This document shows, piece after piece, positions 1 to 64,000 of a DNA stretch of 64,000 nucleotides. The notes below the pieces were generated by a model that worked only from the letters and a program-made list of their open reading frames with translations, had not been told where the DNA came from and made no database searches. Positions within the stretch are counted from its first letter, which is position 1. Every line of letters starts with the position of its first letter. The stretch covers positions 1,648,501-1,712,500 of the forward strand of contig NZ_CP152019.1 in assembly GCF_038622445.1 (NCBI RefSeq), given 5' to 3'. The stretch comes from Sporosarcina sp. FSL K6-1522 (GTDB taxonomy: Bacteria > Bacillota > Bacilli > Bacillales_A > Planococcaceae). A program made the position numbers and the translations under genes.

Positions 1-35
1 TTGTAAAAGCTATAATAGAATGATTAGCTATTGGA

Positions 36-167
36 ATGAATTTTACAGATATACATATAAAAACTTTCACAACTATATTGGTAGAAAATTATTTAGAGAG
101 TGTTTTGGTTACACGAGATCAATGGAACGCTCGACTTGAAGTAACAGATGCGATTATTGGAAACTAG
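36..167 (+). pseudogene. Possible 3' remnant of an unidentified gene
   Basis: An open frame of 43 codons ends in TAG at 165-167. The same frame has an in-frame TGA at 21-23, so it cannot simply be the tail of a gene entering from the left. There is no convincing ribosome binding site before the ATG at 36. A terminator-like hairpin begins immediately after the stop, which suggests that a transcribed gene really did end here. The encoded segment (VENYLESVLVTRDQW around the middle) is not one I recognise. A degraded gene end or a chance frame are both possible. Confidence 0.2.
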
Positions 168-218
168 AAGCCTAATTCCTCGTTCAAGATACAGAGGGAG
201 TAGGTTTTTTGCTTTTTT
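168..218 (+). terminator. Probable rho-independent terminator
   Basis: CCTAATTCCTC (171-181) pairs with GAGGGAGTAGG (194-204) with one mismatch and one wobble, followed by TTTTTTGCTTTTTT. It sits directly after the stop codon at 167. Confidence 0.45.
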
Positions 219-347
219 GAAATCTGGAATCGTGTGAGAAGCACTTAAGGAGATACAAGGTTGTGTTTAGTATGACATCTTCACAGGAACAAAAAGGATA
301 TTCACACCTCGTGTCGAATTGAAGAAGTGTACAAAGGAGGGAATAGT

Positions 348-1109
348 ATGGGGAAATTGATGAAGGAGAAAGTAGGCATCGTCACGGCAGCGGGAAGTGG
401 TCTGGGGAGAGCGAGTGCCCTTGTTTTTGCGGAAGAAGGGGCAAAGGTGGTTGTGTCAGATATTAATGAAGAGGCGGGCAAGGAGACGGTTCGGCTCATT
501 AAAGAACAGGGCGGGGAAGCGGTTTTCATTGCCTGTAATGTTGCGGAGGAAGAACAAATTATGAATTTGGTGACACAAACCGTTGCGCTTTATGGACGTT
601 TGGATTGGGCGCATAATAATGCGGGAATCGGCGCACCTTCCATGCCGATTGCCGAAACGCAGTCGGCGGAATGGGATCGTTGTATTCAAATCACACAGAC
701 GAGTTTGTATTATTCCTTGAAACATCAAATCCCAGCTATGCTTGCTTCGGGCGGAGGGGCGATTGTCAATACAGCGTCTACGTCAGGCTTGCTTGGGTCG
801 GAAAACTTGGCTACGTATAGTGCAGCGAAATGGGCGGTTAATGGTTTAACGAAATCGGTTGCCTTGGAGTATGCGAAAAAAGGTATCCGAGTCAACTCGA
901 TTTGCCCGGGGATGACCTTGACACCTGCTGTGGAAGCTTGGGCGAAGGAAGTGCCGGAACAAGCGAAATACGTGGAAAATGATATTCCGCTCGGACGTAT
1001 GGGGCGTCCCGAAGAACAGGCGCAAGCTGCATTGTGGCTTTGTTCGGATAGGGCTTCTTATATTACGGGTGTGAATTTAGCTGTAGATGGCGGGCAAACT
1101 GCGAAGTGA
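348..1109 (+). CDS. Short-chain dehydrogenase/reductase (SDR)
   Basis: A 253-residue classical SDR, an NAD(P)-dependent oxidoreductase of the FabG-like fold. It shows the N-terminal glycine-rich nucleotide-binding motif (TAAGSGLG), the NNAG motif, the catalytic Ser...YSAAK segment, and the C-terminal ITGVNLAVDGG motif typical of the family. ATG 348 is preferred over the in-frame GTG at 327 because AAAGGAGGG lies about 6 nt before it. It stands alone, with no operon partner on either side. The substrate cannot be deduced. Confidence 0.9.
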   Translation: MGKLMKEKVGIVTAAGSGLGRASALVFAEEGAKVVVSDINEEAGKETVRLIKEQGGEAVFIACNVAEEEQIMNLVTQTVALYGRLDWAHNNAGIGAPSMPIAETQSAEWDRCIQITQTSLYYSLKHQIPAMLASGGGAIVNTASTSGLLGSENLATYSAAKWAVNGLTKSVALEYAKKGIRVNSICPGMTLTPAVEAWAKEVPEQAKYVENDIPLGRMGRPEEQAQAALWLCSDRASYITGVNLAVDGGQTAK

Positions 1110-1325
1110 TGGAGGATTGGAACACTGCTAGGTTTTGCAATGTTGATAGCGAATAGGGCAGTTTGAATATATGCGAATCGACCTGATTCTGAAAGTGCCA
1201 TTTAGTGTCAGGTTGATTTTGATAGTCACTTCGTTTTTATAAATTTCATTTGAATGAAGTTTACTTACTGGATAAAGTGTCACCAAATTATGGTTTAGAA
1301 GATTGCATTACAGGGAGGAATTAAT

Positions 1326-1874
1326 GTGTTCATACATAAGATTGATGAGGATTTAGCTTTAAAATTAATAGAACTAAAGGATGCAGAACGGATTTTTGAA
1401 TTAACGAATAACTCAAGAGGTTATTTAAGAGAATGGCTTCCTTGGCTAGATACCACCACCAAAAATGAAGATACCGTAGAGTTTATCAAAATGTGTGTAA
1501 AAGGATTTGCTGAAAATAGAAGTTTGAATACGGTTATTTTATTTAAAGGGAATGTTGTTGGAGTGGCTGGTTTTAATAGTATCAATCGGTCAAACAATAC
1601 AGCTTCTATTGGCTACTGGCTGGGGGAAGGATATCAAGGGAATGGTATTATGACGAGGGTAGCTAAGGCATTGACTGATTACGCCTTTACGGAATTACAA
1701 TTAAATAAAATAGAAATTAGAGCTGCTGTAGGCAATAAGAAAAGTAGAAGTATACCCGAAAGACTAGGTTTTGTGAATGAGGGCTGTATTAGAAGAGCGG
1801 AATGGTTATACGATCATTATGTTGACCATGTTGTTTATGGAGTATTAGCTGATGAATGGAATGAAAAGAAGTAG
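1326..1874 (+). CDS. GNAT family N-acetyltransferase (RimL/YdaF-like)
   Basis: A 182-residue protein resembling RimL/RimJ-type acetyl-CoA N-acetyltransferases, including B. subtilis YdaF, which modify protein or small-molecule amines. The segment ASIGYWLGEGYQGNGIMT is the acetyl-CoA binding region, and IEIRAAVGNKKSRSIPERLGF is the conserved C-terminal part of the fold. Start is GTG 1326 with GGGAGG just upstream; the ATG two bases earlier is in a frame that stops quickly. It is a single-gene unit. The family is clear; the target is not. Confidence 0.85.
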   Translation: MFIHKIDEDLALKLIELKDAERIFELTNNSRGYLREWLPWLDTTTKNEDTVEFIKMCVKGFAENRSLNTVILFKGNVVGVAGFNSINRSNNTASIGYWLGEGYQGNGIMTRVAKALTDYAFTELQLNKIEIRAAVGNKKSRSIPERLGFVNEGCIRRAEWLYDHYVDHVVYGVLADEWNEKK

Positions 1875-1911
1875 GGGGATGGTCGCCTTGCATCTGCGCA
1901 ACTCTTTTACA

Positions 1912-1961
1912 AAAAAATCGTGTAATTATGTTGTGTCATACCTAGGATAGTGGCATGATTT
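1912..1961 (+). terminator. Possible terminator after the acetyltransferase gene
   Basis: AAAAATCGTG and CATGATTTTTG form about a 10-bp stem (one wobble) with a long loop. The T-run is part of the stem, so this is weak evidence. Confidence 0.3.
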
Positions 1962-2079
1962 TTGTAGTCTCACATTCGTCAGTAATAGTCGTAAAATTAT
2001 AAAAGTATATTGCTTATTTTACATATTACTGTTATATTCATTAAAACATATTAATTTAATAGGGAATGAGGGTGTTTTA

Positions 2080-2532
2080 ATGTCAACAAGTCAATTATTG
2101 AAAGTGAAGACAACTGGAGTGTGGAAAGAAGGGGTTAAGACGGAGATTGCAGTGCGTCACTTTGCACCGTTTGTTGTCGATGAACCGAAAAGTTTAGGCG
2201 GAACAGACGAAGGGCCAAACCCGGTTGAATTTGTATTGGCCGGATTATCAAGTTGTACGTCTGTTATGATTGCCATCATCGCGAAAGAACTTCAGTTTTC
2301 GTATGAAGGCGTTGAATTTGCCAATGAAGGTTCGTTGGATTTACAAGGTTTAATGGGAGTAGAAGGCGTCTCACCACATTTTCAATCAGTCGATTTTGAT
2401 GTCATTATTAAAACGGAAGAAAACGAAGCGCGCATTCAACAGTTAAAAGAGAAAGTAGAGAAAAGATGCCCAGTGATGAATTTGCTAGTAGATGCTGGGG
2501 TGCCTGTTGTTTCAAATTGGATAAGAGGATAA
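2080..2532 (+). CDS. OsmC/Ohr family protein
   Basis: A 150-residue OsmC-like protein. Members with two redox cysteines act as thiol peroxidases against organic hydroperoxides. Both expected cysteines are present: one in the central LSSCTSVMI helix and one in the RCPVMNLL motif near the C-terminus. Length and motif spacing fit the YhfA/OsmC-like branch rather than Ohr. The start ATG at 2080 follows GGGAATGAGGG. It is monocistronic, closed by a strong hairpin. Confidence 0.88.
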   Translation: MSTSQLLKVKTTGVWKEGVKTEIAVRHFAPFVVDEPKSLGGTDEGPNPVEFVLAGLSSCTSVMIAIIAKELQFSYEGVEFANEGSLDLQGLMGVEGVSPHFQSVDFDVIIKTEENEARIQQLKEKVEKRCPVMNLLVDAGVPVVSNWIRG

Positions 2533-2538
2533 AACATC

Positions 2539-2580
2539 AAACACTATTTTATAACAATCGTTATAAAGTAGTGTTTTTAT
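2539..2580 (+). terminator. Rho-independent terminator of the OsmC-like gene
   Basis: AAACACTATTTTATAAC pairs with GTTATAAAGTAGTGTTT around a short loop, followed by a T-rich run. Confidence 0.75.
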
Positions 2581-2700
2581 TTATTTAGGTAATTGGTACT
2601 TTTAACATTTTTTGTACGTCGAGCATCTATATGCATTGAATTTAAAACGTACGTTCGATATAATTGGATTATTAGGACAAATGAAAGGAGGGATATGTCG

Positions 2701-3120
2701 ATGAAGTTTTATGTGACAGTGAAAAGTTTGGGGAAACGAAAAAATGTTTTGACCAAGCAGGAAATGGAGTTACCGACGATTCCAGCAACGCTCAGGGAAT
2801 TGATCACGGCAGTTGTGACACTGAATGTCGAACAATTGAGTGATCAGCAAAAAAATATGGATTGGTTTCCATTGTTAACAGGAGCGGAAATTGAAGAGCG
2901 CAGCGAAACGGGCAAAGTCGGATTTGGGGCAGTGTATCACGAACAACTTCCTGATCTTGCGAAAGCAAAAGACACGGCGATTGTCGCGTTTGAAGATGGG
3001 CTGTACAAAGTGTTTATTCGTGAAGAAGAAGTGAGTCAGCTCGATGCACCGCTGACACTGAGGGAAGAGGATGAATTGGTTTTTATTAGGTTCACGATGT
3101 TAGCGGGAAGATTATGGTGA
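2701..3120 (+). CDS. Hypothetical protein, partner of the DUF4132 protein
   Basis: About 139 residues, beginning MKFYVTVKSLGKRKN. There is no signal peptide or membrane segment and no fold I recognise. The open frame extends upstream to 2593, but AAAGGAGGG at 2684-2692 places the start at ATG 2701 (ATG 2695 is too close). The stop lies 15 bases before the giant downstream gene, whose ribosome binding site is in that gap, so the two are almost certainly co-transcribed and perhaps act together. Confidence 0.7.
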   Translation: MKFYVTVKSLGKRKNVLTKQEMELPTIPATLRELITAVVTLNVEQLSDQQKNMDWFPLLTGAEIEERSETGKVGFGAVYHEQLPDLAKAKDTAIVAFEDGLYKVFIREEEVSQLDAPLTLREEDELVFIRFTMLAGRLW

Positions 3121-3135
3121 AGGGGAGAGGGAAGG

Positions 3136-6100
3136 ATGGAGAATCAAGAACAGCAAAAGGCCTATTATGCTGCATTACAAGAACGAGCAACGGAGGTTGA
3201 ACCCGAGCTCGTCTCACTAGCGAAGTGGGTTGTTGAGTTAAGTCAAATGGTGTATATCAGTCACGATGAAAAGCAGTTTTTAGCTTGTCAAGAGCGATTG
3301 CAGACACTTGCGAAAGAGAACGAGGAGACATTGTTTGAGCCGCTTGTGCGGGTGATGAAACAGCTGGCAAGTACATATACGGGGGAAGTTTTTGCTTATA
3401 TCGTGACACATATTACGGATTATCCATATGCCGCGGGTTATGCGCGTAGGCCTTTCCGTACGAAGGACTTGACGGTCCATCTGCATCAAATCATGAGCAA
3501 GATGAGTGCGATATTGTATATGGAATGCAATGCGTTTTCGATTGTCGATTATTTGACGGTAGCGGATTATTCGATGCGCCATTCTTATCGATTGACATCG
3601 GTTATCAGTGATGTCTTAGCGTTTGAAATCGACCGTCAGAATCCACAGGTGACAGAGGCATTACAAGAAATTGTCTACGGAGACAATCAAACTGCGTTGC
3701 TGAGCCGAGAGATGATGAAAGGGATGTTCATGAGTCACGATGACAAGATGTATCACATGATGGGTGAGCTCTTGACCGCGGCACGGTTGCAGGAAGGGCT
3801 ACGGCAATCGATTATGGAAACGATGGATGAAGGGACGTTGGCGGCAACTGTCCATCTATTGAAGGTGATTCTTGACGAAGGATTGATTCGCTATAGTGCG
3901 GTAGTGAGAGCGCTTGGCGTTTGGACAGGGATGGGATTGGAAGCGGTCAATCAGCGTGTTGCAGAGCAGCTGATTGAGGATGCATACGAGGTCGTGCAAG
4001 ATGAAGCGGTTCGCGCATCTTGGTTAGCGAGTGGCAACGCGAATCATGTCTATTTAAGCTTATGGGCGACGGCAGTTTGGGAAGAGCAGGAGTTATTTGA
4101 TAAAGTTGCGTATTTAATGGAGCATGGGAAGGACTATCAAAAAATTATTGCGCAATATGTGCTGGCCAATAGTGAGAATCGCGAAGTGCGCTATGGCATT
4201 GCGCGCCACTACTTAGATGCGATAAATCCAGAATTACAGTACTGGGTATTAACTAACTATTGCTATGATTATTCGCGTCCGTGGCGACCAGAAAGTGAAG
4301 CGCGTCGTTTGGTCGTCGAACGTACGCCGCTGTTAGCTAGTAAAGAAGAACGCCGGCGAGAATTTGAGCAATTGTGTACGATGGCGTTAAATACGACAGT
4401 GAAAGCGCAATCTGCTCCTTCTAGCGTCTTGGATTTTGTGCATTTTCACTATACGCCTGATTTGCCTATCCGTAAAATGCTGTACTTGACGGCTTATGAT
4501 ATGGACAATGAATGGATTGCTGCTGTCATTGCGTTGAAAGATCGGTTAAGTGTAGACATGCGGGGCGAATTACTATCATCTTTCATTGAAAATGATACGG
4601 ATGCCGTGCAACGTGAATTTGTTTTTAGTTCTTTATCGGATAAAAGCATGAGTAACCGTGAAAAAGCATTGGAGCAGGCGAAAGATTGGACGTTAAATGA
4701 AGCAGAGTTACAACGTATCGAAAACTTGTTAAAGCTGAAGACGGGTTCTTTGCGTCAAAGTGCGATTGCGATTTTATTGCGACAGCCGGAGGACAGTGTG
4801 CTTGCGTCATTGACGCGGTTAGTACAAGGCAAGAGCGAGTTGCAACGCTTGGCGGCGCTGGAGACGATTGTGGAGATTTTTGAGGACACGGAACGTGAGG
4901 AGTTATATGAAAGATTGCGAGAGTTACCCGATTTAATTGCCAAACCGACGCAGAAAGAGCAGCAGGTACTTGGTCGGCTTCGTCAACGAAATGACTATAC
5001 GTTGGCAAACGGTTTTGGTTTATTCGACCCACAGGCGATTGAACCTTGGTTAGCAGAAACACCAGCAATTGGGGCATTTGACTGGGGACATATTTTCCGG
5101 CTATCGACAGAAGAAATCGTTGGTTTTCTTGCTGGGCTGGAACGAGAAATCCACAAACATCGTGATACGGAATATGAGGTTGAGTATTACTCGGGCTATA
5201 AGGATACGTTGTTAGTGGGGGCTACATTGAGAAGTACTCGTCCTTATCAGGAAGAAAGAGAAGGGGACTCCGAACTGGAGAAGTATCCGCTGCATGAAGT
5301 GTGGAGGGAGTATGTAGAGCGTAGTCAGTTAGAGGCCATCGATTTACTGCAAATCTATTTCTATTCGATAGTAGAACCATTGGAGAAGCCGTTGGATGAT
5401 TATTATTGGTATGAGTATGATTTTGACGATGATAGACAATTGGGTCAGCAAACGCTGTTAGATGGCTGGTGCAAGGAGTTTGTGGAGCAATTTTATCCTG
5501 TGCAACAAATTCAGGATGTGCAAACGGCTTTGAAAGACTGTATGTACCATGAACAAATCACTAATCTACTCCACGCTTATTTTATGGATAGTGATAAGCG
5601 CGCAACGTTTTCGGTCACAATGGATGCCTTACAAACAATTATGCAAGCCATTCCACAAGAGAAGTTTGCGGCTGAAAGAGGCATCCCATTGTTGTTAACG
5701 GGTCCTTGGCAGTCGATGGCACGCAGTCGTCTGCATGATGAAGATAGTTTTAAGCGTTTATTTCATATTTTTTATACGCTAGATCGGCTGAAGTCTAAGA
5801 AACTGGAGTATTCCATTCTCGATTTAAAAGATTATATACGTGCTTATGATGGTGGAATGATTGTGGCGGAAGAACTGTATCGAGAGTTACTTGCTAGCCA
5901 TGACAGTCGCAATTATATGCGACGTTTGACAGCTGTATGGAAAAATGACATAGAGGATAAGCCGTCATTGGAGCCGATTCGGCGGACGGTCGTGGAGCGG
6001 ATTTTGGATGTTGAACTGGAGCGGGGAGATTTACCAACGGAAGTGACACCTTTGGCGATGGCGCTAGGGCGAATGGAGGGCTTGGAGTATTTTGTTCGGA

Positions 6101-8088
6101 TTTTGTCAGGACTTCAGCAAGAAACTTTTATTCGTGGGTATGTTTACGGCTATGGCGATAGCATTACGAAGAAGGAAGCGTTCAGTCATCTCTTGAAAAT
6201 CAGCTATCCGCGTGAAGGGGAAGGGCATGAGCTGTTGCAACAATTGTTGGCGGGGCGTGATATTTCAGAGAAAAGATTGCTAGAGGCGGCGATGTATGCT
6301 CCGCAATGGTTGGACGTTGTTGCGAACTATTTAAATTGGGATGGTTTGCGCAGTGCAGCTTGGTATTTCCATGCACATATCAATGAAAGTTTTTCAGCGG
6401 AGAAGGAAACGATTGTCGCGCATTATTCACCGATTTCGGCACAGGATTTTCAGGATGGTGCGTTTGATATCGAGTGGTTTAAAGAGGCGTATGCGACGGT
6501 GGGAGACGAGCGATTTGGCCTGTTGTATGATTGTGCTAAATATATTTCGGCTGGATCGAATCACCGCAGATCACAGTTGTTTGCAGATGCAACACTCGGG
6601 AAGTTGTCGATTGAGGATATGCAGCAGTCGGTTGAAGCGAAACGCAATAAGGAGCATTTGCTGAGCTATAGTCTCATTCCGTTGAGCGACAAACGGGAAC
6701 AAGATGTGCGTGAACGCTATGATTTCATCCAACGTTTTCTCGCACAGAGTAAGAAATTTGGTGCGCAGCGCCGAGCGAGTGAAGGCTTAGTTTCACAAAT
6801 TGCACTCGGGAATTTGGCGAGAAATGCCGGTTATAGTGATGTCATTCGCCTGATGTGGGATATGGAAGCGCGGAAATTGGACGATATGCAAGCCTATTTT
6901 CAACCGCATTCGCTCGATGAGGAGACGACTGTCCAGTTGTCCATTGATGAAGAAGGGCGGGCAGCCATTGAGGTTACGCGCAAAGGGAAAGCGTTGAAAA
7001 ACGTTCCGGCCAAATTTAAAAAGGATGATCATGTCACTGCTTTGAAGGCTATGAAGGCAGAGCTAACAGACCAGTATAAGAGAGCGCGTCAGGAACTTGA
7101 ACGTTCGATGGAGGCAGGAACTCGATTTATGTTTGCGGAAGTAAAGGGATTGGCAAAAAATCCAGTCATTGCGCCTTTGTTGCGAACATTGGTGTTGAAA
7201 GCCGACGACTATTTGGGGTACTTCGATGGTGAAAATGCATTGATTGATCCGGCAGGTGTATCGGTATCACTTGAGGGGCAGGAAGAGCTTGTCATTGCGC
7301 ATCCACTGCATTTATACGAAAGCGGTCAGTGGAGTCAATATCAGCAAGATTTATTTGAGCGACAAATGAGGCAGCCATTTAAGCAGATATTCCGCGAATT
7401 ATATCTTCCGAATGCGGACGAACTGGCACACGGAACGGTGTCGCGCAGATATGCTGGACATCAAGTGCAACCGAGAAAAGCGGTCGCTTTGCTGAAAAAT
7501 CGCCAGTGGACGGTCAGTTATGAAGAGGGACTGCAAAAGGTCTATTATGCGGAGAATTTAATCGTTAATCTCTATGCGCTGGCGGATTGGTTCTCACCTT
7601 CTGATGTTGAAGCACCTACGTTAGAAACCGTTCAATTTTTTGATCGAAATACGTATAAGAGTGTGCCGTTTGACAAGGTTCCGGCCATCCTATTTTCCGA
7701 AGTCATGCGCGATATCGATTTAGTCGTGAGTGTGGCGCATGTCGGTGGGGTTGACCCGGAAGCGAGTTTGACAACGATTGCGATGCGAAGTGTTATTGTG
7801 AATGAATCACTTCGTCTGTTGAAAATTGACAATGTTCGTTTGGACGGCAACTACGCTCGAATCGACGGAAAGCTCGGGGAATACGGCGTCCATTTGGGCA
7901 GCGGCATGGTGTATAAACAAGCAACAGGGGCGATGCATATCATTCCTGTCCATTCCCAGCATAGAGGACGTATTTTCTTACCATTTATAGATGAAGATCC
8001 GAAGACTGCGGAAATTTTGTCGAAGATTATGTTACTGGCGGAAGATCAGAAGATTAAAGATCCGGGGATTTTGATGCAGTTGACATAA
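3136..8088 (+). CDS. Giant DUF4132-domain protein
   Basis: A 1650-residue cytoplasmic protein with no signal peptide or membrane segments. The first two thirds are helical and repeat-like. The last part, from about residue 1300 (KNVPAKFKKDDHV onward) to the end, resembles the DUF4132 region seen in E. coli YehI/MolR-type proteins, including the terminal stretch HSQHRGRIFLPFIDEDPKTA. Related Bacillales proteins also carry a DUF5724 segment, which the N-terminal half may correspond to. Function is unknown for the family; the historical name 'molybdate metabolism regulator' is poorly supported. It is the second gene of a two-gene unit. Confidence 0.75.
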   Translation: MENQEQQKAYYAALQERATEVEPELVSLAKWVVELSQMVYISHDEKQFLACQERLQTLAKENEETLFEPLVRVMKQLASTYTGEVFAYIVTHITDYPYAAGYARRPFRTKDLTVHLHQIMSKMSAILYMECNAFSIVDYLTVADYSMRHSYRLTSVISDVLAFEIDRQNPQVTEALQEIVYGDNQTALLSREMMKGMFMSHDDKMYHMMGELLTAARLQEGLRQSIMETMDEGTLAATVHLLKVILDEGLIRYSAVVRALGVWTGMGLEAVNQRVAEQLIEDAYEVVQDEAVRASWLASGNANHVYLSLWATAVWEEQELFDKVAYLMEHGKDYQKIIAQYVLANSENREVRYGIARHYLDAINPELQYWVLTNYCYDYSRPWRPESEARRLVVERTPLLASKEERRREFEQLCTMALNTTVKAQSAPSSVLDFVHFHYTPDLPIRKMLYLTAYDMDNEWIAAVIALKDRLSVDMRGELLSSFIENDTDAVQREFVFSSLSDKSMSNREKALEQAKDWTLNEAELQRIENLLKLKTGSLRQSAIAILLRQPEDSVLASLTRLVQGKSELQRLAALETIVEIFEDTEREELYERLRELPDLIAKPTQKEQQVLGRLRQRNDYTLANGFGLFDPQAIEPWLAETPAIGAFDWGHIFRLSTEEIVGFLAGLEREIHKHRDTEYEVEYYSGYKDTLLVGATLRSTRPYQEEREGDSELEKYPLHEVWREYVERSQLEAIDLLQIYFYSIVEPLEKPLDDYYWYEYDFDDDRQLGQQTLLDGWCKEFVEQFYPVQQIQDVQTALKDCMYHEQITNLLHAYFMDSDKRATFSVTMDALQTIMQAIPQEKFAAERGIPLLLTGPWQSMARSRLHDEDSFKRLFHIFYTLDRLKSKKLEYSILDLKDYIRAYDGGMIVAEELYRELLASHDSRNYMRRLTAVWKNDIEDKPSLEPIRRTVVERILDVELERGDLPTEVTPLAMALGRMEGLEYFVRILSGLQQETFIRGYVYGYGDSITKKEAFSHLLKISYPREGEGHELLQQLLAGRDISEKRLLEAAMYAPQWLDVVANYLNWDGLRSAAWYFHAHINESFSAEKETIVAHYSPISAQDFQDGAFDIEWFKEAYATVGDERFGLLYDCAKYISAGSNHRRSQLFADATLGKLSIEDMQQSVEAKRNKEHLLSYSLIPLSDKREQDVRERYDFIQRFLAQSKKFGAQRRASEGLVSQIALGNLARNAGYSDVIRLMWDMEARKLDDMQAYFQPHSLDEETTVQLSIDEEGRAAIEVTRKGKALKNVPAKFKKDDHVTALKAMKAELTDQYKRARQELERSMEAGTRFMFAEVKGLAKNPVIAPLLRTLVLKADDYLGYFDGENALIDPAGVSVSLEGQEELVIAHPLHLYESGQWSQYQQDLFERQMRQPFKQIFRELYLPNADELAHGTVSRRYAGHQVQPRKAVALLKNRQWTVSYEEGLQKVYYAENLIVNLYALADWFSPSDVEAPTLETVQFFDRNTYKSVPFDKVPAILFSEVMRDIDLVVSVAHVGGVDPEASLTTIAMRSVIVNESLRLLKIDNVRLDGNYARIDGKLGEYGVHLGSGMVYKQATGAMHIIPVHSQHRGRIFLPFIDEDPKTAEILSKIMLLAEDQKIKDPGILMQLT

Positions 8089-8120
8089 TCGGAGAAGTTC
8101 TATGGGAGTGGGGGAATTAC

Positions 8121-8157
8121 AAAAAAAGACTTGCCATTTGCGCAAGTCTTTTTTTGT
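8121..8157. terminator. Bidirectional terminator
   Basis: AAAAAAGACTTG and CAAGTCTTTTTTT form a strong stem with A-run and T-run on either side. It serves the DUF4132 gene from the left and the convergent dus gene from the right. Confidence 0.85.
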
Positions 8158-8176
8158 ATGTTCGATTGTGTAGGCC

Positions 8177-9154
8177 TCAATCTAATCCGTTATCTAAGAC
8201 CTGCTTCACCAAACGTCGTACCTCATCTGTTGTTTTCGTATCCATCAGTTGGTTTCTTAGTTCAGCTGCGCCTTTAAAGCCACGAATATAGATTTTGAAA
8301 AAGCGAAGAAGTGGCTTGAACGGGCGAGGTTCGGCTTCAGTTGAATATTGATCGTGAAGATCTAGCTGTAAAAGCAGTAAATCGAGATGCTCTTTGACGC
8401 TATGCTCTTTTGGTTCTTTTTCAAATGCAAATGGATTGGTGAAAACGCCGCGGCCAATCATGACACCGTCCACGCCGTATTGTTCGACTAATTTTAGTCC
8501 TGTTGCGCGGTCGGGAATGTCGCCATTTATCGTTAATAACGTGTTTGGTGCAATTTCGTCGCGTAATTTTTTGATTTCGGGGATCAGTTCCCAGTGTGCG
8601 TCTACTTTGCTCATTTCTTTTCTTGTACGAAGGTGAATGGAAAGATTCGCGATGTCTTGTTTCAATACATGTGTTAGCCAATCGCGCCATTCATCAACGT
8701 TGACGTAGCCTAATCTTGTTTTCACACTAACGGGTAATCCACCCGCTTTGGCTGCTTGAATAATTTCTGCTGCTACTTCGGGATGTTGGATTAACCCTGC
8801 ACCTTTTCCGTTTGCTGCCACGTTTTGTACGGGGCAGCCCATATTTAAATCAATGCCACGGAACCCCATTTTTTTCATATCGATACTCATCTGTTCAAAG
8901 TAGGCGGGTTTATTGCCCCAAATATGCGCGACGATTGGTTGCTCATCTTCTGTGAACATTAAACGCCCACGCACACTTTCTCTTCCGTTAGGATGGCAAT
9001 AACTTTCTGTATTCGTGAATTCCGTGAAAAATACGTCGGGTTTTCCAGCCTCACTAATGACATGGCGAAACACAACGTCCGTGACATCTTCCATTGGTGC
9101 TAATATAAAAAACGGCTTCGGTAAATCAAGCCAAAAATTATCTTCGTTACGCAT
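8177..9154 (-). CDS. dus: tRNA-dihydrouridine synthase
   Basis: A 325-residue FMN-dependent enzyme that reduces specific uridines in tRNA to dihydrouridine. The N-terminal [11 protein letters not shown] segment starts the TIM barrel, [10 protein letters not shown] holds the catalytic cysteine (C107), SVKTRLGY and HLRTRKEM are substrate/FMN-contacting motifs, and [12 protein letters not shown] closes the FMN phosphate site. The start ATG is preceded by AGGAGGAG. It diverges from rlmCD, another RNA-modifying enzyme. Which Dus subfamily it belongs to is not certain. Confidence 0.9.
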
Positions 9155-9315
9155 TTTTTCTCCTCCTGTTGCAACATATAAAACGATATAAGGAATCGTA
9201 AAGTCCTGTACCCATCATCATATAGTATCATTTCTTGTTGTTGGATGCACAGCATAAATTGTGTAAGCGACTGTCACATATAGCGCATTCTCCGACTGAA
9301 CTTATCAGATGTACA

Positions 9316-9348
9316 TGTTCATAGCGCATGATTTTGTTATAATAACAA
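9316..9348 (+). promoter_or_regulatory. Candidate rlmCD promoter with palindrome over the -10
   Basis: TATAAT at 9338-9343 lies inside a perfect palindrome TTGTTATAATAACAA (9334-9348). The matching -35 (about 9316-9321, TGTTCA) is weak. It lies 65 bases upstream of the rlmCD start. Confidence 0.45.
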
Positions 9349-9407
9349 GGCATGTCTTTATTAAAAAGATTTTTAGATGACTGGATTGTTGAAAGGGGAA
9401 TCATTCC

Positions 9408-10805
9408 TTGACTACTATAAAAGAAGAAACGTTCGTTGCGACAATTGATCATTTAGATCCGAAGGGCAATGGACAAGCTGCGGTGTGGATTGAGAGTGAT
9501 AAAGGGTTTAATCCTAGAAAGTTAAAGTTGACGATTCCGCAGACGCTCCCAGGGGAGTCGGTGAAGGTAGTTGTTGAACGACCTGATAAGCGCAGATGGA
9601 AAGTTATGCCGGCAGAAATTGTAGCTACGAGCCCGGAACGGACAGCTGCACCTTGTCCACATTTTGAACTGTGTGGCGGTTGTGTGTGGCAACATTGGAC
9701 GTATGAAGGACAATTGAAGTATAAGACACAGCAAGTGAAGAACGCATTGCAAGGTGAAGGACTCGATACTGAACTGGTATTGGATACGATTGGCATGGAC
9801 GACCCGTGGCATTATCGAAATAAGATGGAGTTTACGTTTTCGCCTGAAGGGAACATTGGTCTGCATGAACAGGGCAATTTCCGCAATATTATCCCGCTAG
9901 AGACGTGTCGGATTGCAGGCCGGAATATGGTCGATGGCATGTTGGAAGTCAGTGAATGGGTCAAAGAGTTTGGCCTTAAAGGCTATGACAAAGATGCACA
10001 TGCGGGGCTTCTGCGTCACTTGATGGTACGGGAATCGTTTGCAACGGGTGAAATGATGTTGGCTTTGTTTGCGACGGAAAAGCCTGACGGTGAATTGGCG
10101 TCTGCTGTTGAAAACCTTGTTGAACGAATTACGGCGAAGTTCCCGAATGTGAAAAGCCTTCTTTGGCTTGTCAATACAGACTGGGCGGATCGTACGCAGT
10201 CGGAGGATACGCATCTGTTAGCGGGGCGTGATTTCATTTATGATGAAATGGCGGGCTATCGCTATCGTCTGTGGTTCGATACTTTCTTCCAGACGAACCC
10301 TGTACAAGCTCAAAAACTTGTGGATCTTGCGTTGGAAATGGGGAAACCACAGGAAGACGAGAAGATGATTGACCTGTTTTGTGGTGTCGGCACGTTCTCT
10401 TTACCGTTCGCTGCACGTGTGAAGGAATTGGCTGGAATCGAAATTGTCGAGACGTCGATTGAATCTGCGAAACGCAATGCCGTCGATAATGATTTGCATA
10501 ACACGACATTCCTTGCCCGTGATGCACGGAGAGGGATTGATGAAATGCACGAGCAGTTCGGCTTTGCGGATATTTTGCTGATAGATCCACCGCGTTGTGG
10601 AGCTGGCGGGAAAGTGATGCGCCGCATAGGTCGTTCCCAACCAAAACGGATTGTCTATGTATCTTGTAATCCTGACACATTTGCAACGGATGTTGCTGAA
10701 TTGCTGCCATTTGGCTATAAGTTAAAAACTGTGCAACCTGTCGACTTATTCCCGCATACGACGCATGTGGAATTAGTGACACTGCTAGTTTTAGAAGATG
10801 ATTGA
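9408..10805 (+). CDS. rlmCD: 23S rRNA (uracil-5-)-methyltransferase RlmCD
   Basis: A 465-residue SAM-dependent RNA m5U methyltransferase of the RumA/TrmA family; Gram-positive members modify 23S rRNA. An N-terminal TRAM domain (about residues 1-70) is followed by a [4Fe-4S] ligand set (C83, C89, C92, C167). The Rossmann domain begins at DLFCGVGTFSLPF, DPPRCGAGG is motif IV, and the nucleophile sits in YVSCNP (C420). The start is TTG at 9408, placed by GAAAGGGG about 9 nt before it. It is monocistronic with its own terminator. Confidence 0.92.
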   Translation: MTTIKEETFVATIDHLDPKGNGQAAVWIESDKGFNPRKLKLTIPQTLPGESVKVVVERPDKRRWKVMPAEIVATSPERTAAPCPHFELCGGCVWQHWTYEGQLKYKTQQVKNALQGEGLDTELVLDTIGMDDPWHYRNKMEFTFSPEGNIGLHEQGNFRNIIPLETCRIAGRNMVDGMLEVSEWVKEFGLKGYDKDAHAGLLRHLMVRESFATGEMMLALFATEKPDGELASAVENLVERITAKFPNVKSLLWLVNTDWADRTQSEDTHLLAGRDFIYDEMAGYRYRLWFDTFFQTNPVQAQKLVDLALEMGKPQEDEKMIDLFCGVGTFSLPFAARVKELAGIEIVETSIESAKRNAVDNDLHNTTFLARDARRGIDEMHEQFGFADILLIDPPRCGAGGKVMRRIGRSQPKRIVYVSCNPDTFATDVAELLPFGYKLKTVQPVDLFPHTTHVELVTLLVLEDD

Positions 10806-10877
10806 GTTGTTCATAATCCCTCAATCATGGCAAATTAATTTAGAACGTACCAATAGATTACACCTATAATTTTACAG

Positions 10878-10914
10878 TAAAACCTAACTCTTATGCATAG
10901 AGTTAGGTTTTTTT
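10878..10914 (+). terminator. Rho-independent terminator of rlmCD
   Basis: AAACCTAACTC and GAGTTAGGTTT form a strong stem, followed by a run of T. Confidence 0.88.
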
Positions 10915-11240
10915 GCGATAAAAAAAGATTATTGCTTAACAAAAAAATGGATGTTTACTACAGTCAAAACAACAGTTTAAAAGCTCATTAAGCCCAATGG
11001 ATTAATGTAAAAGAAGCCATCAGTTTTCTGAATAAATAATTGTAAAACTCTTATATGCATATGCTTCAAAGATGGACTTTTCTTTATTCTTTTACATTTC
11101 ACCTTGATAAACTAATGAATAAAGTTTATACTTCATTTTGGATATAGTGCAGGAAATCACTTTATTTTTAAGCGGATATAACTGAACACTTTTAATGTTA
11201 TGAGTCAATTGACATAGATTTTATAAAATGAGGTGGAAAA
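10915..11240 (+). promoter_or_regulatory. Upstream region of the M20 peptidase gene with ACTTTA/TAAAGT half-sites
   Basis: This AT-rich stretch holds no gene. TAAAGT-TT-ATACTT (11120-11133) and a further ACTTTA near 11159 repeat the half-site seen as ATACTTTA...TAAAGTAT upstream of the RpiR-type regulator gene at 14101-14934. They are candidate operators of that regulator. GAGGTGG before 11241 is the ribosome binding site. Confidence 0.35.
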
Positions 11241-12383
11241 ATGTCGACAATACAACAAAATAAGCATCAGATGCTTAGGATGCTAGAAGAATTAGTCAAT
11301 ATCGATAGTGGAAGTTTTGACAAAGAAGGCGTAGATCGAGTAGGGGATTACCTTTGCAAACTTTACGAAGAAATCGGCTTTTCAATCACTACATACGAGA
11401 ACGAAGCATTAGGGAACAACATCGTATTACGTCATAAAGAAGCCGTGAATCCAGCGATTTTACTGTTAGCGCATATGGACACTGTTTTTCCGAAAGGAAC
11501 TGTCGAGAAGCGGCCTTTTTCTAAAGACGAGCACCGTGCTTTTGGACCTGGTGTAATTGATATGAAAGCGAGCCATGTGCAGCTCTATTTTGCAATTCGT
11601 GAATTAATGGCACAGCAAAACGATGCTTACAAAAACATCGAAATTTTATTGAATAGCGATGAGGAAATCGGCTCTAAAGCTTCACGATCATTCATTGAAA
11701 AGCATGCAATGGGTAAAAAAGCCGCATTCGTTTTAGAACCAGCTCGCGCTGATGGATCTCTCGTCAGTGAAAGAAAAGGGACAGGAAACTATTTACTTGA
11801 AATTCACGGGAAAGCAGCACATGCAGGCATCGAGCCTGAAAACGGACGTAGTGCAATCGAAGTACTTGGTCATAAAATTGTAAAACTCCATGCGTTATCT
11901 AATTTAACAGAAGGCATTCACGTCAATGTCGGTACGATTAACGGCGGAACGTCAACGAATACAGTTGCTGCTTTTGCAAGCGCTACCATAGATGTGCGCA
12001 TTAGCAGAGAAGAACAAGCCGTGGAAATTGAACAAGCTGTGAAAGATATTTGTTCAACCTCTGAAATTGAGGGTGTAACCCTTACATTAACAGGCGGCAT
12101 TAACCGTTATCCGATGGTTTTCACGAAGGATACCGAAAAAATCATTCACCTCATTGAACAAGAAGGAAAAGAATTAGGCATTACGATTACACATGTTGCT
12201 ACAGGTGGCGGCTCTGATGCATCGCTCGTCTCGATATTAGGCATCCCAACAATAGATGGCCTAGGCCCTGTCGGTGGAAAGCCGCATAGTGAAGACGAAT
12301 ATTTAGAAATTGCTAGTTTAAGTGAAAGAACAGTACTATTAACGAAGATTCTTAAGCGTTTTCAAACGGACAGCCCGTTTTAA
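11241..12383 (+). CDS. M20 family metallopeptidase
   Basis: A 380-residue zinc exopeptidase of the glutamate carboxypeptidase (CPG2)-like branch of M20. Metal and catalytic residues are visible: LAHMDT (H78, D80), bridging D107 in GVIDMK, the catalytic NSDEE pair (E141/E142), E166 in LEPAR, and the C-terminal PHSEDE histidine. The dimerisation lid insert starts around RKGTGNYLLEIHGKAAHAG. No signal peptide is present, so it acts in the cytoplasm, probably on peptides brought in by the YfcC-type transporter encoded next. Confidence 0.9.
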   Translation: MSTIQQNKHQMLRMLEELVNIDSGSFDKEGVDRVGDYLCKLYEEIGFSITTYENEALGNNIVLRHKEAVNPAILLLAHMDTVFPKGTVEKRPFSKDEHRAFGPGVIDMKASHVQLYFAIRELMAQQNDAYKNIEILLNSDEEIGSKASRSFIEKHAMGKKAAFVLEPARADGSLVSERKGTGNYLLEIHGKAAHAGIEPENGRSAIEVLGHKIVKLHALSNLTEGIHVNVGTINGGTSTNTVAAFASATIDVRISREEQAVEIEQAVKDICSTSEIEGVTLTLTGGINRYPMVFTKDTEKIIHLIEQEGKELGITITHVATGGGSDASLVSILGIPTIDGLGPVGGKPHSEDEYLEIASLSERTVLLTKILKRFQTDSPF

Positions 12384-12470
12384 TTTCATCCGAACGAATC
12401 ACTTATTACGGTTGTAAAACCGAACAAACCCTATGACTATTCATTAAAAAGTTCGTAAATATATCGTTGA

Positions 12471-12530
12471 TTGGAGCGTAAGGCGGCGACTCCCGCGGAA
12501 AGCGTCCGCCTGAAGTGGAAATCGACCTCG
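12471..12530. repeat. Interspersed intergenic repeat unit
   Basis: A GC-rich island between two AT-rich gene flanks. AGGCGG and CCGCCT flank a CCGCGG core, giving a hairpin. From memory, units that read GGCGGCGACTCC...GCGTCCGCC recur between genes in Bacillales genomes, especially Planococcaceae. Only this one copy lies in the window, so repetition cannot be shown here. Confidence 0.5.
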
Positions 12531-12618
12531 TTCGGATTTGAGTGCGAATTATTCAATTATGAAATTAACTTGAACATATATTTCAAAAAATACCTTATAT
12601 AGATAGGAAGGTCTTTAG

Positions 12619-14040
12619 ATGAACAACAATCAAAAGAAGAAATTTAAGCTTGGCATGCCAGATGCGTTTGTCATTATCTTTTCAATTATTGTATTGGCCG
12701 CGATTTCAACGTATCTTATTCCAGCTGGCTCTTATGAACGTGAAACAATCGATGGCGTGACCAAAGTGGTTCCGAATAGCTATTCTGTCATTGACTCAAA
12801 TCCGACGGGTTTCTTGGAACTCTTTACTTCTATTCAAGTCGGACTGATTCAATCTGCGAACATTATTTTCTTAATCTTCGTCATCGGGGGAATCGTACGC
12901 GTCATTGAATCAACAGGTGCAATCGACTCTGGAATCAATACATTGATTGTTAAAACAAAAGGTCGATATATGGTATTAATCACTTCTGTAGCCGCAATCT
13001 TTGGTCTCTTAGCTTCGATGGGACTCGCTTCAAATGCTGTTATCGCCTTTATACCAATAGGAATCGCTCTTGCTCGCTCTTTAAAATTAGATGCCATTGT
13101 TGGGATTTCAACCATCTATCTTGGGTATTTCTCAGGAATGATCGCCGGCATTTTCGATCCAACGATTTTAGGTTTAGCGCAAACAATTGCGGAATTACCA
13201 TTATTCTCGGGGATGCCTTTACGTATTGTTATTTTCATAGCACTTCTGACAATTACCATTATCTATACAAATCTTTACGCGAAGAAAATTAAAAACGACC
13301 CGAAGAAGTCAATTATGGGGGACAAACCATTTGGAACGCTTGAAGATGAACTGGAAGATGCCGGCAACCTGGATGATAAACCTGCTGTATTTACAACGCT
13401 TCAAAAAGCTGTATTGCTGTCATTTGTTTCATTCATCGGTATTTTCATTTACGGTGCATTCACAAAAGGTTGGGGCGTCAATGAATTAGTTGGAATTTTC
13501 CTCATCATGGGTATGTTCATAGCAATGATTGCGCGCATTACACCAAATGATTTTGTGAAAATCTTTATCGATGGTGCAAGATCCATTACGTATGGTGCAT
13601 TAGTTGTTGGATTAGCGCGTGCGGTAATTGTTATTATGGAGAACGGTCATGTTATGGATACAATTGTTAACGCAGCACTAGCACCATTACAATCTGTATC
13701 TGTCTACGCAGGTGGACTGTTATTATTCGTCTTTAACCTGCTATTCAACTTACTCGTAACATCTGGAACGGGTCAGGCAGCCATTGTCATGCCTGTCATG
13801 GTACCACTCGTTGATATGTTAGGGATTACAAGACAAACAGGTGCATTGGCATTCATGCTTGGTGATGGGATTACAAACATCATCGCGCCAACATCAGGTG
13901 TGCTCATGGCTGTGCTAGCAGTCGGAGGTGTCAGATGGACACAATGGATTCGATACGCCTTCCCACTTATGTTAATGTGGATAGTCGTCGGTGCAATCGC
14001 AATCTGTTATGCAATCTTCACAGGATATGGTCCATTCTAA
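12619..14040 (+). CDS. YfcC family transporter
   Basis: A 473-residue integral membrane protein with about 12 hydrophobic segments, belonging to the YfcC/DcuC-like ('C4-dicarboxylate anaerobic carrier') family. The N-terminal KLGMPDAFVIIF and the periplasmic-type IPAGSYERE segment are family hallmarks, as is the late GDGITNIIAPTSGVLMAVL loop. Transporters of this type sit beside peptidases and are thought to move peptides or dicarboxylates. The preceding M20 peptidase and the following RpiR regulator make a scavenging unit likely. The 235-bp gap before it contains the intergenic repeat. Confidence 0.85.
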   Translation: MNNNQKKKFKLGMPDAFVIIFSIIVLAAISTYLIPAGSYERETIDGVTKVVPNSYSVIDSNPTGFLELFTSIQVGLIQSANIIFLIFVIGGIVRVIESTGAIDSGINTLIVKTKGRYMVLITSVAAIFGLLASMGLASNAVIAFIPIGIALARSLKLDAIVGISTIYLGYFSGMIAGIFDPTILGLAQTIAELPLFSGMPLRIVIFIALLTITIIYTNLYAKKIKNDPKKSIMGDKPFGTLEDELEDAGNLDDKPAVFTTLQKAVLLSFVSFIGIFIYGAFTKGWGVNELVGIFLIMGMFIAMIARITPNDFVKIFIDGARSITYGALVVGLARAVIVIMENGHVMDTIVNAALAPLQSVSVYAGGLLLFVFNLLFNLLVTSGTGQAAIVMPVMVPLVDMLGITRQTGALAFMLGDGITNIIAPTSGVLMAVLAVGGVRWTQWIRYAFPLMLMWIVVGAIAICYAIFTGYGPF

Positions 14041-14042
14041 TT

Positions 14043-14088
14043 AACCAAAAAAGATTCTAATGTATGTTCATTAGAATCTTTTTTGGTT
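14043..14088. terminator. Bidirectional terminator
   Basis: CCAAAAAAGATTCTAATG and CATTAGAATCTTTTTTGG form a near-perfect long stem between the convergent transporter and regulator genes. Confidence 0.88.
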
Positions 14089-14100
14089 CTTATGTTATTT

Positions 14101-14934
14101 TTAATAGTCTTCATTAATATAGTCTTTCGTATTCTCTAGGAAAACAGATGAATCATTGCCTTCTTCATCAATCACCTTCGCCACTTCGAATAATAGGACA
14201 TTTAAAATAGACATTGTCACAGGAGACTTATGGATTGTCCCTCTATTTCTCGTAAATACTAAAGGAATGACAACGTCCGCAAACTCTACAATTGGCGCAT
14301 CGAGTGAATCTGTAATGGCGATCACGGTTAATCCTTTTTTCTTCGCTTTTTCCGCAATATTAATGGTATCGACAGAATACCTAAAGAAAGAGAATGCAAT
14401 GACAACAGAACCTTCTTTCAGCTTTTCAATCAATAGAAAATCCTCTTCGGCTCGATATAATATCGTGTCTCCAACAAGATATTGTAAGTTAGTCGATAAC
14501 CAATGCGCATAAATAAAGGAATGATTATGGCCTACAATCACTCTCTTTTTATTATCCAGAATCAGATTGACGACTTGTTCAATAAGCGCCACATCAATTT
14601 GTTCGATATTTCTTTTTAAATGCATCATATCTAACGTCATACTCTTCAAAATAGGATGCTGATACTGTTCATCTATGTCTGTCGTGACATCTTGCGTATT
14701 ATTTAATAAATGTTCTCTTATATCATGTTGAAAATCCTTGAAGCCTTTGTATCCGATCTCATTACAAAATCGAATAATCATCGTTTCAGAAACACCAATC
14801 ACTTTTCCCGATTGTTTCGCCGGATGAATGACAAAAACCATAGGATCTACCAATACATTGTCAGCTACTTTTTTCAGCCCTTTTGTTAAGGAATCGTACT
14901 TTTCTTTCGTCTTCACTAAATATTTTGGCTCCAT
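14101..14934 (-). CDS. RpiR/MurR family transcriptional regulator
   Basis: A 277-residue protein with an N-terminal RpiR-type helix-turn-helix (about residues 1-75; GVSETMIIRFCNEIGYKGFKDFQ is the recognition region) and a C-terminal SIS sugar-phosphate-binding domain (about 110-250; GHNHSFIYAHWLS and AITDSLDAPI). Such regulators sense phosphosugars, including muramic acid derivatives. The start ATG follows AAGGTG. It converges on the peptidase/transporter genes and shares half-sites with their upstream region, so it probably controls them and itself. Confidence 0.85.
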   Translation of the reverse strand: MEPKYLVKTKEKYDSLTKGLKKVADNVLVDPMVFVIHPAKQSGKVIGVSETMIIRFCNEIGYKGFKDFQHDIREHLLNNTQDVTTDIDEQYQHPILKSMTLDMMHLKRNIEQIDVALIEQVVNLILDNKKRVIVGHNHSFIYAHWLSTNLQYLVGDTILYRAEEDFLLIEKLKEGSVVIAFSFFRYSVDTINIAEKAKKKGLTVIAITDSLDAPIVEFADVVIPLVFTRNRGTIHKSPVTMSILNVLLFEVAKVIDEEGNDSSVFLENTKDYINEDY

Positions 14935-14967
14935 AAAAACACCTTATTTCATCCTATTTTAAACCGA

Positions 14968-14996
14968 ATACTTTACTTTTATCTCAAATAAAGTAT
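14968..14996 (-). promoter_or_regulatory. Candidate RpiR operator (autoregulation)
   Basis: A perfect 8-bp inverted repeat, ATACTTTA (14968-14975) and TAAAGTAT (14989-14996), separated by 13 bases, lies 34 bases upstream of the regulator's start. Confidence 0.45.
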
Positions 14997-15074
14997 ATCC
15001 CCTCATAAAATTTATTTCAAGTTAGGCTATTGCGTCGTTTTACACATATGAAACAAACGAAGCTACTGAGAAAC

Positions 15075-15147
15075 TTCTTTGTATAGGGCGTTAGAGTGAC
15101 AGCTATACAAAGAACGCCCCATCATCCGAAAAGATAAAGGGGCGTTT
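15075..15147 (-). terminator. Two overlapping hairpins after the SLH gene
   Basis: For the minus-strand SLH gene the first hairpin is AACGCCCC/GGGGCGTT (15113-15120 with 15139-15146), the likely terminator. A second, perfect 12-bp inverted repeat, TTCTTTGTATAG (15075-15086) and CTATACAAAGAA (15103-15114), shares two bases with it. A third possible pairing joins GGGCGTT (15086-15092) with AACGCCC. Confidence 0.55.
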
Positions 15148-15177
15148 GCTTATGCTCTACGTGATGAGCACGGTATT

Positions 15178-17106
15178 TTATCGTTGAACCGCGCGTAATG
15201 AGCGATCTAAGAATGAAGAGAAGTGTTTACGCGTTAATGTATTATTCGGTGCAAAGGTATTTGTTGCGACATATCCTTTTGCGACCTCTAGCTGAGATAG
15301 GATATGGATTTCTTGATGATAGTTAGTTGAATTCGTTACGTCATTAAATGAATGAGTAGGAATGGCTTTAAATGTAAAGCCGTTTACTAATGCATTTGCC
15401 GCCTCAGCACGTGTCATATTTGCATATGGACGAACTTTCCCATTTTCTACTTTTAATAGACCGTGATGGACAGCCGTCGCGATTAAATCGTAATCGACTG
15501 AGGATGTGCTGATATCTGTAGCGGCTAACGTTAATCCTTTACGCACTGGGATATTCGTCGATTTCAAAATCATATCTACCGCTTGTTTACGTGTTACGGC
15601 TACATCTGGCTTGAATATGCCATTACCATATCCACGAATGATCCCTAAACTTGCCAAGTTTTCAACAGCTGGATACGCATCGTCACTGATGTGCACATCT
15701 TTGAAAGGCTGTTGCTTCGTAAAGACGGCTTTTGCTGTCCCTTGTTTTTTCATCGTCATCGAAGCTGCTCGAATTTTATAGCCTTTTAGATCGCGATGTC
15801 CTTCTAAAAATGTTGTACGCACTTCATAATTCCCACTCATTGCGTTTAATGGAAGTCGGAATACGAACTTTTCATTGTGTAGATTGATACTCTCATTTTG
15901 AGGTCCTGCTTTTACGCTATAAGGTGTAAGTCCAGGTAAATACCGTTCGTAATTCGCTACAGGTTTACCTTTTGGATCAAAGACTTCGACTAGTAAAGTT
16001 CCTCGAACTGGCGTGTCTCCAGTATTCTTAACATGCGCGGTTCCGTACATGACATAGTCTTTCTGCGGGCTTTGATAGGCACGTAGTTCGGACATGCTTA
16101 CATTGACGTCGTACTTTACTACGCGTTTTTTAACGAGTGTTTCGCTTGTCCAATTCACAGATTCATTTAAAAATACACGCGCATCTTTAGCGCCATGTGT
16201 GCCTGAATAAGCTAAACCTTTCGTGCTATCGCGCCAAGCGGCCTCTGGTGCGTCAACTTGTAAAAAGTCAAACATTTTAAAGCCGATATAGATCACACGT
16301 CCATCACCATATTCCGTCGCTAATGCCATTGGCGTACCACGTTTGACGTATTGTGGTTTTCCATCAAGGGAAGTGGCTTGCTCGATTTGTAAAAGTGGGG
16401 CAACATAGCCGGAATAAGGAGATAATATTTCTACCCATTCGCCACTGGCACGATCATTGTAAAGTTCCAATGAACGACCTAGCTTCTTCTCCGCATTCCG
16501 AATAACGGGATGTGTTTTCATGCCAGGCGCAATGCGTAAATTTTTCACGGCATTATCTGAGACAAACCCAGAAGATAATACTTCTGATAAGTTATCCCAT
16601 TCCCAGATCCATGATTGCGTTTTGAAAATAAGTGGCGTCAGGTCTAGTGCATTTGTTTTCCATAGCTTTGGATCTGCTTCATTACGTGCGCCGGCATAAA
16701 CCGAAACAATACCGCCGCCATCACGAACATACTGTTTGACGACTTGACGTTGTTCATGTGTCATCAATACACCATAAGCAAAAACAATGGTATCATACTG
16801 TTGTAGTTTCGCTTGGTTCGTCAAATCTTTTTCATTAATTTTTTCTACGTTATAACCATCTTGTTGTAATGAATGAAATACTTTCAACTGCTTATCCCAA
16901 ATGGCGCTGTATGTATTCTTTGCATCAATGGATTTTTTCTCACCATAAAATGTATGCGTTCCACCTGGCCTTGTAATTTGAGAGTATTCATCATTTACTT
17001 CAGAAAAGTAAACTGCCGTTTTCTTTGTATTTGCTTCTGTCATTTCAGGAAAAATCAAAACAGAAAATAATACAAATAGCATGCCTAACAAAGGGTATTT
17101 CCTCAC
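15178..17106 (-). CDS. Secreted S-layer homology (SLH) protein with ThuA/GATase-like domain
   Basis: A 642-residue exported protein. A signal peptide (residues 1-25, cleaved near MTEA-NT) is followed by a class I glutamine amidotransferase-like/ThuA-like domain (about 28-290, with VFAYGVLMTHEQ and GGGIVSVYAG), then a beta-rich region (about 330-455). Three SLH repeats end the protein (about 468-510, 525-575 and 587-635), anchoring it to secondary cell wall polymer. Start is GTG 17106 behind GAGGACG. The amidotransferase-like domain lacks an evident Cys-His-Glu triad, so binding rather than catalysis is more likely. Confidence 0.82.
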   Translation of the reverse strand: MRKYPLLGMLFVLFSVLIFPEMTEANTKKTAVYFSEVNDEYSQITRPGGTHTFYGEKKSIDAKNTYSAIWDKQLKVFHSLQQDGYNVEKINEKDLTNQAKLQQYDTIVFAYGVLMTHEQRQVVKQYVRDGGGIVSVYAGARNEADPKLWKTNALDLTPLIFKTQSWIWEWDNLSEVLSSGFVSDNAVKNLRIAPGMKTHPVIRNAEKKLGRSLELYNDRASGEWVEILSPYSGYVAPLLQIEQATSLDGKPQYVKRGTPMALATEYGDGRVIYIGFKMFDFLQVDAPEAAWRDSTKGLAYSGTHGAKDARVFLNESVNWTSETLVKKRVVKYDVNVSMSELRAYQSPQKDYVMYGTAHVKNTGDTPVRGTLLVEVFDPKGKPVANYERYLPGLTPYSVKAGPQNESINLHNEKFVFRLPLNAMSGNYEVRTTFLEGHRDLKGYKIRAASMTMKKQGTAKAVFTKQQPFKDVHISDDAYPAVENLASLGIIRGYGNGIFKPDVAVTRKQAVDMILKSTNIPVRKGLTLAATDISTSSVDYDLIATAVHHGLLKVENGKVRPYANMTRAEAANALVNGFTFKAIPTHSFNDVTNSTNYHQEIHILSQLEVAKGYVATNTFAPNNTLTRKHFSSFLDRSLRAVQR

Positions 17107-17258
17107 AACTTCACGTCCTCAGTGTTATTTTACTCCTTATTATAGCATATTATTTAAATTAATCTTGATAGATACAAAGAACTAGTTGTTAATTGTGTGA
17201 GTGACAGGTACCTTTACCAATTGTGACCCTTGGAACGGAAAACTTCTTTATATATACT

Positions 17259-17294
17259 AAACCCCCTTTGAGACAATTTGCTCAAAGGGGGTTT
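17259..17294 (-). terminator. Terminator of the YitT gene
   Basis: AAACCCCCTTTGAG and CTCAAAGGGGGTTT form a 14-bp perfect stem just beyond the minus-strand stop. The following T-run is short, so termination strength is uncertain. Confidence 0.65.
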
Positions 17295-17299
17295 GCTTC

Positions 17300-18139
17300 T
17301 TATGATTTTGTAATTTCCATAAAACCTTCACCGAAAACGTCACGTACATCGTGAATGGCGACAAATGCATCTGGATCTGCCACTTTGACGATTTTTTTCA
17401 GGCGCACAACCTCAGGGCTGCTAATGACAATGTACAAGATTTCTTTTTTCTCTTTTGAATAATAGCCATGCCCCGAATAGACTGTTACGCCCCTATTCAT
17501 AATTTCGTTCACTTGTTGCGCAATGTCATCGGGCTTTTTGGAAATAATCGTGACAGCTTTCTTCGTATTGAATCCTTCAATAATGTATTCCATCACCTTT
17601 GTACCAATGTACAGCATCAAAATCGTCAGCATCAGTTTTTCCGCACCGATAATGAAATAAGAGGAAAAAGCGACAATCATATCGAAAAATAACAAGCCGT
17701 AACTAATGCTCCAGCCAAGATATTTATGTGTAATACTCGCAAGGATCGTAGAACCTGCTGTCGTACCACCGACTCGGATGATTAAGCCAATCCCAATTCC
17801 CGCAAATACGCCCCCAAAGATGGTATTCACAATGATTTCATCAGATGCAATGCGCCAATCTGACGTTATATGTAAAAACAAAGAATTGAACAATACAGCA
17901 ATAATGGTATAAATGGTCGTGTTTTTACTTAAAAATTTGTAGCCAACGATTAGCAACAGACTGTTGATAATCAAGTTGACAAGGCCTGGAGACCATTCAA
18001 ATAAATAATAAGCAATAATGGTTAGCCCGGTAACGCCGCCTTCCCCAAGGTCGTTCGGAATCACAAAAAGGTTTACCGCTAATGCGAAAATAAAAGAACC
18101 TGCAAGGATAAATAATAAATCGACGATTCGTTTTTTCAT
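17300..18139 (-). CDS. YitT family membrane protein
   Basis: A 279-residue protein of the YitT/DUF161 family. Five to six transmembrane segments fill the N-terminal two thirds (IVDLLFILAGSFIFALAVN is the first, and the NDLGEGGVTG loop is typical). A soluble DUF2179 domain follows (from about AVTIISKKPDDIAQQVNEIMN). The frame runs upstream to 18181, but the family-like start is MKKRIVDLLF at 18139, with GGTGGGG before it. Function is unestablished; the family is common in Firmicutes. Confidence 0.88.
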   Translation of the reverse strand: MKKRIVDLLFILAGSFIFALAVNLFVIPNDLGEGGVTGLTIIAYYLFEWSPGLVNLIINSLLLIVGYKFLSKNTTIYTIIAVLFNSLFLHITSDWRIASDEIIVNTIFGGVFAGIGIGLIIRVGGTTAGSTILASITHKYLGWSISYGLLFFDMIVAFSSYFIIGAEKLMLTILMLYIGTKVMEYIIEGFNTKKAVTIISKKPDDIAQQVNEIMNRGVTVYSGHGYYSKEKKEILYIVISSPEVVRLKKIVKVADPDAFVAIHDVRDVFGEGFMEITKS

Positions 18140-18384
18140 AAAACCCCACCCATCTACAAGTGCATCACATTCTGAACGCATTCAGAAGTTGTCGTTCCTT
18201 CTATAATACACTAGAACTTGTTCTAATACTCATCATACTCCCACTAATTTGCACAATACGACACCAGAATAGTCGGTGCTATTGCAGGTTGCCTTCAGAG
18301 TGTGATGTAGGTATCACGATTTGTTTGAGTGCCTGTTAATTTTTTTAGGAATAAAGGTTCTGATATCCGTCTTAAGAAATGTAC

Positions 18385-18390
18385 TATAAT
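18385..18390 (+). promoter_or_regulatory. Candidate -10 element for the YvbH-like gene
   Basis: TATAAT in a TACTATAATACAG context, 41 bases before the start codon. The -35 region is weak. Confidence 0.35.
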
Positions 18391-18430
18391 ACAGATGAAA
18401 GAATATAGGTAGAGAGAAGGGGCGGGGCAT

Positions 18431-19045
18431 ATGCTGAAAAAATTGGCTGCAGACGCGTTAGGATTGTCGGATATTGGTAAAATCATCGGTCCAGAAGATT
18501 ATGATAAAACGGATGCGGATGATTATATTCGACATGAAGATCATGAAAAAATTTATTTTTTAATCAAGACAAAAGCAGATGAATATTGCTTTACGAACAT
18601 TGCATTTATTCACGTCGATGGAGAGAAAGCGATTTCTTCGAAGCGCTTGCTAAAACGCTATCCGTATTCGCAATTCCAAATTACCAATGTGTATTTGGAA
18701 ACGGCGGGAAAAGTAGATTTGGATGTTGAAATCAAGTTTACTCTAGGCAATCAGTCGTTCAGCATTGACGTTGACAAAAAGCAACTTGCCCAATTGAATG
18801 ATCTATACAAAGCATTAGCCTATATTTCGGAACAAGTTCACGAAAATAATATCTTGTTAGAATTAGCGAATGGCAGTCTGGACAAAGCTGTAACAGTGTT
18901 GCATAACACACGCTTGTCTGACATCCAGTTAGCCGACGAGTATAAACAATTGACTGAATTCGGTTTTTCTTGGTTAACGGCTGTTCGTGACCAATACAAC
19001 ATCAAAGACTTCAGTGATGTGTTTGAGAAATATATTAACAATTAA
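18431..19045 (+). CDS. yvbH: YvbH-like bacterial PH-domain protein
   Basis: A 204-residue cytoplasmic protein resembling B. subtilis YvbH. A bacterial pleckstrin-homology domain (about residues 10-125; it begins LAADALGLSDIGKIIGPEDY) is followed by a helical YvbH-type extension (about 140-200) thought to promote oligomerisation. It is a single-gene unit with its own terminator. No biochemical role is established for the family. Confidence 0.8.
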   Translation: MLKKLAADALGLSDIGKIIGPEDYDKTDADDYIRHEDHEKIYFLIKTKADEYCFTNIAFIHVDGEKAISSKRLLKRYPYSQFQITNVYLETAGKVDLDVEIKFTLGNQSFSIDVDKKQLAQLNDLYKALAYISEQVHENNILLELANGSLDKAVTVLHNTRLSDIQLADEYKQLTEFGFSWLTAVRDQYNIKDFSDVFEKYINN

Positions 19046-19080
19046 CTAGTTGTACATATTACCATTGAGAAAAGTGTGAG

Positions 19081-19124
19081 GTCCCAAGTTCTGAAACAGT
19101 TTGTTTTGGAACTTGGGACTTTTT
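19081..19124 (+). terminator. Rho-independent terminator of the YvbH-like gene
   Basis: GTCCCAAGTTC and GAACTTGGGAC form an 11-bp perfect stem followed by TTTTT. Confidence 0.85.
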
Positions 19125-19251
19125 CTGTTGGAGGCAAGAACTTTTCAAAGTGTAGATTTGTAATGGTGCCAAAGGTGAATCTACCTAGCTAAAATGCTAG
19201 AATAGTAGTAGTGGACCCCCATTATAAATAGAAAAGAAAGTAGTGAAACGT

Positions 19252-19683
19252 ATGGCAATTGCATCGCATTCCGTAATCATTCAAGCACCTGTAGAAAACG
19301 TCTGGAAATACGTTAGTCAAATTGAAAATTGGGCAACAATGGTCCCTGCTTATAAAGAGCATGAACAAATTGATGAGCAAAAGTCAGTTTGGACATTTGA
19401 AGGGAATTTTAAAGGGTTGAAAAAGACAGTGAAAATGGAGTTAAACATCACTGAATTTGACGAGCCATCGATCATTCGGTTCGAGTTAAAAGGCTTAACG
19501 GATAACTTTACGGGAAGCGGAAGGTTTACTGCTGAAGAGACGGCAGGGGAAACTACGATGACAGGGACAATTGAAGTAAATGCAGGTGGCTTAACAGGCG
19601 CTGTATTGTCACCTGTTATTAAAATGGTGTTGCCGAAAGTGACAACGCGCTTAACAGAGAAAATTGCACGCCAAATTAAATAA
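19252..19683 (+). CDS. SRPBCC/CoxG-like protein
   Basis: A 143-residue START-fold (SRPBCC) protein of the CoxG or polyketide cyclase-like type, which binds hydrophobic ligands. The opening SHSVIIQAPVENVWKYVSQIENWATMVP is the typical N-terminal strand and helix; the C-terminal helix VIKMVLPKVTTRLTEKIARQI closes the cavity. GTG 19243 is an alternative start, but it lies too close to the weak AGAAAG ribosome binding site. The CoxG link to CO dehydrogenase assembly is not supported here, as no cox genes are nearby. Confidence 0.75.
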   Translation: MAIASHSVIIQAPVENVWKYVSQIENWATMVPAYKEHEQIDEQKSVWTFEGNFKGLKKTVKMELNITEFDEPSIIRFELKGLTDNFTGSGRFTAEETAGETTMTGTIEVNAGGLTGAVLSPVIKMVLPKVTTRLTEKIARQIK

Positions 19684-19698
19684 GACAAGATTATGTAA

Positions 19699-19744
19699 AG
19701 CACCAGCCACTCATTCGATTATTTGGGGGGCTGGTGTTTTTTTG
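19699..19744. terminator. Bidirectional terminator
   Basis: CACCAGCC and GGCTGGTG form a stem followed by TTTTTTT. It lies between the SRPBCC gene and the convergent ydbT-like gene and overlaps the latter's last codons. Confidence 0.8.
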
Positions 19745-21161
19745 CGAAGAAGGTAGGGTAAGTGATAAATTGATCTTGATATTCATCACTTAACCCGTAT
19801 AATTGATAACTTTCATTACCAGAGTAAACAGAGTAATAGTAGCTTGATGCTTTCCGTACTTTAGTCAATGGAGATTGACTAATTCCGGTATGCTGTATAT
19901 ATTTTTTCAATGTAATCATTTTAGTTGACTGTAGCCATTTATATTCAGAATGACTGATGAATTTATCGTCAAAAAGTAAACCCGCATATTTCCAACGCAA
20001 GTAGCCCACATATAAAAAGAACGGTAGAAGTACCGAACCAAATAAAAAGATTGGGTGTAGGTAAATGAATGCAAGTAGGATAATCGTAGGTGACCAAATC
20101 GCTTTCAGTAAGTAGTCTGGGAGGAGAGCCTTTTTTGCTTTCCTATTTATTTCAATCACGTCAAACATCGGCAAGTATTGCTTGATAACGTCTGCGACTT
20201 CCTTCTGTTTAAGAATCGGTCGAAAATACAGATCACGGCTTGTCTTCGTACTCATTCCAATGGGATCAATCTTTAATTGGACATAGCCGAATGGGCGGAA
20301 TGATAGTGGCTCTATAATACGGATTGAACGGATTTCTTGGATTGGTATTTGATAGTCCTTTTTCTCAAAGAAGCCGTAAGAGATATAGATTTGTTTTTCA
20401 ATTTTAGTTATTTGGTAGTTTTTGTACATGAAAAAAACATAAATAGCCGCAACGAAGGTTGATAAAATACTTAGTCCACATACAATAGGAATCATTGCCA
20501 ACCATGCTTCAATCGGTATCTCTACCACACTGCGTCCACTTTCAATTACATTTTTCTGTTCTACTTCTGCACCTTCTATACCTACCCATCTTGCAATCGG
20601 TGTATATAAAAAACTAACCACTGTAAAGGTGAGTACAAAAGCACTCCAAAAAATTCGTGGATTTGTCACCGCTAGTAGCAAGCACGGAAGCACGGTTAAA
20701 TTGTTCGATGCTGTATCTGTGATCTCCAAATCATACTCACCGAAGACAGTGTTTTTTATTTCCACAATTCCTTTGTTTGATAAAACAAAAGAAACTTCCT
20801 CTCCACCAATCAACTCTACATTAAAATTGGATACGCCAAGCAAGCGTTTAGGCAGTGAATCTGATGTATGAATCGACTTCACGCGATTGATTGCAATCTC
20901 TTGATATTTCCTTCTGAAAACACCTTCAGAAAGAGTGATTTTTTCCGCATTAAAGTCAAATTTTTTGCAGTACCATGAGCATATTGAAAATACAACAATC
21001 AACGTACAGAGCAAAAAAAATCCGATTTTCAACATATTTTCATATAGTTGATTTGTACCTAACAAACCAAGAACAAGCGTCAGGAGTGGAAGTAAATTGT
21101 TCTTTATTGTTCTATAATTAATATGAAGGATTTCAATTAGGTGATCTCTTTTCGTGTTCAT
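19719..21161 (-). CDS. ydbT: YdbT-like membrane PH-domain protein
   Basis: A 480-residue membrane protein with several bPH_2 (YdbS/YdbT-type) domains, interleaved with paired transmembrane segments near residues 18-60, 150-250 and 355-395. The bPH_2 signature is visible as YQEIAINRVKSIHTSDS (near residue 90) and as YQIPIQEIRSIRIIEP (near residue 275). Its start lies 29 bases inside the upstream ydbS-like gene, so the two are translationally coupled. In B. subtilis, YdbST were reported to counter the antimicrobial toxin amylocyclicin; the same role here is inference. Confidence 0.85.
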   Translation of the reverse strand: MNTKRDHLIEILHINYRTIKNNLLPLLTLVLGLLGTNQLYENMLKIGFFLLCTLIVVFSICSWYCKKFDFNAEKITLSEGVFRRKYQEIAINRVKSIHTSDSLPKRLLGVSNFNVELIGGEEVSFVLSNKGIVEIKNTVFGEYDLEITDTASNNLTVLPCLLLAVTNPRIFWSAFVLTFTVVSFLYTPIARWVGIEGAEVEQKNVIESGRSVVEIPIEAWLAMIPIVCGLSILSTFVAAIYVFFMYKNYQITKIEKQIYISYGFFEKKDYQIPIQEIRSIRIIEPLSFRPFGYVQLKIDPIGMSTKTSRDLYFRPILKQKEVADVIKQYLPMFDVIEINRKAKKALLPDYLLKAIWSPTIILLAFIYLHPIFLFGSVLLPFFLYVGYLRWKYAGLLFDDKFISHSEYKWLQSTKMITLKKYIQHTGISQSPLTKVRKASSYYYSVYSGNESYQLYGLSDEYQDQFITYPTFFAKKHQPPK

Positions 21162-21621
21162 CCTGATCTATCCCTTCCTCAATTAGTTTAGTAACAATGT
21201 CCGTTTTTACTTGCTGTGCTTGCTGTTCGGTCAAGTAAAGAATGAAATGATCATGCCCGGCAGTATAAATACTCAAACAATATAAATGAAAGAAACGTGA
21301 ATAAAAGGTTTGTTCAATATCGACATGCTGAATACGGCGAATCGGAATTGTATCATGCTGGATGATAATTCCGCCTTTGACTGTTTGAATCACATTATCA
21401 TCAATCGAAAATCGGAAATTTCGATAGCGAAGCGGATTAAAAATCAACCAGATCAAAAAATTCCAAGTGAAATAAATAGCTAATAGCAAAATGATTTTAA
21501 GGACAAAATCATACTCGTGAAAAAAATAATAAAGAACGGCAATGAATGCCATGCGTATGATAAATGATTGAAAATCCTCTAGTATCCAAATGATAATTGA
21601 CTTTTTTTCTACCCTCTGCAT
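21133..21621 (-). CDS. ydbS: YdbS-like membrane PH-domain protein
   Basis: A 162-residue protein with two adjacent transmembrane segments (about 17-60) and one bPH_2 domain (about 65-145; IIQHDTIPIRRIQHVDIEQT is the conserved core). It is the first gene of the ydbS-ydbT pair, with AAAGGAG five bases before the ATG. It probably forms a membrane complex with YdbT. Confidence 0.87.
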   Translation of the reverse strand: MQRVEKKSIIIWILEDFQSFIIRMAFIAVLYYFFHEYDFVLKIILLLAIYFTWNFLIWLIFNPLRYRNFRFSIDDNVIQTVKGGIIIQHDTIPIRRIQHVDIEQTFYSRFFHLYCLSIYTAGHDHFILYLTEQQAQQVKTDIVTKLIEEGIDQDEHEKRSPN

Positions 21622-22081
21622 ATGAACTCCTTTTTTATGAAAAGTTATACTATTCTATCCATACTCTAATTATAGCAGACTTTAGTTCTACACTCACTAT
21701 GAGTAATTAGCACGACTGTTGATTGAGAAAAAAACTGTGCCATACACTTTGTCCGATATGCATATGAGATTTGTTCATCCTTCGTGTTCCAAAAACGTAA
21801 GTACATAAAGTGCGAATGCTTTTAGGAAGAAAGAATCGTCGACCCTTCAATGGTGAATTTGTGAATCACATTAGCTATCACAAGCGGTTTATTATGACAA
21901 AATATCACTGTGTGGATTCCATTCTTATCCTGCAAATCTGATAAATATTTATAAAATTCCGGAAATATTTATTAAAATAAAATACCGGTCTACTTATAGG
22001 TAAAAGTAAGTATACTGTTACAACTGGAGAAGTGATTGTGTTTTGTTACCATGGGAATTTAAGAGAAATGGGGGGAGTATG
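21622..22081. other. 460-base divergent intergenic region
   Basis: This lies between the ydbS-like gene and the symporter gene. It contains AT-rich sequence suited to promoters in both directions, but I see no clear -35/-10 pair, riboswitch or repeat. Confidence 0.4.
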
Positions 22082-23314
22082 ATGAAAGACTTATTTGTTA
22101 AATGGAATCAAGTGAGCCTCGTAAAAAGGATAGTCATTGGTATTATTGTGGGTCTTATTTTAGCTGTAACCGTTCCTAAGGCGGCGAGTTGGGTTACCAT
22201 TTTCGGTTCTTTATTTGTCGGTGCGTTAAAGGCAGTTGCACCCGTATTAGTTTTATTTTTAGTCATACATGCACTTGCCGCGCATAAAAGCGGGAAGAAA
22301 ACAAATATGAAATCGATTCTTGTTCTTTATGCGATTGGTACATTACTAGCGGGGGCTGTTGCGGTCGTTGCGAGTTTTATGTTCCCAGTGACATTAACAT
22401 TGACAGCTGGAGCAGATGGTCTTTCTCCACCTGAAGGTATTGTTGAAGTGCTGGAAACATTACTATTTAATCTAGTTGCGAATCCAATTGATGCATTAAT
22501 AAATGCGAACTATTTAGGGATATTAATGTGGGCAGTTGTTCTGGGGCTTGCATTGAAAAATACCAGTCAAAATACGAAAGATATGTTGGGCAGTTTTTCG
22601 AGTGCCATTACGAAAGTTGTTCAGTGGGTCATTCAGCTAGCGCCACTTGGTATTATGGGGCTTGTCTTTGATGCAATCGTGACATCCGGCTTTTCTGCAT
22701 TAGCTGTATATGGGAGATTAATCGCCATTTTAGTGGGCTGTATGCTGTTTATCGCATTGGTGGTGAATCCGTTAATCGTATTTATCTATACACGAAAAAA
22801 TCCTTATCCACTTGTGTTAAGGGTTTTAAGAGAAAGTGGTTTAACGGCGTTTTTCACACGCAGTTCAGCTGCAAATATTCCAGTGAATATGAGGCTGTGT
22901 GAAAAACTTGGTTTAGATGAGGATACGTATGCAGTGTCCATTCCGCTTGGCGCTACTATTAATATGGCGGGTGCAGCCGTGACAATTGCTGTACTGACAC
23001 TTGCAACCGTCTACACGCTTGGGATTGAAGTTGATTTTATGACTGCACTTCTGCTTTGTGTAGTTGCGGCTGTTTCGGCAGCAGGTGCATCTGGTGTTGC
23101 GGGGGGCTCGCTGTTATTGATCCCGCTAGCATGTAGTTTATTTGGTGTACCAAATGATATTGCGATGCAAGTAGTTGGTGTAGGTTTTATTATCGGGGTG
23201 ATTCAGGACTCGTGTGAAACGGCACTAAACTCCTCCTCTGACGTCTTGTTCACAGCTACGGCTGAACATGCTAGAGAGCGTAAAGAAGGTAAAATAGTTT
23301 CTATGAAATCATAA
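22082..23314 (+). CDS. sstT: Serine/threonine:Na+ symporter, SstT-like
   Basis: A 410-residue sodium:dicarboxylate/amino-acid symporter (DAACS) resembling SstT, which imports serine and threonine. It has about eight transmembrane helices plus two re-entrant hairpins. [22 protein letters not shown] is the serine-rich hairpin HP1, [22 protein letters not shown] is the sodium-binding helix 7, and [18 protein letters not shown] is HP2. The open frame extends to TTG 22043, but GGGGGAG directly before ATG 22079/22082 sets the start. It is a single-gene unit. Confidence 0.9.
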
Positions 23315-23342
23315 AAACTAAGACAAAAGTAAAAAGAAATGA

Positions 23343-23385
23343 GAAGCCACGATTACCGAAGTTGATTCGATGATTGTGGCTTTTG
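23343..23385. terminator. Terminator between sstT and ypdA
   Basis: AAGCCACGAT pairs with ATTGTGGCTT (one wobble), followed by TTTT. It could serve both convergent genes. Confidence 0.6.
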
Positions 23386-23412
23386 GCGTCTGTAATGATT
23401 TACGAGTCCTAC

Positions 23413-24398
23413 TTATTTACTTTGCACAAAAGAAAGCCGCCGTGCGATTACATCTGCAATTTTCAAGCCGTGGAAACGTCCGTCTTCGATGTACATACGA
23501 TTGGTAATACCGCTCGTGACTACGCCAGCAAGAAATACATTTTTGACATTCGATTCATAGGTCTCTGGGTGAAAGGACGGAACCAATGTCGAGGCGTCCG
23601 TTTGAATGTCGATGCTTTGCAACATGGAAATATTGGGCTGGTAGCCGATAAGAGAAAAGCCAAAATCATTTGGTTTGGAAATGGCTCCTTCTGTCGAATG
23701 GATGTGAATGGAGGTTTCATCAATCGCAGCAATGCTAGAATTCGGATAAAATGCAATCTGTCCTTTTTTAAGAAGATTACGCATATCTAATAACAAGGAT
23801 GGTTTAATGCCTTCTAAGACGGTGTCACCGCGGTGGACGAGAGTCACATGCGCACCGCTACGATAAAGGTCAATCGCAGCTTCAATGGCTGAGTTTTTTC
23901 CGCCTATTACGGTGACGTGTTGTCCATAATAAAGATGTCCTTCTTTATAATAATGGGATACTTTTGGTGAGATTTCTCCTGCTATTCCTAGCTGTCTAGG
24001 CGTATCGAAAATCCCGGTGGCAATCACAATTGTTTTCGCTTCATACGTAATGGTATTGCCATTACGATCTTCTGCTTGGAAAGTAAAAGATGCTGCGTTT
24101 TTTGTAATTGCATTCACTTTTTGAAAACATTTATCTGAATTTCTTGTCTTTCTGTTACAAGGCGATAATATTTTAACAGTTCTGTTCGTGAGGGGCGAAC
24201 ATCTTGAGATACGAATGGGATATTGCCGATTTCCAATCGATCTGAAGTACTATAGAACGTCATATGTAAAGGACATTTCACAATGGAATTGACAATCGCC
24301 TCTTTTTCGATAATGACATAAGAACCCCCTTTTTCTTGAAGGGCTAACCCCGTCGCTAAGCCGCAGGGGCCACCGCCAATAATGACAAGATCATACAT
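23413..24398 (-). pseudogene. ypdA: YpdA-like FAD/NAD(P) oxidoreductase, frameshifted
   Basis: Two minus-strand frames make up one YpdA-type flavoprotein (bacillithiol disulfide reductase family). The N-terminal 94 residues (24114-24398) carry the FAD motif GGGPCG and end INVFKK-stop. The C-terminal 234 residues (23413-24117) carry the NAD(P) motif VIGGKNSAIEAA and the FAD-closing AGVVTSG...GRFHG. The combined length of about 325 fits intact homologues. The frames meet at CAAAAAGTGA, where one extra A would restore one reading frame. A real null mutation, an assembly error, or ribosomal -1 slippage at the A-run are all possible. Confidence 0.85.
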
Positions 24399-25068
24399 CT
24401 AGTTAAAAACTTCCTTTGAAATAGCAAGTCACACGGTCTCAACAGGATGGGGGGGTGCTATGGGGCAGTATGCATGGTTGAATGCGAATACATACGAAAA
24501 AAGTATAAATCCTATGTTTACTCACGTATTATCGAAGTGGAATTATTTCCTGTCATCACGTTTTTATTGATACTGAGGGAAAATAAGATTATAATAATTG
24601 CTAGGATGAATGTATTAAAATGGAATCGGACGAGCGGTTTCAAAGTTTAATGCGTCATTGCTTAACAAACCTTAATGGTTCTTGTTGTATTCCACGCTTT
24701 GAAAAATACCCTTTTTCAAAACGAACCCTTCTGTATAGTCACAGAGGTCCTCTATGTATTCCTATTTCAATAAACAATTAAGGGTCTCCCCCTTAATGGA
24801 TCTAATCCTTCGAAGAGTTGTTATGGTACTTACGTATAAAAAAAGATGCACGGATAAGCCGATGATCTGACCACTTTCAATCGTACGAACAGCGTACAGG
24901 TAGTGTTCAATCAATGGGCTTTTATTCATTTGTAGATATAGGTGTTACGATTGTTCTGAAAAGTAACACGAAGGGTAGAATAGTGAACAGTTGTTATGTA
25001 TATATGTGTTACGAAATGATTGAAATGTGTTACTGTTCAGTGAAAAATTGCGGAGAGGGAGTTGAAGC
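24399..25068. other. 670-base intergenic region upstream of nikR
   Basis: The first 540 bases hold no convincing gene; a 67-codon frame at 24447-24650 looks spurious. From about 24940 onward there are repeated GTGTTAC motifs (24942, 25006, 25027) and their inverse GTAACAC (24963), plus AGTGAACAGT (24980-24990) and ACTGTTCAGT (about 25032-25041), which nearly mirror one another. This is clearly a control region for nikR-nikABCDE. Confidence 0.5.
24942..24969 (+). promoter_or_regulatory. Candidate NikR operator
   Basis: GTGTTAC (24942-24948) and GTAACAC (24963-24969) form a perfect inverted repeat with a 14-base spacer, 28 bp overall. The well-studied E. coli NikR site (GTATGA-N16-TCATAC) also spans 28 bp, which fits binding by two ribbon-helix-helix dimers of a NikR tetramer. 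Confidence 0.6.
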
Positions 25069-25488
25069 ATGCAGGATTCAACGTTAAAGCGGTTTGGTGT
25101 TTCAATGGATGGGGGTTTGTTGCGTAAATTTGATGCGTTCGTGCAACAAAGAGGGTATGAAAATCGCTCAGAAGCCGTTCGGGATCTTGTGCGTGAGGCG
25201 ATACTTCAACAAACATGGGAAGATGATGAGCAGTTAATTGCGGGAAGTATTCTGTTGTTTTATGACCATCATCAGCGTAACTTATTGGAAGAAATGACGA
25301 AGATTCAACATAGTGTACATGATGTCATCCTTGCCACAACACACTTCCATTTAACGCATGATAGCTGTTTGGAGCTGATTGTCGTGAAAGGGAAAGTGAA
25401 GGATGTGCAGCGACTTAGTCATCAGCTGACGAGTTTAAAAGGTGTGTCTTACGGAAATTTCACAGCGGCACCAGTAGAACAAATCTAG
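25069..25488 (+). CDS. nikR: Nickel-responsive regulator NikR
   Basis: A 139-residue metalloregulator. The N-terminal ribbon-helix-helix (residues 1-45; RFGVSMDGGLLRKFD, then NRSEAVRDLVREA) binds DNA, and the C-terminal ACT-like domain binds Ni(II). All four E. coli high-affinity Ni ligands have equivalents at identical spacing: H81, H92, H94 and C100 (in THFHLTHDSC). It is the first gene of the operon, 64 bases before nikA, with GGAGAGGGAG upstream. It probably represses the operon when nickel is plentiful. Confidence 0.93.
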   Translation: MQDSTLKRFGVSMDGGLLRKFDAFVQQRGYENRSEAVRDLVREAILQQTWEDDEQLIAGSILLFYDHHQRNLLEEMTKIQHSVHDVILATTHFHLTHDSCLELIVVKGKVKDVQRLSHQLTSLKGVSYGNFTAAPVEQI

Positions 25489-25552
25489 TTTTGGCTGTAA
25501 AATCCTCCTTTTTAAAGGGAGAGACAACTATTTTTTAGAAGGAGTGTATGAA

Positions 25553-27166
25553 ATGACAAAGAAATTGTTGGGACGCATGATCATAGCGACTGTCGCTATT
25601 TCGCTGATGTTAGCAGGTTGTTCATCATCCAAAACGAGTGAGGACAAGAAGAAAAAGGCGGACAGGCCGAAAGACGAGCTTGTGCTAGCATTTGGATCGG
25701 AGCCTGAAACGGGGTTTGATCCGACAACGGGGTGGGGACGTTATGGTTCACCACTTTTCCAAAGTACATTGTTAAAACGGGATGACCAATTGAACATAGT
25801 CCATGATCTTGCCACCCATTACGAAGTCAGTGAAGACGGCAAAGTTTGGACAGTAACGTTACGTGAGGATGTAAAATTTTCGGATGGCGAGCCTTTGACG
25901 GCAGCAGATGTGAAATTTACCTTTGAAACGGCAGCTACGAATGGTTCGGTTGTCGATTTAAATATTTTAGAAAAAGTTGAAGCAGTGGATAGTAAGACGG
26001 TTACATTCACGTTAAAGAAAGCACAGTCAACGTTTGTCAATAATTTGGCGGCGACGGGTATTGTGCCAGCGCATGCATATGGCGACGATTATGCGGAACA
26101 TCCTGTTGGTTCAGGACCATTTGAACTGGTGCAGTGGGACAAAGGCCAACAGCTAATCGTAAAGGCAAATCCTGAATACTACGGCACAATGCCGTATTTT
26201 AAGCAGGTGACATTTGTGTTCTTAAATGAGGACTCTGCATTTGCGGCTGCGCAAGCAGGTACGGTGGACTTAGCTTATATTCCGGCTGCCTTTAGCAATA
26301 AAAAGGTACCAGGTATGGAACTAAAAGCGATAAAAACGGTAGACAATCGTGGAATTGTATTCCCTTACGTCAAGTCTGGTGAATCTACTGAAGACGGTTT
26401 GCCAATTGGGAACGATGTAACAGCAGACCCAGCTATCCGCCACGCGATTAATATCGCAGTTGACCGTCAGGCGCTAATCGATGGTGTGTTGGAAGGCTAT
26501 GGAACGCCGGCTTATACGTCAGTGGATGGGCTTCCATGGTGGAATCCAGAGACCGTTATGGAAGATGCAGATATGGACGGAGCGCGTAAGTTATTAGAAG
26601 AAGCGGGTTGGAAAGATACCGATGGAGATGGCATTGTTGAGAAAGGCGCTTTGAAAGCCGAATTCGAGCTGTATTACTTAGCGGACGATACAATCAGACA
26701 ATCCCTTGCGATTTCGGTTGCGGATATGATGAAGCCACTCGGCATTAATATTAAAATCGAGGGCGGCAGCTGGGATGTTATAAGCAAGAAAATGTACTCT
26801 GAGGCTGTTCTGATGGGCTGGGGAAGTCATGACCCACATGAAATGTACAATATCTATGATAGTGAAAATGCTGGAATTGAGTACTATAATACAGGGTTTT
26901 ATAAAAATGATACGGTAGATGAATACTTTGACAAGGCACTTCAAGCGAAGAGTGAAAAAGAGGCCATTGAGTTTTGGAAAAAAGCACAATGGGATGGCAC
27001 GACTGGTTTGAGTGCCAAAGGAGATGCTCCGTGGGCATGGTTAGTAAATATCGATCACTTGTATTTAGTGAAAGAAGGCCTTGATATCGGAGAGCAACGA
27101 ATTCATGTTCATGGACATGGTTGGCCGGCTACAGATAATATTGCTGATTGGAAATGGAGTAAGTAA
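25553..27166 (+). CDS. nikA: Nickel ABC transporter substrate-binding lipoprotein NikA
   Basis: A 537-residue extracytoplasmic binding protein of the peptide/nickel family (SBP_bac_5). A lipoprotein signal peptide ends at the lipobox LAGC (about residues 18-21), followed by a charged linker rich in Lys. The domain shows the usual order: GSEPETGFDPTTGWGRYG, DVKFSDGEPLTAADVKFTFE, HPVGSGPFEL and ADPAIRHAINIAVDRQALI. AGAAGGAG lies 8 nt before ATG 25553, so the GTG at 25544 is not used. It delivers nickel, probably chelated, to NikBC. The upstream nikR makes nickel much likelier than peptide. Confidence 0.9.
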   Translation: MTKKLLGRMIIATVAISLMLAGCSSSKTSEDKKKKADRPKDELVLAFGSEPETGFDPTTGWGRYGSPLFQSTLLKRDDQLNIVHDLATHYEVSEDGKVWTVTLREDVKFSDGEPLTAADVKFTFETAATNGSVVDLNILEKVEAVDSKTVTFTLKKAQSTFVNNLAATGIVPAHAYGDDYAEHPVGSGPFELVQWDKGQQLIVKANPEYYGTMPYFKQVTFVFLNEDSAFAAAQAGTVDLAYIPAAFSNKKVPGMELKAIKTVDNRGIVFPYVKSGESTEDGLPIGNDVTADPAIRHAINIAVDRQALIDGVLEGYGTPAYTSVDGLPWWNPETVMEDADMDGARKLLEEAGWKDTDGDGIVEKGALKAEFELYYLADDTIRQSLAISVADMMKPLGINIKIEGGSWDVISKKMYSEAVLMGWGSHDPHEMYNIYDSENAGIEYYNTGFYKNDTVDEYFDKALQAKSEKEAIEFWKKAQWDGTTGLSAKGDAPWAWLVNIDHLYLVKEGLDIGEQRIHVHGHGWPATDNIADWKWSK

Positions 27167-27167
27167 T

Positions 27168-28169
27168 GTGCGTAAACATACAGGTGTAAAAATAGGCGCC
27201 TTTCTATTGATGAAGGGTTTTAGAATGCTGACATTATTGTTTGCGATTTGCCTAATCTCATTTTTATTAGTGAAGAATTCTCCGATTGATCCAATTCAAG
27301 CTTATATTGGTGCGGATATGTTAAAGGTAGGTCCTGAACAGCGAGAGCAAATCGCCGAATATTGGGGGCTTGACCAACCCGTTATGGTGCAATTTTTTAG
27401 TTGGGGTTCTGCCTTACTATCGGGTGATTTAGGGAATTCGATGATTTTTCGTCGTCCGGTAGCGGATATTATTGGCGAGCGCTTTCTAAATTCGCTCGTC
27501 TTAATGCTAACGGCATGGGTTTTGTCAGGTGTGATTGGTTTCGTGCTTGGCGTTGTATCTGCGATGAAAAAGGGCACGTGGATTGATCGAATCATTAAAT
27601 GGTACTGTTACACACTGGCATCGACGCCTACGTTTTGGCTAGGGCTTCTGATGCTCATTGTGTTTGCGGTGTGGCTTGGGTGGTTCCCGATTGGGCTGGG
27701 CGTTCCAGCTGGGGTCTTGGCGGAAGATGTCACATTGGCAGATCGTCTCCAGCATCTCATACTCCCAGCGCTGACGTTGAGTGTATTGGGCGTGGCGAAT
27801 GTTGCCTTGCATACACGTCAAAAACTTATTGAAGTGTTGGCGAGTGATTATGTGTTGTTTGCAAGGGCGAGAGGCGAACGTGGCTTTCTGTTGTTTTGGC
27901 GACATGGTTTGCGTAATGTTGCTTTGCCTGCCATCACCTTACAGTTCGCGGCTTTTAGTGAATTGTTTGGGGGAGCGGTGCTTGCCGAGCAAGTATTTTC
28001 CTACCCAGGTCTTGGACAAGCGACTGTCGAGGCAGGGTTAAGGGGAGACGTTCCTCTGTTATTAGGGTTAGTGCTGTTTAGTACGTTATTTGTGTTTGTA
28101 GGAAATTTAATTGCCGATCTTATCTATTATGTAGTTGATCCGCGGACGAGGGAGGGGCGCATGCTATGA
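27168..28169 (+). CDS. nikB: Nickel ABC transporter permease NikB
   Basis: A 333-residue permease with six transmembrane segments and the N-terminal ISFLLVKNSPIDPI signature of DppB/NikB proteins. The cytoplasmic EAA loop (FARARGERGFLLFWRHGLRN) contacts the ATPases. The open frame starts inside nikA, but the real start is GTG 27168, one base after the nikA stop, with GGAG 8 nt upstream. Its last codons overlap the nikC start by four bases (ATGA). Confidence 0.92.
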   Translation: MRKHTGVKIGAFLLMKGFRMLTLLFAICLISFLLVKNSPIDPIQAYIGADMLKVGPEQREQIAEYWGLDQPVMVQFFSWGSALLSGDLGNSMIFRRPVADIIGERFLNSLVLMLTAWVLSGVIGFVLGVVSAMKKGTWIDRIIKWYCYTLASTPTFWLGLLMLIVFAVWLGWFPIGLGVPAGVLAEDVTLADRLQHLILPALTLSVLGVANVALHTRQKLIEVLASDYVLFARARGERGFLLFWRHGLRNVALPAITLQFAAFSELFGGAVLAEQVFSYPGLGQATVEAGLRGDVPLLLGLVLFSTLFVFVGNLIADLIYYVVDPRTREGRML

Positions 28170-29026
28170 ACCTAGACCTCAAAGTAGAAAAGAAGAAGCG
28201 ATTTTCTGTGAATCGAAGGCAGAGGACGCTCTTTACGATTATTGCTGCTACTGTTTTCTTGTTAACGGTTGTCATAGGTGGCGCTTTGCTCGATCAGGAA
28301 AGTATTGCGACGAATCTGACGGAACGAAATTTAGCGCCTTCGTTGGAACACTTTTTTGGAACGGATTGGTTAGGGAGAGATATGTTTACCCGTACGATGA
28401 TGGGGCTGTCGTTAAGTATGGGCGTAGGGTTGATTGGGGCAATTGGCAGTACGTCCATTGCGCTAATCCTCGGTATGGCATCAGCAACAATGGGGAAATG
28501 GGCCGATCGTTTCATCTCATGGCTCATCGACTTGTTTCTAAGTGTGCCACATCTTGTTACGCTGATTTTGATTGCTTTTACGTTAGGTGGCGGGTTTAAA
28601 GGGATTGTCATCGGGTTAATGCTGACGCACTGGCCTAGCCTTGCGCGTGTAATTCGCGCTGAAGTGATGCAAATACGTTCAGCTGAATACGTACAAATTT
28701 CGCAACAGATGGGGAAATCACGTTGGTGGATTGCGATGCATCATATTTTTCCGCATTTGATTCCACAATTGTTAATTGGTTTTATGTTGATGTTTCCTCA
28801 TGTCATTTTACACGAAGCGGCAGTGACTTTCTTAGGACTGGGGTTATCGCCTCATGAGCCAGCGATTGGTATTATTTTATCGGAATCGATGAAGTATTTG
28901 TCTTCAGGCATGTGGTGGCTCGCCTTTTTCCCAGGGCTATGCTTACTGATTATTGTACGGACATTTGAGACAATTGGCGAAAGTCTTCGTGTGCTCATCG
29001 ATCCTATTCGGGCGCATGAGAAGTGA
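28166..29026 (+). CDS. nikC: Nickel ABC transporter permease NikC
   Basis: A 286-residue second permease with six transmembrane segments. FFGTDWLGRDMFTRTMMG is the typical DppC/NikC start of the membrane domain, and EYVQISQQMGKSRWWIAMHH is the EAA loop. It overlaps nikB by four bases, with GGGAGGGG upstream. It forms the translocation pore with NikB. Confidence 0.92.
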   Translation: MNLDLKVEKKKRFSVNRRQRTLFTIIAATVFLLTVVIGGALLDQESIATNLTERNLAPSLEHFFGTDWLGRDMFTRTMMGLSLSMGVGLIGAIGSTSIALILGMASATMGKWADRFISWLIDLFLSVPHLVTLILIAFTLGGGFKGIVIGLMLTHWPSLARVIRAEVMQIRSAEYVQISQQMGKSRWWIAMHHIFPHLIPQLLIGFMLMFPHVILHEAAVTFLGLGLSPHEPAIGIILSESMKYLSSGMWWLAFFPGLCLLIIVRTFETIGESLRVLIDPIRAHEK

Positions 29027-29050
29027 TGGGGAGAAAGAAGGAGTTAACGC

Positions 29051-29974
29051 ATGTCCATTCTTGAGGTAGAAAATTTATCGATAGCATTTCAACAATATAC
29101 AGGTGGTTTAAGACAAACCAATGTCAAGGTTATTTCAAATTTAAACGTCACCCTTGAAGAAGGAGAGATTTTGGCAATTGTAGGAGCGAGCGGTTCAGGA
29201 AAGAGTTTATTGGCGCATGCCATTCTTGGGATATTGCCAGCGAATGCGATGGTTAGTGGAACGATTAGCTATGCGGGACAAGCGCTTACTGCTACACGCC
29301 AAGTTGCCTTGCGCGGGACAGATATCGCGCTGATTCCACAATCGGTTAACTATTTAGATCCATTAATGCGTGTAGGGAATCAAGTTCGGACTTCTGCAAA
29401 AGGTGATGATGCGGTTGACGCACAGCGCAAGGTTTTTGAACGACTGCATTTACAACAAGCTGTTGAGAAGATGTATCCTTTTGAGCTTTCTGGCGGGATG
29501 GCGCGTAGAACGTTGTTATCCACGGCGATGGTCAGTGGCGCTAAGGTGATTATTGCGGATGAACCGACACCTGGGCTGGATCCAGTTGTCATGAAAGAAG
29601 CGCTAGAAAACTTTCGAGAATTTGCGGATAATGGCTGTGCGGTGATGTTAATCACACATGATATTGAATCAGCGTTAACGATTGCTGACAAAATTGCGGT
29701 GTTTTATGCGGGGACGACTGTGGAAATCGCGCCTGTTGAGGACTTTGCGGGAGATGGCGAGGCATTGCGACATCCTTATAGTAAAGCGTTATGGAGAGCG
29801 TTACCGCAAAATGATTTTATCCCGATTCCAGGTTCGCAACCGCATCCGAGTGCATTGCCGCCGGGTTGTTTGTTTGCCCCGCGCTGTCTGATGGCAACGC
29901 CTGAATGTGAGCAAACACAACCAGAAATGCGAGACCTTCGGAATGGGAAGGTGAGGTGTATTCATGCAACTTGA
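29051..29974 (+). CDS. nikD: Nickel ABC transporter ATP-binding protein NikD
   Basis: A 307-residue ATPase with Walker A GASGSGKS, signature LSGGM, Walker B VIIADEPTPGLD and the switch His in LITHD. A C-terminal extension of the Opp/Dpp/Nik type carries four cysteines (PPGCLFAPRC, PECEQ, RCIH), which in relatives can bind an Fe-S cluster. It begins 24 bases after nikC and overlaps nikE by 11 bases. Confidence 0.92.
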   Translation: MSILEVENLSIAFQQYTGGLRQTNVKVISNLNVTLEEGEILAIVGASGSGKSLLAHAILGILPANAMVSGTISYAGQALTATRQVALRGTDIALIPQSVNYLDPLMRVGNQVRTSAKGDDAVDAQRKVFERLHLQQAVEKMYPFELSGGMARRTLLSTAMVSGAKVIIADEPTPGLDPVVMKEALENFREFADNGCAVMLITHDIESALTIADKIAVFYAGTTVEIAPVEDFAGDGEALRHPYSKALWRALPQNDFIPIPGSQPHPSALPPGCLFAPRCLMATPECEQTQPEMRDLRNGKVRCIHAT

Positions 29975-30575
29975 AGCAAAAAATATTGGATTTCGTTATG
30001 GTGATAGACCTTGGCTGTTTCAAGGTGTCAATTTCACGGTAGAACCAGGAGAAATCGTTGGGCTTACAGCACCGAGTGGACGGGGTAAAACGACCTTTTG
30101 TCGGATGTTGGCGGGGTTTGAAAAGCCATTGGAAGGAACGATTACCTTGGATGGTGCCCCTATCGCTTCGAGGGGATTTCATCCGGTGCAACTGGTTTTT
30201 CAACATCCGGAAAAAGCGGTCAATCCACGCTGGAAGATGGAAAAGGTGTTGAATGAAGGAGGCACCCCAGACCCTGAACTGCTCGATTTATTAGGCATTG
30301 AGCAGGAATGGCTGACGCGTTGGCCTAACGAGTTATCCGGAGGGGAATTACAACGCTTTTGCGTAGCAAGAGCATTGAGTGCCAACACACGTTTTTTAAT
30401 TGCTGATGAAATGACAACGATGCTCGATGCCATTACTCAGGCGCAAATTTGGCATGCTGTGCTTGAAATCGCCAAAAAGAGAGAGATGGGTATTATCATT
30501 GTTAGTCATGAGGAAAAGCTGGTGCAAAGGCTTTGTCATCGCGTGATTGAGTTGAATAGTGTGCATGTAGAGTGA
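29964..30575 (+). CDS. nikE: Nickel ABC transporter ATP-binding protein NikE
   Basis: A 203-residue second ATPase, shorter than many NikE proteins because it lacks the C-terminal extension present in NikD. Walker A is TAPSGRGKT, the signature is LSGGELQRF, and the switch His is in IIVSHE. The Walker B tail reads ADEMTTMLD, where most relatives have DEPTSALD; the catalytic Glu is kept. It overlaps nikD by 11 bases and ends the operon. Confidence 0.9.
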   Translation: MQLEAKNIGFRYGDRPWLFQGVNFTVEPGEIVGLTAPSGRGKTTFCRMLAGFEKPLEGTITLDGAPIASRGFHPVQLVFQHPEKAVNPRWKMEKVLNEGGTPDPELLDLLGIEQEWLTRWPNELSGGELQRFCVARALSANTRFLIADEMTTMLDAITQAQIWHAVLEIAKKREMGIIIVSHEEKLVQRLCHRVIELNSVHVE

Positions 30576-30587
30576 TGGTTTGTAGAG

Positions 30588-30637
30588 AGAAGGGATATTG
30601 CACGGGAGTTTTGGACTCTTGGGCAATGTCCTTTTTT
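30588..30637 (+). terminator. Terminator of the nik operon
   Basis: AAGGGATATTGC pairs with GCAATGTCCTT (one bulge, one wobble), followed by TTTTT. Confidence 0.55.
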
Positions 30638-30827
30638 AGTAGTGAAAGTGCGCAAAGTCTGTGTGTAACCGGGCAAAGTGGCCGTCGCCATGTGCTTTTA
30701 TTTGAACAAATTACAGAATTGGTTTCAATCTATTCAAGGGGCAATCATAATTACAGCAAGCTACACAATAAGCAGTTATGATAAGAATAGAAGATCATTG
30801 AAGTGCTAGTTAAGGAGTGTGCGATAT

Positions 30828-31736
30828 ATGCAAAGTTTCGTTGTGATGCAGGGCCAAACGTATCAAGAAGAAAAGGAATTAGGAATGATTTGGTCGCGGA
30901 AACAAGCGGATGATGGGAGTTTGCCGCATTCGTGGTTACGCGTGTCAGAAGTACAAGAAGGAGACCGCATATTTCATTATGTAAAGGGAGATATTGTTGC
31001 GATTAGTGTGGCGAAAACAGGATGTCAATCTGCGCCAAGGCCGACGAGTATGCCTGATGAGGAAGACGGATATTTGGTGGGATTGGACTATCATGAATTG
31101 GAATTCCCTATAAATATACGTTCAACATTCGAAGTGCTATTGCCGTTTATGCCCATAAAATATGCGCCTTTTCAAGAGGATGGTAGCGGCAATCAAGGCT
31201 ATTTGTATCCTTGTAATGACGAATTAGCGATGAAGTTAATCGAACTTATAAGCAATCTCAACATTTATCGAATAGATAAAGAACAATTGGAATTAGCCAT
31301 GAGCCCGGTACGTCAAATCGAGCGCAACATGCTCATTCCAACGCTTGCAGAAACGGAAACAGCAGTGAAAACAAAGATACGGTTAGGGAAACAACAATTT
31401 GGACAAGGTGTATTCCCGCTATGGGATCAAACATGTGCACTTTGTGAGGTTGCGTTACCCGAATTGCTACGTGCCAGTTATTCGAAGCCCTGGAAAGATA
31501 GTACGGATGTTGAACAAGTCGATTCATATAACGGTGTGCTTCTTTGTTATAATCATCATGCGCTTTATGAGAATGGATTGATCGCATTTGATGGGCAAGG
31601 GAGATTGCATATTTCGTCTCGGATTCCAGAAGAAAAGTATGAGATATATAGTATCCGTCCTAAAATGAAAATTGCTCGAAAAGAAGCGAATAAGCCTTAT
31701 TTTAAGTGGCATAAGCGGCATTTGTTTAACAAGTAG
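30828..31736 (+). CDS. HNH endonuclease with N-terminal EVE/PUA-like region
   Basis: A 302-residue protein. The C-terminal third has an HNH nuclease core: CALCE and a late CYNHHALYENGLI, with the first histidine position unusual (an Arg-Ala-Ser-Tyr stretch precedes KPW). The N-terminal 100 residues (SFVVMQGQTYQEEKELGMIW, then EGDRIFHYVKGDIVAISVA) look like an EVE/PUA-type domain that reads modified bases. This layout resembles modification-dependent restriction enzymes. ATG 30828 is favoured, as TAAGGAG lies 10 nt upstream. The gene stands alone without a methyltransferase, which also fits type IV restriction. Confidence 0.75.
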   Translation: MQSFVVMQGQTYQEEKELGMIWSRKQADDGSLPHSWLRVSEVQEGDRIFHYVKGDIVAISVAKTGCQSAPRPTSMPDEEDGYLVGLDYHELEFPINIRSTFEVLLPFMPIKYAPFQEDGSGNQGYLYPCNDELAMKLIELISNLNIYRIDKEQLELAMSPVRQIERNMLIPTLAETETAVKTKIRLGKQQFGQGVFPLWDQTCALCEVALPELLRASYSKPWKDSTDVEQVDSYNGVLLCYNHHALYENGLIAFDGQGRLHISSRIPEEKYEIYSIRPKMKIARKEANKPYFKWHKRHLFNK

Positions 31737-31870
31737 ATTGGTGTGTGGTGGATGTGGGTTCTACTGGAGAGTGGTGCCTGGCATCCGCCTTACGATTATT
31801 TTCATTTCAAGAAAGATTATAGTGAATGTAAAGATGGCTGGCTTTTGCTAAGTCATAAATTAATGTTGAG

Positions 31871-31924
31871 AACAATCCTGTTCCGAAGGGCTAATAATTG
31901 TCCGGGAACAGGATTGTTTTTTTG
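31871..31924 (+). terminator. Rho-independent terminator after the HNH gene
   Basis: AACAATCCTGTTCC and GGAACAGGATTGTT form a 14-bp perfect stem followed by TTTTTT. It lies 135 bases beyond the HNH stop. Confidence 0.82.
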
Positions 31925-32031
31925 TGGGAGTAAGAAATATACAATAATTTTACGAATTCCATCAGTAAAGTATTGAACTGCCAGAGTATAAAGATTGGGC
32001 TATTTTATCTAAATGCAACATTGAATTAAGT

Positions 32032-32053
32032 AATTCTGAAATTAATTGAACAG
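32032..32053 (+). promoter_or_regulatory. Candidate upstream activator site, module A
   Basis: AATTCTGAAATTAATTGAAC lies about 123 bases before the -24 element. It matches motifs at the same distance from two acs promoters (45216-45240 and 45662-45685). Confidence 0.5.
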
Positions 32054-32152
32054 TTCGGAAGATTGCAGATTAATTGATTCATAAATGAATTATCTAAACG
32101 GAAACATGATGAATACTCCTATATCCCATCTGACTTTCTATTAAACAGAAAC

Positions 32153-32169
32153 TTGGCATTGTTCTTGCA
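32153..32169 (+). promoter_or_regulatory. Sigma-54 (-24/-12) promoter of module A
   Basis: TTGGCATTGTTCTTGCA matches the sigma-54 consensus with GG-N10-GC spacing. A cognate enhancer-binding protein gene lies at 43133. Confidence 0.85.
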
Positions 32170-32485
32170 AGTAGTATAAGTGTAAGGAACACAGCTCTAA
32201 TAACTTTTGCCAACAAAGCAAATAAGGTGGAGATGATATGTTCAGTTCAATGGCAATTAGTAAGAATTGGGGAATTAGAAAAAGATAACGGGTGAAGGGG
32301 TGGGAAATTTAATAAGGGATTTGTGAAAAATGTTATTGAAGTATCTATCAGGGAAAAGAGATGCTGAAACACGAAACTGTATATAATAATTGGGCTGTAC
32401 CTCATCCCGATTTCGGAAAAATCATTATACCTTAGTTGGGTAATCAAAAAGAATAGCAAAAATAGAATGCGGAGGGGAAATATAA

Positions 32486-33637
32486 ATGAGTAAAGCAGTG
32501 ATCGTCTCTGTGGCAAGAACTCCAATTACTAGAATACGAGGAGCTTTAAAAGATCTACATCCTTCCATTTATGGGGGACTTGTCATCAAAGAAGTGCTTC
32601 AAAGGGCACAAGTCGAAGGTGAAGAAGTGGATGACGTCATCTTTGGAAATTGTAATGCAGGCGGTGGGAATATCGCGCTTGTCTTTACTAGAAGGAGGGC
32701 TGCCCATAACGGTACCGGGCGTTACAATTGACCGGCAATGTGGATCGGGAATTAATACTGTTGCACTAGCTGCCGATGCCATCAATGCCGGAAGTGGGCG
32801 AATTCTAGTGGCAGGAGGAACGGAAAGCCTGACAAGGGCTCCTTATCTATTGGAATCTCCAAGTCAAGCATTTGATCGGGTTCCACCCAAGTTTTTACTG
32901 AAACAGTTGTCACCAGTGCACATCGGAAGTCCAACGATGGGTATTACCGCTGAAAACCTTGCGGAACGCTATGATATCAGCCGAGAGGAACAGGATGCCT
33001 TTGCCTTGCGAAGTCAGCAAAATATGAAAAAGGCGGTAGAACAAGGGTTTTATAAAGATCAGATTGTACCTGTACCCATCGAAGGAAGAAAAGGAGCAAT
33101 CACTTACCTTTCTGATGATGAACATCCAAGACCAGAAACGACCTTGGAAGGGTTAGCTCCTCTTCGTCCAGCATTTAAGGAAGATGGTACAGTAACCGCG
33201 GGTAACGCATCTGGTGTTTGTGACGGAGCCTCAGCGCTGCTTATGATGTCAGAAGAGGAAGCGTTGAAAAGAGGGGTGGAACCGCTCGCAAGGGTAGCCG
33301 ACTGGGCAATCGCTGGAGTGGATCCAAATATTATGGGGATAGGTCCTGTCCCCGCCATCAACAAGTTATTAGGGAAAATGGAATTGACTTTAGAAGATGT
33401 GGACCTGATTGAAATCAATGAAGCTTTTGCCAGCCAAGTACTCGCCTGCGACCGTGAACTAAACATGGATATGGAAAAGGTCAATGTGAATGGAGGAGCA
33501 ATTGCCCATGGGCATCCAATTGCTGCGACTGGTGGGATGCTAGTGATGAAACTAGCACATGAAATGAAGCGCCGGGATGTTAGGCGAGGACTCGTATCGG
33601 CGGAGGTCAAGGAATTGCCCTAATGCTTGAAAGGTAA
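32486..33637 (+). pseudogene. Thiolase (acetyl-CoA acyltransferase), module A, broken
   Basis: A former thiolase of about 387 residues, closely similar to the intact paralogue at 48155. After NAGGGNIA the frame is lost: compared with the paralogue, two bases of an Arg codon are missing near 32678. The main frame then runs open to 33596, where 10 bases are missing (the paralogue has AGCGCTTGTA there). That deletes the Cys of the SACIGGGQG motif and shifts the end. The nucleophile region DRQCGSG and the NEAF and GHP motifs survive. The original stop would be TAA 33635-33637. ATG 32486 follows GGAGGGG. Confidence 0.9.
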
Positions 33638-33708
33638 AGGAAAGAAGCAGTACGAAAACATATTTGTTATTTTAATGTACCTAGAAGTTTTTTAGAGGAG
33701 GTCATCTA

Positions 33709-34467
33709 ATGAGCCGTTTACAAGATAGAGTTGCTATTGTCACTGGTGCAGGGCAGGGGATTGGAGCGGAAACAGCAAAGCGATTAGCACAAGATGGGGC
33801 GAAGGTGGCAGTATTTGACCTGAATGAAGAGGTTGGTCGTGAAACAGTTCAAGCTATTCAATCCAATGGTGGAGAAGCGATTGCGATTGGTTGTAACGTT
33901 TCTGATGTCGAGCAAGTGAATGCTGGCGTTGAAAAAGTTGCTGCTCACTTTGGACGGATTGATATTTTGGTAAATAACGCTGGAGTGACCCGAGATAACC
34001 TTCTTTTCAAAATGTCAGTGGAAGACTGGGACACGGTGATGAATGTGCATCTAAAGGGCAGCTTTTTATGTGCCAAAGCAGTGCAGAAATTTATGGTTAA
34101 AGAACACTATGGAAAGATCATCAACATTAGTAGCGCATCAGCTCTGGGGAACCGCGGACAAGCCAATTATTCGGCGGCCAAGGCTGGATTACAGGGATTT
34201 ACCCGAACCTTAGCAATGGAATTAGGACCCTTTAACATTAATGTGAATTCTGTTGGTCCTGGGTATGTCATAACGGACATGACAAAGGCCACATCAGAAC
34301 GAGTAGGCTTGGATTTTGAGGAACAGCAAAAATTAATTGCAGAGAGAAATCCGCTTAGAAGAGTGGGGAAACCTGAAGATATTGCTAACGTAATCGCCTT
34401 TCTAGCTAGTGAAGACTCCAGTTACGTGAATGGACAAATTATCTACGTCAACGGAGGAGCCCGCTAA
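33709..34467 (+). CDS. FabG-like SDR (3-hydroxyacyl-CoA dehydrogenase type), module A
   Basis: A 252-residue classical SDR very close to FabG. It carries TGAGQGIG, NNAGVTRDN, the catalytic Ser in NISSASALG, the YSAAKAG motif (Tyr and Lys), and the C-terminal YVNGQIIYVNGG. Beside acyl-CoA dehydrogenase and MaoC-type hydratase genes it most likely oxidises (R)-3-hydroxyacyl-CoA to 3-oxoacyl-CoA. AGAGGAGG precedes the ATG. A paralogue lies at 49388. In module A the gap to the next gene is 278 bases, in module B only 54. Confidence 0.88.
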   Translation: MSRLQDRVAIVTGAGQGIGAETAKRLAQDGAKVAVFDLNEEVGRETVQAIQSNGGEAIAIGCNVSDVEQVNAGVEKVAAHFGRIDILVNNAGVTRDNLLFKMSVEDWDTVMNVHLKGSFLCAKAVQKFMVKEHYGKIINISSASALGNRGQANYSAAKAGLQGFTRTLAMELGPFNINVNSVGPGYVITDMTKATSERVGLDFEEQQKLIAERNPLRRVGKPEDIANVIAFLASEDSSYVNGQIIYVNGGAR

Positions 34468-34499
34468 ATCTAGTTATCTTCTTTCAGCAAATCTTTTTG

Positions 34500-34720
34500 T
34501 ACTGAAAGCGAAGCGTCAGCTACAGAAGATTCCCACCTCTATAGGTGGTGAGATGAATGCGTTTTTGTTTTACTGTTCAGTGGATGTTGGGACGCCCGCT
34601 GAACGAAGATAAAGCCTCCGGCGGATGTCACAGATTTTCAAAGGAGCTTTTCGAGCGAGGTCGAAAAAATCTGGACGCAATTACGCCTTGGCGTAATTGA
34701 TTATCATGAACAATTAAAAT
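34500..34720 (+). mobile_element. Inserted element remnant, resembling an IS200/IS605-type right end
   Basis: About 220 bases are present here but absent from the matching gap of module B. They contain hairpin CCACCT-CTAT-AGGTGG (34533-34548), a CAGATTTT...AAAATCTG pair (34631-34638 with 34666-34673), and a perfect 10-bp palindrome CAATTACGCC/GGCGTAATTG (34678-34699). The CCACCT/AGGTGG hairpin followed by a tail resembles the right end (omega-RNA end) of TnpB-type elements. No transposase frame is present, so it is a non-autonomous copy or a scar. Confidence 0.45.
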
Positions 34721-34745
34721 TAAACGAAAAGGGAGATGGAGAAAC

Positions 34746-35966
34746 ATGGAATTTTTATTGACAGAAGAACAGAGAATGGTGCAAAAAACAATTCGAGATT
34801 TCGTGCAGAAGGAACTAATTCCGTTAGAGCCGGAGGTATTGCGAAATGAGCGAGAAGGGCGTCCGGGAATTTCACCAGAAAAGCTCCACGAACTTCAGAT
34901 GAAAGCGAAAGAAATTGGTTTTTGGGGAATTGAAACCCCGGAGGAGTATGGAGGAGCAAACCTTGGGGCTGTAATGAGCGCAATTATTGCAATTGAAATT
35001 GCTAGAACTTTCATTCCATTTCGACTAGGCGGTGTGGCAGATAATATTCTCTATTTCTGTAATGAAGAACAGAAGAAAAAGTACCTGATTCCAACGATTA
35101 ACGGAGAACGTCGCTCTTGCTTTGCTATTACCGAACCAGGAGCTGGATCTGATGCTAAGAGCATCCGAATGTCGGCAGTTAAGGACGGGAATGACTGGGT
35201 TTTGAACGGGGAAAAGACTTTTATCACACAAGGGCATGAAGCGGATTTTACCATCGTGTTCGCAGTTACGGATAAGGAAAAAGGTGCAGACGGCGGAGTT
35301 ACTTGTTTCCTTGTAGATCGGGATATGGGGTGGCGTTCCGAGTATATCCATACAATGGGAGAATGGGGACCAGCCTCTCTCGTCTTTGAAAATGTGCGAG
35401 TTCCGGAAGAGAACATTTTGGGTGAAGTAGGTAATGGTTTTGAGCTTGCCATGAGATGGATCGGCAAAGGCCGATGGATGATTCCCGCTAGAGCTATTGG
35501 ATCTGCAGAAAGATTGCTGCAAATGGGCGTAGATTATTCCAAAATGCGTAAGACTTTTGGAAAACCGATTGCCGAACATCAAGCGATTCAGTGGATGCTT
35601 GCGGATTCCGCAGTAGAAATCGAGGCGACGAAGTGGCTCGTTTTACGTGCGGCGTGGATGGTAGAAAACGATGTTGATGCGCGTCATCAGTCAGCTATCG
35701 CCAAGCTATACGGCTCTAATATGGCCAACAATGTGGTGGACCGGGTACTGCAGATTCATGGAGGAATGGGTTATACGAAAGAGTTGCCGATAGAACGCTG
35801 GTATCGCGAATTAAGATTGCTTCGTATTTTTGAAGGTACTGATGAAATCCTGCGCCGCACAATTGCTCGCAACCTGATCAAAGGACATGTGAAGATTGGC
35901 GAAATCGATAGTGCAGACATGCTAGCCCGTAATGGAAGGAGGGAAAAAGTTGCTAGTAGATCCTAG
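34746..35966 (+). CDS. Acyl-CoA dehydrogenase, module A
   Basis: A 406-residue FAD enzyme that makes the alpha,beta double bond in an acyl-CoA and passes electrons to ETF. CFAITEPGAGSDA is the FAD/substrate loop, WVLNGEKTFI the beta domain, QIHGGMGYTKELPIERWYRE the C-terminal signature, and IFEGTDEI holds the expected catalytic Glu. It is longer at the C-terminus than its module B twin (the last 14 residues differ) because it reads through into the next gene. The ribosome binding site is GGGAGATGGAG. Etf genes lie downstream at 39337. Confidence 0.93.
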   Translation: MEFLLTEEQRMVQKTIRDFVQKELIPLEPEVLRNEREGRPGISPEKLHELQMKAKEIGFWGIETPEEYGGANLGAVMSAIIAIEIARTFIPFRLGGVADNILYFCNEEQKKKYLIPTINGERRSCFAITEPGAGSDAKSIRMSAVKDGNDWVLNGEKTFITQGHEADFTIVFAVTDKEKGADGGVTCFLVDRDMGWRSEYIHTMGEWGPASLVFENVRVPEENILGEVGNGFELAMRWIGKGRWMIPARAIGSAERLLQMGVDYSKMRKTFGKPIAEHQAIQWMLADSAVEIEATKWLVLRAAWMVENDVDARHQSAIAKLYGSNMANNVVDRVLQIHGGMGYTKELPIERWYRELRLLRIFEGTDEILRRTIARNLIKGHVKIGEIDSADMLARNGRREKVASRS

Positions 35967-36375
35967 TATTATCGGAAGTACAAGTGAATCAAAAATATTT
36001 GAGATCGAAAAAGGCGCCATTCGTAATTTTGCTGTAGCCATTGGCGATGATAATCCCTTGTACACGGATGAGGCGTTTGCTAAGGAATGCGGGTATCGAA
36101 GCATCGTTGCACCTCCTACATTTCCAACTACAATCCGGGTGACGAATCCGAAGGTCCAGTTTGAACCAAGTCGAGTTTTGCACGGAGGGATGGAATATCT
36201 TTATGAACGACCAATTGTAGCAGGAGATATCTTGCGCTGTTTCAGCTCTGTGACCGAGGTCTATGAAAGAGAAGGAAAGATGGGCAAGATGACGTTTCTC
36301 GTGCAGGAAACCCGCGGTGAAGATTTGGAAGGTAACTTGGTGTATCGCGGGAAAAACACGCTGATTGTGCGCTGA
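35950..36375 (+). CDS. MaoC-like N-terminal hot-dog subunit (HadA/FAS1_DH type), module A
   Basis: About 141 residues, single hot-dog fold. The motif GDDNPLYTDEAFA corresponds to the hydratase-2 signature, but Tyr replaces the catalytic His, so this is probably the substrate-binding partner of a heterodimer, as in mycobacterial HadAB. AAGGAGGG at 35935-35942 favours TTG 35950 as start (in-frame ATG 35932 is the alternative). It overlaps the acyl-CoA dehydrogenase end by 17 bases. The next gene encodes the catalytic partner. Confidence 0.82.
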   Translation: MLVDPSIIGSTSESKIFEIEKGAIRNFAVAIGDDNPLYTDEAFAKECGYRSIVAPPTFPTTIRVTNPKVQFEPSRVLHGGMEYLYERPIVAGDILRCFSSVTEVYEREGKMGKMTFLVQETRGEDLEGNLVYRGKNTLIVR

Positions 36376-36389
36376 ATGGAGGGTAGTAA

Positions 36390-36806
36390 ATGACTGGAAT
36401 TGACTGGATTCGGGCAGAGGTTGGGCAGGAGTTTAAGCCTCTTGTCAAGCCGGCAATTGAAAAAGTCCAATTAGTAAAATATGCCGGAGCGTCTGGAGAT
36501 TTTAATTTGATTCATACCGATGTTGAGACGGCAAAAAGTGTCGGTCTACCTGGCACCATCGCACACGGAATGCTCAGCATGGGGTTTCTAGGTCAGTTAT
36601 GCGGTCAGTTGGCCGGAACAAACGGTTTTGTCAACCGATTGATGGTTCGGTTTGCAGGCATGGTCTTTCCTGAGGACATTCTGACTTGTCGGGCCAAGGT
36701 TACAAACAAGGATGAGGAAGAGCGTACGTTGGATTTAGAAATTTACGTAGAGCGAGAACCAGGCAAGGCTTTAACAACAGGCGAGGCAACGCTGAAGTTT
36801 TACTAA
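36390..36806 (+). CDS. MaoC-like catalytic hydratase subunit (HadB type), module A
   Basis: A 138-residue hot-dog protein with the full hydratase-2 dyad in GDFNLIHTDVETAKSVG (Asp and His), and GTIAHGML as the second conserved loop. Paired with the preceding subunit it would catalyse (R)-specific hydration of enoyl-CoA. GGAGGG precedes the ATG, 14 bases after the previous stop. The twin in module B (53671) has been separated from its partner by a transporter gene. Confidence 0.85.
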   Translation: MTGIDWIRAEVGQEFKPLVKPAIEKVQLVKYAGASGDFNLIHTDVETAKSVGLPGTIAHGMLSMGFLGQLCGQLAGTNGFVNRLMVRFAGMVFPEDILTCRAKVTNKDEEERTLDLEIYVEREPGKALTTGEATLKFY

Positions 36807-36819
36807 ATATGGAAGTAGA

Positions 36820-36857
36820 AATGCAGCCCGGTCCCTGTGGGAACGGCCGCATTTTTC
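36820..36857 (+). terminator. Probable terminator of module A
   Basis: ATGCAGCCCGGTCCC and GGAACGGCCGCAT form an imperfect GC-rich stem followed by TTTTT. Confidence 0.55.
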
Positions 36858-36937
36858 TATCCGTTGTAATCTGTTGTTGGTAGAGATGATTCAAATTCCG
36901 ATAGAAACTTTGGATTGAAAAGAAAGGATGAATAGAT

Positions 36938-39010
36938 ATGCTGGTATTCCTTAATTTTATTGCCTTTCTGGCAGTAACGGGCTATGCGATTTATCTGGTT
37001 GCGAATCTTGTTTATAGCCGTGTAACCTTCATCAAATTGGGGAAGAAGTCCAATTTGGGAAGGGATACCCGACAGCGTGTCAATGAAGTTCTGATCAACG
37101 TATTTGGCCAGAAAAAATTGTTTAAAGACAAGAAAAGCGGTTTTATGCATTTGATATTATTTTATGGCTTCTTCATCATCCAAATAGGACTCATCGAAAT
37201 CATAATCAAGGGATTTATTACTGGTTATGAATTTCCTTTTAAAGCCGCGCACAAATATTTCACACTCATGCAGGAGTGGACGACCTTCCTTATGCTGTGC
37301 GCTGTTGTATATGCTTTTTACCGTCGATATATTGAAAAGCTGAAGCGGTTGCAATTTAAGCGAGATGCCAAAGCTGCTTTTGTTTATATTGGACTGACCA
37401 CATTGACTGTGTCCATCCTGCTTACGCTGGGCTTCGAAACCATTATGCTCGGGCACAAACCAGACTTCATCCACGCTCCCTTTTCCGGGGTAATTGCGAC
37501 AGTGTTCTCTGGCATCGGAACGGCGGCTGGAACTGTGTTTTTCTATGTATTTTGGTGGGTACACTTACTGAGCGTTTTATCATTTATGGTGTTCGTACCA
37601 CAGTCGAAGCAAGCGCATGAGCTATTTGCGTTGTTCAATGTCTTTTTCAAGAAGACAGGACCGGTCGGAAAGTTGGAGAAAATTGATTTTGAGGATGAAG
37701 AAATCGAGGAATACGGCGTCGGGAAAATAGAAAACTTTACCCGGCGGCAGCTGATTGATTTGTATGCATGTGCGGAGTGTGGGAGATGTACGAATATGTG
37801 TCCCGCTTCAGAAACAGGGAAGACGTTATCCCCGATGAATCTAATCATTAAAATGAGGGATCATTTGACAGAAAAAGGAGCGGTTGTTACTTCGCGTAAC
37901 CCGTGGATGCCGAGTTATATTTTTGGGTCTTCTGCATCATCCCCGGCACTAACGGCTGGATTGGCAGCTGGGGAAACAGCGGCAACGGTTGAACTGCCTA
38001 ATTTGATTGGCGATGTAATCACTGAAGAAGAGATTTGGGCTTGTACGACATGTCGTAACTGTGAGGATCAATGCCCCGTTGCCAATGAGCACGTAGATAA
38101 AATTATCGATCTGCGTCGATACCTAGTGTTAACTGAAGGCAATATGCCGCACGAAGCAACTCGCTATTTCCAAAATATAGAACGGCAAAGCAATCCATGG
38201 GGCATTAACAAGAAGGAACGCATTAAATGGCGCGAAGGCAGAGAAGATATCGTAGTGCCTACTGTTGATGAAGTGGAAGATTTTGAGTATCTGTTTTTTG
38301 TAGGCTCGATGGGATCCTATGATAATCGGAGCCAGAAAATTGCTCAATCGTTCGCCAAAATCATGAATGTGGCTGGTGTGAAATTTGCGATTTTAGGAAA
38401 CGAAGAACGCAATTCAGGTGATACTGCTCGTCGGATGGGGAATGAATTTTTATTCCAGCAGTTATGCGAAGAGAATATAGCCAATTTCCAGGCTTATGGT
38501 GTAAAGAAAATCGTAACCATTTGCCCGCATACGTACAATACATTTAAACATGAATATCCTGAATTTGGTTTAGAAGCCGAAGTCTATCATCATACCGAAC
38601 TCATTTTCAAGCTAATTCAGGAAGGTCAAATTAAGCCAATGAAGGAAGTGCAAGAAGCTGTTGCGTACCATGATTCTTGCTATATTGGCCGATACAATGA
38701 CATTTATGATATACCACGACAAATATTAAAGTCCATCCCTGGTGTTCAAGTACTGGAAATGGAACGAAATAGAGAAGAAGCAATGTGTTGTGGAGCTGGA
38801 GGCGGTAATATGTGGGTGGAGGAAACCGAAGGAAAACGGGTTAACATTGAACGAACGGAACAGGCTCTTAAGTTGGATCCAACAATGATTGGAAGCAATT
38901 GCCCGTATTGTCTGACGATGATGAGTGATGGGACCAAGGCGAAAGAGGTAGAAGAACAAGTAAAAACGATGGATATTGTTGAAATTCTTGAGAAATCTTT
39001 AGTGTGTTAA
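36938..39010 (+). CDS. fadF: FadF-like membrane Fe-S oxidoreductase (ETF:quinone type)
   Basis: A 690-residue protein resembling B. subtilis FadF (YwjF). The N-terminal 250 residues hold about five membrane helices of the NarI/DUF3483 type. Two [4Fe-4S] motifs follow, CAECGRCTNMCP and CTTCRNCEDQCP. Two CCG domains end the protein (SCYIGRYNDIYD and CCGAGGGNMW in the second). Such proteins take electrons from ETF and reduce menaquinone. Its position between the acyl-CoA dehydrogenase module and etfBA fits. The ribosome binding site is AAAGGATG. No sigma-54 promoter was seen directly upstream. Confidence 0.9.
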   Translation: MLVFLNFIAFLAVTGYAIYLVANLVYSRVTFIKLGKKSNLGRDTRQRVNEVLINVFGQKKLFKDKKSGFMHLILFYGFFIIQIGLIEIIIKGFITGYEFPFKAAHKYFTLMQEWTTFLMLCAVVYAFYRRYIEKLKRLQFKRDAKAAFVYIGLTTLTVSILLTLGFETIMLGHKPDFIHAPFSGVIATVFSGIGTAAGTVFFYVFWWVHLLSVLSFMVFVPQSKQAHELFALFNVFFKKTGPVGKLEKIDFEDEEIEEYGVGKIENFTRRQLIDLYACAECGRCTNMCPASETGKTLSPMNLIIKMRDHLTEKGAVVTSRNPWMPSYIFGSSASSPALTAGLAAGETAATVELPNLIGDVITEEEIWACTTCRNCEDQCPVANEHVDKIIDLRRYLVLTEGNMPHEATRYFQNIERQSNPWGINKKERIKWREGREDIVVPTVDEVEDFEYLFFVGSMGSYDNRSQKIAQSFAKIMNVAGVKFAILGNEERNSGDTARRMGNEFLFQQLCEENIANFQAYGVKKIVTICPHTYNTFKHEYPEFGLEAEVYHHTELIFKLIQEGQIKPMKEVQEAVAYHDSCYIGRYNDIYDIPRQILKSIPGVQVLEMERNREEAMCCGAGGGNMWVEETEGKRVNIERTEQALKLDPTMIGSNCPYCLTMMSDGTKAKEVEEQVKTMDIVEILEKSLVC

Positions 39011-39166
39011 AAAAATATCATTAGCTAATTTGGCGTAGTCATTGGTTACTTTTCGGTCATGGTGAATTTTTTATTATTTCCCATGGAAATCAGTGTGTGG
39101 TGTAAGTAACTGAACGCGGTGCATTTCTTTTCTACAAAAGTCAAAATTGCAACAATGAATTGTTGG

Positions 39167-39182
39167 ATTCGAATTTGAATTG
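39167..39182 (+). promoter_or_regulatory. Candidate activator site upstream of etfBA
   Basis: ATTCGAATTTGAATTG lies about 110 bases before the -24 element. Its first 13 bases occur identically at 43083-43095, before the sigma-54 activator gene. Confidence 0.45.
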
Positions 39183-39275
39183 CCAAAATAACTGTGCCTC
39201 TTGAGTAATAAATCAATTTTGAATAACGGCACAACTTTAGACATCCGTATATCGCATGGATTGAACCATTTTACT

Positions 39276-39292
39276 TTGGCATAAAAATTGCA
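39276..39292 (+). promoter_or_regulatory. Sigma-54 (-24/-12) promoter of etfBA
   Basis: TTGGCATAAAAATTGCA has the GG-N10-GC spacing and both consensus boxes. Confidence 0.85.
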
Positions 39293-39336
39293 ATTATAAA
39301 ATAACGAGAACATTCTAAAAGGAAAGGGTGTAGGGG

Positions 39337-40104
39337 ATGAAAATACTAGTGTTGTTAAAGCAGACGTTTGATACCGAAGAGAAAATTTCCCTTCAAAATG
39401 GCAAGGTTAACGAACAAGGGGTTGAATTCATTATCAATCCATATGATGAGTATGCCGTGGAAGAAGCCATGAAATTAAAAGAGGAATTAGGGGCAGAGGT
39501 AACAGTGCTTACTGTGGGGCCATCACGAACGGAAAGTGCACTTCGAACAGCCCTTGCAATGGGAGCGGATAAGGCTATACAGATTGAACAGGATGGTTCA
39601 GAAGCGGATGAATATTTTATCTCGAATATCATTGTTGCAGCGATCAAGAATCAGGACTTTGATCTCATTCTTGGTGGTAATGCATCGATAGATTCAGGGG
39701 CTGGCCAAATCGCTATCCGAGTGGCGGAAATTTTAGGAATCCCTCACGTTGCAACCATTACTAAATTATCTATTGACGGAAGAATAGCTACCGTTGAGAG
39801 AGAGGTAGAAGGAGATCTGGAAACCGTTGAAGTAGAACTTCCATTTTTGGCGACTGCCCAACAAGGGTTGAATGAACCACGTTATCCTTCATTGCCGGGG
39901 ATTATGAAAGCAAAAAAAAAGAAAATCGAACACCTAGTTTTAGAGGAGTTGGATATCTCTGAAGAGCAGCTAGGTGCCCGAACAGAACTCCTAGACCAAT
40001 ATTTGCCCCCTAAGAAGCAAGCGGGTCGAATTCTGACAGGAGAAACAGCTGACCAGGTGAACGAATTGCTTCAATTGCTTCGTACGAAAGCAAAAATTAT
40101 TTAA
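39337..40104 (+). CDS. etfB: Electron transfer flavoprotein beta subunit
   Basis: A 255-residue ETF beta subunit. It begins MKILVLLKQTFDTEEK and shows the conserved NPYDEYAVEEA and DLILGGNASIDSGAGQI segments that bind AMP and face the dehydrogenase. It accepts electrons from the acyl-CoA dehydrogenases of modules A and B. Directly behind a sigma-54 promoter, with AAGGAAAGGG upstream; etfA follows after a gap of about 19 bases. Confidence 0.93.
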   Translation: MKILVLLKQTFDTEEKISLQNGKVNEQGVEFIINPYDEYAVEEAMKLKEELGAEVTVLTVGPSRTESALRTALAMGADKAIQIEQDGSEADEYFISNIIVAAIKNQDFDLILGGNASIDSGAGQIAIRVAEILGIPHVATITKLSIDGRIATVEREVEGDLETVEVELPFLATAQQGLNEPRYPSLPGIMKAKKKKIEHLVLEELDISEEQLGARTELLDQYLPPKKQAGRILTGETADQVNELLQLLRTKAKII

Positions 40105-40123
40105 GTGGGAGAGGATGAGAAAG

Positions 40124-41092
40124 ATGAGCAAAATACTTGTAGTTGCCGAATTAAGAGACGGAAAACTAAGAAATGTGTCTTTTGAAGCATTAACGCTGGC
40201 TCGATCTCTAGAGGCAAATAGTGAAGTGAGTGCAGTCCTTTTTGGTCAAGGAGCAGATGCCTTTCTGGAAGACATCAGTAAGTACGGAGCTGACCGGTTG
40301 TATGTGACGGATGATCAGGCCTTATCTACTTATACAATAGATGCTTATGCCCGGGCATTGACGGGTTTGATTAAGGAAGTAGAGCCAGATATTATTCTCA
40401 TGGGTCATACGGCCATAGGAAAAGATCTAGCACCGCGCGTCGCTGCACGATTGGGAATTGGGTTGATATCCGATTGCACAGGGGTAGAAATAGAGGATGG
40501 CAAGATTGTGTTTTCCCGTCCGATTTATGCGGGGAAAGCATTTGAGAAGAAAGTATTCCTTGAAGGAACGCAATTTGCTACTCTCCGTCCAAATAACTTT
40601 GAGACTTCAGAGAAGCCTGTCAAGACTGAGTTGACTGCATTCAAACCGGAAATAAAAGACTTGCGAACGATTGTGAAGGAAGTTGTAAGAAAAACTTCTG
40701 GAGAGCTAGATCTTAGCGAGGCTAAAGTCATTGTTGCCGGCGGTAGGGGAGTAAAGAGCGCGGAAGGGTTTGAGCCGCTTAGGGAATTAGCAAGGGTTCT
40801 GGGAGGCGCAGTTGGGGCCTCTCGGGGGGCTTGCGACGCCGAGTATTGTGATTATTCTTTGCAAATAGGACAGACAGGAAAAGTCGTCACGCCTGATCTC
40901 TATATCGCATGCGGCATTTCAGGTGCCATTCAGCACGTGGCAGGTATGTCTAATTCGAAAACGATTATTGCGATTAATAAAGATCCAGAGGCGCCAATTT
41001 TTCAAGTAGCCGATTATGGGATTGTCGGAGATTTATTTGAGATTATCCCTGTGTTGACGGAAGAAATTAAACAAGCATTGGTAACCAGTTAA
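40124..41092 (+). CDS. etfA: Electron transfer flavoprotein alpha subunit
   Basis: A 322-residue ETF alpha subunit. The C-terminal FAD-binding domain shows VIVAGGRGV, GASRGACDAEY, QIGQTGKVVTPDLYIACGIS and AIQHVAGM. ATG 40124 lies 9 nt after GGGAGAGG, better than ATG 40115. It forms the FAD-carrying dimer with EtfB and should donate electrons to FadF. A terminator follows. Confidence 0.93.
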   Translation: MSKILVVAELRDGKLRNVSFEALTLARSLEANSEVSAVLFGQGADAFLEDISKYGADRLYVTDDQALSTYTIDAYARALTGLIKEVEPDIILMGHTAIGKDLAPRVAARLGIGLISDCTGVEIEDGKIVFSRPIYAGKAFEKKVFLEGTQFATLRPNNFETSEKPVKTELTAFKPEIKDLRTIVKEVVRKTSGELDLSEAKVIVAGGRGVKSAEGFEPLRELARVLGGAVGASRGACDAEYCDYSLQIGQTGKVVTPDLYIACGISGAIQHVAGMSNSKTIIAINKDPEAPIFQVADYGIVGDLFEIIPVLTEEIKQALVTS

Positions 41093-41098
41093 ATAGAT

Positions 41099-41142
41099 AA
41101 GCGGCATTTCTTATTATGTAGAGTGAAATGTCGCTTTTTTTT
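41099..41142 (+). terminator. Terminator of etfBA
   Basis: AAGCGGCATTTC and GAAATGTCGCTT form a stem (one wobble) followed by TTTTTT. Confidence 0.82.
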
Positions 41143-41168
41143 ACATCGGTTAAGGAGCTAAGAAAGCT

Positions 41169-42920
41169 ATGAAAAATAAGCTTTCCGAGAAACTATATAT
41201 GTGGGAGGAATTAAAAAATGTGGAATCTTCAAGAGTTGAATTCACTACAGCTGATGCCATTGTACAAGAGCTCGTTTCTGCAGGTGTTGAAGTCGCTTTT
41301 GGAATTGTAAGTATTCATAACTTGCCAATCTATCAAGCTATTCATCGGGATGGAAATATTCAATTGATCACTGCGCGCGGGGAAAGTGGTGTGGTGAATA
41401 TGGCGGATGGATATGCACGGGCAACCGGCAAATTGGGAGTTGCAATAACAAGTACCGGATCAGGAGCAGGAAATGCTGCAGGTTCATTAGTTGAGGCGTG
41501 GAATGCAGGTATTCCACTACTCCACATAACAGGTGAAATAGCAAGCCCGTATATAAATGTAGGACGACAATATATTCATGAAGCGAAAGATCAACTAACG
41601 ATGATGGAAGGTGCATGTAAACATGCATATCGTCTCCGTAAACCTGAACAGGCGGTTGCAATGATTCGCAAGTCAATTCGTGAAGCTTTTGAAGCTCCTA
41701 CTGGGCCAGTTACTTTGGAGATTCCGATTGATTTCCAATCAGCGATCATTCCAAAAAGTACTATTATAGAAAACAACAAAGGTGTTACTACTCAATTAGT
41801 TGAAACAGACTTTGTTTTACCTGACGAGATCGTTGCAAAAGTCTATGAAGCGCGTCGTCCTATTCTATGGGCAGGAGGCGGGGTTATTAAATCCGGAGCG
41901 GCAAATGAAATAAAAGAATTGGCAGAATTAATAGGTGCACCAGTCATTACAAGCCAATCGGGAAAAGGCTCAATTTATGAAAATCATCCATTATGTATAG
42001 GTTATTTTTCTTCTACTCAAGATGTCCGGGATTTTGTGCAAAAGTCAGATTTACTGATTAGCGTAGGTACCCAATTCCGAAGCACAGAGACAGCCCTTTG
42101 GGATAGCTTTCTTCCTGAGGACCATATAAGCATGAATACTGATATAAATGCTTTTAACCTCAATTATCCAATTACTCACGGCATTGTAGGTGACGCAAAG
42201 CAACTGTTAAGAAAATTAATTAAAAGTATATCTAAAAGAGATATTTCAACAAACAACAAGTATTTGGAGGAGGTTAAAAACGTTCGTGACAACGCACGGT
42301 ACTCGTTACTTGAAACGCTAGGGCCTTATAAGCACTTTGCAGAAGGTATACGAGAAATATTACCTAATGACGCCATTTTTGTTCGTGATGTAACTGTTCC
42401 TGCCAACTTATGGGGGAGTCGCGTAATTGATACTTATGAACCAAGAACATCTATTTATGCTGCTGGTGGAGGAATAGGACAAGGACTTCCGATGGCAATT
42501 GGCGCACAGGTAGGTTGTAAAGATCGTACTGTTGTCTTGATGGTAGGGGATGGTGGATTTATGGTCAATGTAGGCGAAATGGCAACAGCTATCCAAGAAG
42601 ATTTATCAATTGTTATTATTTTGTTTGACGACTCAGGGTATGGCGTATTACGCGGCATCCAAGATGTGGTATACGGAGAGCAATTCGCAGTAGATCTAGT
42701 AAGTCCGGATTTTGTTAAGTTAGGCGAATCAATGGGCTTTGAATCAGCACAGGTTGGTTCACATAAAGAATTTTTAACAGAACTTGAAACAGCGGTTGCC
42801 AGAGGAAAAGCCTCTTTAATAGTTGTAGATATGGAAAGTGTTGGTCCAGTCGCTAAAAAGAATGCAGCCACGCCTGCAGTCGTACCAGATTATCGACCTA
42901 AGGTAGAAAAGATAAATTAA
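41169..42920 (+). CDS. TPP-dependent enzyme (acetolactate synthase/benzoylformate decarboxylase/cyclic diketone hydrolase type)
   Basis: A thiamine diphosphate enzyme of up to 583 residues with all three domains: N-terminal PYR domain (TTADAIVQELVSAGVEVAFGI; cofactor-activating Glu in RGESGVVNMADGYARATG), central domain, and C-terminal PP domain with the GDGGFMVNVGEM...DDSGYG metal/TPP motif. ATG 41169 (AAGGAG upstream) and GTG 41220 (GGGAGGAA upstream) are both plausible starts; the latter gives a more family-like N-terminus. Relatives decarboxylate 2-keto acids, join them, or hydrolyse cyclic 1,2-diketones. No regulatory subunit gene is adjacent, so acetolactate synthesis for amino acids is unlikely. 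Its place in the island suggests catabolism. Confidence 0.82.
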   Translation: MKNKLSEKLYMWEELKNVESSRVEFTTADAIVQELVSAGVEVAFGIVSIHNLPIYQAIHRDGNIQLITARGESGVVNMADGYARATGKLGVAITSTGSGAGNAAGSLVEAWNAGIPLLHITGEIASPYINVGRQYIHEAKDQLTMMEGACKHAYRLRKPEQAVAMIRKSIREAFEAPTGPVTLEIPIDFQSAIIPKSTIIENNKGVTTQLVETDFVLPDEIVAKVYEARRPILWAGGGVIKSGAANEIKELAELIGAPVITSQSGKGSIYENHPLCIGYFSSTQDVRDFVQKSDLLISVGTQFRSTETALWDSFLPEDHISMNTDINAFNLNYPITHGIVGDAKQLLRKLIKSISKRDISTNNKYLEEVKNVRDNARYSLLETLGPYKHFAEGIREILPNDAIFVRDVTVPANLWGSRVIDTYEPRTSIYAAGGGIGQGLPMAIGAQVGCKDRTVVLMVGDGGFMVNVGEMATAIQEDLSIVIILFDDSGYGVLRGIQDVVYGEQFAVDLVSPDFVKLGESMGFESAQVGSHKEFLTELETAVARGKASLIVVDMESVGPVAKKNAATPAVVPDYRPKVEKIN

Positions 42921-42934
42921 CAATATGATTGATG

Positions 42935-42980
42935 AAGAAGCCTGAGTCTGAGCCAGCAGATGTCAGGCTTCTTAATTTTG
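42935..42980 (+). terminator. Terminator of the TPP enzyme gene
   Basis: AAGAAGCCTGA and TCAGGCTTCTT form an 11-bp perfect stem, then AATTTT. Confidence 0.8.
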
Positions 42981-43082
42981 TGGAGTTGACCGTTTTTTAT
43001 TTTAGGGGTAAGGTTAGAGTAAATATTCTAAATATTCAGCATGTGTTATCGAGGTATAACTTACGTTGTAAGAACTTTTAAC

Positions 43083-43095
43083 ATTCGAATTTGAA
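43083..43095 (+). promoter_or_regulatory. Candidate activator site before the sigma-54 activator gene
   Basis: ATTCGAATTTGAA is identical to 13 bases of the site upstream of etfBA. It lies 38 bases before the start codon, which suits autoregulation. Confidence 0.4.
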
Positions 43096-43132
43096 AGCGA
43101 TTCCATCTTAAGTAAAAAAGGAGTGATAAGCA

Positions 43133-44818
43133 ATGGCGAAATTTCCGGATTGGCTGGAATCTATTCCGTTTCCGATGATCATAACAAATCGAGAGGCGGT
43201 AATTAAAAGCTATAATTCTCTTTTTTTCAAACTCTTTGATCATGTCGCAGTTGGGAAGAATATACAAGAGCTATTTCGAGAATGGGAAGTACTGGGGAGC
43301 CATCATGTATCAGTAGAACAAGAGAATCAATCTTACTTGTTCCAGTATAAAAATATCGAGTGCGAAACTGAATCATTAGTATTATACATTGTTTCTGACG
43401 GCACCCCTATTCAGCGTTTACAAGATAGGATAAGTGAATTAGAGTATGAGAATCAAGAACTAGATGCCGTTTTTGAGAACAGTTCCGATGGCATTTACAT
43501 TACAGACAGTGATGGTTTGACGCTAAAAATAAATGCCGCTGTGGGGAAATTCCTTGGCCATCCTAAGGAAATATTTTTAGGAAAGAATATCAAACAGTTA
43601 CTCCAAGATGGAGTTGTGAATGAAGCGCTGACCTTTAAGGTGCTTGCAAAGGGAAAGACCGTCCATTCAGTACCCACTAACAAATTCAACACGCACTTAA
43701 AAACTGCTGTACCTATTTTTAATGAGGCCGGAGAAATCAAGAAAGTGGTCACCTATGTCCGGGATCTTTCAGAATCTAATCATCTTTACCAAGAGTTGAA
43801 AAAAGCATTAGAAATAAATAAGCAGTATAAAGAAGAGTTAGAGAAGCTAAAAAACAAAACGTGGTGGGATCCAGATATTATCGTAGAAAGTAAAAAGATG
43901 ATGGATATTTATGAGATGGGAAATCGAATTGCCGAGTATGATGCCACTGTGTTAGTACTTGGGGAAACAGGTGTAGGGAAAGATGTACTTGCTCGGCATA
44001 TTTACCAGGCTAGCCAAAGAGCGTTAAAGGGAGATTTTATAAAAATAAATTGTGGATCAATTCCTCCGGAACTTTTGGAATCAGAGTTATTTGGTTATGA
44101 GCCAGGTTCATTTACGGGGGCGAGTCGGTCTGGAAAACCTGGAATGTTTGAATTGGCCGATAAGGGGAGTTTGTTTTTAGACGAAGTGGGGGAACTATCA
44201 TTGGCTTTACAGGTCAAGTTGCTCCGCGTTTTGCAAGATAAGCAAATTCAGCGGATTGGCGGAACAAAACCAAAAAACATAGATGTAAGGCTAATCGCAG
44301 CAACCAATCGAAATTTAAAACAAATGGTCGAAAAGGGCGAGTTCCGGGAAGATTTGTATTATCGTTTGAATGTACTTCCAATCTCTATCCCTCCTTTGCG
44401 AGAAAGAAGAGAGGATATATTGCCGCTCGTTCAATCGTTTCTTCATGAAATAACTGAAAGGTATGGAATCCAAAAGGAATTCGACCATAATTTAAAAAAC
44501 TTTTTCTACCACTATAATTGGCCGGGGAATGTAAGGGAGCTGTCTAACCTTGTAGAACGACTAGTTCTTACGGTTCCTAAAAGTTTTATTACTGCGTCTG
44601 ATCTTCCAGAGGAATATCGGGACAAAAAGGAGGTACCCGTTGCCTATATCAAAGAAATGACGTTGAAAGAGGCGGCGGAGTTTGCTGAAAAAGAAGTATT
44701 ATCTGTTGCAATCCAAAAATTTAAAAATACGTATGAGCTTGCGGAAGGATTGGGGACGAGCCAGGCCACCATCGTAAGAAAACTGAAAAAGTATAATTTG
44801 ACAATCACAACTGCCTGA
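43133..44818 (+). CDS. Sigma-54-dependent activator with PAS sensor domains
   Basis: A 561-residue bacterial enhancer-binding protein. Two PAS domains (about residues 8-90 and 110-215) and a short coiled coil (about 215-242) precede the AAA+ domain, with Walker A GETGVGKD (277-284). The sigma-54 contact loop reads GSFTGA (325-330), a variant of GAFTGA. Walker B is FLDEVGEL, and a TyrR-like HTH ends the protein (YELAEGLGTSQATIVRKLKKY). It is the natural activator of the five sigma-54 promoters at 32153-45792. The PAS domains probably sense an intermediate of the pathway. AAAAAGGAG precedes the ATG. Confidence 0.92.
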   Translation: MAKFPDWLESIPFPMIITNREAVIKSYNSLFFKLFDHVAVGKNIQELFREWEVLGSHHVSVEQENQSYLFQYKNIECETESLVLYIVSDGTPIQRLQDRISELEYENQELDAVFENSSDGIYITDSDGLTLKINAAVGKFLGHPKEIFLGKNIKQLLQDGVVNEALTFKVLAKGKTVHSVPTNKFNTHLKTAVPIFNEAGEIKKVVTYVRDLSESNHLYQELKKALEINKQYKEELEKLKNKTWWDPDIIVESKKMMDIYEMGNRIAEYDATVLVLGETGVGKDVLARHIYQASQRALKGDFIKINCGSIPPELLESELFGYEPGSFTGASRSGKPGMFELADKGSLFLDEVGELSLALQVKLLRVLQDKQIQRIGGTKPKNIDVRLIAATNRNLKQMVEKGEFREDLYYRLNVLPISIPPLRERREDILPLVQSFLHEITERYGIQKEFDHNLKNFFYHYNWPGNVRELSNLVERLVLTVPKSFITASDLPEEYRDKKEVPVAYIKEMTLKEAAEFAEKEVLSVAIQKFKNTYELAEGLGTSQATIVRKLKKYNLTITTA

Positions 44819-44844
44819 ATGTTTGTTCAAGAATGAAAAGAAAT

Positions 44845-44896
44845 AAGTATTGCCGACAAATCCTGTAGATAGAGATATGTCGGCAATACTTTTTCC
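44845..44896 (+). terminator. Terminator of the activator gene
   Basis: AAGTATTGCCGACA and TGTCGGCAATACTT form a 14-bp perfect stem followed by TTTCCTTTT. Confidence 0.88.
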
Positions 44897-45215
44897 TTTT
44901 AGAAAGATAAGTATAAGATTTCCTAGACCTACATAAGTGTAACGTTAGTTCCTGACATAAAGGCTTGGCGATAAGCTGAGTTTGCAATCGGAAATAATAC
45001 TTGTCCTATTTATCTATATAAATTGAACAGAAGTTTCTGTGTCGAAAAACTTGCTTAGAGTAAGATGCTTGCCTTTTAGAACGCGATTGCTCTTCCCGTT
45101 GAAAACATTAACACATTAGAGGTATCTTTGCCATCCACATCAAATTTTCCGCATGATAATCTAGTACTCTTTCCAAACTAAGTTAACATTCAATTAAATT
45201 CAAAAGTAAATTAAA

Positions 45216-45240
45216 GATTCAGGAATGAATTAATTGAACA
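45216..45240 (+). promoter_or_regulatory. Candidate activator site, acs promoter 1
   Basis: GATTCAGGAATGAATTAATT followed by GAACA, about 126 bases before the -24 element. It shares its plan with the sites at 32032 and 45662. Confidence 0.5.
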
Positions 45241-45339
45241 ATGATAATAGGATGTAATAACTTAACTATTTATCTTGAAAACTAAAGAATAACGTACAAT
45301 CCTTTATTGTTACTGTCCTCATCATGTGTCTTTTGAAAC

Positions 45340-45356
45340 TTGGCATCATACTTGCA
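45340..45356 (+). promoter_or_regulatory. Sigma-54 promoter 1 upstream of acs
   Basis: TTGGCATCATACTTGCA, GG-N10-GC. It is part of the duplicated unit 1 and almost identical in context to promoter 3. Confidence 0.8.
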
Positions 45357-45409
45357 ATAGTTAGTATTGTACAAGGTGGTGAAATGAATTGCTTTAGATA
45401 GTCAACCAG

Positions 45410-45426
45410 ATGGCATCATTCTTGCA
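45410..45426 (+). promoter_or_regulatory. Sigma-54 promoter 2 upstream of acs
   Basis: ATGGCATCATTCTTGCA, GG-N10-GC, 70 bases after promoter 1. The bases that follow also resemble those after promoter 1, so it looks like a small internal duplication. Confidence 0.65.
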
Positions 45427-45540
45427 ACATATAGATTATACAAGGTGGAATGAGTTGCTAAGATAGTCAGCAAAAGATTTGTAAGCATGTAACTATGAAC
45501 ATATCGTAAGCCCCAGCAGCGATGGTCACCTTTAAATGAA

Positions 45541-45627
45541 GTGAATTTACGTAAAAAATTGAATCCAGAAATTATTATGTTTTCCCCGATACCCATTATG
45601 TTCATCATGGCATCTGATCCAATTTAA
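45541..45627 (+). pseudogene. Decayed duplicate of the acs gene start
   Basis: GTG 45541 opens a 28-codon frame reading LRKKLNPEIIMFSPIPI and ending ASDPI-stop. It aligns with the start of the acyl-CoA synthetase (MRKKLNLEPMFSPKSITVIGASGDP). The DNA shares TATGTTTTCCCCGA and GATCC blocks at matching places. It is the truncated 5' end captured by the tandem duplication. Confidence 0.8.
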
Positions 45628-45661
45628 GTTAATACCCCTTCTAATTCAAAGGTGAATTAAT

Positions 45662-45685
45662 AATTCGGAAACGATTTAATTAAAC
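45662..45685 (+). promoter_or_regulatory. Candidate activator site, acs promoter 3
   Basis: AATTCGGAAACGATTTAATT followed by AAAC, about 116 bases before the -24 element. Confidence 0.5.
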
Positions 45686-45775
45686 GGGGATAATCATTTA
45701 ATTATGTATCTTGAAGGCTAAAGAATAACGTACATTCCTTTATTGTTACAGTCTTCATCATGAGTCTTTTGAAAC

Positions 45776-45792
45776 TTGGCATCATACTTGCA
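45776..45792 (+). promoter_or_regulatory. Sigma-54 promoter 3, proximal to acs
   Basis: TTGGCATCATACTTGCA, GG-N10-GC, 125 bases before the start codon. It is the copy most likely to drive the gene. Confidence 0.85.
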
Positions 45793-45916
45793 ATAGTTAG
45801 TATTGTACAAGGTAGTGAAATGAATTGCTTTAGATAGTCAGCAAGAGATTTGTAAAATGCAACGATAAGCATAAAGTAAGCGTTTGCACAAAAATCATTT
45901 AATGGGGTGAGTATTT

Positions 45917-48040
45917 ATGAGAAAAAAATTAAATCTAGAACCTATGTTTTCCCCGAAATCTATTACAGTCATCGGAGCATCAGGTGATCCAGGGAAAATT
46001 AGTGCAAGACCGTTACATCTAATACGTAACTTAGGGTATGAAGGTTCAGTTTACCCTGTGCATGCAAGGCACAATGAATTAGAAGGATATCCCTGTTATG
46101 AGAATTTTGAAAGTTTGCCAGAAGATATTGATATGGCCATCATTTCAATTAGAGCATCGGCTGTCTTGCCTGCTCTAGAAGAATTGGCAAAAAAGTCAAT
46201 AAAAAGTGCAGTTGTTTTTAGTTCTGGTTTTGCGGAAGCTGGGGATGATGGAAGGGAACTTCAACAGAATCTGACTGACTTTGTTGAACGAACCGGCATT
46301 CCAGTAGTCGGACCAAATTCCATAGGTTTCTTCAATTTAAAAGACAAAGTAGTTGCTTCGTTTCAACAAATAGAAGCGACCAATAAGGATCCAATTGCAT
46401 TCGTTACACAAAGTGGAGCTTTTGGAACAATTGCCTACAGAATGCTAGAAGAAATGGGAGTAGGTTTACAGTACTTTGTTTCTTCGGGGAATGAGGCAGG
46501 TATCGACTTCTTTGATTATGTTCACTATTTCGCTGAGCAGGAAGAGATTGAAGTCATTGGCGGTTATATTGAAGGGGCTAGAGATATGGAGACAATGGAT
46601 AATGCTATCCGTTTATGCCAAGAAAATGATAAGCCACTTATCTTATTTAAGGTAGGAACGACTGAGTTAGGAGCCACTGCCGCAATTTCTCACACGGCTT
46701 CTATAGCAGGAAATGCATCGATTTACTCTAATTATTTTGAAGCAAATAATGTTGTCCAAGTGGATGATGAAGAAGAATTGATCGATACAATTAACCTGTT
46801 TCATAAGGCAAAGAAAAGCCCTAAAAGGGGTGGGACGGCGATCGTTACGATCTCGGGCGGTGCCGGAATCGTAATGGCAGATAAATGTGTACAATACGAT
46901 GTAGAGTTTGCTGATTTGGCACCTGAGACAATCACACAATTGAAGGAAATTTTACCGCCATTTGCATCTGTCAAAAATCCTATTGATGTTACAGCACAAT
47001 TCATTCAGAATCTTGATCACTTTTCGGATAGCATCAATATTTTATTAAAAGATGACGCGGTAGAGTCAGTTGTACTTTATATGCAAATATTGGATGCTGC
47101 CGCACCTGTGCTCATTCCCGAAATATCAAAAATAGCGAATGAAACGGATAAAACTTTTGTTGTTTGTTGGGCAGGTGCTTCAGATCAGACGAAAGAATTG
47201 TTATCTAATAGTGGTATTTGTTGGCTACCTTCAGCAAGTCGTTCAATTCGAGCCCTGAAAAATCTGATGCATTATAATAAACGCAAGGATCTCTTGTCTG
47301 AACAAAAAGGAGCTCTTGAGGAAAGAGTGACCGATAGCCTGGAATTGGAGGCATTCGGAGGGGGGATTAATGAACATAGGGGTAAAAGCTATTTAGATAA
47401 GTATGGGATTCCTATACCGAAAGGCGACATAGCCGAAAATGTTGAAGAAGCTGTCAAGTTAGCTGATACAATAGGATATCCCGTTGTTTTAAAAGTACTG
47501 TCGCAGCAGATTGCCCATAAAACCGAGGCTGATGTTATAAAAATCAATGTAAAATCTGCCGAGGAAGTTAGAAGGACTTTTGAAGAAATCATGTCCAACG
47601 CTTTAAAATATGACGGGAAAGCTAAAATTGACGGAATTATCGTGGAAGAGATGGTTGAGGATGGTGTGGAAGTAATGATTGGATCGATACAAGATCCGTT
47701 ATTCGGTCCATCTATTGTTCTATCCCTTGGAGGAATTTTTGTTGAAGTATTTAATGATTCAGTAATTAAACAAGCGCCGTTAAATATAAAAGATGCAAAA
47801 GAGATGATCCAGTCCATCAAAGGATATGAAATCTTAAAAGGTATCCGAAATAAAGGACCTTATGATATCCAAGCATTAGCAGAAACGATTGTGAAAGTTT
47901 CAGAATTGAGTGTAGATCAAAAAGATTGGTTACATGAATTGGATATTAACCCTGTAATGGTGCATGAAGAAGGAAAAGGGGTAACGGCTCTTGATGCACT
48001 ATTCGTTGGAGAGCAAAAGCTCGTATCTGTATCTCATTAA
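45917..48040 (+). CDS. ADP-forming acyl-CoA synthetase (NDP-forming, fused subunits)
   Basis: A 707-residue fused synthetase that makes acyl-CoA from a carboxylic acid, CoA and ATP, giving ADP and phosphate. The N-terminal CoA-binding domain (TVIGASGDPGKI, residues 17-28) is followed by succinyl-CoA ligase-like domains with the phospho-His motif AISHTAS (H259), and a C-terminal ATP-grasp domain (about 480-700; YPVVLKVLSQQIAHKTEADV). It is the likely activating step of the pathway, behind three sigma-54 promoters. AATGGGGTGAG precedes ATG 45917. The module B thiolase gene follows after 114 bases. Confidence 0.9.
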   Translation: MRKKLNLEPMFSPKSITVIGASGDPGKISARPLHLIRNLGYEGSVYPVHARHNELEGYPCYENFESLPEDIDMAIISIRASAVLPALEELAKKSIKSAVVFSSGFAEAGDDGRELQQNLTDFVERTGIPVVGPNSIGFFNLKDKVVASFQQIEATNKDPIAFVTQSGAFGTIAYRMLEEMGVGLQYFVSSGNEAGIDFFDYVHYFAEQEEIEVIGGYIEGARDMETMDNAIRLCQENDKPLILFKVGTTELGATAAISHTASIAGNASIYSNYFEANNVVQVDDEEELIDTINLFHKAKKSPKRGGTAIVTISGGAGIVMADKCVQYDVEFADLAPETITQLKEILPPFASVKNPIDVTAQFIQNLDHFSDSINILLKDDAVESVVLYMQILDAAAPVLIPEISKIANETDKTFVVCWAGASDQTKELLSNSGICWLPSASRSIRALKNLMHYNKRKDLLSEQKGALEERVTDSLELEAFGGGINEHRGKSYLDKYGIPIPKGDIAENVEEAVKLADTIGYPVVLKVLSQQIAHKTEADVIKINVKSAEEVRRTFEEIMSNALKYDGKAKIDGIIVEEMVEDGVEVMIGSIQDPLFGPSIVLSLGGIFVEVFNDSVIKQAPLNIKDAKEMIQSIKGYEILKGIRNKGPYDIQALAETIVKVSELSVDQKDWLHELDINPVMVHEEGKGVTALDALFVGEQKLVSVSH

Positions 48041-48154
48041 ATAAGATGGGTTTCAGATTGTATATACATGATGTTAATTAAATATCGTTTAAAATGAATC
48101 TCTTTAATTATAGTATATTGAAAATTGCTAATTAAGAATAAGGTGGGGATAAAA

Positions 48155-49318
48155 ATGAGTGAAGCAGTTATCGTTTCTGTGGCAAGAACGCCATTCGCTA
48201 GATTTGGAGGAGCTTTAAAAGATTTACATCCTTCCATTTATGGAGGGCTGGTAATCAAAGAGGTACTCGAAAGAGCGCAAGTTGCGGGGGAAGATGTAGA
48301 TGATGTCATAATGGGAAACTCCAATGCCAGCGATGGAAATACCGCCCGTTTGTCCTTGTTGGAAGGCGGGTTACCCATATCAGTACCAGGGATTACCATT
48401 GACCGATTATGTGGATCAGGAATTAATGCTGTAGCGCTTGCTTCTGATGCCATTCGTGCTGGAAGCGGTCGAATTATTGTAGCAGGAGGAACTGAAAGCC
48501 TAACTCGGGCTCCTTATTTGATGGAACCACCTGCGCAACCATTTAATATGCTCCCGCCCAAGTTTATCCGAAAACAGCAAGCACCAGAGCGTATTGGCAG
48601 TCCACCAATGGGAATTACAGCCGAAAATCTTGTCGACCGTTATAACATAAGTAGGGAAGAACAGGATGCCTTTGCTTTTCGAAGTCAGCAAAAAATGAAG
48701 CAAGCAGTAGAACGTGGTTTTTACGATAATCAAATCGTTCCTGTTCCTATCAAAGGAAGAAAGGGAGAAACCTATCTATTTTCTAAGGACGAACATCCTA
48801 GACCAGAATCAACCCTGGAAGGTATGGCGCCCCTGCGTCCAGCATTTAAAGCGGATGGTACAGTAACTGCTGGTAACGCATCAGGTATTTGTGATGGGGC
48901 AGCGGCACTCCTTGTTATGTCGGCAGATGAAGCCGAAAGCAGAAACTTGGAATCGCTTGCACGGATAGCTGATTGGGCAATTGCTGGTGTCGATCCAAAT
49001 ATAATGGGAATTGGGCCAGTTCCTGCTATAAAAAAGTTATTAGAAAGAACAGGATTGACCTTGGATGATATAGATTTAATTGAAATTAATGAAGCGTTTG
49101 CATCCCAAGTATTAGCATGCGATCGGGAACTTAATATGGATATGGAAAAGGTCAATGTAAATGGGGGAGCAATTGCACACGGACATCCAATTGCAGCTAC
49201 TGGTGGGATGTTGGTGATGAAGCTGGCACATGAAATGAAAAATAGAGATGTTAAGCGTGGACTTGTAAGCGCTTGTATCGGCGGTGGTCAAGGAATTGCA
49301 CTATTGCTTGAAAGATAA
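48155..49318 (+). CDS. Thiolase (acetyl-CoA acyltransferase), module B
   Basis: A 387-residue intact thiolase. The nucleophile Cys is in DRLCGSG, the two later catalytic motifs are NEAFASQ and GGAIAHGHPIAATGG, and the second Cys is in SACIGGGQG. It cleaves 3-oxoacyl-CoA with CoA. The start is ATG 48155 behind AAGGTGGGG; the frame extends to 48125 without a better site. As the module A copy is broken, this gene probably supplies the activity for both modules. Confidence 0.93.
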   Translation: MSEAVIVSVARTPFARFGGALKDLHPSIYGGLVIKEVLERAQVAGEDVDDVIMGNSNASDGNTARLSLLEGGLPISVPGITIDRLCGSGINAVALASDAIRAGSGRIIVAGGTESLTRAPYLMEPPAQPFNMLPPKFIRKQQAPERIGSPPMGITAENLVDRYNISREEQDAFAFRSQQKMKQAVERGFYDNQIVPVPIKGRKGETYLFSKDEHPRPESTLEGMAPLRPAFKADGTVTAGNASGICDGAAALLVMSADEAESRNLESLARIADWAIAGVDPNIMGIGPVPAIKKLLERTGLTLDDIDLIEINEAFASQVLACDRELNMDMEKVNVNGGAIAHGHPIAATGGMLVMKLAHEMKNRDVKRGLVSACIGGGQGIALLLER

Positions 49319-49387
49319 TAAAAATTTCAAGCGTGTCACAGTTAATGTTTTCTTATACCTATAAATTTTATAGAAGGAGGCGATCAA

Positions 49388-50140
49388 ATGGGTTCTTTAA
49401 AAAACAAGGTTGCTATCGTCACAGGAGCTGGTCAAGGGATTGGTGCTGCAACAGCAAAGCGATTAGCGCAGGAAGGTGCCAAGGTGGCAGTATTTGATCT
49501 AGAGCCTGGTCGTGAAACAGTTCAAACGATAGAATCGATAAATGGAGAAGCGATTGCAGTAGCTTGTGACGTTTCCGATGTTGAGCAAGTAGATGTTGCC
49601 GTCGAGAAGGTTGTCTCCCATTTTGGACGGGTGGATATTTTGGTGAACAATGCCGGAGTGATCCGTGACAATCTGATTTTCAGAATGTCTCCAGAAGATT
49701 GGGATCTCGTAATGAATGTGCATTTAAGAGGTAGTTTTTTATGTACTAAAGCAGTGCAGAAACATATGGTGGAACAACGATTTGGAAAAATTATTAACAT
49801 TAGCAGTGCTTCAGCTATGGGGAATCGCGGACAGGCTAATTATTCTGCCGCAAAAGCTGGAATACAAGGCCTTACAAAAACTTTAGCGTTGGAACTGGGG
49901 CCTTTTAATATTAATGTGAATTCAGTCGCCCCGGGATATGTTGTAACTGACATGACAAAGGAAACATCAGAACGAGTTGGTTTGGATTTTGAGGAGCAAC
50001 AACAATTAATTGCAAAAAATAACCCGCTTAGAAAGGTTGGTAAACCCGAGGATATCGCAAATGTAATTGCTTTTTTGGCTAGTGAAGACTCCAGTTATGT
50101 GAATGGACAAATAATCTATGTTAACGGAGGAGCGCGCTAG
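49388..50140 (+). CDS. FabG-like SDR (3-hydroxyacyl-CoA dehydrogenase type), module B
   Basis: A 250-residue classical SDR, clearly paralogous to the module A enzyme along its full length (TGAGQGIGAATAKRLAQ, NNAGVIRDN, YSAAKAG, YVNGQIIYVNGG). It is two residues shorter near position 35, where FDLEPGRE replaces FDLNEEVGRE. GAAGGAGG precedes the ATG. The acyl-CoA dehydrogenase gene follows after 54 bases. Confidence 0.88.
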   Translation: MGSLKNKVAIVTGAGQGIGAATAKRLAQEGAKVAVFDLEPGRETVQTIESINGEAIAVACDVSDVEQVDVAVEKVVSHFGRVDILVNNAGVIRDNLIFRMSPEDWDLVMNVHLRGSFLCTKAVQKHMVEQRFGKIINISSASAMGNRGQANYSAAKAGIQGLTKTLALELGPFNINVNSVAPGYVVTDMTKETSERVGLDFEEQQQLIAKNNPLRKVGKPEDIANVIAFLASEDSSYVNGQIIYVNGGAR

Positions 50141-50194
50141 ATTTTAGCAAATTCATGACTAATTAAATTTAAAAATAAAGGGAGCTGGGGAAAA

Positions 50195-51385
50195 ATGAAT
50201 TTTTCATTAACAGAAGAACAGGAAATGGTCCAAAATACAATTAGGAATTTTGTGCGCAATGAATTAATTCCATTAGAGCCAGAGGTGCTACGAAATGAAC
50301 GAGAAGGACGTCCAGGATTATCTCCAGAAAAGCATCGTGAACTACAAATGAAAGCAAAAGAAATTGGATTTTGGGGGATTGAAACTCCTGAGGAATACGG
50401 TGGGGCAAACTTAGGGGCTGTAATGCAATCAATCATCACAACGGAATTATCCAAAACTTTTATACCGTTTCGACTCGGAGGTTTTGCGGATAATATTCTT
50501 TATCACTGTAATGAAGAACAGAAGAAAGAATACCTGATTCCAACTATCAACGGGGATCGTATATCTTGTTTTGCGATCACTGAACCCGGTGCTGGATCAG
50601 ATGCTAAGGGCATTCGAACGCTAGCTGTGAAGGATGGAAATGAATGGGTTATAAATGGAGAGAAGACTTTTATTTCAAACGGAAATATTGCAGATTTTGC
50701 CATCGTATTTGCGGTTACAGATAGGGAAAAAGGAGCAAACGGTGGCGTTACCGCTTTTCTAGTAGATAGAGATATGGGATGGCGTTCTGAGGCTATTCCT
50801 ACAATGGGCGAATGGGGAGCCGACTCTTTGGTCTTTGAAGATGTCCGGGTTCCAGAAAAAAACATTTTAGGTGAATTAGGCAAAGGTTTTGAACTTGCTA
50901 TGAAATGGATCGGTCGGGGCCGATGGATGGTTCCATCAAGAGCAGTTGGAGCAGCTGAAAGATTGCTTCAGATGGGTGTAGATTATTCTCAGGTGCGTAA
51001 GACGTTTGGTAAACCGATTGCTGATTATCAAGCGATCCAGTGGAAGTTAGCAGACTCGGCGGTAGAAATTGAGGCCACGAAATGGCTTGTTTTACGAGCA
51101 GCGTGGATGTCGGAGAATAATATGGATGGACGTCATCAGTCAGCGATTGCCAAGCTATATGGTTCTAACATGGCTAACAGAGTTGTCGATCGGGTACTAC
51201 AAATTCATGGTGGAATGGGTTATACAAAAGAGTTACCGATTGAACGCTGGTATCGTGAATTAAGATTGTATCGTATCTTTGAAGGTACAGACGAAATCCT
51301 ACGCCGCACAATTGCCCGAAACTTGCTCAAAGGACATGTAAAGATTGGAGAAATTTCATCACCGCCTAAACTAGTTCGTTCATGA
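50195..51385 (+). CDS. Acyl-CoA dehydrogenase, module B
   Basis: A 396-residue FAD acyl-CoA dehydrogenase, paralogous to 34746-35966. It has the same motifs: CFAITEPGAGSDA, WVINGEKTFI, QIHGGMGYTKELPIERWYRE, and IFEGTDEI with the catalytic Glu. The module A twin reads on past this point. The ribosome binding site is AAGGGAGCTGGGG. The close match of active-site loops suggests overlapping substrates for the two copies. Confidence 0.93.
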   Translation: MNFSLTEEQEMVQNTIRNFVRNELIPLEPEVLRNEREGRPGLSPEKHRELQMKAKEIGFWGIETPEEYGGANLGAVMQSIITTELSKTFIPFRLGGFADNILYHCNEEQKKEYLIPTINGDRISCFAITEPGAGSDAKGIRTLAVKDGNEWVINGEKTFISNGNIADFAIVFAVTDREKGANGGVTAFLVDRDMGWRSEAIPTMGEWGADSLVFEDVRVPEKNILGELGKGFELAMKWIGRGRWMVPSRAVGAAERLLQMGVDYSQVRKTFGKPIADYQAIQWKLADSAVEIEATKWLVLRAAWMSENNMDGRHQSAIAKLYGSNMANRVVDRVLQIHGGMGYTKELPIERWYRELRLYRIFEGTDEILRRTIARNLLKGHVKIGEISSPPKLVRS

Positions 51386-51402
51386 TGGAAGGAGAGGAAA
51401 AG

Positions 51403-51828
51403 GTGCAAATAGATCCTAGTATTATTGGAAGTTCAAGTGAATCAGAAACTTTTGAAATAGAAAAAGGTGCCATTCGGCGTTTTGCTGAGGCCGTTGGCGA
51501 TGATAATCCCTTGTACACAGATGAAGCATTTGCCAAGGAATGTGGGTATCGGAGTATAATTGCTCCACCCACATTTCCAACGACGATTAGGGTGATGAAT
51601 CCAAGTATCGAATTCGAGCCTAGTCGGGTCTTACATGGAGGTATGGAATATCTTTTTGAACGGCCAATTGTGGCGGGTGATGTCTTGCGTTGTGCTAGTT
51701 CTGTCATTGATGTCTATGAAAAAGAAGGGAAAATCGGCAAGATGACATTTCTTGTGCAGGAAACCCGTGGTGAAGATTTGGATGGCAACTTAGTGTATCG
51801 CGGAATAAATACGCTGATTCTCCGTTAA
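51403..51828 (+). CDS. MaoC-like N-terminal hot-dog subunit (HadA type), module B
   Basis: About 141 residues, paralogous to the module A subunit. It again has GDDNPLYTDEAFA with Tyr in place of the catalytic His, so the loss is shared and probably functional. AAGGAGAGG favours GTG 51403; ATG 51382 or 51385 are alternatives. Unlike in module A, its catalytic partner is not next door but 1.8 kb away, behind a transporter gene. Confidence 0.82.
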   Translation: MQIDPSIIGSSSESETFEIEKGAIRRFAEAVGDDNPLYTDEAFAKECGYRSIIAPPTFPTTIRVMNPSIEFEPSRVLHGGMEYLFERPIVAGDVLRCASSVIDVYEKEGKIGKMTFLVQETRGEDLDGNLVYRGINTLILR

Positions 51829-52197
51829 GGTAATCTAAGAGATTCCCAGCAATTTCATTTTACTAGATTTTTAATGTCGGGTATTTCATCGACTTCTAAT
51901 TATCCGTAAAGCCTATGTATATACAGATCAAATTTAATTTAAATGAGGATTAAAATACGCCTAATATTTTTACTGGAAGATCGGAAACAATTTTATCTGT
52001 GTATTTTGATATGTTTAAGTAAATCAAGTATTAATTGAGGTAACAACTAGTCACCTCCATTGTGGTTACCTCATTAATACGTTAGACATTAGAAGCAATG
52101 TGTAAAACCTTTTATGAGAGCGCATACAATCAGAAAAGGTATTACTCTTTTACCAAGAAATGTTTGACAATACGAATAACATTAGGGGGATAAATAA
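51829..52197. other. 369-base gap inside module B, with an inverted repeat
   Basis: No gene is visible. ATTAATTGAGGTAAC (52030-52044) and GTTACCTCATTAAT (52065-52078) form a 14-bp inverted repeat with one bulged T, with no T-run after it. It may be an operator, or a weak terminator before the transporter gene. The second half otherwise looks like an ordinary AT-rich upstream region. Confidence 0.45.
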
Positions 52198-53595
52198 ATG
52201 GTGACAGATAAGTTGGATACTCCGACATTGAACAATACCACTCATGCGAGTGAAAGTGGAAATGAAAGTGAAAGTGTTGGAAAATTAGAGGTTTTTGGTT
52301 ATGGTGTTGGTAATTTTGGCTATGTACTATCTTGGGGATTAATAATAGCTTTTCTATCGTACTTTTACACGGATATTATTGGTATTTCAGCTGGTCTTGT
52401 AGGGATATTATTGTTAGTAGCCCGGGTATGGGATGGTGTATCTGATGTTATTATGGGTCTTATTATAGATAGGACAAACTCAAAACATGGAAAAGCACGT
52501 CCATATGTATTGTGGTTATGTATTCCATTTAGTTTATCTGTTATTTTATTGTTTACTGTTCCAAATCTAAGCCTTAATGGTAAATTTACTTATGCGCTAA
52601 TTACGTACAGCTTTTTTATTCTTATGTATACGGCAATTTCGATTCCAATGAAAACACTTCTTGGACAAATGACGCAAGATAAAAGTTCACGAACTGCATT
52701 AGGTTTAAGCCTTTCGATTGCATTTACTGTTGGTACATTAGTTGTAAAAGCAAGTGCTGAACCAGTAGCCAGCTCAATTGGCGGCCAGCTAGGGTGGGTT
52801 GTTGTTGCCGGTATCATCGCTGTTTTAGCATCAATTTGCCTAATGACCACGTTTAAATTAACGACAGAGAGGGTAAAAGAAAGTCCGAAAACAAAAGAGA
52901 GAAAACACAATTTAAAAGAAGAGTTGAAATCACTATCAAAAAACAAGTATTGGATAATAATAGTATCGTATGGTTTTCTTTATTATATGATGCTGGGAAT
53001 GCAAGGTGCCGAAGTTTATTATGCTAAATATATGTTTGGAAGTGCAAGTTATTTTTCACTATTTACGCTAGCTAAAACGATTCCAGGAATAGCGCTTTTA
53101 GCTATACTATCACCGTTTGCGAAGCGCCTAAACAAGAAAAATCTTGCTATTTTAGGTGCCGCACTTATTATAGTGTCCGGTTTTGTTAAGATGGTGGATC
53201 CGGCATCATTAAATTACTTTTTAATAGGTACTGCATGTTTAGGATTGGCACAAACCTTTATAGCAACAGTAGTCTATACGATGGTTAATGACACTGTAGA
53301 CTATGGTGAATGGTCAACTGGGATACGTACCCCTGGATTAGCAAATAGTAGTATGAGTTTTGGGATGAAAGTTGGATCAGGTATTAGTGGTGCAATAATG
53401 GGTGGGCTTCTATCTTTTGTTGGTTATATTGGAACACGTGCAACGCAACCAGAAAATGTTAATCAAATGATTATTTTTCTGAATATGCATTATCACATTA
53501 TATTGGGTGTTGTTATGCTAGTCATCATATTATTTTATGGACTTGAAAAAAGATACCCGCAAATAATCAAAGATCTAGAAAAAAGTAATGCTTAA
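52198..53595 (+). CDS. MFS transporter of the GPH (glycoside-pentoside-hexuronide) type
   Basis: A 465-residue, 12-helix transporter resembling the GPH cation symporters (MelB/XynB/YicJ group). A hydrophilic N-terminal stretch rich in Ser and Thr (1-30) precedes helix 1; FLSYFYTDIIGISAGLVG and RVWDGVSDVIMGLIIDRTNSKHGKARPYVLW are the family-typical helix 1-2 loop and helix 2-3 loop. NDTVDYGEWSTGIRTPGL is the second family motif. It is inserted between the two MaoC genes of module B and is probably the importer for the island's substrate. GPH proteins usually carry sugars or uronates, so a polar substrate is possible. Confidence 0.87.
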   Translation: MVTDKLDTPTLNNTTHASESGNESESVGKLEVFGYGVGNFGYVLSWGLIIAFLSYFYTDIIGISAGLVGILLLVARVWDGVSDVIMGLIIDRTNSKHGKARPYVLWLCIPFSLSVILLFTVPNLSLNGKFTYALITYSFFILMYTAISIPMKTLLGQMTQDKSSRTALGLSLSIAFTVGTLVVKASAEPVASSIGGQLGWVVVAGIIAVLASICLMTTFKLTTERVKESPKTKERKHNLKEELKSLSKNKYWIIIVSYGFLYYMMLGMQGAEVYYAKYMFGSASYFSLFTLAKTIPGIALLAILSPFAKRLNKKNLAILGAALIIVSGFVKMVDPASLNYFLIGTACLGLAQTFIATVVYTMVNDTVDYGEWSTGIRTPGLANSSMSFGMKVGSGISGAIMGGLLSFVGYIGTRATQPENVNQMIIFLNMHYHIILGVVMLVIILFYGLEKRYPQIIKDLEKSNA

Positions 53596-53670
53596 TTTTA
53601 GAACCAATGAAAATAAGGTTTTGTATAGATAAGATTAGAATGATACAAAAACATAAAGGGAGGGAAATCA

Positions 53671-54087
53671 ATGGGGGGAATTGACTGGAATCAGGCAAAG
53701 GTGGGGCAAGAGTTTAAACCCCTTGTCAAGCCAGCAATTGAAAAAGTCCAATTAGTAAAATACGCTGGTGCATCTGGTGACTTTAATTTGATCCATACTG
53801 ATGTGGAGACAGCAAAACAGGTCGGGTTACCGGGGACTATCGCACATGGAATGCTTGGCATGGGTTATTTAGGTCAATTATGTGGTCAGTTGGTTGGAAC
53901 AAACGGTTTTGTCAGTCGTTTGACGGTTCGGTTTTCGGGTATGATATTTCCTGGAGATGTTCTTACCTGTCGGGCAAAGGTTACAAATAAGAATGAAGAA
54001 AAGCGTACACTCGATTTAGAAATCAACCTGGAGCGAGAGCCAGGAAAAGCATTGACATCCGGTGAAGCAACATTGAAATTCTATTGA
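53671..54087 (+). CDS. MaoC-like catalytic hydratase subunit (HadB type), module B
   Basis: A 138-residue hot-dog protein, paralogous to 36390-36806, with the catalytic Asp and His in GDFNLIHTDVETAKQVG and the GTIAHGMLGMGYLGQL loop. It should pair with the HadA-like subunit at 51403. AAAGGGAGGG precedes the ATG. The first 60 residues are almost identical between the two copies, which suggests strong constraint on the active site. Confidence 0.85.
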   Translation: MGGIDWNQAKVGQEFKPLVKPAIEKVQLVKYAGASGDFNLIHTDVETAKQVGLPGTIAHGMLGMGYLGQLCGQLVGTNGFVSRLTVRFSGMIFPGDVLTCRAKVTNKNEEKRTLDLEINLEREPGKALTSGEATLKFY

Positions 54088-54131
54088 ATTTCTTCTTCTG
54101 TTTCTCAGAATAAACCCAATTTTGTAAACGC

Positions 54132-54200
54132 GCACATTATTCCAGTATCCTCTTTCCACTTTAATCCGGAAGGAAATCTGAGATAATGTGTTCTTTTTTT
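54132..54200 (+). terminator. Probable terminator of module B
   Basis: ACATTAT (54134-54140) and ATAATGT (54183-54189) form the base of a long imperfect hairpin with an inner CTTTCC/GGAAGG stem, followed by TTCTTTTTTT. Confidence 0.5.
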
Positions 54201-54257
54201 CAATTTATTTCGGGATATGAAAACTATACTCACAATAATCCAGATGAACTTCCATTT

Positions 54258-54280
54258 AAAAAACCCCTAAAAAGGGGCAT
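54258..54280 (-). terminator. Terminator of the transposon operon
   Basis: On the minus strand CCCCT-TTTT-AGGGG is followed by TTTTTT. The stem overlaps the stop codon of the last gene. Confidence 0.7.
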
Positions 54281-54524
54281 CTACAAGAATATAATCTTCT
54301 ATACGGATTCGAACCTTATAAACCTCATGTGTATGAAGAATTAATTTTACATCACCATTTAGCGTAACGAACCAATCCAAATCCTTTTCCAGATAAGCGT
54401 TGTAATACCGTTGCTGGATTCGTAGTTCAAATGTGTACCCTTGCTGGATCCAATAGCGTCGTTGTCCAATCCAGACGCGCCATTCTTGTACTTGTTGGTC
54501 ATATACTAAAATCCCATGCTTCAT
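54267..54524 (-). CDS. Small transposon-associated protein (DUF5348-like)
   Basis: An 85-residue protein, rich in Tyr, Trp and Gln, beginning MKHGILVYDQQVQEWRVWIG. It resembles the small DUF5348-type proteins found behind such transposase/ATPase pairs, from memory. Its start overlaps the end of the ATPase gene by four bases (ATGA). Role unknown. Confidence 0.6.
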   Translation of the reverse strand: MKHGILVYDQQVQEWRVWIGQRRYWIQQGYTFELRIQQRYYNAYLEKDLDWFVTLNGDVKLILHTHEVYKVRIRIEDYILVDAPF

Positions 54525-55330
54525 GTCATGCCACTGTCTTCCACGGCTAATCGGACAACCTCATCATCAATCTGCTCTTTTTTTAATTGCGAGCCAAATA
54601 ATAAACTGTTCACTGCGAGGGTATTGATGGCCCTTGGCCATCCTTGAGAACGTAAGGCAATTGCCTCAATGGCGCTCTCTGTGAAAATCGGCATCTTCGC
54701 TCCAGCTAATTTCATGTGATGATTTATATAGGGAGTGACCTCTTCCCTCGATAATGCCTGGATCTCATATTTCATGATAATACGCTGAGATAAGGGACGG
54801 TGATGGTTTAGCTGTAACCGTGTCTTCAAATGGGGCAAACCAGATAGTACAAGGATGAATGGATTGGTTGAATCCATTTGAAAGTTAAATAGCAGCGCGA
54901 CATCTTGGAGAAATGCATCTTTTGCCATATGCATTTCATTGAGAATGAAGACAGGTGTTATTTTGCGTTCTAAGGCCATTCGCTCAATTCCTTGTTGAAT
55001 CTGCCGGAACAGATCTACTTTACGGAACTTCGGTTCCTCTCCCAATCCATAGGCCAGGCCACGATAGAAATCCATTACGCCACCAGTTGATAAGGGGAAA
55101 TAGACGACATGATATAAGGATGGGTTCAGCGATTCCTTAAATGACCGCAAGGAAAATGTTTTTCCGACACCTGGATCTCCAATCAGTAGCCCAATTCCTT
55201 TCGATTTCTGTAGGTATTGTAATGCACTGAGAGCACCTTGATGATCAGTGGAATAAAATGCATCCGAAGAAATGATGTTCTTTGAAAATGGTGTGCTCGC
55301 CAAAGAATAAAAGGATTTATACACGGTCAT
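54521..55330 (-). CDS. ExeA/TniB-like AAA+ ATPase
   Basis: A 269-residue ATPase related to the ExeA, TniB and IstB group that guides DDE transposases to targets. Walker A is GDPGVGKT (about residues 50-57), Walker B reads VFILNEMHM (the usual Asp is Asn), and a C-terminal winged/lid region ends with GWPRAINTLAVNSLLFG. It overlaps the transposase end by 14 bases. Confidence 0.82.
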   Translation of the reverse strand: MTVYKSFYSLASTPFSKNIISSDAFYSTDHQGALSALQYLQKSKGIGLLIGDPGVGKTFSLRSFKESLNPSLYHVVYFPLSTGGVMDFYRGLAYGLGEEPKFRKVDLFRQIQQGIERMALERKITPVFILNEMHMAKDAFLQDVALLFNFQMDSTNPFILVLSGLPHLKTRLQLNHHRPLSQRIIMKYEIQALSREEVTPYINHHMKLAGAKMPIFTESAIEAIALRSQGWPRAINTLAVNSLLFGSQLKKEQIDDEVVRLAVEDSGMT

Positions 55331-56570
55331 CGCCCCCCTTACCAGTGGCTAGTGAGATAGGTGAGCGCACCCGTTTTACATGTGCATTGTCTTGCATATT
55401 GGCAAGGGTGGCTTCTGCTACTTTCTTGTCATCTTCAAAGATATAGACACTCTTTTCATCTATCCTTACATCGATGGAATTTCCTATGAATCGACTGGGC
55501 ACCTCATAGAGTTTCTTGTTCAATGTAATAGTCCCGTCTGCCTTCACTTTCCGTTGTTCACGCTTTAAGAAGATCGTTTCAAGTAGGGAAACATCCTCAA
55601 GAAACGTCACTTGATCAAATTGTACCTGAAAAGCTTCATGTGGTGTTTTACCATCAAGGGATGCATGTACCCTTCGGTGATAATCCTCTTCCAGCCAGCG
55701 CCAAAACCGCTCATTCAACTCTTCTAACGTATGAACCGGATTTGATTTCAATAATGGATAAAATCGGGTCTGGACTGTTTTAAAGAACCGTTCTATTTTG
55801 CCTTTACTTTGAGGATCGTACGGCTGCGTGTGTGCTAGCGTGATACCTAATTGTGCACACGCATATTGGAGCGTTTCAGAGCGGTAAATCTTGCCGTTAT
55901 CCGCGTAGATGATCTTGGGCTTACCTCTTCTGATAAGAGCCTCTTTCGTAACCACCCGCAAGCCATCAAACTTTTCTGAAGTAAAGAATTGCCCATAGGG
56001 CACAAGCCTTGAACAGTCATCAATATAGGCAATCAAAAAGGTTTTTATGCTCTTCCCCTTGTTGGATAGGTAAGGGCCAAGTGATAAATCTGCTTGCCAT
56101 AATATATTTACTTTTTCATGGGAAAAGCGTTTACGTTCAGGGTTCGCTAAAATACTTTCGCCAACTAGGTTGTGTTTTTTCAACAACCGATTTATAGTGG
56201 AATATGAAACTTGATTTTTATTGATCTCTCCACGCTTAATCAGTTGTTCGTAGAAGACGCTGACGGGCATATGGAGAGATTTTTTTCGTATTTCCAGAAG
56301 CTGATCCAGGTCATCTGGCGATAACCTTCGCGAAGATCCTCTATCCGCACGTTTCTTCGGTTTCAATGCGTCAAATCCATTGCGGCGATAATTAAGTAGC
56401 CATTCCTGTAACGTTTTGCTGGCTATTCTTCGTTCCCCATAGTAAGGAACAGAATGGTTCTTTCCTTCTACATCATTCAAATACACCTTCACGTCAACCT
56501 GTCCGTTTAATAACGGGGCGATAAGCCCATACCGAAATAAGGCCACTTCATGACGATTTTTTTCATTCAT
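55317..56570 (-). CDS. DDE (integrase core) transposase
   Basis: A 417-residue rve-type transposase. An N-terminal helix-turn-helix (about residues 15-90; RIASKTLQEWLLNYRRNGFDAL) is followed by the catalytic core with the DDE triad: Asp in WQADLS, Asp in YADNGKIY, and Glu in KGKIERFFKT. A C-terminal Mu-like beta-barrel (about 330-400) follows. AAGGAGGAAG lies just before MNEKNRHE (56570), so the upstream in-frame ATG at 56633 is not needed. All catalytic residues are intact, so the element may still be active if its ends are complete. Confidence 0.87.
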   Translation of the reverse strand: MNEKNRHEVALFRYGLIAPLLNGQVDVKVYLNDVEGKNHSVPYYGERRIASKTLQEWLLNYRRNGFDALKPKKRADRGSSRRLSPDDLDQLLEIRKKSLHMPVSVFYEQLIKRGEINKNQVSYSTINRLLKKHNLVGESILANPERKRFSHEKVNILWQADLSLGPYLSNKGKSIKTFLIAYIDDCSRLVPYGQFFTSEKFDGLRVVTKEALIRRGKPKIIYADNGKIYRSETLQYACAQLGITLAHTQPYDPQSKGKIERFFKTVQTRFYPLLKSNPVHTLEELNERFWRWLEEDYHRRVHASLDGKTPHEAFQVQFDQVTFLEDVSLLETIFLKREQRKVKADGTITLNKKLYEVPSRFIGNSIDVRIDEKSVYIFEDDKKVAEATLANMQDNAHVKRVRSPISLATGKGGDDRV

Positions 56571-56783
56571 GGAATCTTCCTCCTTATAGTGGAAGGACGA
56601 CCGGTCATCCATGAGTCCTATTCTACTTTTCACACAATTCCCTGACTATGAAGAAGTTATGTGGGACCAATAATATTTATCAACGTAATGAAATATGATA
56701 GAATTAATTTGCCATGAAGTATTTTGATAAGTGACCCCAGCTCCTTCGCAAGAAGGGGGATTCGCCAAAATCCAGGATCATTT

Positions 56784-57233
56784 TCATATATTTTGTGGCT
56801 TCTTTTTTACATCCTTAGAAACACTTAGGACTTGACCGTTATCACTAAAATAGCTATGTATCCAATTTATATTTTTTATAAATCGCTTCAGATGAAACCC
56901 CATTAATTGCCGCCCGCCATTCACCTTCTTTCGTAGAAGGTGCCGTTGGAGGCGCCCCAAAACCGTATGGACTGTATGTTGGAAATAAGGAATCAGGAAA
57001 TCCGGCAGAATTGAAAAATTCCCCTTGCATACCAAGCACCTTAAACGACAGATAGGAATCCTCTTAGTAACATCTTCTATAATCCCGTACCGCCAATAGT
57101 AGCCAGTGCGATGAATATTACCGGGTGCCAGACACTTGCAATTCGGGCATTCATCAAGCAATGGAAAGTGATTCGACGTCCCCCTAATTGAGTACTCTTC
57201 CAAATCAATTCCAAAATCGTATGAAATCAACAT
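56784..57233 (-). CDS. Zinc-ribbon protein (DUF6431-like), possibly transposon-linked
   Basis: A 149-residue protein with a Cys-rich zinc-ribbon pattern (ECPNCKC and, further on, CRLRCLVCKG), then a helical region. It looks like the N-terminal zinc-binding part of transposases and like the DUF6431 proteins I recall near integrase-core transposons. GGGGGAG precedes the ATG. It lies 150 bases upstream of the transposase in the same direction, but outside the proposed ends, so membership is uncertain. Confidence 0.55.
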   Translation of the reverse strand: MLISYDFGIDLEEYSIRGTSNHFPLLDECPNCKCLAPGNIHRTGYYWRYGIIEDVTKRIPICRLRCLVCKGNFSILPDFLIPYFQHTVHTVLGRLQRHLLRKKVNGGRQLMGFHLKRFIKNINWIHSYFSDNGQVLSVSKDVKKKPQNI

Positions 57234-57295
57234 AAAAAATCTCCCCCTTATTAATATGCATAAAATTTAGCACATTAACTCGGAAGAGTATAGAT

Positions 57296-58240
57296 ATGAT
57301 TCCGGAGGAATTTGAAAAAAATCAATGCTTTTGTGAGGGGATAAAGTGCTCGTTTACACAATTATTTGGCAGTGAGCAAAATAAAGAAATAACAGTCGTC
57401 TTTTTGAACGCCATTTTGCAGCGTACAGGTCGTCAGGCTATTAGAGAAATAACATTTGCCAATCAAGAAGTTGGTGGAGAATACCAAGGGGATAAGCAAT
57501 CACGGTTAGATATCTTAGTGAAAACACAAGATGATGAACTCATAAATGTGGAAATCCAATTGACCAATCAATATGATATGGTTAAACGAACATTGTTCTA
57601 TTGGTCACGGATTTATAATTTACAGCTAGAAAAAGGCATAGGTTACAATAAGCTATTGCCAACCATCACGATTAATATTTGTAATTTCGATCTGTTTAAT
57701 CAAACAGATGCTTTTCACAATATCTTTCATCTGTATGAACAGGAAGAAAAATTTCGAATGGATGATGTGTTGGAGATCCACTTCATTAAACAGTGGTATG
57801 AAAAGAAGTTGGATCCATGGAATGACATCCTCGCTAGGTGGTTGCTATTGCTTGGTATGGTGGATGTGAGAAAAAAGAGGGTGTACAACGAAATCTATCA
57901 GGAATTGGAGGAGCTCGCGATGAAAGATGAAAAGTTGCAGGATGCATTCACAGTTTGGCAAGAATTAAGTCGCTCTCCAGAAGAGGCTTTTGCTTATGAG
58001 TCACGATTGAAATATATCTTAGATGAAGAAGCAAAACTGGATGATGCTCGATATTTGGCTGAAAAAGAAGGCCGTGAAGAAGGTCTCGAACAAGGACGTG
58101 AGCAAGGTAAACAGCTGAAGAAAGAAGAAACGGTCAAGCGGCTATTCAAATTATCTTTAACAATTGATCAGATTGTAGAGGCTACATCTTTAGAGCTGGA
58201 AGTAGTAGAGCGTATCATCAAAAAATTGAGTAACAACTAA
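57296..58240 (+). CDS. Rpn family recombination-promoting nuclease / PD-(D/E)XK transposase-like protein
   Basis: A 314-residue protein of the Rpn/PDDEXK_2 family, nucleases related to E. coli RpnA-E that promote RecA-independent recombination. The nuclease core shows SRLDILVKTQDDELINVEIQL with D, E and Gln spaced as in PD-(D/E)XK enzymes. A C-terminal helical tail contains the charged EGREEGLEQGREQGKQ repeat common in this family. ATG 57296 overlaps a GAGTATAG context without a strong ribosome binding site. It lies right beside the transposon, in opposite orientation. Confidence 0.82.
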   Translation: MIPEEFEKNQCFCEGIKCSFTQLFGSEQNKEITVVFLNAILQRTGRQAIREITFANQEVGGEYQGDKQSRLDILVKTQDDELINVEIQLTNQYDMVKRTLFYWSRIYNLQLEKGIGYNKLLPTITINICNFDLFNQTDAFHNIFHLYEQEEKFRMDDVLEIHFIKQWYEKKLDPWNDILARWLLLLGMVDVRKKRVYNEIYQELEELAMKDEKLQDAFTVWQELSRSPEEAFAYESRLKYILDEEAKLDDARYLAEKEGREEGLEQGREQGKQLKKEETVKRLFKLSLTIDQIVEATSLELEVVERIIKKLSNN

Positions 58241-58255
58241 TCCTTGAAAGAAGAT

Positions 58256-58303
58256 AAAAGCACCTGATTCTAAATTTACCATTAGGGAATCAGGTGTTTT
58301 TGC
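58256..58303 (+). terminator. Terminator of the Rpn-like gene
   Basis: AAGCACCTGATTC and GAATCAGGTGTTTTT form a strong stem with a T-run; A-rich on the other side, so it may also serve the convergent gene. Confidence 0.85.
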
Positions 58304-58345
58304 AATAAGAACAAAGGGGAAGATACGTATCTTCCAGTTTCGCGG

Positions 58346-59353
58346 TTACACTTCCTCCTGAAAAGAAATCTTATAAAACTTCCGATTCGTTGCCTCATCA
58401 TACCCAACTTCAATCAGTTCATCGATTTCCTCGATATCGCGTACATTCACCTGAATTTCAATATTGGTATCAAGTTTGATCTTCCGTTTATAACTCTTTT
58501 CGACTTTTTCGATGGCACTTTCGGAAATGACCGTTTCATATGGTTTGACCGAATTGACGATAATCTCTTTTGGGGCAGAATCGCTTCCTTCAAAGACGGT
58601 TTCAATGTAGTCATCTACTTGAAATTCGACTTCATTTCTAAAGTACTCGAGCGTTTTGTTTAAGAGACCTAGTTTCTCGGTATTGGTGAAGTTCTCTTCT
58701 TTGATAATGATTTTTTTACATTCTGTTAAGGCTAAATTGGTTTTATGATAATGTTCATCCGCTACTTTCACTTTCAAAAAACGTTCTTGCCAGTATACGA
58801 CGTCTTCTTTCTTTTTCGTTTTGATAAAGACAGCAGGTGCTACGTCTGGGCCCATATCGACAATGACGGCCATATTATTAATCTTCTTTACATTAATGCC
58901 GTCGATGCCGTTCACGGTCATTTTGTTTTGCTCGTTTTTCACATCTAAAAATATTTCTTTTTCATCAATTTTTACAATGGCCAGGACTTTTTTTGCCTCT
59001 GGTCCCCATAGACAATTATCGAATAAGCCAATAAACAACTCACCGTCTTTAATATTCGGGTGTTGGGAGACGCTCTGTAAGTGCGTGGCGATATGTTGGG
59101 ATTGCGTAAGGAAATTGCTGCCCTCTTGATCGAAAATGTTGTTGACATAAGTATAGAGTTCATTTAATCCGACATCTGTTTCATGAAAAAATTCATATTG
59201 CTGTTCAAAATCGATTTTATTGAACGCCAATTGTGTAAAGGCCGCTTCTAGCATGACCTCTGGTTGAGGGAATGCTTCATCTCCGAAAACGACCATGTCA
59301 CTGACGTAATGAATAACATATTGTGTTAGTTTACTATCTGTTACTTCTAGCAT
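58346..59353 (-). CDS. Nucleoid-associated protein (NA37/YejK-like)
   Basis: A 335-residue protein resembling the 37-kDa nucleoid-associated protein family (NdpA/YejK). It shows the family's opening segment (QYVIHYVSDMVVFGDE) and the later KVLAIVKIDEKEIFLDVKNE and KAD-like VADEHYHKTNLALTECKKI. No membrane segments or signal peptide. It converges on the Rpn-like gene. Family functions are DNA binding in enterobacteria; in Firmicutes its role is less clear. Confidence 0.7.
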   Translation of the reverse strand: MLEVTDSKLTQYVIHYVSDMVVFGDEAFPQPEVMLEAAFTQLAFNKIDFEQQYEFFHETDVGLNELYTYVNNIFDQEGSNFLTQSQHIATHLQSVSQHPNIKDGELFIGLFDNCLWGPEAKKVLAIVKIDEKEIFLDVKNEQNKMTVNGIDGINVKKINNMAVIVDMGPDVAPAVFIKTKKKEDVVYWQERFLKVKVADEHYHKTNLALTECKKIIIKEENFTNTEKLGLLNKTLEYFRNEVEFQVDDYIETVFEGSDSAPKEIIVNSVKPYETVISESAIEKVEKSYKRKIKLDTNIEIQVNVRDIEEIDELIEVGYDEATNRKFYKISFQEEV

Positions 59354-59499
59354 GATTTACACCTTTTCATCAGTAGTTGTAGATGGTTTACCATAGCATA
59401 CTTCGTGCACTCGTTTCATGGATTTTACATCGAAACGAGTCACAGGATATAATTAAATGAAGTACAGTTTTTATCATAAGACGGAGGTATTCATATATA

Positions 59500-60303
59500 G
59501 TGGTTGAAACAGTAGAAGAACTGCAGGTTGAACTAAAAAAGAGTGTGGACTGGGAACAGGATCAAAGTGATTTATGGTTTTGGGAGAAAATTGGTCGTCT
59601 TCCATTCAAGTTACTGGACAAAATGACACCTGCCTTTATCCAAAATAAGATTGGCATTTTGCTAGATGAATTAGGGCAATATGTGCAAACAGGCGGAAAG
59701 TACTTAAGCTCAGTGGCTTCACTTAAATCCTATTATCCTCAAAAAAATGTCCAGACGTTAGCAGATGTGAAATTGCTACGGATTGCTGATATGGATCAAG
59801 CTGTCAGTACACTTGCCAATAATCGAAAACAATTGGCAACGCTACAAGGCGCAGGCACGGGCGTTGGCGGTATTTTCACGTTATCCATTGATATACCATT
59901 GCTGTTAGGTATTCAATTAAAGACCCTTCAGGATATTGCGATGTGTTATGGCTATGATCCGAATGATAAAGAGGAAAGAATATATATTGTGAAAGTTTTG
60001 CAGTTTGTTTCTTCAGACATTGTCGGGAAACAAGCGATACTACAACAATTATCACTCATGGATGCTCCTGATGAAGGGATGAAAAGAGAAGTCATTTCAG
60101 AACTTCAAGGATGGAGAGAAGTGGTCATGACCCACCGTGACCAAATTGGTTGGAAAAAGCTTTTTCAAATGATACCAATTGTCGGGCTGTTGGTCGGTGC
60201 TTTTATCAATCGTTCCGCGGTTAGCGACCTGGCCGAGGCTGGGATGATGCTTTATCGCAAGAGAAGAATTAATGAACGTTTAGCGCAGGTAGCAGAGGAA
60301 TAG
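59500..60303 (+). CDS. EcsC family protein
   Basis: A 267-residue protein of the EcsC family. It shows the central GAGTGVGGIFTLSIDIPLLLGIQLKTLQDIAMCYGYD segment, hydrophobic and glycine-rich, and a C-terminal PIVGLLVGAFINRSAVSDLAEAG helix. The start is GTG 59500, with GGAGG 12 nt upstream, a little far. It stands apart from ecsAB, so the name reflects sequence family only. Confidence 0.8.
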   Translation: MVETVEELQVELKKSVDWEQDQSDLWFWEKIGRLPFKLLDKMTPAFIQNKIGILLDELGQYVQTGGKYLSSVASLKSYYPQKNVQTLADVKLLRIADMDQAVSTLANNRKQLATLQGAGTGVGGIFTLSIDIPLLLGIQLKTLQDIAMCYGYDPNDKEERIYIVKVLQFVSSDIVGKQAILQQLSLMDAPDEGMKREVISELQGWREVVMTHRDQIGWKKLFQMIPIVGLLVGAFINRSAVSDLAEAGMMLYRKRRINERLAQVAEE

Positions 60304-60406
60304 AATCGATTCGATAGTCGCTATGTATTCTGACTATTTTAAAAACGATCTCCTTAACGAACATAACTATGGTATATTTTAGAGTAGAGAAGGGGGGATT
60401 TGGGGT

Positions 60407-61216
60407 ATGTTGTTGAAGAAAACATCAACCGCGGGGGAGAAAAATGGCGTTTCTTATTTGAATGGGGAAGTGAAAAGTCAAGGAGTTGCATTGAATGTTT
60501 ATAGTTATGCAGTAGATGGCGTCTTGATTGATACGGGATCGCAGTCATTACATAAGCATTTTGAACGCTTTATAGATGCAGCTGATTTTGATCAAGTGCG
60601 GCTTACACATTTCCATGAGGATCACACGGGTTGTGCGGCTTATGTGGAAAAGACCAAGCATGTACCGATTTATATTAGTGATAAGTCCATTGACTCTTGT
60701 ATGCAACAGGCGAATTATCCTTTGTATCGGCAACTTTTTTGGGGGAAAAGGAAGCCATTTCATGCGTTAGCGATGCCTGAAACGTTTGAATCTCGGAATG
60801 CGACATGGTATGTCATTGATACACCAGGTCATGCGCATGATCATAAAGCCTTTTTAAATCAAGAAACGGGGCAATTGTTTACGGGTGATTTATATGTCAA
60901 TGAGCGTACCAAATTGGTTTTGGCGGAAGAGAGTATCCCGACCATTATTCAGTCGTTGGAGCTCGTGTTGACGTATGATTTTCAAGAGGTGTTTTGCAAT
61001 CATAGAGGATTTGTAGAAGAGGGACGCCTTGCGCTGGAGCGAAAATTAGATTATTTGTTAGGTCTTCAACAGGATGTGTTAGCGTTACACCAACAAGGCA
61101 ATCCAGCTGACAGCATTTGCCGCCAGCTGTTTCCTAAACAATATCCAATTACGAAGTTCTCAGAAGGTGAATGGGATTCCTTACATATTGTCACATCGAT
61201 ATTGCAGGAATCTTGA
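60407..61216 (+). CDS. MBL-fold metallo-hydrolase
   Basis: A 269-residue metallo-beta-lactamase-fold hydrolase. The metal-binding motif is THFHEDHTG (H-x-H-x-D-H), followed by the DTPGHAHDH histidine and the late CNHRGF histidine. The C-terminal part (from about residue 200) is a helical winged domain of the type seen in glyoxalase II/LACTB2-like proteins. GAAGGGGGG precedes ATG 60407. The substrate is not predictable. Confidence 0.85.
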   Translation: MLLKKTSTAGEKNGVSYLNGEVKSQGVALNVYSYAVDGVLIDTGSQSLHKHFERFIDAADFDQVRLTHFHEDHTGCAAYVEKTKHVPIYISDKSIDSCMQQANYPLYRQLFWGKRKPFHALAMPETFESRNATWYVIDTPGHAHDHKAFLNQETGQLFTGDLYVNERTKLVLAEESIPTIIQSLELVLTYDFQEVFCNHRGFVEEGRLALERKLDYLLGLQQDVLALHQQGNPADSICRQLFPKQYPITKFSEGEWDSLHIVTSILQES

Positions 61217-61232
61217 TGATGTTGATTATAAT

Positions 61233-61281
61233 AAAAGATGCCTCATTCCAAGTGTTTTGTTTTGGGATGAAGCATCTTTTG
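61233..61281. terminator. Bidirectional terminator
   Basis: AAAAGATGCCTCATTCCAA and TTGGGATGAAGCATCTTTT form a strong stem (one bulge, one wobble) between convergent genes. Confidence 0.85.
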
Positions 61282-61291
61282 TCTTCATTAG

Positions 61292-62527
61292 TTAGATCCG
61301 TTCTTTATCCATATTAAAATCACTACCCGCCGGACTTTGGAAAATGCGAAGCCCGAATTCTCCTGCGATGGCGAATAGATGGTCGAATATATCGGCTTGA
61401 ACCGATTCATAAACCGTCCATTGAATACTATTCGCAAAAGCATAAATTTCAATTGGAAGACCGTGCTCACCAGGAGCTAGTTGGCGGACCATTAACGTCA
61501 TGTCTTGGTGAATGCCTGGATGACGTTGAATATATTGACTAATGTAGGCCCGAAAGACCCCGATGTTGGTCAATGCTCTTCCGTTAACAATATTGCTTCG
61601 GTCAACTTCATGTACACGATTGTATTCCTCAATTTCATATTCACGTGCAACAATATAATCTGTCAAAATATCAATTTCTTGATAATGCTCAATCATCTCT
61701 TTTGTGCAAAATGCAATACTTGAGATATCAATATATAATGCACGTTTAATGCGTCTACCACCAGATTCCTGCATCCCACGCCAATTGATGAAAGAATCCG
61801 AAATGAGTGCATAACTTGGAATCATCGTCACTGTCCGATCGAAGTTTTGCACCATAACCGTATTCAGGGAAATATCAATCACATCCCCATTGGCACCGTA
61901 TTTCGGCATTTCGATCCAATCACCCATTCGAACCATATCAGTGGCAGACAATTGAACGCCCGCGACAAGTCCTAATATCGAATCTTTAAAAACTAACATA
62001 AATATCGCTGAAAGTGCTCCAATTCCACTAAGAAGGATCATTGGGCTTTTCCCAACTAAATTCGCAATGACTAAAATAACGCCAATCGTAATGACGATAA
62101 TTTTAGCAACTTGTATATAGCCTTTAATCGGCTTCGTTTTTGATATTTCATACGTTTGGTAAATGGCATTAAATACGCTCAATAACCGATTAATAACGCT
62201 CAATGCTACAATTAGAATGTACGACAGCGCCATCGTTTCAATAAGTTTTTCATAGGTCGGAAATGTGGAAGCAAAATTATAAATAATAATTGCAGGCACG
62301 AAATGAGATAATTGGCGGAATACTTTTTGCTCCAGCAAAAGATGCCCCCACTGCAACTTATATTTCTGAATAATATGTGTCAGAAATCGGATAATTACTT
62401 GTTTTGTAATAAAATTTGCAATGATACAGACGATCGTAATGAGTGTAATCAAGATGATAAATGCCAGTAACTCCACCCAGTCTGCATCTACTCCATATCC
62501 TAACAGTCGATGTCGAATGATGTTCAT
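61292..62527 (-). CDS. MscS-family mechanosensitive channel (YbdG-like)
   Basis: A 411-residue channel-type protein. Five hydrophobic segments lie in the N-terminal half; the MscS pore helix and beta domain follow (GIGALSAIFMLVFKDSILGLVAGVQLSATDMVRMGDWIEMPKYGANGDVIDISLNTVMVQNFD). The C-terminal part (ANSIQWTVYESVQADIFDHL) matches the YbdG subgroup, which gates on osmotic downshock. GGAGG lies 6 nt before ATG 62527, so the longer frame to 62602 is not used. Confidence 0.87.
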   Translation of the reverse strand: MNIIRHRLLGYGVDADWVELLAFIILITLITIVCIIANFITKQVIIRFLTHIIQKYKLQWGHLLLEQKVFRQLSHFVPAIIIYNFASTFPTYEKLIETMALSYILIVALSVINRLLSVFNAIYQTYEISKTKPIKGYIQVAKIIVITIGVILVIANLVGKSPMILLSGIGALSAIFMLVFKDSILGLVAGVQLSATDMVRMGDWIEMPKYGANGDVIDISLNTVMVQNFDRTVTMIPSYALISDSFINWRGMQESGGRRIKRALYIDISSIAFCTKEMIEHYQEIDILTDYIVAREYEIEEYNRVHEVDRSNIVNGRALTNIGVFRAYISQYIQRHPGIHQDMTLMVRQLAPGEHGLPIEIYAFANSIQWTVYESVQADIFDHLFAIAGEFGLRIFQSPAGSDFNMDKERI

Positions 62528-62813
62528 GTATATCCTCCAGTTGATGTATTGACCGTGTAATTGCGCTACTTGACAGCTTGCTACTACTAGCAAAATGCGC
62601 ACTTGCTCGTCAGTGGCTGCCAGTGCTTACGATAACATACTTTTGGGGTTAGATTCATGGATTTCATATTCTGGATGATCGGATTGTAGATGTACAGGTT
62701 GCATTGAAAGCCAAAGAGAATGGGGATTCGCGAACTGATACAATCGTATAAGCAGACTTGTGCCGGAGTCTAAACACTAAGTCAGATTGGGGAAATTATG
62801 CTTTCTTATCTTG

Positions 62814-62865
62814 AAAAAAAGTGCTTCATTCCAAGCAGTTTGCTTTAGAATGAAGCACCTTTTTA
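62814..62865 (-). terminator. Terminator of the chromate transporter gene
   Basis: GTGCTTCATTC and GAATGAAGCAC form an 11-bp perfect stem with a T-run on the minus strand. Its stem core (CTTCATTC) resembles that of the terminator at 61233. Confidence 0.85.
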
Positions 62866-64000
62866 TGATAGAAATGCTAACAAAGCGCCTCCAATAGATC
62901 CGGTGACCACGATAACCCAAGGCGGCAATTTCCAATAAGCCAGCATGCTATACAACACAGCAGCTAAAGCGAAATCCGCTGGTACAAAGATGGAAGTTGT
63001 CCAAATCGGAAAATAAAAGGCGGAAATCAGTATGCCAATCACAGCTGCATTGACGCCCATAATAGCGCCTTTAACAGATGGATGGCTTCGCAAACGATCC
63101 CAAAATGGTAATGCACCGACAATGAGCAGAAAAGCAGGGAGGAACACCGCGACGGTTGCGACCAAACCACCTTGCCAGCCTTTCATAACCGTTCCTAAAT
63201 AAGCCGCGAATGTGAAGAGAGGACCTGGCACTGCTTGTGTAGCACCATACCCTGCCAAAAAGGCTTCCTCGCTAATCCAGCCAGTCGGGACCAATTCTTG
63301 TTCCAATAAAGGCAAAACGACATGGCCCCCACCGAATACTAAAGAGCCGGAGCGGTAAAAGCTATCGAACATGGCCACCCAATAAGAGCCGGTGACTTCC
63401 CGAATGATGGGTAATAAAAATAATAGCCCGAAAAATAATAGCAGACAAATGGCTGAAACGCTTTTCGCAATTGGAAATGAAGTACTCACTTCGTTCACAT
63501 CATCATGTTGTTTAAATAATAAAAAACCAACAAGGGCAGCGAGTAAAATGACTGCAACTTGGGTAAAGGCGGTTTGCCAAAGGAGCGTCCCAAGCAAAGC
63601 ACATAAAGCGATGGCTTTTCTTTTTACATCAGGCGTCAAACTTTTTGCCATCCCCATGATTGCATGTGCAACAACCGCCACCGCGACAATTTTTAAGCCG
63701 TGCAGCCATCCAGCATTTCCAATATCAAACTCTGTAAGGAGCAATGCGAAAAGAATAAGAGCAATGACGGACGGCATCGTAAAGCCGATAAAAGAGACGA
63801 TTCCTCCTAAAATGCCTGCACGTCGAACACCAATCCCAATACCAACTTGGCTACTAGCGGGCCCTGGTAAAAATTGTGCCAAGGCGACTAAGTCGGCATA
63901 ACTTTTTTCATCCATCCACTTTCTTCTACGTACATATTCTTCATGAAAATACCCTAAATGGGCTGTTGGCCCACCAAACGAGGTCAGTCCAAGTCGAGTG
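62863..64000 (-). CDS. chrA: Chromate transporter ChrA (5' end beyond the window)
   Basis: At least 379 residues of a two-domain CHR family anion transporter, which expels chromate. The reading frame stays open upstream of the ATG at 63915 to the window edge, encoding LGLTSFGGPTAHLGYFHEEY, the conserved N-terminal CHR motif, so the gene is partial at its start. The second domain has GSLVFGGGHVVLPLLEQE and GYGATQAVPGPLFTFAAYLG. About 10 membrane segments are expected. Substrate assignment follows the family; sulfate-like anions are possible. Confidence 0.88.
   Translation of the reverse strand, partial: TRLGLTSFGGPTAHLGYFHEEYVRRRKWMDEKSYADLVALAQFLPGPASSQVGIGIGVRRAGILGGIVSFIGFTMPSVIALILFALLLTEFDIGNAGWLHGLKIVAVAVVAHAIMGMAKSLTPDVKRKAIALCALLGTLLWQTAFTQVAVILLAALVGFLLFKQHDDVNEVSTSFPIAKSVSAICLLLFFGLLFLLPIIREVTGSYWVAMFDSFYRSGSLVFGGGHVVLPLLEQELVPTGWISEEAFLAGYGATQAVPGPLFTFAAYLGTVMKGWQGGLVATVAVFLPAFLLIVGALPFWDRLRSHPSVKGAIMGVNAAVIGILISAFYFPIWTTSIFVPADFALAAVLYSMLAYWKLPPWVIVVTGSIGGALLAFLS

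Follow-up and report, generated by a model that had tools for sequence, protein, structure and literature searches.

Why does one bacterial locus hold two diverged copies of the same five beta-oxidation genes beside single copies of electron-transfer, ligase and regulatory genes, and do both copies still serve the cell? We addressed this in a window of 64,000 nt, the whole stretch of DNA analyzed, from Sporosarcina sp. FSL K6-1522 (NZ_CP152019.1, positions 1,648,501-1,712,500); all coordinates below are window positions. Our best reading, to which we give a probability of about 0.6, is a probably acquired, substrate-inducible island for (R)-specific beta-oxidation, possibly fed by a 2-oxo acid, whose two gene sets go back to an old duplication.

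Gene content of the island

A DNA alignment with Bacillus sp. FJAT-29790 starts at 31856, and its last aligned piece ends at 54089. Borders of 31925-54200 had been proposed in an earlier sequence-only reading of this DNA and lie near these limits. Scans with family models recovered every gene named in that reading, in the families it had given:

32486..33623, forward strand: thl1, thiolase pseudogene (from comparison with thl2)
33709..34467, forward strand: sdr1, FabG-like SDR, 252 aa
34746..35966, forward strand: acd1, acyl-CoA dehydrogenase, 406 aa, with a C-terminal extension that overlaps hadA1
35932..36375, forward strand: hadA1, FAS1_DH/HadA-like hot-dog protein
36390..36806, forward strand: hadB1, MaoC/HadB-like hydratase, GDFNLIH motif
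36938..39010, forward strand: fadF-like Fe-S protein, 690 aa, CCG and 4Fe-4S domains
39337..40104, forward strand: etfB
40115..41092, forward strand: etfA
41169..42920, forward strand: tpp, TPP enzyme, 583 aa, NF005470/PRK07064 family
43133..44818, forward strand: sigma-54 activator, PAS and AAA+ domains, HTH_50, GSFTGA loop
45917..48040, forward strand: acs, ADP-forming acyl-CoA synthetase, fused alpha/beta, 707 aa
48125..49318, forward strand: thl2, intact thiolase, both catalytic Cys motifs
49388..50140, forward strand: sdr2
50195..51385, forward strand: acd2
51382..51828, forward strand: hadA2
52198..53595, forward strand: GPH/MFS_2 cation symporter, between hadA2 and hadB2
53671..54087, forward strand: hadB2

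The 690-aa Fe-S protein is presumably a FadF, and we use that name for it. Both HadB proteins carry the motif GDFNLIH, with an Asp/His dyad (D-x4-H), and both HadA proteins carry GDDNPLY, with a Tyr where HadB has its catalytic His. In both SDRs beta2 ends with an Asp, which suggests that they use NAD; the closest SDR match among solved structures is a (3R)-hydroxyacyl-CoA dehydrogenase (2et6). We assume the usual meanings of these motifs for the reactions (Asp/His in HadB, Tyr in HadA, Asp in the SDRs). A HadB-like D-x4-H hydratase next to such an SDR points to the (R)-3-hydroxyacyl route that the gene content had suggested earlier. Ligase, acyl-CoA dehydrogenase, hydratase, hydroxyacyl dehydrogenase, thiolase (through thl2 only) and an ETF outlet are all present.

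The proteins say less about the substrate, and they give no support to the earlier suggestion that the acid is an unusual one. Their nearest solved chains are general and point out no substrate; for the ligase, the nearest is a 4-hydroxybutyrate ligase. No NCBIfam model scored above its cut-off for the acyl-CoA dehydrogenases, ligase, EtfA, EtfB, FadF, HadA or HadB, and HadA and HadB reached 63-66 bits, below the cut-offs of NF040624 (180) and NF010246 (203). The TPP enzyme scored above the cut-off of NF005470 (613.4 bits against 495), a model whose description names no reaction.

Thiolase, a FabG/PhaB-like SDR and a MaoC protein together also form the logic of PHA precursor supply. One could thus imagine the set running backwards, in the manner of PhaA-PhaB-PhaJ, and supplying (R)-3-hydroxyacyl-CoA for polymer or reductive synthesis. 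The acyl-CoA dehydrogenases, EtfBA, FadF, acyl-CoA ligase and importer nevertheless point toward oxidation, the beta2-end Asp of both SDRs suggests NAD under the motif meaning assumed above, and a PHA synthase is absent among the island genes. We regard this direction as very improbable.

A sister island and an old duplication

A search for the same neighbourhood in other genomes, which the earlier reading had proposed, gave a single sister island among 58 loci, that of FJAT-29790 (NZ_JAHNZZ010000001.1, loci L011, L113 and L114). The two islands share the collinear order thl-sdr-acd-hadA-hadB-fadF-etfBA-tpp-s54-acs at 77-98% protein identity (96-98% for sdr1 and acd1). The FJAT-29790 island differs in having a single five-gene set with an intact thiolase, an aldehyde dehydrogenase (ALDH) gene between tpp and the activator gene, an MFS_1 transporter in place of the GPH symporter and one strict acs promoter site. 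No ALDH gene lies beside the TPP gene of the window; the closest relative of the FJAT-29790 ALDH in the window's genome shares 55% identity with it and is encoded at a distance of 0.8 Mb.

The island had been described as holding two diverged five-gene copies, and pair by pair the homology holds: protein identity between set 1 and set 2 is 80% for thiolase, 81% for SDR, 83% for acyl-CoA dehydrogenase, 82% for HadA and 86% for HadB (76-80% at the DNA level). Two points differ from that description, however. The first thiolase, taken earlier for an intact gene, is spread over two frames (32486-32731 and 32571-33623); compared with thl2 it has a 2-bp deletion near 32675 and a 10-bp deletion toward the 3' end, and it has lost the C-terminal segment with the second catalytic Cys. 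Set 2 is not the contiguous block that had been assumed, as the GPH transporter gene (52198-53595) splits hadA2 from hadB2.

In a phylogenetic tree, set 1 groups with the FJAT-29790 set (support 98), and the clade that both form with set 2 is separate from the relatives (100). At the sequence level this makes set 1 the orthologue of the FJAT-29790 set, with set 2 having branched off earlier. The omega of the five pairs is 0.04-0.17 in every comparison, and 0.06-0.10 between the two sets, which indicates that both sets are under purifying selection; values are higher outside these pairs (0.30 for tpp, 0.20 for activator and ligase). Between the sets dS is 0.9-1.4, which is near saturation, and it exceeds the 0.17-0.43 found between the islands for set 1. 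Both sets therefore appear to have been kept for a long time.

The broken thiolase weakens the idea of two working sets. The locus may instead encode a single pathway plus a spare copy in decay, in which case set 2 has replaced set 1, and set 1 is shedding genes and has no substrate of its own. The two deletions in thl1, the sufficiency of one set in FJAT-29790 and the odd C-terminal extension of acd1 (406 aa, against 388 aa in the FJAT-29790 copy) agree with this. Yet sdr1, acd1, hadA1 and hadB1 are all open reading frames, sdr1 and acd1 remain nearly identical to their FJAT-29790 counterparts, and the dS and omega values given above argue for long maintenance, so we find a decaying spare somewhat unlikely, if the strongest competitor. 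Of the two parallel modules proposed earlier, the long retention of both sets stands, while set 1 now has no working thiolase, and therefore at least the thiolase step must be common to both sets.

Sigma-54 promoters and a shared dyad

Control by sigma-54 had been claimed earlier by a reader with no means to test it. Scanning for promoters gave the following sites in the DNA:

32012..32091, forward strand: three enhancer-like dyads with 1-2 mismatches, which precede promoter 1 by 142, 122 and 78 bp
32154..32169, forward strand: sigma-54 -24/-12 site of operon 1 (promoter 1), TGGCATTGTTCTTGCA, 1 mismatch
39146..39225, forward strand: three enhancer-like dyads, each with 2 mismatches, which precede promoter 2 by 131, 111 and 67 bp
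39277..39292, forward strand: sigma-54 site (promoter 2), TGGCATAAAAATTGCA, perfect match, 60 bp before etfB
45197..45231, forward strand: two dyads, each with 1 mismatch, which precede the 45341 promoter by 144 and 125 bp
45255..45846, forward strand: promoter region, two 156-nt copies (92%, spacing 436)
45341, 45411 and 45777, forward strand: three sigma-54 sites within this promoter region, TGGCATCATNCTTGCA, 1 mismatch each
45643..45658, forward strand: perfect dyad, AATTCAAAGGTGAATT, which precedes the 45777 promoter by 134 bp

All five strict -24/-12 sites of the whole window precede the three operons of the island, whereas 50 shuffles of the sequence gave a mean of 1.04 sites and a maximum of 3. 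Strict sites occupy the three corresponding positions in FJAT-29790, including one before the thiolase gene at 1217 and a perfect one before etfB at 8098 (both in L011). Six of the eight promoters in the window and FJAT-29790 have the dyad AATTCA-N4-TGAATT at a distance of 120-150 bp upstream, against 0.9% of random positions, although the dyad was spotted by eye in these same promoters and counted afterwards; one window promoter and one FJAT-29790 promoter have none at this distance. In the looser relatives described below, the dyad is found near six of eight core promoters and at none of five other promoters (some of them at fadF or etfB).

The genome encodes RpoN. The activator scored below the cut-off of the PrdR model NF041552 (400.7 bits against 795), and its loop reads GSFTGA, which we take to be a variant of the GAFTGA motif. 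With promoter sites before all three operons, the interpretation of the island as a sigma-54 regulon is supported by its sequence.

Looser relatives and the origin of the island

Relatives of hadA (56-69%) were found in only 10 of 398 genomes of the class, and none of 67 congeners has a hadA of this kind; because of this distribution, the island looks horizontally acquired. No plasmid source was seen: tblastn of hadA2 against 72,556 plasmid records returned 75 records, with the best place in each below 60% identity.

The relatives form core clusters (L103-L112) in 10 genomes of the same class, each with one hadA of at least 56%. All 10 have sdr, hadA and hadB together, eight have acd at 76-81%, and eight have a strict sigma-54 site upstream of hadA. 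The activator (56-58%) occurs in six, etfBA in four and fadF in three. Other parts are less conserved, which counts against our preferred reading. Five have an ADP-forming ligase homologue of just 26-29% similarity, AMP-forming ligases occur in four that were scanned, and three have a thiolase match of 56-66%. MFS_1 transporters and MBL-fold hydrolases are among the scanned proteins, and neither the TPP enzyme nor the GPH symporter has a close relative within the 10 stretches taken.

The TPP gene was ruled out as a marker of the island because 56 of the 58 TPP loci belong to a different cluster, in which the homologues also lie with an SDR, an ALDH and an HcaEF-like Rieske dioxygenase. The dioxygenase would fit side-chain beta-oxidation of a phenylpropanoid or other aromatic acid to aryl-CoA and acetyl-CoA, as would the SCP2-type thiolase beside the core in at least L103 and L109, joined in L109 by a ChsH2-like OB protein. 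For Desulfococcus multivorans, PMC5109826 proposes 3-phenylpropanoate beta-oxidation via a ligase, an acyl-CoA dehydrogenase, dehydrogenases and a thiolase. The Sporosarcina genome, however, has no PaaA or PaaC family match and a single Rieske alpha subunit, and thus no obvious aryl-CoA route among these ring-cleavage families, the only ones searched. Since the solved chain closest to the ligase is that of a 4-hydroxybutyrate ligase, and since ligase, acyl-CoA dehydrogenases and HadA/HadB pass no enzyme-specific cut-off, we judge an aromatic substrate unlikely.

The complete enzyme set would also fit the oxidation of ordinary straight-chain fatty acids under unusual control, and PMC12316311 predicts that beta-oxidation genes with sigma-54 promoters are enriched in Bacilli and Clostridia. 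But the genome also contains an 826-aa open frame that includes a 3HCDH domain, of a size that suggests the name FadN, all 67 congeners do without the island's kind of hadA, and the island brings its own transporter and ligase. Such a role seems quite improbable to us.

Proposed pathway

For the preferred reading, an inducible (R)-specific beta-oxidation island, the sequence itself shows the gene families, promoter sites, dyads, pseudogene and history of the duplication, and from these we infer the biochemical steps as follows. Bound to AATTCA-N4-TGAATT dyads some 78 and 140 bp upstream of the promoters, the PAS/AAA+ activator would start sigma-54 transcription of three operons: thl1 through fadF; etfBA-tpp, perhaps with the activator gene; and acs through hadB2. 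A carboxylate would be imported by the GPH symporter and converted to its CoA thioester by the ADP-forming ligase. The acyl-CoA dehydrogenases would oxidize the thioester, and EtfBA and FadF would carry the electrons to quinone. Hydration of the enoyl-CoA by HadAB would give the (3R)-hydroxyacyl-CoA, from which the NAD-type SDR would yield the 3-oxoacyl-CoA for cleavage by thl2. The TPP enzyme most likely converts a 2-oxo acid to the precursor of the acid, together with an aldehyde dehydrogenase, whose gene adjoins tpp in FJAT-29790; the clustering of TPP homologues with an SDR and an ALDH in 56 of the 58 loci agrees with this. Selection would have kept the two duplicated sets, probably for different acyl intermediates, and set 1 would depend on thl2 after losing its own thiolase.

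A more specific version would be a Bacillales pathway not described before, in which a 2-oxo acid is decarboxylated, oxidized and activated by the ADP-forming ligase, the two (R)-beta-oxidation sets act on successive intermediates, one activator with a dyad enhancer code governs all, and a transferable back end is combined with swappable front ends (transporter, ligase, ALDH). In the open-access literature searched, no account of a pathway with this set of genes came to light. We hold the full version, taken as a whole, to be rather unlikely.

If the preferred reading is true, the island is a catabolic cassette complete in itself, which brings its own regulator and an enhancer code that can be read, and which is rare among the genomes searched and apparently transferred. 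The cell, in which a FadN-sized protein of the ordinary route is present as well, would gain an (R)-specific system from it. The search for its substrate would be made simple by tracking a promoter. The paired sets with one broken thiolase offer a natural test of specialization after duplication.

Comparison with known systems

(R)-specific beta-oxidation is the logic of MFE-2 in yeast and peroxisomes, and the island shares with MFE-2 and with MaoC-type hydratases the pairing of a hot-dog hydratase with a (3R)-hydroxyacyl-CoA dehydrogenase. It differs from MFE-2 in its separate HadA and HadB subunits, its bacterial Etf/FadF electron route and its sigma-54 control. The best models and solved relatives of the island proteins include the HadA and HadB families of mycobacterial FAS-II, but the scores fall far under the cut-offs, and the context is CoA beta-oxidation rather than ACP synthesis. 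The chemistry is thus of a known kind; what is new is the retained duplication, the putative enhancer code and the variable front end.

Gene content and the two gene sets

All the genes listed in the sequence-only reading were found on the + strand at about 31.9-54.1 kb, with families assigned by profile search. They form two sets of thiolase, SDR, acyl-CoA dehydrogenase, HadA-like and HadB-like genes (thl1-sdr1-acd1-hadA1-hadB1 and thl2-sdr2-acd2-hadA2-hadB2), accompanied by fadF, etfB, etfA, a TPP enzyme, a sigma-54 activator, an ADP-forming acyl-CoA ligase (acs) and a GPH transporter. The proposal of two diverged five-gene copies held in that all five pairs are homologous (80-86% protein and 76-80% DNA identity), but thl1 is broken and the GPH transporter gene (+ strand, between hadA2 and hadB2) splits set 2. 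Because thl1 is split over two frames (relative to thl2, 2 bp are missing near 32675 and 10 bp near the 3' end) and lacks the second catalytic Cys segment, set 1 itself does not supply a functional thiolase, barring assembly errors at two places. The thiolase of the corresponding island in Bacillus sp. FJAT-29790 is intact. At 35905-35966, acd1 is 18 residues longer than the FJAT-29790 version and overlaps the start of hadA1.

Sigma-54 promoters and a candidate enhancer

The promoter search supports the proposed sigma-54 control. Under a strict rule (GG and GC fixed, at most one mismatch to TGGCAYRNNNNTTGCW, the sigma-54 -24/-12 consensus), the 64-kb window contains five sites, every one inside the island.

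Strict sigma-54 sites in the window
32154: before thl1
39277: perfect match, before etfB
45341, 45411 and 45777: three sites before acs

Fifty mononucleotide shuffles of the window gave a mean of 1.04 strict sites and a maximum of 3. With up to two mismatches the excess is smaller: the window has 50 sites, a number that no shuffle attained among 100 dinucleotide shuffles averaging 34. RpoN is encoded in the same genome. FJAT-29790 has strict sites at the equivalent three places (thl, etfB, acs), with one before acs versus three in the window. The acs promoter region (45255-45846) holds two 156-nt copies, 92% alike and spaced by 436, that duplicate the candidate enhancer and the sigma-54 promoter, which multiplies the promoter. 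Among core clusters from ten same-class relatives (L103-L112), eight (L103-L109 and L112) have a strict site in the same orientation as hadA and ~2-3 kb ahead of it, close to the cluster head; in L103 it sits within the longest frame as called. L110 and L111, the latter a 6.6-kb contig, have none.

A dyad, AATTCA-N4-TGAATT, recurs upstream of the island promoters. Because it was first spotted by eye in these same promoters, the window and FJAT-29790 counts are partly circular: at two mismatches the window holds 19 dyads versus 11.1 expected (2 of 100 shuffles reach 19), nine of them just upstream of island promoters, and in the two genomes pooled, six of eight promoters have a dyad 120-150 bp upstream (the exceptions being 45411 in the window and 8098 in FJAT-29790); the corresponding rate is 0.9% both for random positions and for shuffled upstream regions. 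Three of the eight have another copy 77-78 bp upstream, and a fourth has one at 67 bp. The relatives provide a fairer test. Six of their eight core promoters (not L104 or L112) have a dyad with at most two mismatches within 220 bp, and none of their five other promoters, some serving fadF or etfB, has one within that distance.

Duplication and divergence from FJAT-29790

Synonymous divergence between set 1 and the FJAT-29790 set is low (dS 0.17-0.43), and set 2 differs from either at dS 0.87-1.5, near saturation; set 1 is the orthologue of the FJAT-29790 set, and set 2 is older. A tree of four concatenated proteins joins set 1 with FJAT-29790 (support 98) and separates these plus set 2 from the relatives (100). 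The duplication is therefore older than the divergence of the two islands, and set 2 was either lost from FJAT-29790 or never reached it. Omega is 0.04-0.17 for the five pairs; between the two islands it is 0.07 for fadF, 0.16-0.17 for etfB and etfA, 0.20 for both the activator and the ligase, and for the TPP enzyme 0.30. At the protein level the islands agree best in the back end (98% for sdr1, 96% for acd1) and least in the ligase, at 77%; the transporter and ALDH differ outright.

Distribution and probable acquisition

Querying genome contigs with the TPP enzyme, a single-protein scan that detects close relatives only, returned 58 loci, among which beta-oxidation genes occur only in FJAT-29790. 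In 56 of the 58 (L012-L067, e.g. L018:8191-16617), the homologue (55-63% identity) lies in a conserved eight-gene Bacillales cluster with an SDR, an ALDH, an aspartate-dehydrogenase-like protein, a two-subunit Rieske dioxygenase (alpha, beta), a dihydrodiol dehydrogenase and, in 55 of 58 loci, an extradiol dioxygenase. Genes were counted as present at >=45% identity to L018, from which alone families and order were taken. The cluster looks like an aromatic degradation pathway.

Of 398 genomes of the class, 104 have a HadA2 match at E<=1e-20, a count that includes the genome of the window; beyond that genome only ten reach >=56% identity. Looking further in 39 genomes from one family with such a match added none, and none of the 67 other genomes of the window's genus has a match at E<=1e-45. 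In all ten relatives taken, sdr, hadA and hadB stand together. An acd at 76-81% identity is present in eight (L111 and L112 hold only a 32% one), the activator (56-58%) in six, etfBA in four, fadF in three (two cut by the end of the stretch), a thl2-like thiolase (56-66%) in three, and an ADP-forming ligase homologue in five, at only 26-29%. Close relatives of the TPP enzyme or GPH transporter are absent from all ten stretches. A family scan of 10 selected proteins per relative found AMP-forming ligases (L104, L106, L111, L112), SCP2-type thiolases (L103, L109), MFS_1 transporters and MBL-fold hydrolases.

Over a 40-kb stretch of FJAT-29790, only the island resembles the window in DNA sequence, which fits horizontal acquisition. 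The right-edge junction (54521-58240) carries transposase genes and is rich in mobile elements.

Features at the right edge
54521-56633, - strand: IS481-like transposase and AAA ATPase
57296-58240: PDDEXK_2 transposase gene, after the former

Directly left of the island lies an HNH endonuclease (30819-31736) weakly similar to phosphorothioated-DNA restriction enzymes. The window also contains a 1650-aa open reading frame at 3136-8088.

Proposed pathway

Every step of one beta-oxidation turn could be assigned to an island enzyme. The catalytic-type motifs (the FEGT Glu in ACD, GDFNLIH in HadB beside a His-less HadA, YxxxK and an NAD-type Asp after beta2 in the SDR, both Cys motifs in thl2) fit a catabolic (R) route. 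The closest solved relative of the SDR is a (3R)-hydroxyacyl-CoA dehydrogenase; BbsD ranks fourth.

The gene orders SDR-TPP-ALDH in L018 and TPP-ALDH in FJAT-29790 suggest that the TPP enzyme may be a 2-oxo-acid decarboxylase supplying an acid to the pathway. The window TPP gene has no adjoining ALDH, and the genome's closest relative of the FJAT-29790 ALDH (55%) is located elsewhere. An aromatic acid is a possible substrate, but the ring-cleavage families searched for, PaaA and PaaC, have no match in the genome, and it encodes one Rieske alpha subunit.

The genome also encodes an 826-aa, FadN-sized frame that contains a 3HCDH domain, so the island seems to supplement ordinary beta-oxidation. 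The same genome has, outside the window (G000:C1:1786500-1795100), a third pair of hadA and hadB genes, 45-46% identical to the island's. It is accompanied by another ADP-forming ligase (37%), by acyl-CoA dehydrogenase-like genes (25-26%) and by an ALDH-like gene (32%).

Comparison with known systems

The (R)-specific hydratase and SDR chemistry is known from MFE-2 and sterol side-chain enzymes, and solved relatives were found for the island SDR and hot-dog proteins. No described pathway with this gene content was found in the literature searched. According to a published study (PMC12316311), Bacilli are predicted to be enriched in sigma-54 promoters at beta-oxidation genes. As far as the literature searches show, what is new is the cassette itself, its dyad candidate enhancers, the retained duplication in which one thiolase has been lost, and a front end (transporter, ligase and ALDH) that is exchangeable.
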